51,777 nucleotides of DNA from Cyclobacteriaceae bacterium (GTDB lineage Bacteria > Bacteroidota > Bacteroidia > Cytophagales > Cyclobacteriaceae). Positions 1-51,777 of the stretch are shown piece after piece (the first letter of the stretch is position 1; each line of letters begins with the position of its first letter). The translations under genes and the position numbers were made by a program. The notes under the pieces were generated by a model, which was not told the DNA's origin, did not search any database, and saw only the letters and a list, made by a program, of their open reading frames with translations. The DNA is taken from the NCBI GenBank assembly GCA_016787605.1, contig JAEUUE010000007.1, forward strand, positions 1-51,777, in the 5' to 3' direction.

Positions 1-1218
1 GGTCAGTTCCGCGTAGAAATTGAAACTACCGGCGAGCTGGAGGCCAAAAACTCGGTCAAAATCATGGGCCCCCAACAGCTGCGCAATTTCCAGATCTGGC
101 AGGTGACGATCCAGAATATCGTCGACGAAGGCACGGTGGTCAAAAAAGGCGATTGGATCGCCACGCTCGACCGGTCGGAATTCCAGAAAAAGTACGTCGA
201 CAAACAAATCGAACTGGAGAAGGCCAACTCCAAGTTTATCCAAACCCAGCTCGATACCATGCTCCAGCTCCGCCAGGCCCGCGATGAGCTGATCAACCTC
301 AAGTACAGCACCGACGAGAAGCAGATTATCCTCGACCAATCCCAGTTCGAGCCGCCCGCCACCATCAAGCAGGCAGAAATCAACCTCGACAAGGCCAGGC
401 GTGCGCATGAACAGGCCCTCGAAAATTATAAGATCAAGAAGAACCAGAACTACGAGAAGATGCGCGAAGTGGCCGCTGAGCTCCGGAAGGTACAGGGCGA
501 CTTCACCAACATGACGGCCGTACTCCAGTCGTTCGACGTGCACGCACCCGAAGACGGCATGGTCATCTACCAGAAAGGCTGGGACGGCAAGCCCATCAAA
601 GCCGGTTCACAGATCCAGATGTGGGAACCCACGGTGGCCACACTCCCCGACCTGTCGAAGATGATTTCCAAAACATTCGTCAACGAGGTTGATGTCCGCA
701 AGGTCAAGGCCGGGCAGCGCGTTGAAGTGGGACTGGATGCTTATCCCGACAAGAAACTTTCGGGTTTTGTGGTGCAGGTCGCCAACGTAGGCGAGCAGCG
801 TCCCAATTCCGATGCGAAAGTGTTTGAAGTTCGTATCGAGATCGAAGGCACAGATCCCACGCTGCGTCCGTCGATGACCACCAGCAACCGAATCATCACC
901 AGCGTCACCGAAAACTCGCTCTTCGTGCCCCTCGAATGCCTGCATACCCAGCTTGATTCCATCACGTTCGTCTACGTCAAGGACGGCCTCGCCACGCGCA
1001 GACAGGAAGTCATGGTAGGAGAAACCAACGCCAACGAGGCCATCATCCTCGCGGGGCTCAAGGAAAATGACCGCGTCTTCCTCTCCATGCCCACCAGCAA
1101 GGAATTGGGCGAGGTGCAGCTGCTGCCGGAACTGAAGGGCAAACGTGGCAAAAAGGAGGAACCCAAGGCGCAGGCGGCCTCCCTCCCCTCTCAACCAGCC
1201 CCTACCGGAAGCCACTAA
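1..1218 (+). CDS. Efflux periplasmic adaptor subunit (HlyD/MacA type), 5' partial
   Basis: The reading frame is open from the first base, so the N-terminus with its signal or anchor lies outside the window; about 405 residues are visible. After a short lipoyl-like stretch (GTVVKKGDWIATLD) comes a long charged coiled-coil hairpin (roughly codons 55-180). The second lipoyl half (VHAPEDGMVIY) follows, then beta-barrel and membrane-proximal domains. The tail is Lys/Pro/Ala-rich and low in complexity. Proteins of this family link an inner-membrane permease to an outer-membrane TolC channel. That fits the next two genes, a MacB-type permease 8 bases downstream and a TolC-like protein. The substrate cannot be told from sequence. 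The family call is secure; calling it MacA specifically would be a guess. Confidence 0.88.
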   Translation, partial: GQFRVEIETTGELEAKNSVKIMGPQQLRNFQIWQVTIQNIVDEGTVVKKGDWIATLDRSEFQKKYVDKQIELEKANSKFIQTQLDTMLQLRQARDELINLKYSTDEKQIILDQSQFEPPATIKQAEINLDKARRAHEQALENYKIKKNQNYEKMREVAAELRKVQGDFTNMTAVLQSFDVHAPEDGMVIYQKGWDGKPIKAGSQIQMWEPTVATLPDLSKMISKTFVNEVDVRKVKAGQRVEVGLDAYPDKKLSGFVVQVANVGEQRPNSDAKVFEVRIEIEGTDPTLRPSMTTSNRIITSVTENSLFVPLECLHTQLDSITFVYVKDGLATRRQEVMVGETNANEAIILAGLKENDRVFLSMPTSKELGEVQLLPELKGKRGKKEEPKAQAASLPSQPAPTGSH

Positions 1219-1226
1219 CCGCCGCC

Positions 1227-2588
1227 ATGTCACCGCGACTCCTGGCCAATTTCTCCATTGCCGCCGATGCGGTGATGGCCAATAAACTCCGGTCACTGCT
1301 CACCGGCCTGGGCATCATCTTCGGTGTGGCCGCTGTCATTGCCATGCTGGCCATCGGCCGCGGAGCACAACAGGAACTGCTGGAGCAGATCAAGCTCGTG
1401 GGCGTCAACAACATTGTGATCAAGCCAGTCCTTGAACAGAAGGAAGAGAAACTGGACGAGAAAGCCGGCAAGAAGGAGAAGCAGAAGTTCACGCCTGGGC
1501 TCACCATGCGCGATCTGAACAGCATCCAGGAGATGATCCCGATGATCTCCAGGACCAGCCCGGAGATACTGATTGAGACCTATGTGATCCGGAAGGGGTA
1601 TCGACGCTCTGCCAAGCTGGTGGGCGTGGAGCCGTCATACTTCGAGATTTTCAACTTCAGCCTGAAGGATGGCCAGATGTTCAACGAAGAACAGCTGCGG
1701 ATCGGCGCCCCGGTGTGCATCATCGGCCAGGGCATCAAGAGTCGCTTCTTCCCCACGGAAGAGCCCATAGGAAAGACCATCAAGGTGGGGCCTCACTGGC
1801 TTACCATCGTCGGTGTGCTGGATGAACGCCTGGTCACGCAGTCGAGTATCAGCAAGCTGGGGATACGCGACTTCAATATGGACGTGTATGCGCCCCTGCA
1901 GACGATCCTGATCCGCTACAAGAATCGCGACCTCATCACCGCGGAGGCCCTTCGGCTGGCCTCGATGCGAAGCAATGGAATGATTTTCATGACTGATAAT
2001 GGCAACAACGCTGAAGATGCCGAAGCGGCCAAGAACTATCATCAGTTGGACAAACTGGTGATCCAGGTCGACGAGACGGCATCGTTACAGCCGGTGGCCG
2101 ACATTATTCAGCGGATGCTGAAGCGCCGCCACTACGATGTGGTGGATTTTGAAATTGAGATACCCGAGTTGTTGCTGAAGCAACAGCAGCGAACGAACGA
2201 TATCTTCAACTACATCCTGGGCGCTATCGCCGGCATATCGCTGTTGGTGGGCGGCATCGGCATCATGAACATCATGCTGGCTTCGGTGCTGGAGCGCATC
2301 AAGGAGATCGGTTTGCGGCTGGCGCTCGGTGCAGAGAAGAAAGACATCGTCCAGCAGTTTCTATTCGAAGCCATGATGATCAGTGTTACGGGCGGAGTCA
2401 TCGGCGTGGCCCTGGGGGCTTCGATGGCCTACATCATCTCCAACATCGCCGACATCCCCACCATCATCAGCCTGGGCTCGATCGGCCTGTCCTTTGGCGT
2501 GGCTGCGTCGGTCGGTCTCATTTTTGGTATTGCCCCTGCCCGCAAAGCGGCCATGCAGGATCCCATTGCATCATTACGTTATGAATAA
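1227..2588 (+). CDS. MacB-type ABC transporter permease (FtsX family)
   Basis: A 453-residue inner-membrane permease. It has an N-terminal membrane helix (LTGLGIIFGVAAVIAMLAIG), a large periplasmic MacB-PCD-like domain (about residues 50-310) and three C-terminal helices in the FtsX arrangement. The conserved loop ERIKEIGLRLALGA joins the last helices. True MacB carries its ATPase at the N-terminus; this protein has none, so a separate ATPase is needed and may lie upstream of the window. It sits 8 bases after the adaptor gene and its 3' end overlaps the start of the TolC-like gene by 8 bases, so the three genes are probably co-translated as a tripartite exporter. Substrate unknown. Confidence 0.9.
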   Translation: MSPRLLANFSIAADAVMANKLRSLLTGLGIIFGVAAVIAMLAIGRGAQQELLEQIKLVGVNNIVIKPVLEQKEEKLDEKAGKKEKQKFTPGLTMRDLNSIQEMIPMISRTSPEILIETYVIRKGYRRSAKLVGVEPSYFEIFNFSLKDGQMFNEEQLRIGAPVCIIGQGIKSRFFPTEEPIGKTIKVGPHWLTIVGVLDERLVTQSSISKLGIRDFNMDVYAPLQTILIRYKNRDLITAEALRLASMRSNGMIFMTDNGNNAEDAEAAKNYHQLDKLVIQVDETASLQPVADIIQRMLKRRHYDVVDFEIEIPELLLKQQQRTNDIFNYILGAIAGISLLVGGIGIMNIMLASVLERIKEIGLRLALGAEKKDIVQQFLFEAMMISVTGGVIGVALGASMAYIISNIADIPTIISLGSIGLSFGVAASVGLIFGIAPARKAAMQDPIASLRYE

Positions 2589-4044
2589 AATCCTCCTGTG
2601 CCTGGCAGGGCTCGTCTTGCCGTTCATTTCCGTTCAAGGCCAGAACACGTTCACCATGGCGGATGTCATCCAGCGTGCGCAAAGTCAGTCGCCGATGTAC
2701 CGCCAGATTGAGACGCGTAAAGAGACGCGCTATTGGCAGTACCGCACCTACCGGACCAATTACAACCCCCAGGTGCGGCTCATCAGCAACAACGCCGGTC
2801 CGCTGTATACCAACAGCATCTCTCCCATCCGGCAGCCCGACGGGTCCATCGAGTATATCCCCATCAACCAGTTCAACCCCGGGCTGAACCTGTCGCTGCA
2901 GCAGCCCATCCAATGGACCGGGGGGATGCTGTCGTTCAATTCCATTTACAACTACTTCAACAACATTTCGGGGAACACCACGCAGTGGAACGGCACGCCC
3001 ATGAACATCATGCTCAACCAGCCCCTGTTGGCCTACAACCCGCTGAAGTGGGACAAGAAGATTGAACCCATCCGGTACGAGGAGTCGAAACGTGACTACG
3101 CGGAAGGTATGGAGGCCATCTCGCGTGAGGCGGTGAACTACTTCTTCAATGTGCTGCAGGCGCAGGTGAACCTGCAGATCTCGCAGTTCAACTTGGCCAA
3201 CAATGACACCATTTATCAGATTGAAAAGGGCCGCTACAACATCGGTACCACCTCGGAAGACAAATTGCTGCAGGTAGAACTTCAGCTGCTTCGGTCGCGA
3301 CAGGATGTCGCCCAGGCGCAGTTGGACTTGCAGACGGCGAGTCTTCAGTTGCGCACCTTCATGGGATTGCGCAACTCCGACGCCTTTACGCTCGAGTTGC
3401 CCAGGGAAATACCGGAATTCCAGGTGAATGAAGAAGACGCGTTGACGCACGCCAAGGAGACCCGCTCGGCCTACATCGCCTTCGAACGCAGGAAACTGGA
3501 GGCTGACCAGGCGGTGGCGCAGGCACGCGGCCAGCTCTACCAGGTTTCGGTTACCGCATCCTTTGGCTTGAACAATGTCGGCAACTCGTTCCAGGAGCTG
3601 CACAAGGATCCCTCCCGCCAGCAGTTCGCCAACCTCACGTTCAATATCCCCCTGGTCGACTGGGGACGGCGCAAGGCGGTGACCCGCACGGCCGATGCCA
3701 ACAAGCGGTTGATGGACTATATCATCAGCCAGGACGAGGTGACCTTTGAACAGGAAATTCTCACCCAGGTTCGCCAGTTTGAGATGCTCAAGTTGCAGAT
3801 CGAGATCACGAAGAAGTCGGACGAGGTGGCGCAGAACCGGTATACCGTGGCGCAGAACCGCTACCTCATCGGGAAGATCGACATAACCAACCTGAACATC
3901 GCGTTGACGGAGAAGGACACTGCCAAGCGCAGCTACATCCTCGCACTGAAATCGTTCTGGACGGCCTACTATGACCTGCGGCGCCTGACGCTATATGACT
4001 TTGCAGAGGGGAAGTATCTCTACAATCCGTTTGTGTCGGAGTGA
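2581..4044 (+). CDS. TolC-family outer membrane efflux protein
   Basis: A 487-residue protein starting at ATG 2581, inside the end of the permease gene. This start gives a clean Sec signal peptide (MNKILLCLAGLVLPFISVQG). An in-frame start further upstream would lie deep in the permease frame and lacks a signal. The mature part has two long helical, Gln- and Asn-rich segments with regularly spaced RQ/QAQ motifs (for example VAQNRYTVAQNRYLIGKID), typical of the TolC helical barrel repeats. Beta-strand-rich sections around residues 60-150 and 320-360 would form the outer-membrane barrel. It is the expected exit duct of the adaptor-permease pair upstream. The reading frame is intact. Confidence 0.9.
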   Translation: MNKILLCLAGLVLPFISVQGQNTFTMADVIQRAQSQSPMYRQIETRKETRYWQYRTYRTNYNPQVRLISNNAGPLYTNSISPIRQPDGSIEYIPINQFNPGLNLSLQQPIQWTGGMLSFNSIYNYFNNISGNTTQWNGTPMNIMLNQPLLAYNPLKWDKKIEPIRYEESKRDYAEGMEAISREAVNYFFNVLQAQVNLQISQFNLANNDTIYQIEKGRYNIGTTSEDKLLQVELQLLRSRQDVAQAQLDLQTASLQLRTFMGLRNSDAFTLELPREIPEFQVNEEDALTHAKETRSAYIAFERRKLEADQAVAQARGQLYQVSVTASFGLNNVGNSFQELHKDPSRQQFANLTFNIPLVDWGRRKAVTRTADANKRLMDYIISQDEVTFEQEILTQVRQFEMLKLQIEITKKSDEVAQNRYTVAQNRYLIGKIDITNLNIALTEKDTAKRSYILALKSFWTAYYDLRRLTLYDFAEGKYLYNPFVSE

Positions 4045-4071
4045 GGAGACCCGTTCAGGCCCACTGGCCGA

Positions 4072-6933
4072 TCAATACTCCAGGATGAACTTCGACAGGT
4101 TTTGCTGGGTCTCCAGCCTGAACTTTTTCCGCAGTCGATACCGGGTAACTTCAACGCCCCGCAGGGAAATACCCATCAGGTTGGCGATTTCCTTCGTGTC
4201 CATTTTGAGCCGCAAGAAAGCACACAGCTTCTGTTCTCCCGGGGTAAGGTCCGTGAATTCTGCGGTGAGCCGCTTCAGGAAATCTCCGTGTACCTTGTCG
4301 AAGTGAATCTCAAACTGTTTCCAGTCTTCCTGGACCCTGAGGGTGGTGTCAATTTCCTTAATGATTCGCTCCAGCGCCCGCTGCTGATCTTCCACTTTGT
4401 CAGTAAGCTTTGCCTGGCGGATTTCCTCCTTGATGTTTTCCATGAATTCGTTCTTCACCACCAGGTTCATCGCCGAAGCCGCGAGGAGACTGTTTAAGTG
4501 ACCCAATTCACTTCTAATCTGTTCCTCCTGCAAGGCCTGAAGTTCCTTTTGCTTCTGGGCCAACTCCTCCTGCTTGGCCTGCTCCAGTTTCGATTGCTTC
4601 GCACGGTAATACTGGCGCTGGAAACGGTACAACTGAAACAAGATGAGGCCGGCCAGCACGGCATAAATCACCCGGGCGAGCGGACTATTGTAGAACGAGG
4701 GAGTTACTTCGATCCGCAGGGGTTGTCCGGTAACGATTTCTCCGCGGGAATTCAGCGTCTGAACCTGAAACGAGTAGGTTCCCACTTTCAGGTTGGTATA
4801 TTCTTTCAGGCTCGCTGTCGTCCAGGCGCCAAACCCTTCGTCAAAACCGCTGAGGTGATACCGAAAAGGCTGGTTACTTACATCCCTGAACTTGAAGGTC
4901 TCCACCATGATTTGCACAACGCGGTCACTCTCCGTGATCCGGATGGTTTCCATCTTCTCCGGCTTGACATCAAACGGCATGCGGTAATACAACAGGCTGT
5001 CTTCCGCCACGCTGTATACCCGGCTGATCAAGGGTGTACTGTTCAGGGCTACCCCTCCTTCCTGTTCCGGGGCATAGTGGATAAACCCTTCATTCGCATT
5101 GAAGATGACGCCTTTCTGCACATTCTTCGATACGCAGAGCAAGTCGTTATTGAAGGATTGACGCAACTGGTACAGGGACGAGGGTATGTACACATAGTTT
5201 CCCGGGCTGACCGGCTTGAACAGGCCTACCAGGTTCTCGGAATAGACATACACATTTTGCTGCTTATCCTGCACCAGCAGGTAAACCCAGTCATTGCCGA
5301 TGGTTTTGGTGAATACCTCCTCTTTGACGATCCGGTCTTCCGTCTGATCCAGCTTGAATACGCCCTTGGTCGTACAGATGTAAAGCTGGTCATCGATACG
5401 GCTCAGGAAGACATACTGTTGAATCGGTAGCGGATGAGATTCGGAGATTTTGTTGACCACCGCCCTTTTCAGCGAGTCGGTAAGCGTGAGCACATAGAGT
5501 CCCTTGTAATACTGCCCTACCCATATTCTTCCCTTTCGATCTTCCTCAAAGAAGCGGCTGGATTCGTTGAAACCGGCTACCCGTTGGGCGTCACGCAATT
5601 CCCCGTTTGCATCGAGCCGGAAAAGGTGAAGCCCCGAATAGGTTCCTCCGATCGCATAGAGCGGATTGGAGTGCAATTGCTTCACTTGCCACAGCCCGTT
5701 GCAGAAAGCCCGCCGGATCGCTTTTCCCTTCTCCAGCAGGAACAAACCTGTATGGTGTCCGGCGTAGAGCTTTCCCTTGACCAGTTGCATGCCATAGGCC
5801 GGGCCTTCCGTCCCCAGGAGAAACTGGCTTTTCGTGGCACCCTCGGGCAGGAAGAAGATTCCATTGGACGTGGTGTAGTACGTGCCTTCCTCCATTTCAA
5901 AGGCCTCATAACCACTCCCCTGCAGGTCGATATCCTGGTTGATCAATCTCAAGGGGGAGTTGATATCAATCAGGGCGATCCCGTTTTGAAGTCCTGCCCA
6001 CAAATTTCCGCTATGATCCTGGAACACCCGAAGGCAGGCGTTGGACATTAATCCATCTGCCGTTGACACGTTCTCAATTTGCTGGTTCCGCTCATCCACG
6101 ATGAAGAGCCCGGAACGTTGGGTAGATATCACCAGCCGGCCGTCGGAAATCTGCAGGACATGATTGACGTAGCTTCCGGACAGTACGTTGGCTAACTTGC
6201 TGAAGGGTTTTGCCGCCCCTGGGGAATCCAGCAGTGCTATGCCCCCGGAATTGTAAAAAACCACGTAGCCTGCTTCAGTTCTGATCACCCCTGCGACTAC
6301 CTGGTTGGCCGGGGTGCTCTGCGGCAACGGGATCAATTGGCGGCCTTCAATTTCAAAGAGTGACCCCGTTGGAGACTGTGTGAATAGCCGGTTGCCGGCC
6401 AGGAATGAACGGTTAAAGCCTCCGGGGCGGCTGATGACTGAAACGGAATCACCTTCTAAGAGATAGATGGCCTGGAACGTGCAGAAGTAGGCTTTTGAGT
6501 CAACCAGCAATACATCCCATACATCATCAAAATCCCTATAACTATCTGGAATTCTGTCTAGTAAAGATATGTATTTCCAGTTTTGCTCGAAATATCCGAA
6601 CTCACCCTGGGAGCCAACATATAACCGGTTTGACTTCGGATCGAAAGCCAATGACCGTTGCTTCTTACCTGTATTAAGGGCGTGCTTACCCCAGGTAATT
6701 CCATTGAAGGAGAGGATGCCCAGGTTGTTGGCCACAAAGAGGTCCAAATCCCGGTTTTGTGCAAAGTCAATGTTCTGGATGCCTGCCCCATATTCCGATG
6801 GGGGAAAATTCTTTACCGGGTACTTCCCCGAATTGGCATAGATCAAGGCAGACATGCACATCCCCAGGAAGAAGCATATCCAACCCCTCACTGACCGTCC
6901 GGAAAGCCCCAAAAATCCGCTGGTGTGTGCCAT
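4072..6933 (-). CDS. Membrane sensor-regulator: beta-propeller, Y_Y_Y domain, coiled coil, LuxR-type HTH
   Basis: A 953-residue protein with an N-terminal signal or anchor (WICFFLGMCMSALIYA). A long WD/two-component-regulator-like propeller follows (about 40-650), then an Ig-like Y_Y_Y domain (about 670-735), a membrane helix (about 742-762) and a Lys/Glu/Gln-rich coiled coil (about 770-815). The C-terminal helix-turn-helix (about 890-953) contains LTPGEQKLCAFLRLKMDTKE and a LuxR-like recognition segment. There is no kinase or receiver domain, so periplasmic sensing would have to pass through the membrane directly to the DNA-binding end. It is divergent from the beta-glucan operon across a 188-base gap, which suggests it regulates that operon (inference). 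A -7-like element lies 6 bases before its ATG. Confidence 0.85.
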   Translation of the reverse strand: MAHTSGFLGLSGRSVRGWICFFLGMCMSALIYANSGKYPVKNFPPSEYGAGIQNIDFAQNRDLDLFVANNLGILSFNGITWGKHALNTGKKQRSLAFDPKSNRLYVGSQGEFGYFEQNWKYISLLDRIPDSYRDFDDVWDVLLVDSKAYFCTFQAIYLLEGDSVSVISRPGGFNRSFLAGNRLFTQSPTGSLFEIEGRQLIPLPQSTPANQVVAGVIRTEAGYVVFYNSGGIALLDSPGAAKPFSKLANVLSGSYVNHVLQISDGRLVISTQRSGLFIVDERNQQIENVSTADGLMSNACLRVFQDHSGNLWAGLQNGIALIDINSPLRLINQDIDLQGSGYEAFEMEEGTYYTTSNGIFFLPEGATKSQFLLGTEGPAYGMQLVKGKLYAGHHTGLFLLEKGKAIRRAFCNGLWQVKQLHSNPLYAIGGTYSGLHLFRLDANGELRDAQRVAGFNESSRFFEEDRKGRIWVGQYYKGLYVLTLTDSLKRAVVNKISESHPLPIQQYVFLSRIDDQLYICTTKGVFKLDQTEDRIVKEEVFTKTIGNDWVYLLVQDKQQNVYVYSENLVGLFKPVSPGNYVYIPSSLYQLRQSFNNDLLCVSKNVQKGVIFNANEGFIHYAPEQEGGVALNSTPLISRVYSVAEDSLLYYRMPFDVKPEKMETIRITESDRVVQIMVETFKFRDVSNQPFRYHLSGFDEGFGAWTTASLKEYTNLKVGTYSFQVQTLNSRGEIVTGQPLRIEVTPSFYNSPLARVIYAVLAGLILFQLYRFQRQYYRAKQSKLEQAKQEELAQKQKELQALQEEQIRSELGHLNSLLAASAMNLVVKNEFMENIKEEIRQAKLTDKVEDQQRALERIIKEIDTTLRVQEDWKQFEIHFDKVHGDFLKRLTAEFTDLTPGEQKLCAFLRLKMDTKEIANLMGISLRGVEVTRYRLRKKFRLETQQNLSKFILEY

Positions 6934-7121
6934 TTGAAGTAAATATACCCATTCTGACTATCCAGAGGGTACCATGGTGAGGTTTTGTAGTAGTGCAGAA
7001 ATAGTATTGATGTAGTCCCTGAAGGGGTAGTTGTGCCCAAAAGTGGTGTAATTACAATCGTTTTCGGGAAAGTCAACAGAGCTATCGATTGTTGTTCACC
7101 AAGGGCAAAAGCAAAACAACT
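6934..7121. promoter_or_regulatory. Divergent intergenic region between sensor-regulator and glucan operon
   Basis: This 188-base stretch separates two divergently transcribed units and must hold the promoter of the nine-gene glucan operon. On the plus strand I see no good TTG-N17-20-TAnnTTTG pair. On the minus strand TATATTTA (6940-6947) lies close to the regulator ATG. No clear inverted repeat that could be the regulator's operator was found by eye. Confidence 0.4.
6940..6947 (-). promoter_or_regulatory. Candidate -7 element of the sensor-regulator gene
   Basis: On the minus strand the sequence reads TATATTTA, 7 of 8 matches to the Bacteroidota -7 consensus TAnnTTTG, and ends only 6 bases before the ATG at 6933. 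No TTG -33 box is seen at the usual distance. If it is used, the transcript would be nearly leaderless. Confidence 0.3.
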
Positions 7122-10100
7122 ATGAAGAACCTTTACCTCACTCTATTCTTACTCCTTTCCTACTGCGCCTACTCCCAGCCCGCCCAGGTTTCCGTCATCC
7201 AGAATGACCAGGGAATGAAGCTGCAGGTTAACGGAAGGGATTTCATGGTCAATGGGATGAACTGGGACTACTTCCCGGTGGGTACCAACTTTTCCTACAG
7301 CCTGTGGAACCAGCCCGATGACATCATCCAGGCGGCCCTGGATGCCGAAATGTCCCTGCTGAAAAACATGGGGGTGAACACGATACGCCAGTACACCGGT
7401 GTTCCCGCCCGGTGGATTACCTACATCTACCAGAATTACGGGATTTACACCATGCTGAACCACTCCTTCGGCCGGTATGGACTGACCCTGAGTGGCGCCT
7501 GGGTACCGAATACGGAGTATTCCGATCCTCGGGTGCGGCAATTGCTGCTGGCGGAAGTGACCCAAATGGTCAATGAATACAAGGATACGCCTGGCCTCCT
7601 GCTCTACCTCCTGGGAAACGAAAACAACTATGGTCTTTTTTGGGAAGGTGCGGAAACGGAAGACATCCCGGTGGAAGACAGAAAATCAACCGTCAAGGCC
7701 TATTCCCTGTATAAACTGTTCAATGAGGCGACTGTCGCCATGAAAGCCGTGGACAGGACGCACCCGGTGGCCATCTGTAATGGAGACTTGCTCTTCCTGG
7801 ATATCATCAAGGCCGAATGCAAGGACATCGATATTCTTGGTACCAACATGTATCGCGGTGTTTCTTTCGGCGATGCGTTCCAGCGGGTGAAGGATGAGCT
7901 CAATAAGCCAATCCTGTTTACCGAGTTTGGGGCCGATGCATTCAATGCACTATCAAGCACCGAGGATCAGCAGGCCCAGGCCTATTACATGGTGGGCAAC
8001 TGGAAGGAGATCTATCAAAATGCGGCCGGCCTGGGTAAGGCGGGCAATTCCCTGGGAGGATTCACCTTCCAGTTCAGTGATGGCTGGTGGAAATACGGCC
8101 AGACGACGAATCTCGACCTCCATGACGACAATGCCTCCTGGTCGAATGGCGGCTATCGCCATGATTTCGAAGAAGGAGAAAACAACATGAATGAAGAGTG
8201 GTTTGGTATCTGTGCCAAAGGGCAAACCACTCCCCGCGGTTTGTATTCCCTGTACCCCCGGGCCGCCTATTATGCACTCCAGGAAGCTCATTTGCTCGAT
8301 CCCTATAAAGCAGGAGTTACGGTCCAAAGTGTGGAAGATCACTTTTCCGGCATCCAATTGATGAACGCGGTCATCAAGGCGCGCGGCGACCAGGCGGCAT
8401 TGGTGGGAGAACAGTCGGCCAAACTACGCGTGAGCGAACTACGCGCAGAATTCACGACGTTCAATACCGGTGGCAAGCTCATTACCACCCCCGACAAGCC
8501 CGATCCGAACAACGTCACCTACCCTAACCAATTGGGATTTGACCACATGGAATCCTACTTCGTGGGCATTGAAGGAAAGCCCGCTTCCAACGTGCGCGCC
8601 AACGTGGTATTCAACATTCTGGGCAACGTGCCGCTGAATCCGATCAATGAAATATTCTATGAAAACAGGGGAAGGCCGCTGAATGTACAGACCCAGGCCG
8701 GTACCCAGGTGCTGAATGCGTTAAACCGCGTGGCGGTCTACAAGGCAGACTACACCTGGAACCACAAGTACTTTGACCTGCAGGGCTTTTTCCGGACGGG
8801 TCACTATCACTGGGGCTATGAAGGTGACTTCTTTGGCCTCTACCCGGAAGCCAACTATGGTCCCAACATCGACATCTATAATGGCAACGCTCCCCAGGGT
8901 GTTGAGTTTACCGGAAAAAGAGAGCTCAAAGGCATCAAGGTAGCCTTCGGCCGCGAGCTCTGGTGGGCGGCGAACCCTGCCGTTTTGGTCAAGTACAATC
9001 GGGAGGTGGGCAAATTAAACCTCACGGGAATTTTCCACCAGGACCTGGATGATCCGGGCCAGGCCATCAGTTCCATCGCCGTACCCCAGCCCCGGACAAC
9101 ACGACTCACCCTCCATGCGGCCACCAAGTTGTTTGACAAACTGAAGATCGAAGCAGGCGGTATCTGGGGTGGGCAACCCCTCGTCGGCCGCGAATTCCAG
9201 GTGGTCAAGGGACAGGAAGGGAGCTATGAAGTCTACGTGGACAAAGTCAGTGCGAAGGATACCTGGGGTGGCAAGTTGAAGGTCAGCTATTCGTCAGGCC
9301 CAATCAACTGGTATGCCCAGGCAGCTTCCCAGGGGTTGGTAGCCAACGGAGGTGCGGATTATACCAAGACCTTTACGGGTTGGTACCTCAAGGACAGTGG
9401 CAGCGGGAACAAGAACAACTTCTTTACCGGCTTCACCTACGGTGTTGGCAAATGGCAGATAGCCCCCAACTTCATGTGGCAGAAGCCGCTGGTCGATCCC
9501 ATCCCCAGCACCATCGGCGGCCCTGCACGGCCAAGGAACATCCTGGATGACCCTTTCGTGGTCAGGTCCAATCGCGAAACGGTGGCCGGAGAACTTTTGT
9601 TAACCTTCGATCCCACCCCGGGAACCTGGATGTACGAGTGGGACAATGACCGGGCTGAAGACGCCAAGTTTTCCACCAGCCTGGGCTTCGTGTACCGTCA
9701 TCTTCCCACCACGCAGGATGCTGCCGTTATTTTCCCCGGAACGGGACGTACTCCCGTGGCCGCTTCCGGTGCACCCCCCGCGCTGGACCTTTGGGAAGTC
9801 AATGCCCGGATTGTTTCCAAGCTAAATCCCTCCCTCGGCATCATCGCCAATCTGTATGGAGGCAACGGGCAGGCCAATGGACCTGATGCCCGTACCATCC
9901 AGCGTTTTGGCGGCGAAGTAAGAGTGATCTACAAGAAAATGAAGCTCGTCTCCCACCTGAAGTTTAATGATTGGGGACCTTTCGACTATCACCGGGACTT
10001 TAACCTCACCTTCCCGATACAATCGCTGATCGACCTGTCGGCTTCCGTGGGCAAACCGGACTGGTTCATCCTGCCCAGCACTTCGATTGGCGTGCAGTTT

Positions 10101-10250
10101 ATCTGGCGTTCCCTCAATCAGTACTCGCCGCGGTACTTGCCTAATGCCGCTGAAGAATTTGCCACTTCACCCATCATCAGCCCCGTTGGATTTCCCGATG
10201 GCAATGAATGGGAACTCAGAACCTATGTACGTGTAAGTGTCGGGAAATAA
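7122..10250 (+). CDS. Glycoside hydrolase (GH2/GH72-like TIM barrel) fused to an outer-membrane-like beta-barrel
   Basis: A 1042-residue protein with two distinct halves. ATG 7122 is chosen because it gives a clear signal peptide (MKNLYLTLFLLLSYCAYS); a TTG 33 bases upstream gives none. Residues about 20-410 resemble clan-A TIM-barrel glycosidases. The probable acid/base is Glu167 (LLGNENNYG) and the probable nucleophile Glu268 (FTEFGADAF). Residues about 440-1042 are long runs of alternating aromatic/hydrophobic and polar residues with short turns (for example WNHKYFDLQGFFRTGHY). They end in a strand, YVRVSVGK, as in outer-membrane barrels. The family position is uncertain: GH2 C-domain and GH72-like folds are both possible. 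As first gene of the glucan operon it is a candidate hydrolase-porin that could stand in for the missing SusC/SusD. Confidence 0.72.
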   Translation: MKNLYLTLFLLLSYCAYSQPAQVSVIQNDQGMKLQVNGRDFMVNGMNWDYFPVGTNFSYSLWNQPDDIIQAALDAEMSLLKNMGVNTIRQYTGVPARWITYIYQNYGIYTMLNHSFGRYGLTLSGAWVPNTEYSDPRVRQLLLAEVTQMVNEYKDTPGLLLYLLGNENNYGLFWEGAETEDIPVEDRKSTVKAYSLYKLFNEATVAMKAVDRTHPVAICNGDLLFLDIIKAECKDIDILGTNMYRGVSFGDAFQRVKDELNKPILFTEFGADAFNALSSTEDQQAQAYYMVGNWKEIYQNAAGLGKAGNSLGGFTFQFSDGWWKYGQTTNLDLHDDNASWSNGGYRHDFEEGENNMNEEWFGICAKGQTTPRGLYSLYPRAAYYALQEAHLLDPYKAGVTVQSVEDHFSGIQLMNAVIKARGDQAALVGEQSAKLRVSELRAEFTTFNTGGKLITTPDKPDPNNVTYPNQLGFDHMESYFVGIEGKPASNVRANVVFNILGNVPLNPINEIFYENRGRPLNVQTQAGTQVLNALNRVAVYKADYTWNHKYFDLQGFFRTGHYHWGYEGDFFGLYPEANYGPNIDIYNGNAPQGVEFTGKRELKGIKVAFGRELWWAANPAVLVKYNREVGKLNLTGIFHQDLDDPGQAISSIAVPQPRTTRLTLHAATKLFDKLKIEAGGIWGGQPLVGREFQVVKGQEGSYEVYVDKVSAKDTWGGKLKVSYSSGPINWYAQAASQGLVANGGADYTKTFTGWYLKDSGSGNKNNFFTGFTYGVGKWQIAPNFMWQKPLVDPIPSTIGGPARPRNILDDPFVVRSNRETVAGELLLTFDPTPGTWMYEWDNDRAEDAKFSTSLGFVYRHLPTTQDAAVIFPGTGRTPVAASGAPPALDLWEVNARIVSKLNPSLGIIANLYGGNGQANGPDARTIQRFGGEVRVIYKKMKLVSHLKFNDWGPFDYHRDFNLTFPIQSLIDLSASVGKPDWFILPSTSIGVQFIWRSLNQYSPRYLPNAAEEFATSPIISPVGFPDGNEWELRTYVRVSVGK

Positions 10251-10258
10251 AGCAGAGA

Positions 10259-11662
10259 ATGAACATGAAAACGAAACACCTTGTACAAGCCGTCCTTTTG
10301 GGATGTATGGGCAGCCTCCTATCCGGTTGCGAGCGCGGACTTTCCGGTGATGCCGAATTCGCCACGTTCCCGAAGAATCCCGATGTGTTCATCGATGGGT
10401 TCAGCAGCGGACTGGAATACCGTCCCTTTGCCGGATCTAAGTTCACGGCCTTTACGGTTGACAACCAGACGAAGTATGCCGGCTCCGCGGCGATGCGTTT
10501 TGATATCCCCAACGTGGGAGACCCTAACGGGGCCTTTGCCGGTGCCATTTTCCCGGACATGGGAGGCCGCGACTTGTCGGGCTACGATGCCCTTACCTTT
10601 TGGGCAAAGGCCTCGCAGGGAGCGACCATCAATGAGATTGGATTTGGCAATGACTTCGGCGAGAACAAGTACCTGGTTACGCTGAACAACATGAGAATTG
10701 GCACGGCGTGGACACAGTATACGATCCCGATCCCCGATCCATCCAAACTTACCTATGAGAAGGGCTTGTTCTGGTACGCGGAAGGACCTGAGGGCGGCAA
10801 TGGGTACACGATCTGGATCGATGAAGTAAAATTCGAGAAGCTCGGAACGGTGGCTCAGCCACGGCCCTCCATCCTCAATGGGGAAGACAAAACGGAGCAG
10901 ACTTTCATCGGAGTCTCCACCACGCTGACCGGGTTAACGCAAACGTTCAACCTATCGTCCGGGCAGGACGTTACGGTGGCGGCGGCACCTTCTTATTTTA
11001 CCTTCTCCTCAACCGACGTCGATGTGGCCCAGGTGAATGAGAACGGGGTCGTTTCGATCGTCGGAACGGGCACCGCTACGATAACAGCTGTACTCAACGG
11101 CGTAAAGGCCAAAGGTTCCCTGACCATTGAATCGCTGGGGACATTTCAAAATGCTCCCACTCCGCCGGCGCGCAATGCGGCGGATGTCATCTCGGTTTTC
11201 AGCGATGCCTACACCAACATCCCGGTGGATTTTTATAACGGCTACTTTGCACCCTTTCAAACCACGCTGGGCGGCGCAGATCTTACGATCAATGGGGATA
11301 ACCTGATTCAGTACACGAATCTGAATTTTGTGGCTACTGAATTCAAGAACCCCACGATAAACGTTTCCTCGATGACCCATTTGCATGTGGACATCCAAAT
11401 CCGGGAATCCATTGACCCTGGTGACTTCATCTCGATTGAACTGGGTGATTTTGGTGCGAATGGAGCCTTCGGAGGCGGGGATGATTCCAGCGCAAGAGTC
11501 CAGTTCACCAGCGGCAGTCTGTCCAGCAATCAGTGGATCAGCCTGGACATCCCCTTGTCGAGCTTTGTGATGGCCAGCAAGGCTAACCTGGCCCAGATAT
11601 TCTTCATATCCGATGCCACGATCTCAACCATCCTGGTGGATAACATGTATTTCTACAAATAG
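10259..11662 (+). CDS. Multi-module glycan-binding lipoprotein (CBM-like, Big2-like and C-terminal repeat module)
   Basis: A 467-residue lipoprotein starting 8 bases after the hydrolase-barrel gene; ATG 10265 is an equally good start. The signal ends in the lipobox LLSGC. The mature protein has a jelly-roll, CBM11-like domain (about 45-200, ending IWIDEVKFEKL). A short bacterial Ig-like domain (about 240-290; VDVAQVNENGVVSIVGTGTA) follows. The last module (residues 300-467) begins PTPPARNAADVISVFS and ends LVDNMYFYK. The same module occurs twice in the lipoprotein encoded at 12541-14775. No catalytic motif was seen. It probably binds glucan at the cell surface or in the periplasm; the position next to GH16 supports this, but the ligand is inferred. 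Confidence 0.75.
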   Translation: MNMKTKHLVQAVLLGCMGSLLSGCERGLSGDAEFATFPKNPDVFIDGFSSGLEYRPFAGSKFTAFTVDNQTKYAGSAAMRFDIPNVGDPNGAFAGAIFPDMGGRDLSGYDALTFWAKASQGATINEIGFGNDFGENKYLVTLNNMRIGTAWTQYTIPIPDPSKLTYEKGLFWYAEGPEGGNGYTIWIDEVKFEKLGTVAQPRPSILNGEDKTEQTFIGVSTTLTGLTQTFNLSSGQDVTVAAAPSYFTFSSTDVDVAQVNENGVVSIVGTGTATITAVLNGVKAKGSLTIESLGTFQNAPTPPARNAADVISVFSDAYTNIPVDFYNGYFAPFQTTLGGADLTINGDNLIQYTNLNFVATEFKNPTINVSSMTHLHVDIQIRESIDPGDFISIELGDFGANGAFGGGDDSSARVQFTSGSLSSNQWISLDIPLSSFVMASKANLAQIFFISDATISTILVDNMYFYK

Positions 11663-11680
11663 CGATTAAAGAAGATAAAA

Positions 11681-12514
11681 ATGAAGAGAGCCAATCAATC
11701 TGACGCTTCTGTGCTCGTCGTGATCGCCAAGCGCCTAGTTCTTTCCACCTTCTTTGCCCTGGCGTTGAGTTGCACGGATGATACGCAGCAGGTTGTCACT
11801 ATGGGCACCCTGGTCATGCAGGATGAATTCGACACGCCGGGTGCGCCGGACCCCACTATCTGGAATTACGATATCGGAACCGGACAAAACGGTTGGGGCA
11901 ACAATGAACTGCAGTACTACACCGATCGCCCGAAAAACGTCACCGTTCAAAACGGGTACCTGATCATCACCGCCGATAAGGAATCCTACAACGGGTCTTC
12001 CTATACCTCGGCCCGGCTGTTGACCAAGGGGAAATTTGCGCAGACCTATGGCCGCTTCGAAGCCCGCATGCGCCTGCCCTGGGGCCAGGGATTGTGGCCG
12101 GCTTTCTGGATGCTGGGTGCCGACATTGATTCCGTTACCTGGCCGAATTGCGGAGAAATTGACATCATGGAATACCGGGGACAGGACCCTACCATCCTGG
12201 TGGGCAGCGTGCATGGGCCGGGTTACTCGGGCGGCAACGCGATCTCCAAGAGCTATGAACTCAAGAACGATCGTTTCGACACGGGCTTTCACGTGTTTGG
12301 AATTGAGTGGGGTCCCTCCTACATCAACTATTACGTCGACGATGTGCTCTACAATCAAATTACCCCCGCGGATGTTCCGGGTACCTGGGTGTTCAACAAG
12401 CCCTTCTTTATCCTGATCAATGTCGCCGTCGGAGGGAATTTCGTGGGTGCACCGACCAGCGAGACGGTCTTTCCCCAGACGATGCTTATTGACTACGTGA
12501 GAGTGTACAAATAG
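11681..12514 (+). CDS. GH16 endo-beta-1,3-glucanase (laminarinase-like) lipoprotein
   Basis: A 277-residue lipoprotein with signal and lipobox ending at Cys31 (LALSC). It is almost entirely one GH16 jelly-roll domain. The signature GEIDIMEYRG carries the nucleophile Glu159, Asp161 and the acid/base Glu164. The beta-bulge form EIDIME is typical of laminarinases rather than of agarases or carrageenases without the bulge. Other family landmarks are LWPAFWMLG before the motif and the closing strand MLIDYVRVYK. The enzyme would cut beta-1,3- or mixed beta-1,3/1,4-glucan outside the inner membrane. It is 18 bases downstream of one binding lipoprotein and 26 bases upstream of another. The family is certain; the exact linkage preference is inferred. 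Confidence 0.93.
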   Translation: MKRANQSDASVLVVIAKRLVLSTFFALALSCTDDTQQVVTMGTLVMQDEFDTPGAPDPTIWNYDIGTGQNGWGNNELQYYTDRPKNVTVQNGYLIITADKESYNGSSYTSARLLTKGKFAQTYGRFEARMRLPWGQGLWPAFWMLGADIDSVTWPNCGEIDIMEYRGQDPTILVGSVHGPGYSGGNAISKSYELKNDRFDTGFHVFGIEWGPSYINYYVDDVLYNQITPADVPGTWVFNKPFFILINVAVGGNFVGAPTSETVFPQTMLIDYVRVYK

Positions 12515-12540
12515 AACTGTAACAAACAATCCTGACGATT

Positions 12541-14775
12541 ATGAAAATGCTTCTGAACATTACAAGGGTCATCCTCATCAGCATGGCGGCGGCCGCCATT
12601 TTCCTGGGATGCGTGGAGGAAACTGACGAAGTGCCCAAGGTTGTCGCGGGCTTTACCTTCACGGTTACCGAAGCTGGCACGGTTACCTTCCTGAACACCT
12701 CGGAGCGGGCCACCCGGTACGCGTGGGATTTTGGCGATGGGAAATCCAGCACCGAAATCAATCCTGTAAAAACATACGTGGCAGGAACCTATATCGTAAG
12801 CCTGACTGCTTCCAACGCAGCGGGAGCTTCGAATATCTTCAAGGATACGATCAACGTCATCATCAAGGACAAGATCAAACTTCCGGTCACGTTTGACGAG
12901 TCGAACACGGATTACAAAGTCACCACCTTCAATGGCGCTTCGTTTGCCATTGTAGACAATCCCAGTGTGGGGGGAACCAACAATACAGCCTCCAAAGTGG
13001 GCGCGATCACCAATTCCGGTGTCGCCTACGAGGGAATCTTCTTTGACTTTGAAACCCAAATCGACCTGGCGACCGAAAAGACCATCACCATGAATTTCCT
13101 CGCCAACGCGCCGGTCCCTGTCCTCCTGAAACTGGAAGAAGGCACCAGCGGCCCCATTGAGACAACGGTCACCCACGGGGGAACCGGCTGGGAGAAGCTT
13201 TCCTTCAATTTTACTTCGTCCGCGAAATACTCACGCTTGACCCTGTTTGTAGACGGCCCCGGCACCACCGCGGGCACTTTCCACATCGATGACATTGACC
13301 AGGAAGTGACTCCCATACCCACCTCGCCTCCCACGCCGGCTCCCACTCCTCCCGCCCGGGCCGCAGCTGACGTCATTTCCATATTCAGTGGTGCTTATAC
13401 CAACATCACAGGTGTCGATACCAATCCCAATTGGGGTCAGTCGACGGTGACCACGACGATCGATATCTCCGGCAACGCCACCCTCAAGTATCAGAACCTC
13501 AATTACCAGGGGACCGATTGGTCAGGCAATGCCCAAAATGTTTCCGCGATGGGATTCCTGCACGTTGACTTTTGGACCATCAATTCCACCGCCCTGAACG
13601 TATTCATCATCAGCCCTGGGGCAGAGAAGGCGAAGGCGCTGACGGTTCCCACCGGCGGAAACTGGACGAGCGTGGATATTCCGCTGACGGATTTTGCTCC
13701 TCCGGTCAATCTCTCCAACGTGATCCAGTTCAAGTTCGACGGGAATGGCACGATCTTCCTCGACAACCTCTACTTCTACAAAACGGGCGGCGGAGCTACC
13801 GTACCTACCACGGCCGCGCCTACTCCGCCGGCACGGGCCGCAGGCGACGTGATCTCCATCTTCAGTGGGGCTTACACCAACATATCCGGTGTGGATACCA
13901 ATCCTAACTGGGGTCAGGCGACGGTGACCACTACCATTGATATTGCTGGCAACGCCACCCTCAAGTATGCCGGTCTCAATTACCAGGGTACCGATTGGGC
14001 AGGCAATGCGCAGAATGTTTCGGCGATGACCCATTTGCACGTTGACTTCTGGACGGCCAACTCTACAGCCTTAAATGTTTCTGTCATCAGTTCAGGGCCA
14101 TTGGAAAAAGCAAAGGCACTGACGGTTCCCACGAATGGCAACTGGACCAGCGTGGATATTCCTCTGACCGATTTCACACCTCCTGTCAATCTCTCCAACG
14201 TCATTCAGTTCAAGTTTGACGGTAACGGGGATATCTACCTGGACAACCTGTACTTCTACAAGCCGGCCGGCGGTGGCGGTGGCGGTGGTGGCACCAACAT
14301 TGCCGCCAATGGGACCTTCGAAACGGGCACTGATTCGGGTTGGATCAGATTCCAAAATGGAGGAACGGCCGTCCTGGATAACACCGTCAACAACGGGGGA
14401 ACCTGGTCGGGCAAACTGACCACGAATGGACCCAGCAACCCGGCCTTCAAGCAGGAAAGAATTGGTGTGGGCACGGTAGCGGCCGGCAAGACGGTTCAGA
14501 TTTCCTTTGACCACAAGGGAACGGTGGTTCAGCCCGGTGCAGTATTCAATGTCATCCTCTTCGGCGAGGGCGCATCCGGGGCTTCCTTCACGCATGTCTT
14601 CAACCCCGCTCCCATCCCCGGATCAAACTGGACCACCTTTACGGGCAGTTTCGCCATACCCGGTGGAACCGATGTATCGCAGGGGGTTTCGTTCCTCATT
14701 GAAGCCGTCTGCGGTGGCGACGTTGGTTGCAGCGTTACCGCCAACATCGACAACGTCACGGTAACGGTCAATTAA
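12541..14775 (+). CDS. Large modular glycan-binding lipoprotein (PKD, CBM-like, two copies of the PTPPAR module, CBM4/9-like)
   Basis: A 744-residue lipoprotein (lipobox FLGC). A PKD domain spans about residues 32-105 (YAWDFGDGKSSTEINPVKTY). A CBM-like jelly roll (about 115-260) ends in HIDDIDQEV. Two near-identical modules follow, residues 268-414 and 427-574. Each starts PTPPARAAxDVISIFSGAYT and ends LDNLYFYK. An eight-glycine linker leads to a CBM4/9-like C-terminal domain (about 587-744; ANGTFETGTDSGWI to IDNVTVTV). No catalytic residues were recognised. The layout fits a surface glycan-capturing protein, possibly with the role that SusE/SGBP proteins play in Sus-type loci. Repeated modules would give avidity. 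The ligand is inferred from the operon to be beta-glucan. Confidence 0.75.
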   Translation: MKMLLNITRVILISMAAAAIFLGCVEETDEVPKVVAGFTFTVTEAGTVTFLNTSERATRYAWDFGDGKSSTEINPVKTYVAGTYIVSLTASNAAGASNIFKDTINVIIKDKIKLPVTFDESNTDYKVTTFNGASFAIVDNPSVGGTNNTASKVGAITNSGVAYEGIFFDFETQIDLATEKTITMNFLANAPVPVLLKLEEGTSGPIETTVTHGGTGWEKLSFNFTSSAKYSRLTLFVDGPGTTAGTFHIDDIDQEVTPIPTSPPTPAPTPPARAAADVISIFSGAYTNITGVDTNPNWGQSTVTTTIDISGNATLKYQNLNYQGTDWSGNAQNVSAMGFLHVDFWTINSTALNVFIISPGAEKAKALTVPTGGNWTSVDIPLTDFAPPVNLSNVIQFKFDGNGTIFLDNLYFYKTGGGATVPTTAAPTPPARAAGDVISIFSGAYTNISGVDTNPNWGQATVTTTIDIAGNATLKYAGLNYQGTDWAGNAQNVSAMTHLHVDFWTANSTALNVSVISSGPLEKAKALTVPTNGNWTSVDIPLTDFTPPVNLSNVIQFKFDGNGDIYLDNLYFYKPAGGGGGGGGTNIAANGTFETGTDSGWIRFQNGGTAVLDNTVNNGGTWSGKLTTNGPSNPAFKQERIGVGTVAAGKTVQISFDHKGTVVQPGAVFNVILFGEGASGASFTHVFNPAPIPGSNWTTFTGSFAIPGGTDVSQGVSFLIEAVCGGDVGCSVTANIDNVTVTVN
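13342..14262 (+). repeat. In-frame tandem duplication of a ~147-residue module
   Basis: Copy A is 13342-13782 and copy B is 13819-14262, separated by a short Thr/Pro/Ala linker. They are very similar at both DNA and protein level, which suggests a recent internal duplication. A more diverged third copy ends the neighbouring lipoprotein (11156-11659). Confidence 0.9.
14269..14292 (+). repeat. GGC/GGT microsatellite encoding an eight-glycine linker
   Basis: Alternating GGC and GGT codons give eight glycines between copy B of the repeated module and the CBM4/9-like domain. Because units are in triplets or sextuplets, slippage would change only linker length. Confidence 0.8.
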
Positions 14776-14808
14776 CGCCGCGCAGAACAATCTCAGAGAA
14801 GTCAGGAC

Positions 14809-14833
14809 AGGTCGGGTCTTCACGGCCCGACCT
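14809..14833 (+). terminator. Strong 8-bp hairpin inside the glucan operon
   Basis: AGGTCGGG (14809-14816) pairs perfectly with CCCGACCT (14826-14833) around a 9-base loop. It follows the last surface lipoprotein and precedes the first cytoplasmic enzyme. No T-tract follows, so it may be a weak or attenuating terminator, or an mRNA stabiliser, rather than a full stop. Confidence 0.5.
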
Positions 14834-14871
14834 CTCCCGCCTCCTGAATTCTTTCACCCAGGGTTTACTGC

Positions 14872-17800
14872 ATGTTGCCGAACATGAAGAAAAACGAACA
14901 GCCCCAGCTGACGCTAGTGAGGATGGAGAACGAAGTCTACTACCAGATTTCGAATGTGGACAAGATGCGCCCATTTTTCATGAGCCTCTTGAGCGCCTCC
15001 AACCACTGGCTATTCATTGGAAGCAATGGCGGATTGAGCGCCGGCCGGAAAGACGCCGAGCAGGCCCTGTTCCCCTACACGACGGATGACAAGATCATTG
15101 AATCCGCCGAGCTCACCGGATCGAAAACGATTCTGCGCGTGCAGAAGGATGGCCAATCTCACATCTGGGAGCCGTTTGCCTCCGAATATGCCAACCTGTA
15201 CAGCCTCCAGCGAAACCTCTGCAAGAGCATCCGGGGTCACAAGATACTTTTTGAGGAAGTCAATCACGACCTGGGTTTGACCTTCCAGTACCAATGGAGC
15301 ACGAGCGACCTTTACGGCTTTGTCAGGCAGAGCAGGCTGATCAATTCCAACCCATCGGAGATCAGTGTATCCCTGCTCGATGGCATCCAGAACATCATGC
15401 CGAGCGGTGTCGGCAGCGCCCTCCAGAGTCAGCGAAGCAACCTGGTGGACGCCTACAAACGAAATGAACTGGAGAAAGAAAGCGGAATCGGGATATTCGC
15501 CCTCAGCGCAATCATTGTAGACAAGGCAGAACCCAGTGAGGCGCTCAAGGCCAACATTGCGTGGTCCATCGGGGTGAATCCGTCCAAAAGACTCCTGTCT
15601 TCCATGCAACTGGACCACTTCCGAAAAGGGCTGCCGCTCCATGAAGAAGTAGATGTCAAGGCCGAGAAGGGCGCTTATTTCGTTCAGGCCGACCTGTCGC
15701 TTGAGCCGAAGACCAAGGAGGAATGGATGATCGTCGCCGATGTCAATCAAAGCGTCACCCAAATCATCAACCTTTCCAAATCGATCAGCACCGACAAACA
15801 CCTCGGTTTTAGGATAAAAGAAGATATCGAGTCAGGCACACGGCAACTCCTGCTGCTTAACGCCGCCGCGGATGGTCTGCAGTTGACGGCCGACCCCCTG
15901 AAAGATACCCGGCATTACTCCAATGTCATGTTTAACCTCATGAGAGGTGGAATATTCGACAGCCATTATCAAATCGAAAAACAGGATCTAAGCTCCTCTA
16001 TAGCCAAAGCCAACCGGGAGGTCTTCACGCGTCATCAGGAGAAACTCAGCGCCCTTCCCAACACGCTTTCCGTTGCCGCACTCAGAAATTTCGCACAAAC
16101 GGCCGGAGACAGGGACCTTGCTCGTCTCTGCCTGGAATATTTGCCGCTCAAGTTCAGCCGAAGGCACGGCGATCCGAGCAGGCCGTGGAACCAGTTTTCC
16201 ATCAACATTCGCAACGAAAGCGACGGATCGAAGGTCCTGGACTATGCCGGAAACTGGAGAGACATCTTCCAGAACTGGGAGGCGCTCGCCCTCTCCTATC
16301 CCGAGTTCCTCGAAGGCATGATCTTCAAGTTCCTGAATGCCTCCACCTTCGACGGTTACAACCCGTACCGGATTACCAAAAACGGCATCGATTGGGAAAA
16401 AATTGAAGCCGACGATCCGTGGTCCTACATCGGGTATTGGGGCGATCACCAGATCATTTACCTGCTCAAGTTCCTGGAACTTTCCGAAAGCTACGCGCCG
16501 GAAAAATTGGCCAGTTACTTTGAGGAAGAAGTCTTCGTGTACGCCAACGTACCCTACAAGATCAGGCGGTATGAAGACATTCTTCGAAATCCGAAGGACA
16601 CCATTGATTTTGATCATCCCCTGGATCGCTCCATCCAGGAACGCCGCGCCGCACTGGGGGCCGACAGTGCCCTGCTTCAAAACCGGAAAGGCTATATCCA
16701 TCACGTAAACTTCATCGAGAAAATACTCGCCACCGTACTGGCCAAGATTTCCAATTTCATCCCCGAAGGCGGGCTGTGGATGAATACCCAACGGCCCGAA
16801 TGGAATGATGCCAACAATGCGCTGGTCGGCCACGGTGTTTCGGTCGTGACGCTCTGCTACCTCCGGAGGTTCCTCAAGTTCTTTGTCAGCGTGCTCGAAA
16901 AGAGCCGAACCCGGGAAGTCAGGATCTCCGAAGAACTGGCCCAGTATTTTGAGGGATGCCGTAACACGCTTTACAGCCACCAGCACGTACTCAAGGGTCC
17001 CATTTCCGACAAGGATCGGAAGTCGATCCTGGATGGACTGGGAACGGCGGGCAGCCAGTTCCGTGTGAAGGTCTATGCCGAGTCGTTCAGCGATAACCGA
17101 AGAGTGCTGTCGCTGCAGGAGATCATCGAGTTCAGCGAGCTGTGCCTTCGCTACCTCGAGCATTCGATCCGGGCCAATAAACGAAGCGACGGTCTCTACC
17201 ACGCCTACAACCTGATGACGTTGGAGAACGGAGAGGAAATCTCCATCTCCTACCTGAGTGAAATGCTGGAAGGCCAGGTGGCGGTACTGAGCTCCGGGTA
17301 CCTGACCTCAAAAGAGGCGCTGGAGACACTGGACGGCCTGAAGGCCAGCCGGTTGTTCCGGGCTGATCAGAACAGCTACTTGCTCTACCCCAACAAGGAT
17401 CTCCCCGGCTTTCTTGAGAAGAACAACATTCCCGGCGCGGAGGTCAGAAAGTCATCGTTGTTGTCAAGCCTGCTGAAAGAAGGGAACAGGCAGATTCTTG
17501 AGCAAGATGCCCAGGGAGGATTTCACTTCAATGGCAACTTCAGGAATGCAGCTGATCTTCGAAGGGCGCTGGAGGGACTGGATGGAGACAAATTCCCGCG
17601 CACCCCTTCCGACCAGGAGGAGGTACTGCAGCTATTTGAAAAGGTGTTTAACCACAAGGCATTCACCGGGAGGTCGGGTACCTTTTTCGGCTATGAGGGC
17701 CTGGGATCCATTTACTGGCACATGGTTTCCAAGCTGCTCCTGGCGGTCCAGGAGTGTTGCCTGAAAGCCATCCGCGAGGGTGAGAATGAAACCCTGGTCA

Positions 17801-18315
17801 ACCGGCTAATCCAGCACTATGACGAGATCAATGAGGGCATTGGCGTGCACAAGTCACCCGCCCTCTACGGCGCCTTCCCTACCGATCCGTACTCGCATAC
17901 ACCCGCCAACAAGGGAGCTCAGCAACCCGGAATGACCGGGCAGGTAAAGGAAGACATCCTTTGCCGCTTTGGAGAGTTGGGCGTACGGGTAAGCGAAGGT
18001 CAACTGCGTTTCGATCCCCGGATGCTGAGGAGAGCAGAGTTCCTGACGAAGAAACAACTCTTCACCTGCGTCGATCTCCAAGGAAAACCCATGGAACTGA
18101 CGCTCGAAAAAGATTCCCTGTGTTTCACCTATGGCCAGGTTCCTGTGGTGTACAGGCTGGCCGACACGAACGGCCTCGAAGTTCATTTGGCTGATGGCGC
18201 CGTGGTACGGGGCGAAAACCTTGACCTTGATCTTGCGCTGAGCAAAAAGGTGTTTGGCAGAACCGGGGAAGTAAGCAGGATAATTGCCCGGGTGGACAAA
18301 GCGATGCTTCGGTGA
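14872..18315 (+). CDS. Beta-1,3-glucan/oligosaccharide phosphorylase-like (GH149/GH161-type)
   Basis: A 1147-residue protein without signal peptide, therefore cytoplasmic. ATG 14872 is preferred to ATG 14884 because AGGG lies 8 bases upstream. The size and layout match the inverting phosphorylases of the GH94-related group: an N-terminal beta-sandwich (about 1-330), a linker, a long (alpha/alpha)6 domain (about 380-1040) and a C-terminal beta domain. The probable general acid is Asp646 in RPEWNDANN. A conserved-looking stretch, GYEGLGSIYWHMVSKLLL, lies near the expected phosphate site. Such enzymes convert beta-1,3-gluco-oligosaccharides plus phosphate to glucose 1-phosphate. The setting among GH16, GH17 and GH3 genes fits GH149 or GH161, which I cannot separate by eye. 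Its stop overlaps the GH3 start by one base. Confidence 0.68.
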   Translation: MLPNMKKNEQPQLTLVRMENEVYYQISNVDKMRPFFMSLLSASNHWLFIGSNGGLSAGRKDAEQALFPYTTDDKIIESAELTGSKTILRVQKDGQSHIWEPFASEYANLYSLQRNLCKSIRGHKILFEEVNHDLGLTFQYQWSTSDLYGFVRQSRLINSNPSEISVSLLDGIQNIMPSGVGSALQSQRSNLVDAYKRNELEKESGIGIFALSAIIVDKAEPSEALKANIAWSIGVNPSKRLLSSMQLDHFRKGLPLHEEVDVKAEKGAYFVQADLSLEPKTKEEWMIVADVNQSVTQIINLSKSISTDKHLGFRIKEDIESGTRQLLLLNAAADGLQLTADPLKDTRHYSNVMFNLMRGGIFDSHYQIEKQDLSSSIAKANREVFTRHQEKLSALPNTLSVAALRNFAQTAGDRDLARLCLEYLPLKFSRRHGDPSRPWNQFSINIRNESDGSKVLDYAGNWRDIFQNWEALALSYPEFLEGMIFKFLNASTFDGYNPYRITKNGIDWEKIEADDPWSYIGYWGDHQIIYLLKFLELSESYAPEKLASYFEEEVFVYANVPYKIRRYEDILRNPKDTIDFDHPLDRSIQERRAALGADSALLQNRKGYIHHVNFIEKILATVLAKISNFIPEGGLWMNTQRPEWNDANNALVGHGVSVVTLCYLRRFLKFFVSVLEKSRTREVRISEELAQYFEGCRNTLYSHQHVLKGPISDKDRKSILDGLGTAGSQFRVKVYAESFSDNRRVLSLQEIIEFSELCLRYLEHSIRANKRSDGLYHAYNLMTLENGEEISISYLSEMLEGQVAVLSSGYLTSKEALETLDGLKASRLFRADQNSYLLYPNKDLPGFLEKNNIPGAEVRKSSLLSSLLKEGNRQILEQDAQGGFHFNGNFRNAADLRRALEGLDGDKFPRTPSDQEEVLQLFEKVFNHKAFTGRSGTFFGYEGLGSIYWHMVSKLLLAVQECCLKAIREGENETLVNRLIQHYDEINEGIGVHKSPALYGAFPTDPYSHTPANKGAQQPGMTGQVKEDILCRFGELGVRVSEGQLRFDPRMLRRAEFLTKKQLFTCVDLQGKPMELTLEKDSLCFTYGQVPVVYRLADTNGLEVHLADGAVVRGENLDLDLALSKKVFGRTGEVSRIIARVDKAMLR

Positions 18316-20072
18316 TGCAAGAAGGAGCCAAACACGATGACTTGACCAGACAGCGGGTAGAATCTCTGCTGGCGAGGATGACCCTGGACGAAAAGATAGG
18401 CCAGATGACGCAGGTCCGGCATTTTGATGACATCACTCCGGAGGACATTAAGAGCAAATACATTGGTTCGGTAATCCACACACAGGGTCCCCTTCCGGGA
18501 CGGGATGCCGCCGAATGGCAAGACAAATTCACCGAGTTTCAAAAGCTGGCCTTGTCCACACGCCTTGGCATACCCCTGTTGTTCGGTGTGGATGCCGTGC
18601 ACGGTCAGAACACCTACGAAGGCGCCACGATCTTTCCGCATAACATCGGCCTGGGTGCATCCCGGAATGCTGACCTGGTAGAAAAGGCAGCCGCCATCAC
18701 CGCCATCGAGTCCAGGGCCACCGGGTTCAATTGGGTTTTCTCCCCGTGCGTGGCCATCCCCTACAATGAAAAGTGGGGACGTGTATACGAAGCGTTCTCG
18801 GAAAGCACGGAAATCACCACTGAGCTGACCCGGGCCTCCGTGCGCGGCCATCAGGGCGGAGCGGATAACCACCGCGTGATGGCTACCGCCAAGCACTTCA
18901 TAGGAGATGGGGCCACTGATTTCGGCGTGGAAGGCGGCTCGTCTTCGCTGAACCGGAAGGAAGTTTACCAGCGACTTCTTCCACCCTACCAGGCGGCCAT
19001 CGAAGAGGGCGTGGGTTCGGTAATGGCCTCCTTTAACAAACTGGATGGCATCTCCATGCACGCTCACAAAGCCTTGATCACCGACACGCTGAAGGGCACC
19101 ATGAAGTTCAACGGCATTGTAGTCTCCGACTGGAAAGCCTATTCCCGCTTTGGGGGCACCGATATCATCAATGCCGGTATCGACATGGTAATGGCGGTTG
19201 ACGGGGACCTGGATTCCTTCCGCGATGGCGTCAGGAACGGTGTGCTCAGCGGAGTGATCCCCCAGGAAAGAATTGATGATGCTGTGCGCCGGATACTCCG
19301 CCAAAAATTCCGGTGGGGTCTGTTTGACCGGCCTTTTCCTGATAAAGCGCTGATCGGGCAGATAGGCACCTCCGCCCATCGCGCCGTGGCTCGCCAGGCG
19401 GTGAGAGAGTCTTTGGTATTGCTCAAGAATGAAGGCAACGTGCTGCCCCTCCGCAAAGAGACCCGGCTCGCGGTAGTCGGTGAATTCGGAAATAGCTCGG
19501 GGCTACAGTCAGGCGGATGGACGGTGAACTGGCAAGGAACCCTGGAGAACTATCGAGGCGCAACCACCATTCTCGACGGCATCAGGAGTATCGCCACCGG
19601 AGAGGTGGTTTATGACCCGGATGGCAGCGTACCCCAGGATAATTTGGACGTCGCCGTAATTGTTGTCGGCGAAACGCCTTATGCCGAATTCTTCGGCGAC
19701 ATCGGAGGGGAAATGAACAAGTATCAGCTTACCCTTCCTGAACGTCACCAACGATACCTCACGGCCTACCGGGAGAAGGGCATCAAGACCGTTGTGGTTT
19801 TAATTTCGGGTAGACCCCTCGTAGTCACTCCACAACTTGAACAATCGGATGCTTTCGTGGCGGCCTGGCTTCCCGGCTCCGAAGGCGGTGGCATTGCTGA
19901 CGTGTTGTTTGGTGAATATGACTTCAGTGGAAAGCTCCCCCACTCCTGGCCCAAAGCAGAAGAAGACTATCAGGGAAAATATGGTCCCAATTTCTGGGAC
20001 GGTTCCATCGTCCCGCTCTTCCCTATTGGGTACGGATTGAACTACGGAACCTCACAGGCAAGAAAGAATTGA
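18315..20072 (+). CDS. GH3 beta-glucosidase, cytoplasmic
   Basis: A 585-residue enzyme starting at ATG 18315 in a TGATG junction with the phosphorylase gene; a GTG one codon earlier is possible. No signal peptide is present, unlike most Bacteroidota GH3 enzymes, so it should act inside the cell. The TIM-barrel half holds the nucleophile Asp272 (GIVVSDWKAY), the substrate-binding Lys193-His194 (TAKHFIGDGAT) and the GVDAVHGQN motif. The second alpha/beta sandwich half begins near residue 370 and ends GYGLNYG. The sequence resembles exo-beta-glucan glucohydrolases with the KHFIGDG motif. It would release glucose from short beta-1,3-glucans left by the phosphorylase or the GH17 enzymes. There is no C-terminal Fn3 extension. 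Confidence 0.9.
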   Translation: MQEGAKHDDLTRQRVESLLARMTLDEKIGQMTQVRHFDDITPEDIKSKYIGSVIHTQGPLPGRDAAEWQDKFTEFQKLALSTRLGIPLLFGVDAVHGQNTYEGATIFPHNIGLGASRNADLVEKAAAITAIESRATGFNWVFSPCVAIPYNEKWGRVYEAFSESTEITTELTRASVRGHQGGADNHRVMATAKHFIGDGATDFGVEGGSSSLNRKEVYQRLLPPYQAAIEEGVGSVMASFNKLDGISMHAHKALITDTLKGTMKFNGIVVSDWKAYSRFGGTDIINAGIDMVMAVDGDLDSFRDGVRNGVLSGVIPQERIDDAVRRILRQKFRWGLFDRPFPDKALIGQIGTSAHRAVARQAVRESLVLLKNEGNVLPLRKETRLAVVGEFGNSSGLQSGGWTVNWQGTLENYRGATTILDGIRSIATGEVVYDPDGSVPQDNLDVAVIVVGETPYAEFFGDIGGEMNKYQLTLPERHQRYLTAYREKGIKTVVVLISGRPLVVTPQLEQSDAFVAAWLPGSEGGGIADVLFGEYDFSGKLPHSWPKAEEDYQGKYGPNFWDGSIVPLFPIGYGLNYGTSQARKN

Positions 20073-20097
20073 CTATGAACAGAAAAGGCTTACATCC

Positions 20098-21396
20098 ATG
20101 AAACGGGCACTCAGAACATCCCTTATGGTGGTCGTTTTGTTCGGGGCGTGGTCCTGTGGCCCTCGGCAGACAGAGAGACATTCGGAGGAAACAACTAAAC
20201 AGAGTAACGTGACAGCGAAAGATATTTTGGGCAACCCCAGGTACCAGGCCATTTGCTACGAAGGATACCGGGAGAAGTCGAGAGGTATGCAGCCTACCCT
20301 TGATCAGCTTAAGGAGGATCTTCGAATCATGTCGGCCATGGGTATCAGAATCCTGAGAACATATAACGTAAGAGACACCTTGCCCCACGCTGCCAATTTG
20401 CTCAGGGCCATACGTGAGATGAAGGCCGTCGACCCATCCTTCGAAATGTACCTGATGCTCGGTGCCTGGATTGACTGCAAGAATGCCTGGACGGACCAGG
20501 CGCCCGACCATAGCGTTGAGAGTGAGATGAATGAAGGAGAAATCAACAGGGCTGTGGCGCTGGCCAATCAATATCCTGACATTGTCAAAATCCTGGCCGT
20601 GGGGAATGAAGCGATGGTCAAGTGGGCCACCAGTTACTATGTGCAGCCTTCGGTGATTTTGAAGTGGGTGAATCACCTGCAGTCGCTGAAAGCGGCCGGT
20701 AAGCTGCCCAAAGACCTTTGGATTACCAGTTCGGACGACTTTGCTTCCTGGGGTGGCGGAGATGCCAGCTATCACACCGAAGACCTGGTGAAACTGATCA
20801 AGGCCGTGGATTACATATCCATGCACACCTACCCGTATCACAACACCCATTACAATCCGGAGTTTTGGCGAGTCCCCAGTGAGGAAATGTCGCGGCCCGA
20901 AATCCAGCAGATTGACTCCGCTATGGTGCGGGCGAGGGATTTTGCGCGGTCGCAATACCTGGCCGTGAAGAAGTACATGCACAGCGTCGGTGCAGACAAG
21001 CCGATTCACATTGGCGAGACGGGCTGGGCCACCATCTCCGACGGTTTTTACGGAGCGGAAGGCTCAAGGGCTACCGATGAATACAAGCAAGGGCTGTACT
21101 ACCGGCACATGCGGGAATGGACAAACGCAGCCGGCCTGTCCTGCTTCTACTTCGAGGCCTTTAATGAGCAATGGAAAGATGCGGCGAATCCGGACGGGTC
21201 AGAGAATCACTTTGGGGTGTTTGGTCTCCAGGGTGAGGCGAAGTACGCGATGTGGGACCTGGTGGATAAAGGCATCTTCAAGAACCTCACGCGGGGCGGC
21301 CATCCCATTGTCAAGACCTATAATGGCGATATCAAGAAACTCTTGCGCGAAGTGAAGGCACCTCCCGCAAGAGCCAACCCGTCCGTCAAACACTGA
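20098..21396 (+). CDS. GH17 beta-1,3-glucanase/transglycosylase lipoprotein
   Basis: A 432-residue protein with signal and a lipobox-like GAWSC, so probably tethered to a membrane outside the cytoplasm. The TIM barrel has the GH17 acid/base Glu171 (LAVGNEAM) and nucleophile Glu307 (HIGETGW). The aromatic motif CFYFEAFNEQWK follows. GH17 enzymes hydrolyse or rearrange beta-1,3-glucan chains. It is only distantly similar to the two cytoplasmic GH17 domains encoded next, and it carries a longer insertion before the nucleophile. It lies 25 bases downstream of GH3 and 45 bases upstream of the transporter fusion. It probably shortens GH16 products before import. Whether it is an endo-glucanase or a transglycosylase is open. 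Confidence 0.87.
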   Translation: MKRALRTSLMVVVLFGAWSCGPRQTERHSEETTKQSNVTAKDILGNPRYQAICYEGYREKSRGMQPTLDQLKEDLRIMSAMGIRILRTYNVRDTLPHAANLLRAIREMKAVDPSFEMYLMLGAWIDCKNAWTDQAPDHSVESEMNEGEINRAVALANQYPDIVKILAVGNEAMVKWATSYYVQPSVILKWVNHLQSLKAAGKLPKDLWITSSDDFASWGGGDASYHTEDLVKLIKAVDYISMHTYPYHNTHYNPEFWRVPSEEMSRPEIQQIDSAMVRARDFARSQYLAVKKYMHSVGADKPIHIGETGWATISDGFYGAEGSRATDEYKQGLYYRHMREWTNAAGLSCFYFEAFNEQWKDAANPDGSENHFGVFGLQGEAKYAMWDLVDKGIFKNLTRGGHPIVKTYNGDIKKLLREVKAPPARANPSVKH

Positions 21397-21441
21397 GAGC
21401 GGTATACTTAACCTATTCATAAAGCCTAAAGACTTCAAGCC

Positions 21442-23775
21442 ATGTCTACCCCAGCAAATACGGTCCCGTTCGGTCAGAAAGTAGCGTTCGGTGTGGGAAT
21501 GCTCGCCAATCAGATGTTCCCGGCCGTGCTGGGCATTTTCATGGTGGTTTTGGTACAGGACCTTGGCTTCCCGGGCTGGATGTGGGGAATCATCTTTTTC
21601 CTGCCGCGTGTCTTCGATGCCATAACGGATCCCATCATGGGATACATTTCCGACAATACCCGGTCGCGCTGGGGCAGGCGGAGGCATTACGTGTTCCTCG
21701 GGTCCATCCTGATGGGGATTTCCTTTGTGATTATGTGGCAGTTATACCGGGAGAACGGTGTGACCTACAATTTCTATTTCTTCATGTTCTGGTCCTTCAT
21801 CTTCTACCTCGGTCTGACACTGTTCAGCGTACCTTACGTAGCGATGGGATACGAGATGAGCAACGACTTCCATGAGCGGACCGGCATTATGGCGGTGGCC
21901 CAATGGATCGGCCAATGGGCCTGGGTAATTGCTCCCTGGTTCTGGGTGGTCATGTACGATAAGAACTGGTTTGAATCGGCCGATGTGGCCACCCGCACGC
22001 TGGCGGTTTGGGTGGGCATCACCTGCAGCCTTTTCGCCATGGTCCCGGCCATTTTCATCAAAGGCCAGTCTACGCTTCACGAAAACTACGCCCCGCTCAA
22101 CCTGAAGTCCATCGGCGGAAGCCTCAAAGACATCCTTAAAAGTTTCAAAGAAGCGTTCACTTCGGTACCCTTTCGGAAGCTGTGCATCGCGACCTTCTTC
22201 ATTTTCAACGCCTTTAACACGATCGCAAGTTTCTCCTTTTTTATCGTCGTCTATCATCTCTTTGACGGCGATACCGGTGCGGCGGGAATCTGGCCCACCC
22301 TCTTTGGCAGCCTCGGAGCGGTATTTACCACCTTCGTGGTGATCCCTATTGTGGCCGCCCTGTCGAAGAAGATGGGCAAGAAGCGGGCCTTTGTTCTTTC
22401 GCAAGGCATTTCCCTGGTGGGCTATATCATGCTCTGGTTCCTGTTCATCCCGGGCAAGCCGTACATGTTCATATTCGCCTTGCCGTTCTTTTCGTTCGGG
22501 ATCGGGAGTCTCTTCACCCTTATGATGTCGATGACCGCCGACGTCATTGACCTCGACGAGCTCAGTACCGGCAAGAGGCGCGAGGGGATTTTTGGAGCCA
22601 TCTATTGGTGGATGGTGAAGGTGGGTTTTGCCGTCGCCGGCCTCCTCAGCGGCGCCATCATGACTATCGTGGGTTTCGACGCCACAGCAGCCGCTCAGCC
22701 CGAAGGTGCGATCACCGGTCTCCGGATGTTCTACTCCGGCATTCCAATTCTCGGAACCCTGGTGGCCATCTACGTGATGCGCGACTATGATGTCACGGAA
22801 GAACGTTCCAACGCGGTACGAGCCGAACTGGAGGCACGCAAGGCAGGCACGCCATCCAAGTACCACTCGTATTACCAGAAGGAAAAGTTCCTGGCCATTC
22901 CGGGGGTTTCCACCTTGCCCACCGATATTGACTTTGCGTCAAAGTCGGCCGTTCAAGTCAGGCAACTGTTCCGAAGCACCCTGGAACAAGGGCTCCACGG
23001 CATTTGCTTCAGCCCTTACATGGAGGGGCAGAACATCGGCGACCAGCTTAGCGAGGAACAGATACGCAGGCGGATGAAAGCCATTAATCCATATACGAGA
23101 TGGATTCGCTCCTTCTCGTGCACCGACGGGAATGAATTTATTCCCCAAGCCGCCCGTGAGCAGGGCCTAAAAACCATGGTGGGCGCCTGGATCGATGGCA
23201 ATAAAGAGAATAACGAGAAGGAGATTGCCGCGTTGATCAAACTGGCCCAGCAGGGATATGTGGATATCGCCGTGGTCGGAAACGAAGTGCTTCTGCGAAA
23301 TGAGTTGACCGAAGAGGAAGTCCTTGACTACATCCGTAGGGTGAAAAAGGCATTGCCCAATTTGCCGGTGGGATATGTGGATGCCTACTATCAGTTCAGG
23401 GACCGTCCTGCCCTTTCGGCGACCTGTGATCTGATTTTGGTCAACTGCTACCCCTTCTGGGAAGGTGTGCGCATAGATCATGCTTCTGCATACCTGAAGG
23501 AGATGTACGCCGTAGCCCAACGAGCCGCACAAGGAAAGAAAGTGATCATTACCGAAACGGGTTGGCCCGACCAGGGATCGAAGAATCAGGAAGCCTTGCC
23601 CTCGGAAGACAATGCCATGAGGTATTTCCTCAATGCCCAGCATTGGGCCAGGCAAGAAAAGATCGAAATGTTCTATTTTTCGTCCTTTGACGAGTCCTGG
23701 AAGGTTCGCCATGAGGGAGACGTGGGACAGCGTTGGGGATTATGGGACAAGAATGAAAATCTAAAATACAAGTAG
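21442..23775 (+). CDS. GPH/MelB-type sugar transporter fused to a C-terminal GH17 domain
   Basis: A single uninterrupted 777-residue frame. Residues 1-446 form a 12-helix glycoside-pentoside-hexuronide transporter with the family motif FDAITDPIMGYISD. Asp59 and Asp63 there match the MelB cation-site pattern, and TRSRWGRRRHY follows. After a charged linker (447-482) comes a complete GH17 barrel (about 483-777) with acid/base Glu615 (VVGNEVL) and nucleophile Glu705 (TETGW). With 12 helices and a cytoplasmic N-terminus the GH17 domain lies in the cytoplasm, where it could cut oligosaccharides as they arrive. The next gene encodes a free version of the same domain. The join has no stop or frameshift. 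The fusion is seen directly; coupling of import to hydrolysis is inferred. Confidence 0.9.
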   Translation: MSTPANTVPFGQKVAFGVGMLANQMFPAVLGIFMVVLVQDLGFPGWMWGIIFFLPRVFDAITDPIMGYISDNTRSRWGRRRHYVFLGSILMGISFVIMWQLYRENGVTYNFYFFMFWSFIFYLGLTLFSVPYVAMGYEMSNDFHERTGIMAVAQWIGQWAWVIAPWFWVVMYDKNWFESADVATRTLAVWVGITCSLFAMVPAIFIKGQSTLHENYAPLNLKSIGGSLKDILKSFKEAFTSVPFRKLCIATFFIFNAFNTIASFSFFIVVYHLFDGDTGAAGIWPTLFGSLGAVFTTFVVIPIVAALSKKMGKKRAFVLSQGISLVGYIMLWFLFIPGKPYMFIFALPFFSFGIGSLFTLMMSMTADVIDLDELSTGKRREGIFGAIYWWMVKVGFAVAGLLSGAIMTIVGFDATAAAQPEGAITGLRMFYSGIPILGTLVAIYVMRDYDVTEERSNAVRAELEARKAGTPSKYHSYYQKEKFLAIPGVSTLPTDIDFASKSAVQVRQLFRSTLEQGLHGICFSPYMEGQNIGDQLSEEQIRRRMKAINPYTRWIRSFSCTDGNEFIPQAAREQGLKTMVGAWIDGNKENNEKEIAALIKLAQQGYVDIAVVGNEVLLRNELTEEEVLDYIRRVKKALPNLPVGYVDAYYQFRDRPALSATCDLILVNCYPFWEGVRIDHASAYLKEMYAVAQRAAQGKKVIITETGWPDQGSKNQEALPSEDNAMRYFLNAQHWARQEKIEMFYFSSFDESWKVRHEGDVGQRWGLWDKNENLKYK

Positions 23776-23777
23776 CT

Positions 23778-24662
23778 ATGTCATCGAAGTCGAAGAAGAT
23801 CCTGGCCCTGGCCGGCCATGATTACCAGGGCATAACCGAGGAAGAACTGGTCGAACTCTACCGGAAAACCCTGAAGGGAGGGATGCATGGATTGTGCTTC
23901 AGTCCCTATGTGGAAGGTCAAAAGCCGGGTGACCAGCTTACGGAGGCCCAGGTGCGCCGGAGAATGGATATCATCCGGCCCTATATCAAATGGGTCCGCT
24001 CCTTTTCGTGCACGGAAGGAAACGAATACATTCCCCAGATTGCCAAGGAGTACGGTGTCAAGACGCTGGTCGGCGCCTGGCTAGGCAAGGATGACAAGAT
24101 CAACGAGCAGGAGATTGAAGGCCTGATCCGTGTGGCCAAGGCCGGCTACGTCGACATCGCCGCCGTGGGCAACGAGGTCATGTATCGCGGGGACCTCACG
24201 GAGGATCAGCTGCTTGCGTTCATCGACAGGGTGAAAAAGGCCCTGCCCAATATTCCCGTTGGATACGTGGATGCCTACTACGAGTTTGGGCACCGGCCCA
24301 GGATTACCAATGCCTGCGACGTTATCCTGGCCAACTGCTACCCCTATTGGGAAGGTTGTCATTGTGATTACTCCCTGTTGTACATCAAGGATATGTACAA
24401 CAAGGCCATGCGCGCAGGAAGAGGAAAACGGGTAATCATCTCTGAGACCGGCTGGCCGAGCCAGGGCACCAGCCTCCGGGCCGCCGAACCGTCTGATGAG
24501 AATTTCATGAAGTATTTCATCAACATTCAGAAGTGGTCGAAAGAAGACGGCATTGAAGTCCATTACTTCTCTTCCTTCGATGAGTCGTGGAAAGTGGGCG
24601 CTGAAGGCGACGTAGGCGCGTACTGGGGTCTGTGGGACAAGGATGAAAAACCCAAGTACTGA
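23778..24662 (+). CDS. Cytoplasmic GH17 beta-1,3-glucanase (paralogue of the transporter-fused domain)
   Basis: A 294-residue single-domain protein with no signal peptide, starting two bases after the transporter fusion stops. Acid/base Glu133 (AVGNEVMYRG) and nucleophile Glu223 (SETGWPSQG) are intact. It aligns over its whole length with residues 483-777 of the preceding protein, sharing blocks such as WVRSFSCTEGNEYIPQ and VKKALPN.PVGYVDAYY. The pair therefore arose by duplication, followed by fusion or fission. It should act on imported beta-1,3-gluco-oligosaccharides, feeding the phosphorylase and GH3. It is the last gene of the operon; a convergent gene ends only 4 bases away. Confidence 0.9.
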   Translation: MSSKSKKILALAGHDYQGITEEELVELYRKTLKGGMHGLCFSPYVEGQKPGDQLTEAQVRRRMDIIRPYIKWVRSFSCTEGNEYIPQIAKEYGVKTLVGAWLGKDDKINEQEIEGLIRVAKAGYVDIAAVGNEVMYRGDLTEDQLLAFIDRVKKALPNIPVGYVDAYYEFGHRPRITNACDVILANCYPYWEGCHCDYSLLYIKDMYNKAMRAGRGKRVIISETGWPSQGTSLRAAEPSDENFMKYFINIQKWSKEDGIEVHYFSSFDESWKVGAEGDVGAYWGLWDKDEKPKY

Positions 24663-24666
24663 GCGA

Positions 24667-25878
24667 TCATCTGTTGTCAGCAAACCTCATCATGGTCAGG
24701 TCCTGCTGGATGAGGCGTGAGAGAATGTGGAAGTCTCCTTTGTCCAGCTTTTCGTTGGTCATTTGAACTACCGCATGCTGGAACAAGTCATCCAACTTCT
24801 TCACTCGGGCATCCATTGGGGTCTCTTTAGCCGATCGGATTTCCAGAAATTCCAGGAAGTACTTGTCAATGCGCTCCTTTTTTCGGCGCTGCAATTTGTT
24901 TTGTACGGCCTGCACCGTACCATACAGAATAGCCAGCACAGAGAGGGCCAGCGCAAGACTCTCCGCATAGCGCTCAAAGAAAGTGGGCTGGTCACGCTGC
25001 AGATAGGCCGTAGTACCCGGGTGAAGCGGAAACAGGAGGTTATCTGGATTAAATTTCTCCGAGATGGATTGATACATCACGTCTTCATGGATGAGCGCGG
25101 CACGGTTTTCAAGGAATGCCCTGGCCAGCAGGTAACCTGCATTTTCACCGAGGTCCTTATTGGCGACAAGCAGTACGTCGGTGGCTACTGTGTTTATCCT
25201 GATCGACTTCCGGTCGCCCGGGACGGCCGGCACGGCGGCAGGCCTTAAAGCCAGCTCGCTCAGGCTTAGGAATTCAATCCAGTTGGATTTGAATGAAAAG
25301 GGATACCAGCCATCTTCCAGTAGTTTTTCTGCGCGCGTACCGTAATAGGTTCCCCAGAAGCTGATGACCTCCGGGTTGTCGTCGTAACGGACAAACGTAA
25401 CGCCCTGAATTTTACCCGACTTGAAGAACCTCTCAAAATTACTTTGTGCCTCTCCTCCGAGGTGGTCGATCCCTACCCTCTTTCCTGAAAATAATTCCCG
25501 CACGGTGGCGCTGTCCGGCAGCGGGGCTTTTGAAAAGGCGAAGAGAAGCCGAGACGTAACCGGCAGCACTGTTCGCAAATTACCCGCGTCATCCTCCAGT
25601 GCACCGGCGACCGGCGTGCTGTGGTTATTGATCAGGGCAAGGTCCGCACTCCCGTTGGCCACCAAACGGGTGCCTTCGATCGCATTGGCGGCGCGGACCA
25701 GCGTAAGCTGGTAGCCCTGGCGTGCCAAAAATGACTGCAAATGCCCTGACACATACATGTAATAGGGGTCATTTTCAGAAACCGCAAGCCGGAAAGACTT
25801 TTGCGGATGGGTGATATCACACCCGGTTAATGACAGTCCGAGTAGGAGAATGAGCCTGATCTTTGAAGGAATTGACAT
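24667..25878 (-). CDS. TAXI-type TRAP solute-binding-like lipoprotein with C-terminal membrane helix
   Basis: A 403-residue protein with lipobox SLTGC and a periplasmic-binding fold of the TAXI family (about 28-290; ANGSADLALINNHS and VTSRLLFAFS fit the family). Unlike ordinary TAXI binding proteins it continues into a membrane helix (about 305-325; SLALALSVLAILYGTVQAV). A Lys/Glu-rich cytoplasmic tail of about 75 residues follows. No TRAP permease gene is nearby. It may therefore be a membrane-anchored sensor or a binding protein that works with a distant partner. A lipid anchor plus a transmembrane helix is an odd combination, so the N-terminal segment could instead be an uncleaved helix. 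It is convergent with the glucan operon, 4 bases apart. Confidence 0.75.
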   Translation of the reverse strand: MSIPSKIRLILLLGLSLTGCDITHPQKSFRLAVSENDPYYMYVSGHLQSFLARQGYQLTLVRAANAIEGTRLVANGSADLALINNHSTPVAGALEDDAGNLRTVLPVTSRLLFAFSKAPLPDSATVRELFSGKRVGIDHLGGEAQSNFERFFKSGKIQGVTFVRYDDNPEVISFWGTYYGTRAEKLLEDGWYPFSFKSNWIEFLSLSELALRPAAVPAVPGDRKSIRINTVATDVLLVANKDLGENAGYLLARAFLENRAALIHEDVMYQSISEKFNPDNLLFPLHPGTTAYLQRDQPTFFERYAESLALALSVLAILYGTVQAVQNKLQRRKKERIDKYFLEFLEIRSAKETPMDARVKKLDDLFQHAVVQMTNEKLDKGDFHILSRLIQQDLTMMRFADNR

Positions 25879-26037
25879 GATTCAGATTCTGCTTTGCGTC
25901 CAGGCAAATTACTCAGTAGCGGGATGATGTAGTAAGTTGGCCGCTTCATTATTTTTTGGCGGGAAATGGCGCCGGACCCTTCCGTGACTCAACGGTGGTT
26001 ACCGACGACTTTGGCAGCATCAGGTGTTGGGGACAGG

Positions 26038-27030
26038 CTAATGCTGTCCCGCGGCATCTCCGACCACCTGGATGAACCCCGGGCCGAACCAAAACGCGGA
26101 ACTGTACCTGGGTTGGATAGCGGTGTTATTCTCACAGGCCTGGTTGCGGACGAAAACCAAATCGAGCTGTGGGTAGATGATCGTCATCACGCCGGGATCG
26201 CCCATCGCAGCATACGTCACGTATTTGCCCTTATGGTCAACCCACCAGAGGTATCCGTAGTACGTGGCCAGCGTACCCGGGGTCAGCATTTCTTCAATCC
26301 ACTTCTCCGAAACAACCTGGCGGCCCTTGTACCGGCCGCGTCCCAGGATCAACTCCCCTATCCGGGCCGCATCGCTCACCGTGCTGGTACAGCCCCCGTA
26401 GGTAACCCAGTTCTTGCCGGACTGATCTTTCCCCAAGTGGGTATTGTCCATGCCCAGTGGCTCGAACAGGTACTTTTTGAAGTAACGGTCGGCCTCCATG
26501 CCGCTCACCCGTTCGAGGATAATGCCCAACAGTTGCACCGACTCATTCGAATACCCAAATCGGATTCCAGGTACCGTGTCCATCTTCGTGTTCAGCACGT
26601 AGGTGTTGTTGTCGTCCTGCGCCAGTATTCCCGAGGCGCCGCCGCGCCGATTAAACCCGGCTGTCATGGTCAGGAGGTGCCGCACCGTCACGTTCTTGCG
26701 GCATCCATCTTTCCATTCGGGCAGCCATTGACACACCTTCTCATCGACGCTTTTAATGAGTCCGCGGTCAATCAACGTGCCGATGGCGAGGCCGGTCCAG
26801 CTTTTCACCATCGAGGCGGTCCCCAAGGTGGTCACCGCGCAGGAAGGATCTTTCCAGTAAAGCAATTCCTTTCCTTCTTGTACCAGCAGGATTTCGCTGG
26901 CATACAACGAGTCATTCAAGTGAATCACCCGCTCAAGGGCGGACTGGCCGGAAGAGTGGATTGCCGCAAAGATTCCTGTCAACAGAAACACCAGTCGAGG
27001 CACGAGAAGGCGGGGTGGATTCATGATCAT
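26038..27030 (-). CDS. Class C beta-lactamase-family serine hydrolase
   Basis: A 330-residue protein with an N-terminal signal sequence; ATG 27030 and ATG 27024 are both usable. The penicillin-binding fold has the catalytic SxxK as Ser73-Met-Val-Lys76 (TASMVKSWTG) and a Tyr-Ser-Asn motif (FGYSNESVQ). The latter matches the YxN element of class C enzymes. No classical KTG triad is clear near the C-terminus. Members include esterases, D-amino-acid peptidases and lactamases, and the substrate cannot be assigned. The neighbours give no strong hint. The gene is complete and its ends are separated from both neighbours, so it may be monocistronic. Confidence 0.85.
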   Translation of the reverse strand: MIMNPPRLLVPRLVFLLTGIFAAIHSSGQSALERVIHLNDSLYASEILLVQEGKELLYWKDPSCAVTTLGTASMVKSWTGLAIGTLIDRGLIKSVDEKVCQWLPEWKDGCRKNVTVRHLLTMTAGFNRRGGASGILAQDDNNTYVLNTKMDTVPGIRFGYSNESVQLLGIILERVSGMEADRYFKKYLFEPLGMDNTHLGKDQSGKNWVTYGGCTSTVSDAARIGELILGRGRYKGRQVVSEKWIEEMLTPGTLATYYGYLWWVDHKGKYVTYAAMGDPGVMTIIYPQLDLVFVRNQACENNTAIQPRYSSAFWFGPGFIQVVGDAAGQH

Positions 27031-27073
27031 GTGTCTTCAGGGGTTCAGACAATAACTACGCTCCGGCCAAACT

Positions 27074-28339
27074 CTAATCCTTTACACACCGTACCGAAAG
27101 GCCGTCATTGATATTCCCGCTACTGCGTGTGCGCATGCTGGCCAGGTCATTAGTGACGTAGTAGAACGTGCCGACGGATGAACTCCACCAGTATCCATCT
27201 GTTCCCTGGTCGGCGAAGATGCCCGTATTGCTGAGACAAACGCGACAATAGGAGCCTCCGGGCAAAGCGCTGAATCCGCTTTCATTGGTGGCGTCCACAT
27301 TGGGTGAAGCCCATAGCCCGGAAGGGGCTTTCATCCTTCCCCCCGCCACGTTCATTCCCCCGAGGCTGCTTCCCAGCTGTGTCCATTCGCCCGGCGATGG
27401 GAGATGCCAGCCCGTCATGCATAGTTTCTTGTCCCCTGTCACCGCGTAGCCGTTGTAGAGGTACCCGAATTCACTGACGTTGCCGCTTTGATTTCCATAG
27501 GCAATATAGGAACCGGTTGCGATGGTTTTGAACTCATCTTGTGAACTTGCCGGCGTGATGGATGTTCCATCGTTATAACGGGTCACTTTCAGGTTTTCTG
27601 CCATCCATTCCTTGCCGTTGATGGTCGTCGTCTTATAAACATTCCCATCCACGTCCGTGACACTGCCAAACGTGACGGGGGGAATGATTATGATCTCCAA
27701 CGTATTGCCATAAAAGGTCCCCAGGTCGGTTTTGGCATACGGCCGGACGTAGTAGTTTTTGTAGGGAGATAAGCCCGTGATCGGGCTGGTGAAGACGAGC
27801 GCTGAGCCTGTATCGCCAACTAAGGTTCCCGTGGTGACCGTGGGATTAGTAGAGGTGCTCCAGGTAATCCCTCGCTCCGTGATCGGCATGGAGTGTGTAT
27901 AGGTTATTGTTGTCTCGATCTCCACGGCATCACTACCGTTTGTCGCCTTCTTGACGGAAGCCATGGCGGGCACCAGGGCGCCAATATCCAGGATCACTTC
28001 GTTGCCATAAAACACCCGGTCCTTTGCTTTGGCATAGGCGCGCACATAGTACCGGTTGATGCTGAGGCCGCTCAGGGAGGTAGTGAATGACCCGGCACCA
28101 GGGCCGTTCTCCGTCTTGCTGGAAAGCTTGTCAAGTTCGGGCGCCGGGTTGCGGGACCAGCACACCCCTTTTACCGTGATTAGGTCCGACTGGGAGGAAA
28201 TGATGGTGGCGCCCACCGTGGCCGACGAGAGGGTGATTTGGGTGGGCTGGTGCGTTTCAATGGAAGGAGGTGTGATGTCGGGTTCACCTGAACTGCATCG
28301 CGAAAACAGGAGGATGGCGTAGAAGGCTAGTCGTTTCAT
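27074..28339 (-). CDS. FISUMP-domain surface lipoprotein with two Fn3-like domains
   Basis: A 421-residue protein. ATG 28339 is chosen over an upstream in-frame start because it places a signal sequence directly at the N-terminus (MKRLAFYAILLFSRCSSGE). Cys15 follows Phe-Ser-Arg, and Arg at -1 of a lipobox is unusual. Two Fn3-like domains of about 95 residues follow, each ending in a YYVRxYAK strand and a YGN motif. The C-terminal 175 residues form a FISUMP domain (DVDGNVYKTTTINGKEWMAE; MTGWHLPSPGEWTQLGSSLG; closing LSVRCVKD). Such proteins are common on Bacteroidota surfaces and their function is unknown. It is divergent from the LytS gene across 147 bases. Confidence 0.82.
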   Translation of the reverse strand: MKRLAFYAILLFSRCSSGEPDITPPSIETHQPTQITLSSATVGATIISSQSDLITVKGVCWSRNPAPELDKLSSKTENGPGAGSFTTSLSGLSINRYYVRAYAKAKDRVFYGNEVILDIGALVPAMASVKKATNGSDAVEIETTITYTHSMPITERGITWSTSTNPTVTTGTLVGDTGSALVFTSPITGLSPYKNYYVRPYAKTDLGTFYGNTLEIIIIPPVTFGSVTDVDGNVYKTTTINGKEWMAENLKVTRYNDGTSITPASSQDEFKTIATGSYIAYGNQSGNVSEFGYLYNGYAVTGDKKLCMTGWHLPSPGEWTQLGSSLGGMNVAGGRMKAPSGLWASPNVDATNESGFSALPGGSYCRVCLSNTGIFADQGTDGYWWSSSVGTFYYVTNDLASMRTRSSGNINDGLSVRCVKD

Positions 28340-28470
28340 GGATTGGTGTTTGATGACAATAACTCCAAATTGCACCAGCTGGTCATGGCGACCTGGCGGA
28401 AAGTCCTTCACCGTCAATAGAAAGAGCGTTGCCGTCAATGAATTCGGACAGGGGATTCCCCGCCTTCCGT

Positions 28471-28478
28471 TACTTTTG
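28471..28478 (+). promoter_or_regulatory. Candidate -7 element for the LytS/LytTR operon
   Basis: TACTTTTG is a perfect match to TAnnTTTG and ends 8 bases before ATG 28487. No TTG is found 17-20 bases upstream. If used, the 5' leader would be at most a few bases. Confidence 0.35.
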
Positions 28479-28486
28479 TCTCACCC

Positions 28487-29527
28487 ATGATGTCCCCCCG
28501 CCTGCGTAACCACCTGCTCTTTTGGTCGGCATATGTCTTCTTCAAGGCCTTCCTCAATCTTTCCGGGGAGACTGCGCTGACGGCCGCGCTGGCACAATCG
28601 CTTCTGCTCACGCAACTATGCTTTCTGCTGGTCAAGGTGCCCATGGTGTATGGCAGCTTCTATTTCACCGACCGCTACCTGGAAGGACGCTGGAAAATGG
28701 GTCGTGTGCTTCTCGCGCTCACGGCTGCCTTCAGCCTGGGCTCTTACGCCATGTTTATGGTCAATCGCCTGGTGGTGCTGCCCCTCATCTGGCATACCCA
28801 GCCGACTCCCTCCCTCTTTTCCATGGCCAGCATGGTTTATCATTTCTTCACTTTGCTTTTTGTGGTGGGCGTAGCCCTATCGATACGACTGTTCAGAAAG
28901 CAGTACCGCATGGAGATCCGGAGAAGCCAGCTGGAGAAAGAAAAAACCGAAGCCGAGCTGAAATACCTCAAGAGCCAGATTAATCCCCACTTTCTCTTCA
29001 ATACCCTCAACAATATCTATGCGCTGGCCCGAAAGGGCTCCGGCCAGACGGCAGAATCGGTTATGAAGCTGTCGGCGATGATGCGCTTTATGCTGTATGA
29101 AGCCTCATCGCCCTCGGTGCCCCTGCGCGCCGAAATCAAGATCATCGACGACTACATCGAACTGGAGAAGCTCCGCTACACCGATCGCCTGCAGGTGCAT
29201 TTCAGCAAAGACATCGACGACCCGGAGCAACCCATTGCTCCCCTCCTGCTTATCCATTTTGTCGAGAACGCCTTCAAGCATGGCGCGGGAGAATCACGCA
29301 GCGATGTCGATATCCGGATCGCCATTACCCTAAAGGATCGTCTCCTTCGCGCGGAATTCAGCAATCCCTTATCGCAAGACCGTGTTTCTCCGGATCCAGG
29401 GGGCCGCATCGGGATGGAAAATATCAAACAACAGCTTAAGTTGCTTTACCCCGGGCATACGCTGGCTATTGAGACGACCGGGGGACGGTTTAGTGTAGTG
29501 CTGACTATACCTTTAGGACACGCATGA
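28487..29527 (+). CDS. LytS-family sensor histidine kinase
   Basis: A 346-residue membrane kinase. Four predicted helices lie in the first 145 residues, with almost no periplasmic loop. A coiled-coil linker (about 150-160) comes before the His_kinase domain (PF06580 type). The phospho-acceptor is His168 in NPHFLFNTLNN. The C-terminal ATPase part shows LLIHFVENAFKHG (N box) and GGRIGMENIKQQL (G box). It is translationally coupled to the LytTR regulator through a 4-base ATGA overlap. Members with this small sensor often read membrane or cell-envelope state or work with partner proteins; the signal here is unknown. ATG 28490 is a possible alternative start. Confidence 0.92.
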   Translation: MMSPRLRNHLLFWSAYVFFKAFLNLSGETALTAALAQSLLLTQLCFLLVKVPMVYGSFYFTDRYLEGRWKMGRVLLALTAAFSLGSYAMFMVNRLVVLPLIWHTQPTPSLFSMASMVYHFFTLLFVVGVALSIRLFRKQYRMEIRRSQLEKEKTEAELKYLKSQINPHFLFNTLNNIYALARKGSGQTAESVMKLSAMMRFMLYEASSPSVPLRAEIKIIDDYIELEKLRYTDRLQVHFSKDIDDPEQPIAPLLLIHFVENAFKHGAGESRSDVDIRIAITLKDRLLRAEFSNPLSQDRVSPDPGGRIGMENIKQQLKLLYPGHTLAIETTGGRFSVVLTIPLGHA

Positions 29528-30216
29528 TTCGATGCCTTATTGTGGAAGACGAACCGCTCGCCGCGGATGTGCTGGCCGACTACATCGGACAGGTACCTTC
29601 CCTTGCGCTGAAGGCGGTCTGTGCGGATGCCATCCAGGCCATGGAGAGGCTTCAGCAGGAGCCTATTGATCTCCTGTTTCTCGACATCCATCTCCCCGGA
29701 CTCAAAGGATTGGATTTCCTTCAGACGTTAAGCAAGCCTCCGCGCGTGATCATCACCACCGCCTATCATGAGTATGCACTCAAGGGTTATGAGCTCAACG
29801 TCGTCGACTACCTGTTGAAGCCCATTGAATTCAAGCGATTCCTCCAGGCCATATCCAAGGTGCAGGCGGCAGCGGGTCAGCCGGTACGACGGGAAGTGAT
29901 CACGTTGGTCAGTGACAAAAAGAAGGTCCTGGTTCCCACCGACGAGATTCTCTACGTAGAGAGCCAGAAGGAGTACATCCACGTCCAGACAAAGACCGGC
30001 GTCATTGTCTCGAAGTACGCCTTGTCCAGGTTGGAGGGAGAATTGGATGCCCGCGCATTCCTGAGAATCCACCGTTCCTTTATTATCTCCCTGGACAAGA
30101 TTACTGCCTTCAGCCAGCAGGAAGTCGAGGTGGCGGGGAAGCGGCTACCGGTTGGTGGGCTTTACCGGGACGCGGTGGCAAAGGTCCTCGGACAACGCTT
30201 TGGTCAATCTCAATAA
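29524..30216 (+). CDS. LytTR-family response regulator
   Basis: A 230-residue two-domain regulator. The receiver (about 1-120) has the acidic pair VEDEP at its start, phospho-acceptor Asp54 (LFLDIHLPG) and Lys in YLLKPIEF. The LytTR DNA-binding domain (about 135-230) has DEILYVESQKEYIHVQT and FLRIHRSFIISLDKI. It overlaps the LytS gene by 4 bases and is its cognate partner. Targets are not visible from sequence; the divergent FISUMP lipoprotein gene is one candidate by position. The operon ends at a hairpin just after the stop. Confidence 0.93.
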   Translation: MIRCLIVEDEPLAADVLADYIGQVPSLALKAVCADAIQAMERLQQEPIDLLFLDIHLPGLKGLDFLQTLSKPPRVIITTAYHEYALKGYELNVVDYLLKPIEFKRFLQAISKVQAAAGQPVRREVITLVSDKKKVLVPTDEILYVESQKEYIHVQTKTGVIVSKYALSRLEGELDARAFLRIHRSFIISLDKITAFSQQEVEVAGKRLPVGGLYRDAVAKVLGQRFGQSQ

Positions 30217-30243
30217 AAGAAGGGGCGCGTTGACCCCTTTCTT
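30217..30243. terminator. Probable bidirectional terminator after the LytS/LytTR operon
   Basis: AAGAAGGGG (30217-30225) pairs with CCCCTTTCTT (30234-30243), one T bulged, around an 8-base loop. It starts right after the TAA at 30214-30216. The T-rich right side and A-rich left side suit termination in both directions between convergent genes. Confidence 0.6.
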
Positions 30244-30267
30244 CTTCCATCCGACAATTTTGGAAGG

Positions 30268-31110
30268 TCAAACCTGAACCGTCACCCGGAGGAAGGTAGC
30301 CGGGACGCTGGTCCGACGGGTTGAGCCACTTCTATTCTGGTTCCAGAAAAGTATCTCCAGCTCTTTCTGAAGTTCCGCTGCTCTACCCTCTTTCTCGGCC
30401 GCGTCAAACGCGTTCATGGTCGGTCCATAATAGGTGCGGAACAGGTTTACGAATTCTGACGTCGATCCTTCAAAATTGAAGGTGTAGGTATCGCGCAGGA
30501 AGGAGATCTTTCCGGCCTCGATACCGGCCGCACCAAAACGTTCGATGACCTGGCTCTCCACTCCCCACTGCATCGGGCTGACAAAGCCGGCCGGCGGTGC
30601 GGGGGTGTAGGAAGAACTGATGCGCAGGATCTGAGCCACCAGCGTGGGATCGTTGGGAATCCAGTTGCCCATGACAATCCGACCGCCGGGACGGGTAACC
30701 CTCACCATCTCTTTGGCGACATCCTGAGGACGGGGGGCGAACATGGCGCCAAAGATGCTGACCACAAGATCGAAGGATTGATCACCCTGGTATTTCAGAT
30801 CGCAGGCATCTCCTTCCTCAAACGTGATGTTATTCAGACCCTCCTTCAGGGCCCGGAGGGCTCCGGCATGAACGAGGTTGGAGGCGATATCGACTCCCAG
30901 CACTTTTGCACCCAGCCGGGCGGCAGGAATGGCAGTGGTGCCATCGCCGCAGCCAAGGTCGAGGATACGCATCTTCTTGGTAATGCCGAGTTGAGCCACC
31001 AGGGCCTCGCCACTCTCCCGCATGGTGGCGGCAATGCGGGTGAAATCGCCCTTCTCCCAGAGGGCTTTATTGGGGTTGGGGATCATTTGTGTTTGCGCAG
31101 TTGTTTGCAT
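30268..31110 (-). CDS. Class I SAM-dependent methyltransferase
   Basis: A 280-residue cytoplasmic protein; the start is placed at ATG 31110. A start 45 bases further upstream would run into the end of the small membrane-protein gene. The Rossmann core has motif I ILDLGCGDGTTAIPA, an acidic residue after beta-2 (VLGVDIAS), motif II (FDLVVSIFGAMFAP) and RVTRPGGRIVMGNW. The pattern resembles UbiE/COQ5-like small-molecule methyltransferases of the Methyltransf_11/25 type. The acceptor is unknown. A likely 38-residue membrane protein gene lies 28 bases upstream in the same direction and probably shares the transcript. Confidence 0.88.
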   Translation of the reverse strand: MQTTAQTQMIPNPNKALWEKGDFTRIAATMRESGEALVAQLGITKKMRILDLGCGDGTTAIPAARLGAKVLGVDIASNLVHAGALRALKEGLNNITFEEGDACDLKYQGDQSFDLVVSIFGAMFAPRPQDVAKEMVRVTRPGGRIVMGNWIPNDPTLVAQILRISSSYTPAPPAGFVSPMQWGVESQVIERFGAAGIEAGKISFLRDTYTFNFEGSTSEFVNLFRTYYGPTMNAFDAAEKEGRAAELQKELEILFWNQNRSGSTRRTSVPATFLRVTVQV

Positions 31111-31138
31111 GATTGTGGTGTGTTTAGTTACAAGCTGG

Positions 31139-31255
31139 TTAGTGATTAAGTCCAACGATTTGAAGATCTCCCTCCAGGATATGCATCACGATGAGTACGA
31201 CAATGCTTATCCCGAGAAGGACGGCCAAAACCTTTCTGCCTCTTGAGGGTTTCAT
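31139..31255 (-). CDS. Small single-helix membrane protein (38 aa), hypothetical
   Basis: A 38-codon frame from ATG 31255 to TAA 31141-31139. It has a basic N-terminus (MKPSRGRK), one strongly hydrophobic helix (VLAVLLGISIVVLIVMHIL) and a short acidic tail (EGDLQIVGLNH). The positive-inside layout suggests a cytoplasmic N-terminus. A perfect -7 element (TAGTTTTG) lies 29 bases upstream and the methyltransferase starts 28 bases downstream. No homologue is recognised. The organised composition and position argue for a real gene, but a short frame can arise by chance. Confidence 0.45.
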   Translation of the reverse strand: MKPSRGRKVLAVLLGISIVVLIVMHILEGDLQIVGLNH

Positions 31256-31284
31256 AGGGGTGGTATTTTTTTGTTTTTGAACGG

Positions 31285-31292
31285 CAAAACTA
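31285..31292 (-). promoter_or_regulatory. Candidate -7 element for the small protein-methyltransferase unit
   Basis: The minus strand reads TAGTTTTG, a full match to TAnnTTTG, 29 bases before ATG 31255. No TTG is present at the usual -33 distance; a 19-base inverted repeat occupies that area instead. Confidence 0.4.
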
Positions 31293-31313
31293 CCGGCATA
31301 GCCACCCCGACCG

Positions 31314-31332
31314 ATTGGCAGGTTTTGCCAAT
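31314..31332. promoter_or_regulatory. Operator-like inverted repeat ATTGGCA-N5-TGCCAAT
   Basis: Perfect 7-base arms (31314-31320 and 31326-31332) around GGTTT. The repeat lies 21 bases upstream of the -7 element at 31285-31292, so it covers the -33 region. This is the usual place for a repressor or activator site. It lies in the 213-base gap between two minus-strand genes. Confidence 0.4.
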
Positions 31333-31468
31333 TACTTGGTGTTATGTTTCACCGTCCGGTGCTGCTCAACTCAATCGTGTGCAGAGGTAATCAATGAATC
31401 GCCAAACGCAAGCCTCCTGCTACATCCAGCCATGGATTTGGAACATGCCGCCATGCAGGAGCAGCAAT

Positions 31469-33034
31469 TCAGGCGGCGGCCGCAGTCCCTCGCTGGGACT
31501 CATACTGGCTTGGTGAAACCCCGAAATGCTTCTTGAAAGACTTGGAGAAGTGGGAATAGTCTTCGAAACCTACCCGCTGCGCGATTTGTGAAACGGGTTC
31601 CGCTTTGGCCAGGATCAGCTTGGCGGCCTTATGAAGGCGGATCGACCGGATAAATTCACTGGGCGGAAACCCGGTAATGGACTTTATTTTCCGGTGCAAC
31701 CCGGTCCTGCTCATATGCATCTCCTCAGCCATCTTTTCCACGCCAAACTGGGTGTCGGCCATATGGGCTTCCACCAAAGCGATGGCCTTGCGCAAGAGCT
31801 GCTGATCGAATGACTCCACCTCCGTATCGGTGGCAGGGACGAGCGTTGCCTTCATACGGGCTTCGGCTTCCAGGGTGCGACGCGTGAGGTTCTCGATTTC
31901 CAGGCCGAGAATCTCCCGGTTTTTCCGGTGGCGGTACCGCTGCCATTGGTAGGCGGCCGCTCCGGCGACAACGAGGATCAGCACAAGTCCCACGAGGATA
32001 TTGTTCCAGAGCGACTGAATGCGCTTCTCGTTTTCCAGCAGTCGAATATTCTGCTCTTTGAGTTGAAGTTCATACTTTGACTCCAGCTCCACGATTTGCC
32101 GGACTTTGGCGGCACCCTCCAGGCTGTCGCGCACTTCGTAATAGCGACGCAAATAGACCACGGCCTCGTTGCCCTTGCCTTGCCGAAGCCGAATATCCAC
32201 CAATCCACCATAAGCGTGGCGCACCACGCGTCTTAGCCCCAGGCGTCTGGCCAGATCAAGAGCACCCGTGAGGTAGGCCTCCGATTGCCTGAGGTCATTG
32301 CCCCGCAGATACGCATGCCCGATAATTCCCATGATGGATGCTTTGGCGATCTGGTTGCCAGTCTTCTCGGCGAGTTCCAGGGCCTTGTTGAAGTAGTCAA
32401 AAGCCAGCGCCGGGTTTTCCGCCGCATAGCACTCGCCGATGTTGGAAATGATACGCGGGAATTGGATCGGGTCTACGCCATGCTGCTTGCCCGATTCATA
32501 GGCCTTTGTGTACCAGGCCAGCGCACTGTCCTGCCTCCCGTCGATGAATTGAATGACCCCCATGAGATTGTAGATGCTGCACAATAGCTCCCAATCCGTT
32601 CCCTTTTGGGCCAGCTTCTCCGCATGTTGTATCGACTCCCAGGCTTTCTCGCCTTCACGCACATCCATGTAGCCGCGGGCCAGCACATAATAGCTTTCCG
32701 CCTGCACGAGATCAGCCCGGAGTCGCCGGCCGATCTCCAGCGCCTCCATTGCTTCCTGGATCGCCAGCTCATTATCGCCAAAAGTCCAGAACGAAAACCC
32801 TTTTTGGTTCTTGGCCATTGCCATGCCTTCTTCGGAGCCTATTTCCTGGGCCAAGACCAGTGCCTCGTCGGCATAGCGCAGCGATTGATGAGGATCTATC
32901 CACTGGTGTTGCTCGCTGAGCCTGACCAACTCTTGAACCGTCGTGGAGTTCATGGTCAGAGAGTCCTTTGCCGGGGACTGCCCGCAGACGATGGCCGGGG
33001 CCATGAGGGCAACGAGAACGATCAGCCGGTTCAT
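31469..33034 (-). CDS. TPR-containing membrane AraC-family transcriptional regulator
   Basis: A 521-residue protein; ATG 33034 is chosen because a signal peptide follows at once (MNRLIVLVALMAPAIVCGQ), whereas the upstream extension is low-quality sequence. Residues about 30-340 are tetratricopeptide repeats in the periplasm (for example AMEALEIGRRLRADLVQAES). A membrane helix (about 363-383; ILVGLVLILVVAGAAAYQW) and a short coiled region follow. The C-terminal AraC domain (about 415-515) has two HTH units; the second reads VSQIAQRVGFEDYSHFSKSF. The architecture lets periplasmic sensing reach DNA in one protein. It is divergent from the GH43-kinase-regulator operon, 93 bases away, and may control it. 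Confidence 0.9.
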   Translation of the reverse strand: MNRLIVLVALMAPAIVCGQSPAKDSLTMNSTTVQELVRLSEQHQWIDPHQSLRYADEALVLAQEIGSEEGMAMAKNQKGFSFWTFGDNELAIQEAMEALEIGRRLRADLVQAESYYVLARGYMDVREGEKAWESIQHAEKLAQKGTDWELLCSIYNLMGVIQFIDGRQDSALAWYTKAYESGKQHGVDPIQFPRIISNIGECYAAENPALAFDYFNKALELAEKTGNQIAKASIMGIIGHAYLRGNDLRQSEAYLTGALDLARRLGLRRVVRHAYGGLVDIRLRQGKGNEAVVYLRRYYEVRDSLEGAAKVRQIVELESKYELQLKEQNIRLLENEKRIQSLWNNILVGLVLILVVAGAAAYQWQRYRHRKNREILGLEIENLTRRTLEAEARMKATLVPATDTEVESFDQQLLRKAIALVEAHMADTQFGVEKMAEEMHMSRTGLHRKIKSITGFPPSEFIRSIRLHKAAKLILAKAEPVSQIAQRVGFEDYSHFSKSFKKHFGVSPSQYESQRGTAAAA

Positions 33035-33037
33035 GCG

Positions 33038-33045
33038 TAAAGATA
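33038..33045 (-). promoter_or_regulatory. Candidate -7 element of the AraC-family gene
   Basis: The minus strand reads TATCTTTA, 7 of 8 matches to the consensus (final A instead of G), ending 3 bases before ATG 33034. The same 8-mer precedes the GH18 gene at 51286. Confidence 0.28.
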
Positions 33046-33112
33046 GGTAAACCCACAAAACCGTCCCGCCAGGTGCACCCTTGCAGGATGAAGCTGAAAT
33101 GCAGAGGCTGTG

Positions 33113-33120
33113 TATATTTG
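33113..33120 (+). promoter_or_regulatory. Candidate -7 element of the GH43 operon
   Basis: TATATTTG is a perfect TAnnTTTG match ending 7 bases before ATG 33128. The nearest TTG upstream (33081-33083) is about 29 bases away, longer than the usual spacing; a CTG lies 16 bases away. Confidence 0.4.
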
Positions 33121-33127
33121 ATTGGTC

Positions 33128-34126
33128 ATGAGAGCACACCAAATTCTGGCGATCGTACTGATACTGTTTCCGCTGGTCACGAACGGCCAACCTGCGTCGT
33201 TGGTTCCGTTGTCCGGCAACCCCGTCTTTGCAGGCAGGTACGCCGATCCCGAAGCGGTGATTTTTGGCGACCGCTATTGGATTTTCCCCACCTACTCCGC
33301 CCCCTATCAAGACCAGGTCTTCTTCGACGCATTCTCTTCGGCCGACCTTGTCGCCTGGACCAAACATTCCCGGATCCTCGACACGGCACAGGTAAAGTGG
33401 GCGAAGCGCGCCCTATGGGCGCCGGCGGCAGTCGAGAAGGACGGAAAATATTTTCTTTTCTTCAGCGCCAATGACATTCAAACCGATAGCGAGTACGGCG
33501 GTATTGGTGTCGCCGTAGCCGACCGGCCTGAAGGCCCCTATCGCGACTACCTCGGCAAGCCGCTCATCGACAAATTCCATAATGGTGCGCAACCCATCGA
33601 CCAGTTCGTCTTTCGCGACGGCCAGGAGTGGTATATCCTGTATGGCGGCTGGCGTCACTGCAATATCGCGCGGCTGAAACCCGACTTCACGGGCCTTCTC
33701 CCCTTCGACGATGGCAAGCTTTACCGGGAAATCACTCCTTCCGGATATGTCGAAGGCCCGACCATGTTCAAGCATCGTAACAAGTACTACTTCATGTGGT
33801 CGGAAGGCGGATGGACAGGCCCCGACTACAGCGTAGCCTATGCCGTGGGTGACTCTCCATTCGGTCCCTTTCAGCGTGTTGGAAAGATTCTGCAGCAGGA
33901 CCCGGCTGTGGCTACGGGCGCCGGGCACCACAGCATCCTCCATCCCGAAGACACTGATCAGTGGTACATCGTCTACCATCGCCGGCCATTGGGCGAAACC
34001 GACCGCAATGCCAGGGTGACGTGCATTGACCGGCTCCACTTCGAAAAAAGCGGCCTCATTCTGCCGGTAAAGATTACCCACCAGGGTGTTGGGCGACAGC
34101 CGCTGCAAATCAAATCAAAGCCATGA
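33128..34126 (+). CDS. GH43-like glycoside hydrolase, secreted
   Basis: A 332-residue protein with a Sec signal (MRAHQILAIVLILFPLVTNG) and a single five-bladed propeller. ATG 33128 is chosen over a TTG two codons upstream. The three carboxylates expected for GH43 are visible: base Asp40 (RYADPEAVIF), pKa modulator Asp158 (QPIDQFVF) and acid Glu209 (YVEGPTMFK). The HHSILHPEDTDQWYIVYHR block matches the family metal-site His region. Members act on arabinans, xylans or galactans; the subfamily cannot be set by eye. There is no C-terminal beta-sandwich or CBM. The stop overlaps the kinase start by 4 bases (ATGA), an unusual direct coupling of an enzyme to a two-component system. Confidence 0.87.
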   Translation: MRAHQILAIVLILFPLVTNGQPASLVPLSGNPVFAGRYADPEAVIFGDRYWIFPTYSAPYQDQVFFDAFSSADLVAWTKHSRILDTAQVKWAKRALWAPAAVEKDGKYFLFFSANDIQTDSEYGGIGVAVADRPEGPYRDYLGKPLIDKFHNGAQPIDQFVFRDGQEWYILYGGWRHCNIARLKPDFTGLLPFDDGKLYREITPSGYVEGPTMFKHRNKYYFMWSEGGWTGPDYSVAYAVGDSPFGPFQRVGKILQQDPAVATGAGHHSILHPEDTDQWYIVYHRRPLGETDRNARVTCIDRLHFEKSGLILPVKITHQGVGRQPLQIKSKP

Positions 34127-36024
34127 ACCTAAAAGGGGCTCTCCCATTCCTGACCCAGATCGTGCTTGGGGCCTTGGGACTGATTATCGCCTGGACGGTA
34201 TCGGCTCAATCCGATACGGTCAGGGCCAGGATCTTCCTTGAAAAGGCAAAGGAAAATTTCTCCAATCCTTCAAGGGCCGATTCGATGGGGATAGCCGCTT
34301 ACCAGCTTGCCGGCTTGAATGTTCCGCTCCGTGGAGAGAGCGCCTACCTGGTCTGCTTTGTCAATTCCAACCGGGACTTTGCCAAAGCACGGCAATGGGG
34401 AGATTCCGCCATTTTCTGGTTTAAGAAGAATGACAACGCCTTGTGGATTGGCTATACGTATCGCGTGTTGGGTGTTCGATCCACGGCGCGTAATCAAAAC
34501 GACCAGGCGTTGACCTACTTGCAGGAATCTTCGCACTATTTTGAGAAGGCTCGCGACACGGCCATGATGGTCCAAACCGACATCAGTCTTGCCTTGCTCT
34601 ACCACAACAATCTATCCGATTACCGGCAGGGCCTGGAATACGCCCAATCGGCTCATCAACGTCTAGGCTCGATGAAGGACCCTCCGGCTTCATTGGCCTG
34701 GCAAGTCAACAACACCCTGGGCATCAGTTTCGATGACCTCGGCCAGAGCGACGAGGCCATTGCCTGGCACAGCAGGAATCTTGAAACGGAGAATGCCAGT
34801 TTCCGGGCTAATACCATGAATAACATCGGTAACACCCTTCGAAAGCAGGGTAAGTTCAGGGAGGCGGAAGGCTACCTCAAAAAGTCCCTCGACCTCGCAG
34901 CGCTGGACGATCATTACCTGCGTGCCACGGTGCTGCTGAATATGGCCCAGGTAAACGAGGATCTGGGTCGACGCTCGCTGGCACTGCGTTATAACGATTC
35001 CTCGGTGGCGAGAGCCAACGTCACAGGAGATATCGAGAAGATGCGGGATGCCTACGAATTTTCTCACCGACTTAACCGAAAGGCCGGTCTTTGGACCCGT
35101 GCCTATGACGATTTGCAGCACTACCTAGAGATCAAAGACTCGGTCATGAACCGCAGCAAGGCGGAGATTATTTACGGCCTGGAGGAGAAATTTCAATCGG
35201 TTCAGCGGGAGCAACAACTCGCCAGCCTTCGCAGCGAAACGTTGGCCAAAGACCTGGAGATTCAGCGATCGCGCTTCCTTCTTTTGGCCGGGCTGGGACT
35301 GGGCACAGCACTTGCCGTTCTTGCGTTATGGCTATTCAAGCGGCATCGTTACCGCGAGAATCTGACGCGGTCCCGGGAGCGCGAGGAACTTCAGCGGCAA
35401 CGCTTCAGCGCGGTGATCGAAGCCGAGGAAAACGAACGCGCGCGAGTGGCCAAAGACTTGCACGATGGCCTGGGACAACTGATTTCCACCGCCAAGCTGG
35501 GGCTTACGGCTGTCCGGATTCCACCCGGTGAGCCGTCCGCTGGCCTTCTGAGCAACTCCATCCAGGTGCTTGACCAGGCGGCACAGGAGGTCCGTGCCAT
35601 TGCCCACAACCTGATGCCTGCCGCGCTCACTGAAAGGGGATTGCAGCCTGTCCTGGAAGACATGATCGCCAAGATTAATGCCTCCCGGATGCTGGAAGTA
35701 CAACTGGATTTGCAGGTGGGCGATCAACGCCTCCCCAACACCGTCGAAGTAGCCGTTTACCGGGTTGTCCAGGAGGTCCTAAACAACATGTTGAAGCATG
35801 CCGATGCCGATCGCGTGGTGGTCAAGTTGGTCCGGGAGGGCAATTCCCTCCGACTGTCGATGTCCGACAATGGGGTCGGCTTTGACAAGGCCGTGATTTC
35901 CCGGAGCAAGGGACTCGGCTGGAAGAACATCCTTTCCAGGATTTCCATGTTGAATGGGGACATTGAAGTACAGAGCGCACCCGGTGCAGGCACCAGCATT
36001 AACGTTCAATTTGCACTTTCATGA
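34123..36024 (+). CDS. TPR-containing NarL-type sensor histidine kinase
   Basis: A 633-residue kinase with an N-terminal signal or anchor helix (about 10-29), periplasmic TPR repeats (about 35-340), a membrane helix (about 385-407; FLLLAGLGLGTALAVLALWL) and a cytoplasmic coiled coil. The HisKA_3 domain has acceptor His447 (VAKDLHDGLGQL). The HATPase shows the N box (VVQEVLNNMLKHADAD) and the G box (MSDNGVGFDKA). It is coupled by ATGA overlaps to the GH43 gene before it and to the response regulator after it. The sensed signal is unknown; periplasmic TPRs suggest a protein partner rather than a small sugar. Confidence 0.93.
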   Translation: MNLKGALPFLTQIVLGALGLIIAWTVSAQSDTVRARIFLEKAKENFSNPSRADSMGIAAYQLAGLNVPLRGESAYLVCFVNSNRDFAKARQWGDSAIFWFKKNDNALWIGYTYRVLGVRSTARNQNDQALTYLQESSHYFEKARDTAMMVQTDISLALLYHNNLSDYRQGLEYAQSAHQRLGSMKDPPASLAWQVNNTLGISFDDLGQSDEAIAWHSRNLETENASFRANTMNNIGNTLRKQGKFREAEGYLKKSLDLAALDDHYLRATVLLNMAQVNEDLGRRSLALRYNDSSVARANVTGDIEKMRDAYEFSHRLNRKAGLWTRAYDDLQHYLEIKDSVMNRSKAEIIYGLEEKFQSVQREQQLASLRSETLAKDLEIQRSRFLLLAGLGLGTALAVLALWLFKRHRYRENLTRSREREELQRQRFSAVIEAEENERARVAKDLHDGLGQLISTAKLGLTAVRIPPGEPSAGLLSNSIQVLDQAAQEVRAIAHNLMPAALTERGLQPVLEDMIAKINASRMLEVQLDLQVGDQRLPNTVEVAVYRVVQEVLNNMLKHADADRVVVKLVREGNSLRLSMSDNGVGFDKAVISRSKGLGWKNILSRISMLNGDIEVQSAPGAGTSINVQFALS

Positions 36025-36662
36025 GTGAGCCAGCCGCTATTCTGGTCGTCGACGATCACCGGGTCTTTGCCGAAGGCCTCGTTTCCATCCTGTCGATCCA
36101 GTTCCCCGGTTTTACGTTTGAAAACGTCCACCGTGGCGAGGAGGCGTGGTCCCGCCTGCAGGATCACCAGGAATTTCGGATGGTGATTACCGATATTTCC
36201 ATGCCCGGGATGAGCGGCCTTGATCTGGCTACACGCATCAAAAGCCAACGACCCGGTCTGGGTGTACTCATCCTCTCGATGCACGACGAACCGGCGATCG
36301 TGAAGGCGGCCATGGAAACGGAAGCCGACGGGTTCGTGCTGAAAACCGCGAGCGCCGCCGAAATCGGGCACGCCGTTCGAGACATCCTGGACAACCGGAC
36401 GCACTACAGCCCGGAAGTAATGAGGCTTTTTCTGCAGGGCGTCCGTGGAGAAAAGCAAGAGGCGTTGAAGGAGCCCCTATCCACCCGGGAGATAGAAGTG
36501 CTCCGGCTTATTGTGGAGGAACTCCCTAGCGAAGAAATCGCCCAACGGCTGTTTATCAGCCGGAGGACGGTCGATACGCACCGGGCCAATATCCTCGAGA
36601 AGACGGGATGCCGCAACCTTATCGCACTCTATAAATATGCCATCAGAAACGGCCTGGCCTAA
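36021..36662 (+). CDS. NarL/FixJ-type response regulator
   Basis: A 213-residue regulator with a receiver domain (about 5-125; VVDDHRVFAEG, phospho-acceptor Asp58 in ITDISMPGMSG) and a LuxR-type HTH (about 147-210; LSTREIEVLRLIVEELPSEE and ISRRTVDTHRANILEKTG). It is the partner of the HisKA_3 kinase whose gene it overlaps by 4 bases. It may regulate its own operon, including the GH43 enzyme (inference). All key residues appear present. Confidence 0.94.
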   Translation: MSEPAAILVVDDHRVFAEGLVSILSIQFPGFTFENVHRGEEAWSRLQDHQEFRMVITDISMPGMSGLDLATRIKSQRPGLGVLILSMHDEPAIVKAAMETEADGFVLKTASAAEIGHAVRDILDNRTHYSPEVMRLFLQGVRGEKQEALKEPLSTREIEVLRLIVEELPSEEIAQRLFISRRTVDTHRANILEKTGCRNLIALYKYAIRNGLA

Positions 36663-36750
36663 AACAAATCGGTAATGCTACGGAGTGGAAATCCGCAAGA
36701 TTACGGATGCGCCAACAGGTACTTCATCGGATTTTTGGAAGAAAAAACCC

Positions 36751-37290
36751 ATGAAGAAAGCATTGCTCATTGCCTGCCTGGGCACTTTCCTGGCGGCATG
36801 CAACGTTCTGGAAGACTCTAAAACAGAACGGGAGAAAACCGTAGACCTGCTCACCGGCGGGACCTGGAAGGTGGATTCTCTGGTCTATTTCATCAAGTCG
36901 GAGTCGCCCGGCATGTCCATCATCAATTTCGACACGGTCTATCTCAATGCGGGGACTTGGGAATTCCAGGCTCCAGGGGACAGCGGCCCCGGCTTCAACA
37001 CGGGCTACCTGTTGCATCGTTACACCAAGGGCTCTGCATCGCATACCGATACGCTGGCCTGGGTACCTTACAGCTTTGATTATCCGATCAGTGAAATAGA
37101 CAACATCACAATCTTCTACCCGGACACCACGCTGGTCAGTCGTCAGATCGTAGTGAATGACATCAAATACCTTTTCACTTACCAGAAAAAGGAGTCAGCT
37201 GTGGTCCGCATCGAGGGTGCTTTCGGATACAACGTTGGCTCAGGCGCAACGGTAATTTCGAACAACAGGAGGTATCACCTCACGCGTTAA
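36751..37290 (+). CDS. Lipocalin-like lipoprotein, hypothetical
   Basis: A 179-residue protein starting at ATG 36751; the in-frame stretch upstream lacks a signal. It has a clear lipobox (FLAAC) and a mature part that opens LLTGGTWKVDSLVYF. This resembles the first strand of the lipocalin-like small lipoproteins (DUF4923/DUF5004-like) common in Bacteroidota. The rest is strand-rich with no recognised catalytic motif. Function unknown. It is 88 bases downstream of the NarL-type regulator gene and convergent with the ABC permease gene. Confidence 0.7.
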   Translation: MKKALLIACLGTFLAACNVLEDSKTEREKTVDLLTGGTWKVDSLVYFIKSESPGMSIINFDTVYLNAGTWEFQAPGDSGPGFNTGYLLHRYTKGSASHTDTLAWVPYSFDYPISEIDNITIFYPDTTLVSRQIVVNDIKYLFTYQKKESAVVRIEGAFGYNVGSGATVISNNRRYHLTR

Positions 37291-37362
37291 GATACCTTCA
37301 GCCTGGCTCGGAGGGCACCGTCGGTTGCATTCTCCAGGAGGGCTATGGTTTGAGGACCAAGG

Positions 37363-39786
37363 CTACTCGCTTTTCAACGATTTGACCGGGTTCTCGAGGG
37401 CGGCCTTGATCGCCTGATAGCTTACGGTGAACAGGGCCACCAGGATGGCAACAACCCCTGCCCCTATTACCAGCGGAAAGCTGAACGAGATCCTGTAAGC
37501 AAACCCTTCCAGCCAGCGGGTGATGCCGTACCAGGTAATGGGTACCGCAATGACCATGGCCAGCACGATCAGCCTGACGAAGTCCTTTGACAACAGGATG
37601 ACGATGGATGTCAGCGTAGCGCCAAATACCTTGCGGATACTGATCTCCTTCGACCGCTGCTCGGCGGTGAAAGTGGCCAGTCCAAGCAATCCCAGGCAGG
37701 CGATGAAAATGGCCAACGCCGTGAACGTCAGGATCACATAGCCCAGTCGCTCTTCGGCGCGGAACTTGAGGTCGAAATTCTGGTCGATAAACGAATACTC
37801 ATAGGGGCTGTTGGGCGCAAACTGCTTCCATATTTCACCCAGCTTCTCAATCTTGGGGGCCGGGTTACCCTCTGCTAGCCGCACGGCGATATCCCAATTG
37901 GCACCGGTTTGCAGAAACATGACCATCGGGCGGATGGTAGATTTCAGCGTCTCAAAATTGAAGTCCTTCACGACGCCAATGACCGTCATTTTAAAATTGT
38001 CGTTCCCCGTGTACCGGATGCGGCTGCCCACTGGCTCACCAAAGCCGAATTGCCGGGCGGCCGTTTCATTAATGACCACCGCGGTGGTGTCGGAGATAAA
38101 ATCTGGAGAAAAGAACCGCCCCTGTACCATGGTGAGCCCGAGCGTTTTCAGGTGATCGTGATCGACGGTAATTACCGACATGGGGTAATTTTCTTCGCCG
38201 CTCTCTGTCCGAAAGGTCGAACCCCAATCGACGTTGGGTGGTAACCGGCTCGAGTAACTGGCGGCGACAAACTCCGGGTACTTGAGCACCTCCTGCTTGA
38301 AGGCTTCCGCCTGGTTGCCCAGATTCATGGTATGCATCAACCCGACGACGTTTTCCTTCCGGAAACCCACATCCTGCTGCTGAAGATAGGTAAGCTGAAG
38401 ATAGACCATCATGGACGAGATGATGAGCGCGATGCTCACGCAAAACTGGAAAATGACGAGGCCGTTGCGGACGCGGGAATTGCGGCTGCCAGCACGTAAC
38501 CGTCCCTTGAGGACGTCCACGGGCTGGAACGACGTTAGGTAAAGCGCCGGGTAGCTGCCGGAAAGCAGTCCTACGAAAAGCGCCAGCCCCAGGTAACCGG
38601 CCAGGAGTACGGGCTGATAGAGCATGTCCACCGTGAGGTTCTTGCCCGAGAGAAGGTTGAAAGGCGTCAGCAGCACATGGACCAGCCCGAAAGCGAGGGC
38701 CACCGCGATAACGCAATAAAGAAATGACTCGGTGAAGAATTGGCCCATGAGACGTGAGCGCATGGCCCCCACGGTTTTGCGAACCCCGATTTCCTTGGCG
38801 CGGTTGGCTGACCGCGCCGTGCTGAGATTCATAAAGTTGATACAGGCAAGCACGACAATGAACAGTGCAATGGCCCCGAAGAGGTACACGTACTCGATGT
38901 TGCCGTTGGGTTCCAATTCATCGGGATAGTGGGAAGTAAGATGAATGTCGTGCAATGGCTGTACAGCGAAGCTAAGACGACCTCCTGTCTGCAGAAACTG
39001 GTCGAGCGACACGTTGAGGAACTGCTGGATTTCGCGGGCACAATACTTCGTGATGAATCCGTCCATGGTGCTCTGGACATTGGCTACCGGTGTGCCTGCC
39101 AGTAACTTCACGTAGGTGTAGACTTCAAAATTCAGCCAAACCGGGTTGTTGCTGTACCCGGAAGTGGGCAACGACATGAGAAAATCATAGTGGAGGTGTG
39201 TGTTGTGCGGTGGATCTTCGGCGATGCCGGTTACTTCCGCCAGGATGGCACCCTCGCTTCCTATGACCAGCAGCTTGCCCAGCGGTGAGAGTTCGCCAGG
39301 GCCCTGGTAGTCAAAGTAGCGGCGTGCTGCGGTTTCGGAGATGACGATCTTGCCTGCTCCCCGAAGGGCGTCTGTCGGATTGCCGACCAGGAGTTTGTAG
39401 CCGAAGAAACTGAAGAAGTTGGAGTCGGCCAGCAGGAAATTCATCTCGGTGAAGGCGCGATCTTCGTAGCGGACAGGACAGGTCATCCACTTGTCGACTC
39501 GCGTGACTGCCTCGATGCCGCTCACCTCCTTCTGCAACGCCTCAGCCATGGGCAAGCCCACCTCAACGGTGTTCAGGTCTGTATCCTGCAACTTTCCGTT
39601 GAAGTTCACCCGGTAGATGCGTTCACTGCCCTCCAGGAATCGGTCATAGCTCAACTCATCGGCTACATACACCAGGATGAGCAGCGAAGCCGTGATACCC
39701 GTGGTCAATCCTAACACGTTGATGGTCGAGTAAATTTTCTGCCGCATGAGAATGCGCCAGGCAATGGTGAGGTAGTTGACTAGCAT
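37363..39786 (-). CDS. Eight-helix ABC transporter permease (FtsX/MacB-PCD duplicated type)
   Basis: An 807-residue inner-membrane permease. An N-terminal helix (near INVLGLTTGITASLLILVYV) leads into a first MacB-PCD domain (about 50-250). Three helices follow with the loop RAKEIGVRKTVGAMRSRLMG. A connecting helix and a second PCD domain (about 440-640) come next. The last three helices carry the second loop RSKEISIRKVFGATLTSIVI. This duplicated layout is typical of Bacteroidota permeases expanded near regulators. No ATPase gene is adjacent, so it must borrow one encoded elsewhere. The substrate is unknown; related proteins are linked with antimicrobial resistance or lipoprotein release. Confidence 0.9.
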   Translation of the reverse strand: MLVNYLTIAWRILMRQKIYSTINVLGLTTGITASLLILVYVADELSYDRFLEGSERIYRVNFNGKLQDTDLNTVEVGLPMAEALQKEVSGIEAVTRVDKWMTCPVRYEDRAFTEMNFLLADSNFFSFFGYKLLVGNPTDALRGAGKIVISETAARRYFDYQGPGELSPLGKLLVIGSEGAILAEVTGIAEDPPHNTHLHYDFLMSLPTSGYSNNPVWLNFEVYTYVKLLAGTPVANVQSTMDGFITKYCAREIQQFLNVSLDQFLQTGGRLSFAVQPLHDIHLTSHYPDELEPNGNIEYVYLFGAIALFIVVLACINFMNLSTARSANRAKEIGVRKTVGAMRSRLMGQFFTESFLYCVIAVALAFGLVHVLLTPFNLLSGKNLTVDMLYQPVLLAGYLGLALFVGLLSGSYPALYLTSFQPVDVLKGRLRAGSRNSRVRNGLVIFQFCVSIALIISSMMVYLQLTYLQQQDVGFRKENVVGLMHTMNLGNQAEAFKQEVLKYPEFVAASYSSRLPPNVDWGSTFRTESGEENYPMSVITVDHDHLKTLGLTMVQGRFFSPDFISDTTAVVINETAARQFGFGEPVGSRIRYTGNDNFKMTVIGVVKDFNFETLKSTIRPMVMFLQTGANWDIAVRLAEGNPAPKIEKLGEIWKQFAPNSPYEYSFIDQNFDLKFRAEERLGYVILTFTALAIFIACLGLLGLATFTAEQRSKEISIRKVFGATLTSIVILLSKDFVRLIVLAMVIAVPITWYGITRWLEGFAYRISFSFPLVIGAGVVAILVALFTVSYQAIKAALENPVKSLKSE

Positions 39787-39924
39787 ACATGAGATACTGA
39801 TCGATGGAAATTAAACCGCAAAATGTAATGTGTAAAGGGCATCTTTGCGGGCGATAAATTTGGTATTTCGAAGGTTGTCAAACAATGATATGCGTCAGTC
39901 TGGCTATCCGGCTCCGCAGGAACT

Positions 39925-41073
39925 TCATGCCACTAGATGGCGTCCAAGCTCAGAAGGTCTCCCGCAACCTACCTGCTCCAGCACTTGCTTTAGCTGGGCT
40001 TTCAGCAAAGCCATGGCATGATCACCCCCTCGTTGACCAAGAGCGGCGACGCTATACATGAACGTCCGGCCAAGGAAGGCAAAATCGGCGCCGGCCGCCA
40101 GGCTGCGGGCGACGTCAGCGCCCGAGCGTATGCCGCTGTCCATCATCACCGTCATCTTTCCTTTGTACTTCTCGGCCAATGGCTTGAGCGAGTGGATAGC
40201 CGATTCACCCACATCGATCTGGCGGCCGCCGTGATTCGACACCCAGATGCCATCGAACCCAAGCCGATGGGCCAGCGCAGCATCGGCCTCCCCGGCTACT
40301 CCCTTCAGTACTAGTTTTCCTTTCCATCGATCGCGGATGGCCTTGATCTTGTCTTCATCTAACCTTCCGCTAAAAGTCTGGCTCATGAACAAGCCCAGCG
40401 TCTTCATGCTCATTCCCTTAGGCATGTAGGGCTTCATGGTGGCGAATTGCGGAGTGCCTGCCCTCAGGGTCTCCAGGGCCCAGCGAGGCCGCCCCAGGAT
40501 TTGCCAAACATTGGCCAACGTCATTTTCGGCGGCATCGACAATCCGTTGCGGATGTCCCGCGGGCGGAAACCAAAGGTCGGGACATCACAAAGAAGCACC
40601 AGTACCGGGTATTCGCAGGCTTCGAGTCGGCGAAGCAGGTCATCACGGAGCTTGTCTTCGGCCGGATGGTAGAGTTGATACCACGATCTTCCCTCCGAAA
40701 GGGTAGCAATGGATTCGATGGATGCGGTTGTCACTGTACTGAGTACGAACGGGACGTTGTGTGCGTGAGCGGCCTTGGCCAGGATCTCAGCTGCACTGGG
40801 CCACATCAGCCCCTGCAACCCAACGGGTGCCACTCCGAAAGGAGCGTCATAAACGTGCCCAAACAGATCCGTGCGCAGGTCGGCACCGGGGTATTTCTGA
40901 ATGTAGTTCGGTGCCAGTTCAACTGCCCGGATATCTTCCGTATTCTTCCGGAGATTGACATCTTCATTGCAGCCGCCGTCCAGGTATTCAAAAGCAAATC
41001 GCGGAATTCGTCGCCGCGCCCGCTCCCGGAGGTCATCCACAGAGGGATAGCGGCTGTCATAGACCCAGTTCAT
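39925..41073 (-). CDS. FMN-dependent alpha-hydroxy-acid oxidising enzyme (L-lactate dehydrogenase/oxidase-like)
   Basis: A 382-residue flavoenzyme. ATG 41073 is chosen because it overlaps the FucP stop as ATGA; an upstream in-frame start would overlap that gene by 31 bases. Family marks include FAFEYLDGGCNEDVNLRKN, PVGLQGLMWPSAAEILAKAA, LVLKGVAG with the FMN-contacting Lys, and the active-site block SNHGGRQID. GADVARSLAAGADFAFLGRT closes the phosphate-binding part. Enzymes of this family oxidise L-lactate and related 2-hydroxy acids. The FAH-type hydrolase of this operon releases L-lactate plus pyruvate, so this protein most likely converts that lactate to pyruvate and completes the pathway (inference from context). 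Confidence 0.87.
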   Translation of the reverse strand: MNWVYDSRYPSVDDLRERARRRIPRFAFEYLDGGCNEDVNLRKNTEDIRAVELAPNYIQKYPGADLRTDLFGHVYDAPFGVAPVGLQGLMWPSAAEILAKAAHAHNVPFVLSTVTTASIESIATLSEGRSWYQLYHPAEDKLRDDLLRRLEACEYPVLVLLCDVPTFGFRPRDIRNGLSMPPKMTLANVWQILGRPRWALETLRAGTPQFATMKPYMPKGMSMKTLGLFMSQTFSGRLDEDKIKAIRDRWKGKLVLKGVAGEADAALAHRLGFDGIWVSNHGGRQIDVGESAIHSLKPLAEKYKGKMTVMMDSGIRSGADVARSLAAGADFAFLGRTFMYSVAALGQRGGDHAMALLKAQLKQVLEQVGCGRPSELGRHLVA

Positions 41074-42338
41074 GGGGTTTCTGTTTTGAGTGGAAGACAC
41101 TTTTTCCAGGCGTACCAGCCAATAAAGATAAAGCTGGCCAGCGGCACATAATAGCCCATCCGGATGTCGCCGGTGCTGTCGGAAATATAGCCCATCAGGG
41201 GAGGCAGAAGGGCCCCTCCTACAATCGCCATGATGATCAGGGAGGACGCCGTTTTCGTTTCATGACCAAGTCCGCGAATCCCCAGGGAGAAGATGGTGGG
41301 GAACATGATGGACATGAAGAAGGCTATTCCGATGAGGGAGTAAACGATAAGCATGCCTTCCGAATAGATGCATAATATACTGAGAAACACGTTAATAACT
41401 GAGTATATTAATAGTAATCTCTCAGGGTATATGTGTCGCATAAAAAACGTGCCCGCAAACCGGCCCACCATGAAGGCCAAGCCGTAGCCCAAGCCAAGGT
41501 AAACGGCCGCCTCTTTTTCCGTAATGCCCGCGTTGGTGGCGGCCACGTTGATAAAGAAGCTGGACACGCAAACCTGTGCACCTACATACATGAATTGGGC
41601 GGCCACGGCCCAGCGCAGATGGGGGTGCCGTAACGGGGAGTCGTTCAACGTGGCTGTCTCGACGCTAACTTCCGGAAGACGGATCAACCAGAACACCACG
41701 GCCACTGCCAGGATAATCAGGCCGAGGACCAGGTAAGGTCCCTTGACGGTGGCGGCTTCGGCTGCCAGCATGCTGTCAATCTGAGCCGCGGAGAGAAAGG
41801 CACGGTCGGCCTCTGTGATTTCATGACCCGTCAGAATGATCTGGCCGCCCACGAGCGGAGCGAGCACGACGGCCAGCCCGTTAAACGATTGGGCGAAATT
41901 GAGTCGCTGCGTAGCGGTCTCTGCGGGTCCGAGAATGGTAACGTAGGGATTCGCCGCTGTCTCCAGCAGCGTGAGCCCGCTGGCAATGATGAACAAAGCA
42001 CCAAGGAAATAGATGTACTCCCGCGTGTCGGCCGCCACCAGGAAGAGCAAAGAACCGGTGCCGAACAGCAACAGGCCCGTCACGATGCCCATCCGGTATC
42101 CGTACTTCTTCATCAGCATACCCGCCGGCAAGGCCATCACGAAATAGGCAATGAATACGGCGGAATCAATCAACGCCGACTGAAGGTAGCTCAGTGAAAA
42201 GGCTTTCCTCAGGTGCGGGATGAGGATGGGATCCAGGTTATGAACAAAACCCCAGAAGAAAAAAAGACTGGTGATGAGAATCAGCGGCACCCGGTATGAG
42301 GTGGGCTGACCAGGCTTGGATGACGGGGGTGGGAGCAT
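41070..42338 (-). CDS. fucP: L-fucose:proton symporter (FucP-like MFS permease)
   Basis: A 422-residue, 12-helix transporter. The first helix has the FucP-type motif SLFFFWGFVHNLDPILIPHL and the fourth to fifth helices have GLTLLETAANPYV and QRLNFAQSFNG, all hallmarks of fucose permeases. Its position inside the fucose cassette supports the assignment. The gene ends in a 4-base overlap with the lactate oxidase gene and starts 7 bases after the upstream SDR gene. A stretch near 41370-41435 is clearly more AT-rich than the rest of the gene and encodes helix ten and its loops; the frame stays intact. Confidence 0.92.
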   Translation of the reverse strand: MLPPPSSKPGQPTSYRVPLILITSLFFFWGFVHNLDPILIPHLRKAFSLSYLQSALIDSAVFIAYFVMALPAGMLMKKYGYRMGIVTGLLLFGTGSLLFLVAADTREYIYFLGALFIIASGLTLLETAANPYVTILGPAETATQRLNFAQSFNGLAVVLAPLVGGQIILTGHEITEADRAFLSAAQIDSMLAAEAATVKGPYLVLGLIILAVAVVFWLIRLPEVSVETATLNDSPLRHPHLRWAVAAQFMYVGAQVCVSSFFINVAATNAGITEKEAAVYLGLGYGLAFMVGRFAGTFFMRHIYPERLLLIYSVINVFLSILCIYSEGMLIVYSLIGIAFFMSIMFPTIFSLGIRGLGHETKTASSLIIMAIVGGALLPPLMGYISDSTGDIRMGYYVPLASFIFIGWYAWKKCLPLKTETP

Positions 42339-42345
42339 GAAAGGG

Positions 42346-43125
42346 CTAGAGGCTTCGGTCCAGGTGTACGTAACCGCCGTCTACGTGAATCAACTGGCCG
42401 GTGGTATGACTCGAGACGTCTGAAAGCAGAAAAGCCACTGTGCTGGCAATTTCTTCCGTTGTGGTCATTCGCTTTCCCAGGGGAATCTTCTCGGTGATAG
42501 ACTTCAATTTCTCCTCCGGGTTGGGAAACGTGCTGATCCAATTCTGGTAGAGCGGCGTATAACTCTCCGCCACGATCACCGCGTTGACCCGTATGCCGTG
42601 CGGCAACAACTCAACGGCCCACTCGCGGGTCAGGGCATTGCGTCCACCATTGGATGCTGCATACGCGGACGTATTCCCCTGCCCGGTCTCCGCGACCTTG
42701 GATCCGATATTGACGATCGCTCCCTTGCTTTTGATCAGGTCGGGCAACGCGTAATGGGCCATCAGGTAATAATGGATGAGGTTCTTGTGCAGCGACGCCA
42801 GGAAATCGGTATAGCTGCCTTTTTCAAGGCCTACGCCATCGTTGACTCCGGCGTTATTGACCAGGCCCTCGATGCGTCCAAACTTTCGACGGGCCGCGTC
42901 CACGGCCAGGCGGCAGGCCTCATCGGAAACGAGATCGGCGGTGATCGCAAACGACTTCCCTCCTGCAGCGGCCACCTCCTTAACTGCCAGTTCATTGTCC
43001 CTGGCGTTCCTGCCTATGATGACGGGGATGGCACCTTCTTCGGCCAGTTTCATGGCAATACCCTTGCCGATGCCTTTCGCAGCGCCGGTAACCAGGATGA
43101 CTTTGTCCGTGAGGTGGAGGTTCAT
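42346..43125 (-). CDS. SDR oxidoreductase, probable L-fucose dehydrogenase
   Basis: A 259-residue short-chain dehydrogenase with the cofactor motif TGAAKGIGKG, VNNAG at its usual place and the closing GQLIHVDGGYVHLD. Catalytic Ser142 (VNIGSK) and Tyr155 are present. The position four residues after Tyr155, normally Lys, is Asn159 (YAASNGG). The Asn codon AAT is one base from a Lys codon. The family around fucose operons oxidises L-fucose to the lactone. The operon has no other candidate for this step, which is why the role is assigned. The missing Lys makes activity uncertain. The stop region is 7 bases from fucP and the start overlaps the mutarotase stop by 4 bases. Confidence 0.78.
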   Translation of the reverse strand: MNLHLTDKVILVTGAAKGIGKGIAMKLAEEGAIPVIIGRNARDNELAVKEVAAAGGKSFAITADLVSDEACRLAVDAARRKFGRIEGLVNNAGVNDGVGLEKGSYTDFLASLHKNLIHYYLMAHYALPDLIKSKGAIVNIGSKVAETGQGNTSAYAASNGGRNALTREWAVELLPHGIRVNAVIVAESYTPLYQNWISTFPNPEEKLKSITEKIPLGKRMTTTEEIASTVAFLLSDVSSHTTGQLIHVDGGYVHLDRSL

Positions 43126-43460
43126 GCGTTCAATTCAAATATACGAGACATCAGCTGCCATTTTTCACCCGGCTTTGTCCCGGGCAACGGCTGCTGAAAC
43201 CGCCACATGAGCTCTTCCCACGCTTGCACGTCAGGATTGTCGCTATCCAGGCGCACTTTGTTTTCGAAGGAGAAACTGTCGGTGGTGACCATAACCATAA
43301 AAAGGCGGTTCTGCCATCGGTAGATTTCCATGCGAAGTATTCCTGACTCCGTAAGGCTCGCACGAATCGCTTCCGGAATCTGCCGGTGATAACGCTCATA
43401 ATCGGCGATCAGTGCGGCGTCATCTTTGAGATCCAGGGCAAGGGCGAATGTCTGGGGCAT
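43122..43460 (-). CDS. Sugar mutarotase of the RhaM/DUF718 family, probably for L-fucose
   Basis: A complete 112-residue protein, typical length for the L-rhamnose mutarotase family. It shows the expected early YERYHRQIPEAIRASL helix with the His used in anomer exchange and the late WEELMWRFQQPLPG signature. The family is named for L-rhamnose. In this operon a role on L-fucose is more likely, giving the right anomer to the dehydrogenase whose gene overlaps by 4 bases. There is no rhamnose isomerase or kinase gene in the window. The 52 bases upstream of its start hold an array of GTTCAA repeats. Confidence 0.85.
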   Translation of the reverse strand: MPQTFALALDLKDDAALIADYERYHRQIPEAIRASLTESGILRMEIYRWQNRLFMVMVTTDSFSFENKVRLDSDNPDVQAWEELMWRFQQPLPGTKPGEKWQLMSRIFELNA

Positions 43461-43466
43461 AACTCA

Positions 43467-43497
43467 GTTCAACGGTTCAAGGTTCAACAGTTCAATG
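43467..43497. repeat. Degenerate GTTCAA repeat array
   Basis: Four imperfect units, GTTCAAC, GGTTCAA, GGTTCAACA and GTTCAATG, stand in a row between the lactonase and mutarotase genes. Arrays of this heptamer type are known from intergenic spaces in Bacteroidota. It interrupts the otherwise nearly gapless fucose operon. Confidence 0.7.
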
Positions 43498-43512
43498 TTT
43501 ATTAAAGCTAAG

Positions 43513-44343
43513 TCAATTTGTGATTCCATAGAATCGGCAGGCTGTACCTCCCAGGATGTCCGCCTGCTCGTCATGGCTGAGGTAGGCAATGAGACTTTCG
43601 ACCGAATGCAATACCCGGCCATAGTCTGCCGCCAGCAGGCACACTGGCCAGTCTGAACCGTACATGACACGAGAGGTACCGAAAGCCTCCAGGACAACTT
43701 CGACATAAGGCCGTAAGTCATCCGGCTTCCAGCGTTGAGGGTCTGCCTCAGTCACCATCCCGGACAATTTGCAGCACACATGGGGTCGCGTGGCCAGCTC
43801 ACGGATCTGCCTCTTCCAAGGCTCCATGATGCTCCCCCGGATCTTTGGTTTGGCGAGGTGGTCGATGACGAATGGCTGTCGAGGAAAAGCATCGACCAAT
43901 TCCAGGGCCGCCTCCAGGTGATGAGGGAAGATGAGGATGTCGTAGGTAAATCCGTGTGCTTCGAGTTGACCTATCCCACGCCGGAAGTTCGCTTCTCGCA
44001 TTTTCTCCGGCGGCTCCGACTGGAGAATGTGGCGAAACCCAGCCAGGCGCTGGTGTTCACTCCACAGGGCCAGCTTGTTGGCGATGTCGTCCGCCGCCAG
44101 GTCAATCCAACCAACTACCTTTTTGATAAACGAATTGCGCGAAGCAAGATCGAGCAGAAAGGAGGTCTCCTTCTCAGATTGATCAGCCTGGACCGCTACG
44201 CAACCATCCATTCGGTGCCATTGGAGCAAGGGCTCGAGGTGCTCCGGCAGAAAATCGCGCCGGATCGCCTGCATGCTCTCGTCAATCCAGGCATCACGCA
44301 CCGGGTCAAACTTCCAAAAATGCTGGTGGGCGTCGATGCGCAT
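43513..44343 (-). CDS. Amidohydrolase-superfamily lactonase (L-fuconolactonase)
   Basis: A 276-residue TIM-barrel hydrolase of the amidohydrolase_2 type. The metal-binding HxH is at the very N-terminus (RIDAHQHFWKFDP). Later landmarks are PFVIDHLAKP and VMYGSDWPVC, the latter with the conserved Asp near the C-terminus. Relatives from cog3618 hydrolyse L-fucono-1,4- or 1,5-lactone, 4-sulfomuconolactone and similar compounds. In this operon the substrate is most likely the lactone formed by L-fucose dehydrogenase, giving L-fuconate. The start lies 4 bases after the FAH-family gene ends. Complete and cytoplasmic. Confidence 0.9.
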   Translation of the reverse strand: MRIDAHQHFWKFDPVRDAWIDESMQAIRRDFLPEHLEPLLQWHRMDGCVAVQADQSEKETSFLLDLASRNSFIKKVVGWIDLAADDIANKLALWSEHQRLAGFRHILQSEPPEKMREANFRRGIGQLEAHGFTYDILIFPHHLEAALELVDAFPRQPFVIDHLAKPKIRGSIMEPWKRQIRELATRPHVCCKLSGMVTEADPQRWKPDDLRPYVEVVLEAFGTSRVMYGSDWPVCLLAADYGRVLHSVESLIAYLSHDEQADILGGTACRFYGITN

Positions 44344-44347
44344 CGCT

Positions 44348-45202
44348 TCAGGAGAAAGCCTTCACGTTCTGTTTCGATGTTCCCAGCCCGTCAATGCCCA
44401 ATTCCACCACATCACCGGGTTGGAGGTATCTCGGCGGCTTCAGTCCCATCCCCACCCCGGCTGGCGTGCCCGTGGAGATCACATCGCCGGGAAGCAGGCT
44501 CATATACTGGCTGATGTAGCTGACCAATTTTGGAATGCCGTGGACGAGGTCCGACGTGTTACTATCCTGCATCCTCTCGCCATTCACTTTCAGCCACAAC
44601 CGGAGCCGATGCGGATCGGCAATTTCATCCTGGGTTACCAGCCAGGGGCCGAGCGGCGCAAAGGTGTCGCAGCTCTTGCCTTTCACCCACTGCCCGCCGT
44701 GGTTCAGCTGGAAGTCGCGTTCGCTCACGTCGTTGTGAAGAACGTATCCGGCCACGTAGTTCATCGCGTCCTGCTCGCTCACATACAGGGCCCGCTTTCC
44801 AATCACGATTGCCAGTTCTACTTCCCAGTCCGTCTTTACGGAGTTTTTGGGTATAATGATATCGTCGAAAGGCCCCACGAGTGAGGATGTCGCCTTCATG
44901 AAGATCACCGGTTGCTCCGGGACTTCCATTCCGGATTCCTTCGCATGGAGGGAATAATTCAGCCCTACGCAGATGATTTTCGACGGGCGTGCAACCGGCG
45001 AACCAAGGCGCGTGGATGGATCGACTGTCGCACAGCGCGCCTGGTTCTTGTCCAGCCATTGGAGTAGTCTGTTTATCCCGTCGGATCCAAAGAAGGCTTC
45101 GTTCCAGTCTTCCCCGAACCCGCTGCAATCGAGCCATTTCCCCCCGGGGGCACAGATCCCTGGTTTTTCCGAACCCGCAGACCCAAATCGAATCAGTTTC
45201 AT
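44348..45202 (-). CDS. Fumarylacetoacetate hydrolase-family enzyme, probable 2,4-diketo-3-deoxy-L-fuconate hydrolase
   Basis: A 284-residue protein. A short N-terminal domain (about 1-65) leads into the FAH fold. The fold shows VGLNYSLHAKES, the metal-site WEVELAIVIGK and YVLHNDVSERDFQ. The substrate loop ends ISTGTPAGVGMG. In the fucose route this step hydrolyses 2,4-diketo-3-deoxy-L-fuconate to pyruvate and L-lactate. The neighbours on both sides supply the preceding steps and support that role rather than aromatic catabolism. It starts 4 bases after the SDR gene. Confidence 0.88.
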   Translation of the reverse strand: MKLIRFGSAGSEKPGICAPGGKWLDCSGFGEDWNEAFFGSDGINRLLQWLDKNQARCATVDPSTRLGSPVARPSKIICVGLNYSLHAKESGMEVPEQPVIFMKATSSLVGPFDDIIIPKNSVKTDWEVELAIVIGKRALYVSEQDAMNYVAGYVLHNDVSERDFQLNHGGQWVKGKSCDTFAPLGPWLVTQDEIADPHRLRLWLKVNGERMQDSNTSDLVHGIPKLVSYISQYMSLLPGDVISTGTPAGVGMGLKPPRYLQPGDVVELGIDGLGTSKQNVKAFS

Positions 45203-45206
45203 CGCA

Positions 45207-45971
45207 TTACATTTTTAGGTTGATGAAGCCGCCGTCGACGGGATAGTTGCATCCCGTGAGGAACGAGGCATCATCCGAACAGAGGTAAAGGGCCATGGAC
45301 GCTACTTCATCCGGCGTACCCATTCGCCCGATGGGTTGGGTAGCCGCCAGCTTGTCGTACATCTCTTTCTCCTTTCCGGGGTAGTTGCGGGCGAGGAAGC
45401 CGTCGACAAAAGGGGTATGCACACGCGCCGGTGAGATGGCATTGCATCGTATTTTCTTGTCCACGTAATCCCGGGCAATGGACAACGTCATGCTGAGCAC
45501 GGCGCCCTTGGTCATGCTGTAGGCAAATCGGTCGGGAATTCCCGTCACCGCGGCGACAGAGGCCATGTTGAGGATCACGCCACCGCCTTGCTTCACCATC
45601 TTCCTGATCACCGCTCTCGTGCAGTGGTAGACACCTTTCACGTTGATCTGGTAGAGACGGTCCATGTCCTCCGGTGTGGTTTGTTCCACGTTGCCGACAT
45701 GGGCCACGCCCGCATTGTTGACCAGGATGTCGGGGTGATTCACCTGGGCGACCGCCTGCTGAACGCTCGCATGGTCGGAGACATCGCAGGGAATGAATAC
45801 TGCATCGTATCCGTCTTTGCGAATCTGCGCTGCCGCTTCCTCTCCGGCGTCGGGGTTGATCTCGAAGAGATGTACCCTTCCTCCGGCGGCTGCAAACCGT
45901 TTGGCAATGGCCAGGCCGATGCCGCTGGCCCCGCCGGTCACGATTATATTTTTTCCTTGAAGTGAGGTCAT
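45207..45971 (-). CDS. SDR oxidoreductase, probable 2-keto-3-deoxy-L-fuconate dehydrogenase
   Basis: A 254-residue SDR with a complete catalytic set: TGGASGIGLA cofactor motif, VNNAG, Ser in NMASVAAVTG and the YSMTKG active-site pair Tyr and Lys. The C-terminal DDASFLTGCNYPVDGGFINL block is usual in this subgroup. It would oxidise 2-keto-3-deoxy-L-fuconate at C4 with NAD to give the 2,4-diketo acid cut by the next enzyme. Its ATG overlaps the stop of the fuconate dehydratase gene by 4 bases. It contrasts with the other SDR of the operon, which lacks the active-site Lys. Confidence 0.88.
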   Translation of the reverse strand: MTSLQGKNIIVTGGASGIGLAIAKRFAAAGGRVHLFEINPDAGEEAAAQIRKDGYDAVFIPCDVSDHASVQQAVAQVNHPDILVNNAGVAHVGNVEQTTPEDMDRLYQINVKGVYHCTRAVIRKMVKQGGGVILNMASVAAVTGIPDRFAYSMTKGAVLSMTLSIARDYVDKKIRCNAISPARVHTPFVDGFLARNYPGKEKEMYDKLAATQPIGRMGTPDEVASMALYLCSDDASFLTGCNYPVDGGFINLKM

Positions 45972-47284
45972 GGTTTCTTTCGCTTAAGCTCTTCCTGCCA
46001 CACAGGTCCGTCGGGGAAAGCGTATTGATTCATTGATTCCTGTTTCATCTCAATGCTGTAACCGGGTCGTGTGGGAGCCCGATACCGCCCGCGCTGGATG
46101 ACCACCGGGTCTACGAAGTGCTCATGCAGGTGATCGACGTATTCGATGACCCGGCCTTCCATGGTACCACTGATGCAGAGGTAGTCGATCATGGACAGGT
46201 GCTGCACATATTCGCAAAGGCCTACTCCGCCGGCGTGCGGGCATACGGGGATGTTGAATTTTGCCGCCATGAGAAGAATGATCAGGTTCTCGTTGACGCC
46301 CCCTACCCGGCAGCTGTCGATCTGGCAAATGCCGAAAGCGTTCGCTTGCATCAACTGCTTGAAGAGGACCCGGTTTTGTCCGTGTTCTCCCGTAGCCACC
46401 TTGATCGGGTTAACGGCTTTGGCGATGGCTGCGTGGCCCAGCACATCATCGGGGTTGGTCGGCTCTTCAATCCACCAGGGCTTGAAGCGGGCCAGCGCTT
46501 TCATGTTTTCAATGGCCTGACCGACATCCCATTTCTGGTTGGCGTCCATCATGAGGAAAAGGTCGTCGCCGATTTCTTCCCGGATGATGGCCGCTCTCCG
46601 CATATCGTCGTTAAGGTCGCTGCCCACTTTCATCTTTACATGGGTCCATCCGTCGGCGCGTGCCTGGCGGCAGAGTGTCCTGATCTGTTCATCGGAATAA
46701 CCCAGCCATCCGGCTGACGTGGTGTAACCGGGATACCCTTCGGCCATCAATTTCTTCAGGCGATCCTCTTTGCCAGTCTGTGCCTTGCGAAGGATGGTTA
46801 GCGCTTCGTCCGGCGTGAGCGCATCGGTGACGTACGAAAAGTCCAGGCAGCGGATGATTTCTTCGGGCGATAGGTCGGCGATGAGTCTCCACAGCGGTTT
46901 TCCGGCAGCCTTGGCCTGAAGATCCCAGAGGGCGTTGACGAGTGCGCCGGTGGCGAGATGCACCACCCCTTTCTCCGGCCCAAGCCAGCGGATCTGGCTG
47001 TCGGTGGTGAGCGTGTGCCAGAAAGATCCCCAGTTGGAAGTAATATCCACCAGCGGTTTTCCAGCGACATGATGAGCGATGGCTTCCAGGGCGGCACACA
47101 CAATCTCATTGCCCCTCCCGATCGTAAAGGTTAGTCCATGGCCATCGAGGCCGGGCTGATTGGTGTGAAGAATGACATAGGCTGCCGAGTAATCCGGGTC
47201 CGGGTTCATGGCGTCGGAGCCGTGCTTGTACTTGCTGGTGGGGAATCGGATATCGCGGACTTCGATGGACGTGATGGTGAGCAT
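45968..47284 (-). CDS. L-fuconate dehydratase (enolase superfamily)
   Basis: A 438-residue enolase-superfamily protein. The N-terminal capping domain opens with EVRDIRFPTSKYKHGSDAMN, which closely matches known L-fuconate dehydratases. The barrel has the KxK base motif at Lys217 and Lys219 (HVKMKVGS). Metal-ligand segments are LMMDANQKWDV and IEEPTNPDD, and the ATGEHGQNR segment follows. It removes water from L-fuconate to give 2-keto-3-deoxy-L-fuconate. It is the first gene of the minus-strand fucose operon and is divergent from the GH29 fucosidase gene across 122 bases, which should hold the promoters for both. Confidence 0.92.
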   Translation of the reverse strand: MLTITSIEVRDIRFPTSKYKHGSDAMNPDPDYSAAYVILHTNQPGLDGHGLTFTIGRGNEIVCAALEAIAHHVAGKPLVDITSNWGSFWHTLTTDSQIRWLGPEKGVVHLATGALVNALWDLQAKAAGKPLWRLIADLSPEEIIRCLDFSYVTDALTPDEALTILRKAQTGKEDRLKKLMAEGYPGYTTSAGWLGYSDEQIRTLCRQARADGWTHVKMKVGSDLNDDMRRAAIIREEIGDDLFLMMDANQKWDVGQAIENMKALARFKPWWIEEPTNPDDVLGHAAIAKAVNPIKVATGEHGQNRVLFKQLMQANAFGICQIDSCRVGGVNENLIILLMAAKFNIPVCPHAGGVGLCEYVQHLSMIDYLCISGTMEGRVIEYVDHLHEHFVDPVVIQRGRYRAPTRPGYSIEMKQESMNQYAFPDGPVWQEELKRKKP

Positions 47285-47406
47285 GCGCGGCAGAATCGGC
47301 GCGAGAAGATACGAAAGAGTTGCGGGTTTTCAGGTGAGGAACATAGAGCAGCCATCAGGAATTTTCAGTCCTTCTTCTTAGCTTGTACAGCTCTAACATC
47401 TTAGCC

Positions 47407-48846
47407 ATGAAGTTTCTACTGCTTACCACTTACCTCTTACTACTTACCCTCTCACTCGCTGCCCAGTCTAACCCCTATACCCCCGACCCCAATCCGGCCA
47501 TCCAGGCGAGGCTCGAGGAATGGAGAGACCTCAAGTTCGGGTTGCTCATGCACTGGGGAGCGTACAGCCAGTGGGGTATTGTCGAAAGCTGGAGCATCTG
47601 CCCGGAAGACGTGGGATGGGCCGTCGGCGGTCAGAAACCTGGTGTGGCCGACAACTATATCGACTACCTGAGAAAGTACGAGGAGCTTCCGAAAACATTC
47701 AATCCAGTCCAGTTCAACCCCGAACGTTGGGCCGCTGCAGCGAAGGAGGCGGGGATGAAATACATGGTCTTCACCACCAAGCACCACGACGGCTTCGCCA
47801 TGTTTGATACCCGCTATTCCGACTACAAGATCACCAACACCCCTTTCCGACTCCATCAGCGCAGCAATGTCACCAAGGAAGTCTTTGACGCCTTCCGGAA
47901 GCAGGGCCTCTGGATAGGCGCCTACTTTTCAAAGCCAGACTGGCATTCGGATTACTATTGGTGGAAGAAGTTTCCGCCCACCGACCGGAATTGCAATTAC
48001 TCGATCGCCAAGCACCCCGATCAATGGAAGAAGTTTGTGGAATACACGCACAACCAGATCAACGAGTTAGTCACCGACTACGGAAAAGTGGATATCCTCT
48101 GGCTCGACGGTGGCTGGGTAAGGAAGAAGACCGACGAGGAAGTGAAGGCCGAACTGGTAGATGTCTACGACGGCAGCCGTTGGTTCCGCAACCCGCAGAG
48201 CCAGGATATCGACATGCCTGGTCTGGTGAAGAAGGTCCGGTCCAAGCAGCCCCATCTCCTTGTGGTTGACCGTGCCGTTCCCGGCGAACACCAGAATTAC
48301 CTGACACCTGAGCAGCACATTCCGGACGAGGGGCTTCCCTATCCCTGGGAGACTTGCATGACCATGGCCAACAGCTGGAGTTATGTGCCCAACGACCAGT
48401 ACAAGCCCACCAACGAGCTGATCGAAAAGTTGGTAGACATCGTCAGCAAGGGAGGAAACTACTTGCTGAACATTGGCCCGGGGCCTGACGGGGAGTTTGA
48501 TCCGGTGGCCTACGAACGGCTCCAGGAGATTGGAAAGTGGATGAAGCTTAACGGCGAGGCCATTTATGGAACGCGAATGTACAGTGTCTTTAAAGAAGGA
48601 GACGGAATTCGATTTACGCAGAGCAGGGACGGCAGGACGCGTTACATCTTCCTATTTGACTTTCCTTCTGGCAACATTTCATTAACAAAGATCAAAGTGC
48701 AAAAGGGAGAGCAACTCTCTCTTTTGGGAAGCAAACTGCCGTTGAAATGGAAGCAGCTTGAGGATAGAATGGAATTGAGTTTACCACAATCATTGAGAAC
48801 AACTTCCGATCACGTTTGGGTTTTGAAAATCTCGCAAAGGCGCTAA
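47407..48846 (+). CDS. GH29 alpha-L-fucosidase, secreted
   Basis: A 479-residue enzyme; ATG 47407 gives a signal peptide (MKFLLLTTYLLLLTLSLAAQ), while an earlier start adds unrelated residues. The N-terminal barrel begins FGLLMHWGAYSQWG and has FTTKHHDGFAMFD, typical of GH29. The nucleophile is Asp234 (DILWLDGGW). The last 95 residues form a small beta domain. The enzyme would free L-fucose from host, algal or plant glycans for the divergent catabolic operon. The signal-peptide DNA is rich in repeated CTTAC units. The last codons (QRR-stop) lie within a CGCAAAGG-type repeat, so both ends look shaped by simple repeats. Confidence 0.93.
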   Translation: MKFLLLTTYLLLLTLSLAAQSNPYTPDPNPAIQARLEEWRDLKFGLLMHWGAYSQWGIVESWSICPEDVGWAVGGQKPGVADNYIDYLRKYEELPKTFNPVQFNPERWAAAAKEAGMKYMVFTTKHHDGFAMFDTRYSDYKITNTPFRLHQRSNVTKEVFDAFRKQGLWIGAYFSKPDWHSDYYWWKKFPPTDRNCNYSIAKHPDQWKKFVEYTHNQINELVTDYGKVDILWLDGGWVRKKTDEEVKAELVDVYDGSRWFRNPQSQDIDMPGLVKKVRSKQPHLLVVDRAVPGEHQNYLTPEQHIPDEGLPYPWETCMTMANSWSYVPNDQYKPTNELIEKLVDIVSKGGNYLLNIGPGPDGEFDPVAYERLQEIGKWMKLNGEAIYGTRMYSVFKEGDGIRFTQSRDGRTRYIFLFDFPSGNISLTKIKVQKGEQLSLLGSKLPLKWKQLEDRMELSLPQSLRTTSDHVWVLKISQRR

Positions 48847-48867
48847 GGCGCGAATAAGGCGCAAAGG
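48833..48867. repeat. Tandem CGCAAAGG-type repeat overlapping the GH29 3' end
   Basis: Four units: CGCAAAGG, CGCTAAGG, CGCGAATAAGG and CGCAAAGG. The GH29 stop codon (48844-48846) is inside the second unit. The array fills the gap between two convergent genes. Confidence 0.8.
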
Positions 48868-48869
48868 TA

Positions 48870-50162
48870 TTAGCTGGCAGCCCGGGCCAGCTCCTTCAGA
48901 AGCCTCCGTCGGAAGGCGTGGTAGTTTACCGTGATGGTATGCCTGGGGGTTTTTACCTGGTTGAAATCGGGGTGCCGGACTTCATGTGTGGCCTTCTCTG
49001 CCGTGTTGGAAGGTCGTTTCCATTTTCCAGCCAGCTCTTTGGCCATGATCTTGCTCTGCAACTCCGCCCCGGGCCAGATGCAGCCCAGCGGCTGGAAGAG
49101 CCCGATGAAATACAGGTTGTCTATCTGCGGATGTAACATGCGCAAATACAGGGGAACGTCGCCTTGCGAATAGTCAATGAACGTCGGGTCGAAGAAAGGA
49201 TGGGAAATGTAATAACCAGTACAGGCGACGATGACGTCGTATTCTCCTGTGCTGCCGTCCTTGAAATAGACCTTGTTTCCATCATACCGGTCAATATCCC
49301 CTCGCGGCCTGATCTTTCCGTGCCGGATAAAATAGAACAGTTCGCTGTTGAGCGTCGGGTGATGAAACCCAAAGTCATCCTCAGGCTCCGGAAGTCCATA
49401 GGAAGAATTTCTCCCCTGGATCACCTTGATCATCAGCCCGGTCGCCTTGCGCCAGATAAAGGATGGCAGGTATTGCAGCAGACCTCCCACGGTATCGCTG
49501 GCTTTGCCAAAAATAAACTTGGGTACCACCCAATAACCCCGCCGCCAGCTGATGTCGGTGCTGGCCGACACTCGGCAGGATTCCACGGCCACGTCGCAGG
49601 CAGAGTTGCCGCCGCCGATCACCAATATCCGCTTGCCGGAAAACACCTGAAAGCGCTTGACATCATGCGAGTGCATCAGTGTGCCGGTAAATGTTCCCGG
49701 GTATTCGGGGTAACGCGGTTTCCAGTGGTGACCGTTGCAGACGGCAAGCGCATCAAACGTCTCTGTCTTGGATAGACCGTTCTTGCGGGTCGTTATTTTC
49801 CATTTGCACTCCGCATCCCGTTCGCACTTCTCAACCAGCGTTTCAAATTGAATGTGTTCGTAGAGGTTGAAGTGGCGCGCGTAGTTTTGGAAATAGGCAG
49901 CGAGTTGCTGATGTGAGGGGTAGTCCGGGTAGTCGGCAGGCATCGGGAAGTCGTCGTATTGCGACAAGGCCTTCGAACTGATGATGTGGGTGGTCTCAAA
50001 TACGCTCGAGTGCGATGACGTTTCACTGAACACCCAGTTCCCTCCCACTTCTTTGCCGTAGTCATAGACGACCACTTCCAGCTGTTGATCCAGCAGGTTC
50101 TTGGCCGCCGTGATGCCGGAAGGGCCGGCTCCGATCACACATACTCTCTTTTGTCCAGGCAT
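48870..50162 (-). CDS. Flavin-containing monooxygenase (FMO-like)
   Basis: A 430-residue FAD/NADPH enzyme; ATG 50162 places the FAD-binding motif at the N-terminus (VCVIGAGPSGITAAKNL), where it belongs. An upstream in-frame start would overlap the GH18 gene. A second Rossmann motif binds NADPH (ILVIGGGNSACDVAVE) and the FMO fingerprint is recognisable as FTGTLMHSHDVKRF. The VIVACTGYYI motif is also present. Members oxygenate nitrogen or sulfur atoms, or carry out Baeyer-Villiger reactions. The substrate is unknown and no neighbour suggests one. It starts 14 bases after the GH18 gene in the same direction. Confidence 0.88.
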   Translation of the reverse strand: MPGQKRVCVIGAGPSGITAAKNLLDQQLEVVVYDYGKEVGGNWVFSETSSHSSVFETTHIISSKALSQYDDFPMPADYPDYPSHQQLAAYFQNYARHFNLYEHIQFETLVEKCERDAECKWKITTRKNGLSKTETFDALAVCNGHHWKPRYPEYPGTFTGTLMHSHDVKRFQVFSGKRILVIGGGNSACDVAVESCRVSASTDISWRRGYWVVPKFIFGKASDTVGGLLQYLPSFIWRKATGLMIKVIQGRNSSYGLPEPEDDFGFHHPTLNSELFYFIRHGKIRPRGDIDRYDGNKVYFKDGSTGEYDVIVACTGYYISHPFFDPTFIDYSQGDVPLYLRMLHPQIDNLYFIGLFQPLGCIWPGAELQSKIMAKELAGKWKRPSNTAEKATHEVRHPDFNQVKTPRHTITVNYHAFRRRLLKELARAAS

Positions 50163-50176
50163 TGGAGTGTCGATTC

Positions 50177-51286
50177 TCAGTTTGATGACTTGGCAGTGCT
50201 CTTCTCCTTCTCCGCGATGATTGCATCGAGCATGCCACCCTCGGGCTTGTCCAGCGGTAGTTCCCAAAACATGATCCCTTCGAGTTGCTGATCGATGGCA
50301 TACCGGGTCTTCAAGGCGATGGAGCGTTCGTCGTCGTGCGTGGCGTAGAGTCCACGCTTGGCGTCATAGCGATAGGGAGCCTGGGCCACGTCGTCCCAGT
50401 AGGATTTGAAGCCCTCAAACCCCCTGTCAAAGTCCTTGTAGTCGATCGACTGTTTGAAAACTCCAGGCTGGTACAGGCCATTGTTCGTGTGGGGCACCTG
50501 TTCCCAAACCCTGGCGTAGAAGGCCCCGCCGATGACCATCTTGTTGCGGGGCACGCCGATCGAGGCCAGGTATTGAACGGCATTGTCCGCCGACTCCTTT
50601 TGCTGAGGGGTGCTGTACAGGGGCGTATGGTGCCCGGTGACCGTGGCATAGCCCCCCACGAGGTCATAACTCATGATATTCACCCGGTCCACCAAGGGCA
50701 TAACCTTGTCCCATTCGATGGCGTCTTCGAGGTACTTCTGGAACCCGCCGGCGGCAAAGCTCACCTGGTAGCCAGCTCCCAGGGTTTTGCGAAGCGCCTG
50801 GATCAAGGCCGTAAAATTGGCCTTGTCTTCTAACTTGAAGGGATGACCCGGAAAGCCCTCTATTACAGGATATTCCCAATCCAAATCTATACCGTCGGTT
50901 CCAAGACCCTGGTTGAGTTCCAGTACGGACTGCGCGAACTCCCGGCGGGCGCTATCCGTGGAAAACACGTCCGAGCAGGACTTGCATCCACCCCATCCGC
51001 CAAGGCTCAGAACGACCTGTAGTCCGGGCTTCCGTGCCTTGAGAGCCACCAGTTTGCGGATGGTGAGCGAGTCTTCCGCGTCATCCACCGCCAGCCGGTT
51101 GCCCTTAAGGTGGCAGAAGCTGTAAATCACCTGGTCGAGTTTCTCGACCGGCAGGGCGTCTACCCGGTCGGGGCCGGCGCTGTAATAGGCGATGACTTTC
51201 AGGTGGTTGACCGGCTCAGTCCCACCGCAAGAAAGCAGGACGACAACGACAAGAAAGACCTTGATGGATGTCAGTACTTTCTTCAT
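50177..51286 (-). CDS. GH18 chitinase-like lipoprotein
   Basis: A 369-residue lipoprotein (lipobox VLLSC) with a GH18 TIM barrel. The DxxDxDxE motif is complete: DGIDLDWEYP with the acid Glu138. Other marks are VVLSLGGWGGC before it and VNIMSYDLVGGY after it. GH18 covers chitinases, chitodextrinases and endo-beta-N-acetylglucosaminidases. The GGWGG and MSYDL forms look chitinase-like, but no chitin-binding module is present. It is followed 14 bases later by the FMO gene. The start is only 21 bases from the divergent aminotransferase gene. Confidence 0.9.
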   Translation of the reverse strand: MKKVLTSIKVFLVVVVLLSCGGTEPVNHLKVIAYYSAGPDRVDALPVEKLDQVIYSFCHLKGNRLAVDDAEDSLTIRKLVALKARKPGLQVVLSLGGWGGCKSCSDVFSTDSARREFAQSVLELNQGLGTDGIDLDWEYPVIEGFPGHPFKLEDKANFTALIQALRKTLGAGYQVSFAAGGFQKYLEDAIEWDKVMPLVDRVNIMSYDLVGGYATVTGHHTPLYSTPQQKESADNAVQYLASIGVPRNKMVIGGAFYARVWEQVPHTNNGLYQPGVFKQSIDYKDFDRGFEGFKSYWDDVAQAPYRYDAKRGLYATHDDERSIALKTRYAIDQQLEGIMFWELPLDKPEGGMLDAIIAEKEKSTAKSSN

Positions 51287-51290
51287 AAAT

Positions 51291-51298
51291 TAAAGATA
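51291..51298 (-). promoter_or_regulatory. Candidate -7 element of the GH18 gene
   Basis: The minus strand reads TATCTTTA, 4 bases before ATG 51286, identical to the element before the AraC-family gene. A weaker plus-strand TACTTTCA (51297-51304) lies 3 bases before the aminotransferase ATG, so divergent promoter elements would overlap. Confidence 0.28.
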
Positions 51299-51307
51299 CT
51301 TTCATCC

Positions 51308-51777
51308 ATGGAATTGACCGCATCGGGGCAACCCAAAATCGGAACCAGCCTGGAACAATATTTCCAGGCCATCAACGCAAATGTCATTGGCCATGATTAC
51401 GAGTTCGACGGCCCTTCTGGCAGGCGCCGGCTAATCTACGCCGACTGGATCGCCTCCGGGCGCCTTTATGCACCCATTGAAGATCTCCTCAGCCACACCT
51501 TCGGCCCGTTGCTGGGCAATACGCATTCCGAGTCAAGCCTGACCGGCGAGGCCATGACGGTGGCCTACAAGGAGGCCCAGCGCATCATCAAGCACCACTG
51601 CCACGCCGGCCCGGATGATGTGATCATTACCCAAGGCAGCGGAATGACCGGCGCGCTCGCCAAACTTCAGCGACTGTTGGGTTTGCATATTCCCGAACGG
51701 GTAAGACCGTATTATCAACTACCACAATCAGAACGCCCGGTAATTTTCGTCACCCACATGGAGCATCATTCCAACCA
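51308..51777 (+). CDS. Class V aminotransferase/cysteine desulfurase-like protein, 3' partial
   Basis: An open frame from ATG 51308 runs to the window end (156 full codons, no stop). The N-terminal part of a PLP-dependent class V enzyme is visible: IYADWIASGRLYAPIEDLL, GNTHSESSLTG, ITQGSGMTGALAKL and the end HMEHHSN. The last is the usual block in front of the cofactor Asp. The PLP Lys lies beyond the window. The substrate cannot be judged. It is divergent from GH18 with only 21 bases between start codons. Confidence 0.85.
   Translation, partial: MELTASGQPKIGTSLEQYFQAINANVIGHDYEFDGPSGRRRLIYADWIASGRLYAPIEDLLSHTFGPLLGNTHSESSLTGEAMTVAYKEAQRIIKHHCHAGPDDVIITQGSGMTGALAKLQRLLGLHIPERVRPYYQLPQSERPVIFVTHMEHHSN

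Follow-up and report, generated by a model that had tools for sequence, protein, structure and literature searches.

The stretch of DNA analysed here (the window, 51,777 nucleotides of a Cyclobacteriaceae genome of 3.98 Mb in 191 contigs, 98.9% complete) carries nine open reading frames at positions 7122-24662, all on the forward strand and with intergenic gaps of less than 100 bases; the nine-gene, same-strand operon is confirmed (Table 1). An earlier note, made from the sequence alone, had read it as an operon for beta-1,3-glucan utilisation, which is supported by the families encoded in its nine genes (GH16, GH17, GH149 and GH158-like). For comparison, I used a sample of 296 Bacteroidota genomes, a set of 80 named loci and, for the search with PF07980 (SusD), 41 genomes bearing the enzyme-barrel fusion of P0001. 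The divergent regulator, a homolog of which is present in 62 of the 80 loci, shows a Y_Y_Y match below the cut-off and, over residues 888-942, weak similarity to a response-regulator HTH, and likely responds to glycan.

Table 1. Features of the beta-1,3-glucan operon, in gene order, and of the divergent regulator.
Feature	Description	Position	Strand	Basis
P0001	GH158-like clan GH-A domain, helical linker and predicted outer-membrane beta-barrel of ~26 strands	7122..10250	+	AF2, Foldseek
P0002 (Lp2)	Lipoprotein with a domain resembling Big_2; probably binds glycan at the surface as the partner of P0001	10259..11662	+	Lipobox, synteny
P0003	GH16 lipoprotein, probable endo-beta-1,3-glucanase	11681..12514	+	Pfam GH16 2.9e-25; lipobox ALSC
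P0004	Modular lipoprotein (PKD, CBM_4_9) that probably binds glycan at the surface	12541..14775	+	Pfam; lipobox FLGC
P0005	GH149 beta-1,3-glucan phosphorylase, no signal peptide seen	14872..18315	+	NF058639; 6hq6
P0006	GH3 beta-glucosidase, no signal peptide seen	18312..20072	+	Pfam GH3 1.2e-66, GH3_C 1.3e-43
P0007	GH17 endo-beta-1,3-glucanase, probable lipoprotein	20098..21396	+	PDB 6fcg match; Cys20
P0008	GPH/MFS cation symporter with C-terminal GH17, predicted cytoplasmic	21442..23775	+	MFS_2 1.5e-63; GH17 8.9e-13
P0009	Cytoplasmic GH17, glucanase or glucanosyltransferase	23778..24662	+	Pfam GH17 4.7e-12
Regulator	Propeller repeats, weak Y_Y_Y, C-terminal HTH	4072..6933	-	Pfam

P0002 starts probably at 10259 or 10265 and has the lipobox LSGC, followed by ERG; a lipobox-like cysteine is found in 53 of 75 orthologs, mostly with acidic residues right behind it, and in 79 of the 80 loci the barrel gene is directly followed by a P0002 homolog. 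Its Big_2-like domain, at 20.8 bits, falls short of the Pfam cut-off (22.8), and a search for relatives in the PDB returned nothing useful. P0004 matches PKD_4 (5.1e-12) and CBM_4_9 (1.8e-9) in Pfam, and its residues 114-227 match a 'PKD domain-containing protein' (PDB 8qx6, E = 1.6e-21); the domains of P0002 and P0004 suggest that both bind glycan. P0005 reaches 1762.5 bits against the NCBIfam GH149 equivalog NF058639 (cut-off 1150) and matches 6hq6 over residues 13-1141, and is therefore a GH149 enzyme; GH161 is ruled out by the far higher GH149 score, and the phosphorolytic breakdown proposed in the earlier note is thus supported. Among the GH17 proteins, P0007 is very close to 6fcg, a chain named GH17 family glycoside hydrolase (E = 2.3e-185), its lipoprotein Cys20 having been found by eye where a simple lipobox pattern gives no match; the C-terminal GH17 part of P0008 matches 4wtp (E = 4.1e-31) and is 59% identical to P0009.

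The most unusual member of the operon is P0001, which, with the signal peptide judged by eye, likely starts at the ATG at 7122. Counted from there, a catalytic domain (residues ~22-400) is followed by a helical linker (~401-430) and a barrel (~435-1040). Pfam assigns GH2_C TIM to residues 81-296 only (E = 5e-8), yet the nearest solved folds are those of GH158, and GH2 was rejected for the enzyme: with the full model, Foldseek places GH158 at ranks 1 to 6, followed by GH2 enzymes and outer-membrane barrels. At the sequence level, the match to GH158 is borderline, with E = 3e-4 to 6pal and 4.2e-3 to 9oro for profiles and E = 0.065 for the single sequence. The GH158 catalytic pattern (N-E acid/base, E nucleophile, TIM fold) is present, with N166, E167 and E268 invariant in 88 of 88 aligned sequences. 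P0001 shares its predicted fold and this pattern with the endo-laminarinase BuGH158 (PDB 6pal), which, in the available text of PMC7157763, has an Ig-like C-terminal domain and belongs to a SusC/SusD locus; in the predicted model of P0001 the Ig-like domain is absent, and linker helices and the barrel take its place.

The barrel half has no Pfam match even at E<=5. Predicted by AF2 from a shallow alignment (Neff 2.1 for alignment A1), it reaches a pLDDT of 78.6 and a pTM of 0.77 on its own, and the full protein, with helices at 401-428, a pLDDT of 78.1 and a pTM of 0.63. Foldseek matches to the barrel half alone are outer-membrane proteins, with TM-scores for the barrel of only ~0.2-0.4. The prediction is that of an outer-membrane barrel of ~26 up-down strands that is plug-less. 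As in SusC/SusD transporters, a large outer-membrane barrel is paired with a lipoprotein gene, but P0001 has no Plug or TonB_dep_Rec match in Pfam, its N-terminus is the enzyme domain, and its partner is not a SusD by Pfam. In general, the outer loops of outer-membrane barrels are long and their periplasmic turns short. The loops between the 26 strands of the model alternate accordingly, with means of 19.7 and 4.7 residues (Mann-Whitney p = 3.5e-4), which places both ends of P0001, and with them the enzyme domain, on the predicted periplasmic side. The glycosidase-barrel gate of the earlier note thus keeps its fused enzyme and changes its geometry, as a periplasmic enzyme would cut during or after entry and not at the surface. 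Outer-membrane proteins also commonly end in an aromatic residue, which P0001 lacks, and this counts against an outer-membrane barrel importer. Among titles and abstract openings in the open-licence literature, no glycosidase, GH158 or other, fused to a porin or barrel was found.

As the earlier note had claimed, there is no SusC/SusD pair at the locus: neither SusC/SusD nor a SusC-like reading frame was found at window positions 1-36000, adjacent susC and susD genes, which would identify a SusC/SusD polysaccharide utilisation locus, are absent from 7122-24662, and in a whole-genome search PF07980 is missing from the contig of the window, matching only on two others (C103 and C38). The note had also held that a pair elsewhere in the genome, if co-induced and needed for growth on beta-1,3-glucan, would speak against it; as gene content, two SusC/SusD pairs exist in the host, one of them with a GH3 and two PF10091 proteins, and the SusD of this pair is 38% identical to a SusD adjoining GH16/GH149 in another genome. 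The absence of SusC/SusD near the fusion, which it proposed to check across Bacteroidota, is seen in 45 of the 51 loci with both flanks of at least 9.5 kb and contradicted in the other 6; likewise, 24 of 27 GH149 neighbourhoods with the barrel are without a SusC+SusD pair. No PF07980 match was obtained in 5 of the 41 fusion-bearing genomes, which favours the SusC/SusD-free idea for those species. One of the five (G108) has a SusC-like match on the fetched stretch, and may therefore possess a TonB-dependent transporter.

Within the 296 sampled genomes the barrel is present in 30, as 27 full-length fusions, one split by contig ends (G259) and two broken or remnant copies (G290, G175); an intact barrel gene standing on its own was not found in any of them. 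GH149 accompanies it in 29 of these 30 genomes versus 22 of the 266 others (p = 3e-25, the genomes being related and not independent). An MFS gene occurs in 27 of 27 barrel loci, fused to GH17 in only 10 of them; of the 11 MFS reading frames that are complete in the 80 named loci, 1 is fused, and a further 25 are cut by the locus end. An enzyme on both membrane proteins is thus not a general rule.

Twelve copies of the enzyme without a barrel were counted, leaving out the weaker relatives in G133, G195 and G262. By simple patterns, the first catalytic motif is found in 11 (not in G360) and the second also in 11 (not in G160). In three of the twelve, decayed barrel sequence follows the stop codon, indicating that these lost the barrel from a fusion. 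The barrel-less copies of genus g73 lie directly behind SusC-SusD-GH16 (G160, G351) or SusD-GH16 (G352), as if the enzyme used a SusC/D gate there. A simple swap of barrel for SusC/D, considered for genus g73 and family f41, is not upheld as a rule, because the two g73 fusion genomes also retain an orthologous, orphan SusC-SusD pair and because the barrel-less copies of genus g103 have no SusC/D pair nearby. The latter, like those in G360 and G297, are without a SusC+SusD pair on the fetched stretches (some of them short), and some strains may do without both barrel and local SusC/D.

On balance I consider it more likely than not that this is a beta-1,3-glucan (laminarin-type) operon with P0001 as its own outer-membrane entry point. 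To judge by lipoboxes and domains, P0002 and P0004 would hold the glucan at the surface while GH16 (P0003) nicks it; the chains would then cross the wide, plug-less barrel of P0001, in keeping with its predicted fold, and at its periplasmic opening the GH158-like domain, its side predicted from the loop lengths and its activity suggested by fold and catalytic residues, would cut them. Within the periplasm, the GH17 lipoprotein P0007 could shorten the chains again; the GPH symporter P0008 would import the oligosaccharides, which its cytoplasmic GH17 and P0009 might hydrolyse or re-lengthen, and GH149 would release glucose-1-phosphate, with GH3 (P0006) finishing the short ends. One may speculate that cutting on the inner side makes entry effectively one-way without TonB. 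P0001 is in this respect a candidate for glucan entry independent of SusC/D. That P0001 and P0002 form an unrecognised class of TonB-independent importers, in which a periplasmic endo-glucanase traps chains by cutting behind a ~26-strand barrel and which is able to replace SusC/SusD, I propose tentatively, at slightly less than even chances. Of the earlier reading, then, the operon, its lack of a local SusC/SusD pair, the enzymes on both membrane proteins and phosphorolysis are supported.

Alternatively, the barrel may merely anchor a periplasmic laminarinase, with oligosaccharides entering via SusC/SusD or another TonB-dependent transporter encoded elsewhere. The two pairs in the host, the six loci with SusC/SusD close to the fusion and the lipobox-like motif in 6 of the 12 barrel-less copies, as if replacing an anchor, agree with this; however, ~26 strands far exceed the need of an anchor, the mean column identity of the barrel is near that of the enzyme half (64% over 88 rows; 67% over 28 rows), and the five fusion genomes without a PF07980 match are not expected, and I consider such a role unlikely. 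Classical autotransporters have the order passenger, linker and barrel, with barrels of ~12 strands. P0001, with its helices between enzyme and barrel, shows the same order, and the enzyme might be threaded through the barrel to act outside the cell; given more than twice the strands, loop lengths that fit a periplasmic N-terminus, and barrel-less copies of which some have no lipobox-like motif, as for a periplasmic enzyme, this is quite improbable. Least credible is an operon for another glucan or for a direction other than import, for instance to recycle periplasmic glucans that the cell itself has made: GH149, GH16, GH17 and GH158-like folds all indicate beta-1,3-glucan, P0007 is a near relative of 6fcg, and lipoproteins with a GPH importer fit uptake, and the GH3 in place of the GH30_1 typical of laminarin loci speaks for it.

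In the marine carbon cycle, laminarin is one of the major sugars. If the P0001 barrel is indeed a gate, a class of organisms that use laminarin is overlooked by surveys that count susCD, a gene that probably figures in current lists simply as 'GH2' or 'GH0' codes for an importer, species with laminarin genes and without SusD are accounted for, and a simple test case is at hand for import driven by cutting instead of TonB.

Published models of laminarin uptake, in the texts available, rest on SusC/SusD. GH149 clusters without susCD pairs (PMC5827456), the MFS-GH17 fusion with the idea of coupled hydrolysis and uptake (2018, PMC6246565) and a variant 1 laminarin PUL without susCD in one MAG (PMC10108472) have been described; the locus belongs to the known GH149/GH17/GH16/MFS ("variant 1/B") laminarin type, and the barrel is the part not found in the available texts. 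P0001 is probably the protein catalogued elsewhere as "GH2" or "GH0". In Muricauda lutaonensis, a laminarin PUL likewise contains a 'GH2' beta-glycosidase, GH16, GH149, GH17, MFS and GH17, with GH3 in some clusters and a LuxR-type regulator first in many; the main text of PMC13188888, as available, does not contain the words 'TonB' and 'SusD', names no outer-membrane transporter and handles the 'GH2' as a plain enzyme, whereas P0001 has a predicted barrel. The variant 1/B PUL of Formosa sp. Hel1_33_131 and others (PMC6246565, PMC6298971, PMC10108472) shares with the window GH16, at least two GH17, GH149 and an MFS transporter fused to GH17, and its unclassified GH0, for which the available text mentions no barrel, is probably an enzyme of the P0001 type. 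The published versions have a GH30_1 beta-1,6-glucosidase, which is absent from the window; this operon has GH3 in that position. The L043 locus includes a GH30.

The gene content that the earlier note had read as a beta-1,3-glucan operon is borne out by the open reading frames, by profile matches to the GH16, GH17, GH3, GH149 and GPH/MFS families, and by matches to the structures 6hq6 and 6fcg. By its sequence the phosphorylase P0005 is assigned to GH149, because it reaches 1762.5 bits with the NCBIfam GH149 equivalog and matches 6hq6 over nearly its full length. P0007 matches 6fcg at 2.3e-185, which I take to be FbGH17A, the endo-laminarinase of Formosa. The biochemistry and crystal structure of this enzyme appear in the available parts of PMC6246565. 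The relatives of P0009 found in the host genome are the operon's own three GH17 stretches, and the second GH16 of the host carries a T9SS sorting domain and is encoded on a contig that has no match to PF07980, the sole SusD-type Pfam family searched.

Features of the window and family assignments of the operon proteins
Feature	Position	Assignment	Basis
Genes upstream of operon	64-4044	HlyD-type adaptor, MacB/FtsX permease, TolC-type outer-membrane protein	
Divergent regulator	4072-6933		
Operon P0001-P0009	7122-24662	nine ORFs, one strand, gaps <100 bases	
P0003		GH16	profile search
P0004		PKD + CBM_4_9	profile search
P0006		GH3	profile search
P0007, P0009, P0008 C-terminus		GH17	profile search
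P0008 N-terminus		GPH/MFS	profile search
Gene outside operon	33122-34126	GH43	
Gene downstream of operon	37363-39786	second MacB/FtsX type	
Gene cluster	39925-47284	FMN dehydrogenase, MFS, amidohydrolase, short-chain dehydrogenase, mandelate racemase-type enzyme; possibly sugar-acid catabolism	
Gene outside operon	50177-51286	GH18	

In P0001, Pfam recognises a GH2-type TIM stretch alone, and the second half gives no Pfam match even at E 5. Its family alignment was built from 111 homologs, 89 of which were kept at <88% mutual identity; leaving out L099 and L125 (ending at a contig edge) and adding the window's own protein gave 88 sequences. The whole-protein model has a mean pLDDT of 78.1 and a pTM of 0.63, and the barrel half modelled alone, from its own alignment, 78.6 and 0.77. 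With the whole model, Foldseek puts GH158 structures at ranks 1-6 (E 3e-13 to 8e-12), below which the best 50 rows hold mainly GH2 enzymes with some outer-membrane proteins interspersed. The best 50 of 797 matches to the barrel half are outer-membrane barrels (TonB-dependent transporters, porins, LptD, an Mtr complex chain), with TM-scores of about 0.2-0.4 only, and therefore these matches support the barrel fold class but not an exact number of strands; the predicted count is 26, two five-residue strands being left out. N166, E167 and E268 are unchanged in 88/88 aligned sequences and are the same in kind as N136, E137 and E220 of BuGH158 (available text of PMC7157763), paired by motif rather than by structural superposition.

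The predicted barrel loops average 19.7 residues after odd strands versus 4.7 after even ones (p 3.5e-4). Short turns of outer-membrane barrels are periplasmic, which leads to the prediction that the N-terminus of P0001 lies on their side, together with the enzyme. Judged by these loop lengths, the import coupled to cutting that had been proposed for the outer membrane would be possible, but the cutting would be on the inner side. Among 12 copies of the enzyme without the barrel half, a simple pattern finds a lipobox-like motif in six and none in the other six, one of which (G160) has a possible cysteine by eye.

A contig scan gave at least 584 confirmed relatives. At 79 of the 80 loci kept, a homolog of the lipoprotein P0002 (Lp2) is the gene that follows; the one locus where it is not, L037, is cut off by a contig edge. 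L037 has the fusion at 68% identity on a contig labelled Thermoanaerobaculia, which is likely a mis-binned Bacteroidota contig. Of the 51 loci whose flanks both reach 9.5 kb or more, all 51 show GH16, 44 show GH149, and six show SusC and SusD, for which the host's two SusC/SusD pairs served as queries. P0001 has matches at E 1e-3 in 43 of 296 sampled Bacteroidota genomes, in 27 of them full length and in one piece. The barrel profile matches 30, namely the 27 full-length fusions, one split over contigs (G259) and two broken or remnant (G290, G175), and it finds no separate intact barrel gene in the 296. GH149 is present in 51 genomes, 29/30 with the barrel versus 22/266 others. Within the host genus the fusion occurs in 6/36 genomes, the host counted and some being incomplete, and is therefore patchy. 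In G132, of the same family, the order GH149-GH3-GH17-MFS/GH17-GH17 is kept (L143-L144), but the barrel, Lp2, GH16 and PKD genes are not seen at this locus, which thus has the inner half of the pathway and lacks the outer one.

In 51 GH149 neighbourhoods (50 fetched genomes and the window, the broken G160 copy being read on one of two contigs), the fusion is present at 27; no SusC+SusD pair occurs at 24 of these, but one does in G110, G159 and G281, and a lone SusC-like match in G091, G108 and G187. The 24 fusion-less loci include three with a pair (G160, G179, G190) and six with a lone SusC-like match. PF07980 is unmatched in 5/41 fusion genomes (G108, G123, G200, G259, G310), all 99-100% complete, and G108 still has the SusC-like match at its locus. 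As far as gene content goes, a pair elsewhere in the genome, which the earlier note had named as counting against its model if co-induced and needed for beta-1,3-glucan growth, is present in the host twice, on contigs C103 and C38, and this weighs against a SusC/SusD-independent reading. The C103 pair is accompanied by a GH3, two PF10091 proteins (presumably the GH144 beta-1,2-glucanase family) and a laminin-G-like lipoprotein, and is possibly part of another beta-glucan locus (L003). Its SusD has 38% identity to the SusD adjoining GH16 in G160, and the fusion-adjacent SusDs of G110, G159 and G281 are about as close (33-35%). The ORFs surrounding the C38 pair look alpha-glucan related by eye.

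One genus, g73, has the fusion in 2/6 genomes and the lone enzyme in 4/6. G160 and G351 have the order SusC-SusD-GH16-enzyme-GH149 with a barrel-less enzyme, G352 shows it from SusD onwards, after a contig edge, and G179 has SusC-SusD-GH16-GH149 together and the barrel-less enzyme elsewhere on the contig; in the two fused genomes an orthologous SusC-SusD pair is retained, but as an orphan. The barrel-less enzyme therefore accompanies SusC/SusD in this genus, yet fused strains own both. In family f41, 25/67 genomes match at 1e-40; near the barrel-less copies of genus g103 and G360, no SusC+SusD pair is found in the fetched stretches, some of which are short, and two of them, L240 and L242, hold a lone SusC-like match. 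Decayed barrel-coding sequence sits behind a stop in 3/12 barrel-less copies, L153 (G175), L238 (G373) and L242 (G371), and because of these remnants barrel loss is secondary there. The variants are thus evidence that certain strains can do without the barrel.

According to the available parts of PMC5827456, Bacteroidetes GH149 occurs in PULs and also in CAZyme clusters without susCD. Those of PMC10108472 place GH0 within laminarin PULs, for instance GH149-GH0-GH30_1-GH17 in one MAG and GH149-GH0-GH16_3 in a second, whose GH0 ranks in the top 10% of genes by expression, and describe one variant 1 PUL without susCD; an excerpt of PMC13188888 has a 'GH2' at the corresponding position. From gene order I infer that these GH0 and 'GH2' genes belong to the P0001 family. 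Because no description of the barrel half was found in the open-licence literature searched, including the available parts of PMC5827456, PMC6246565, PMC10108472, PMC13188888, PMC6298971, PMC6794258 and PMC11345257, the locus is, the fusion apart, a variant of a type already known, and the enzyme-barrel fusion could be a new importer class.

The suggested company of a GPH-GH17 fusion holds in part: an MFS gene is present in 27/27 barrel loci, but is fused to GH17 in 10/27 only, and among the 80 named loci 1/11 complete MFS ORFs is so fused. Fusions of MFS and GH17 are already published (available text of PMC6246565 and PMC10108472). By analogy, one may speculate on a MalQ/MalP-like split with GH149, in which lengthening would be followed by phosphorolysis.
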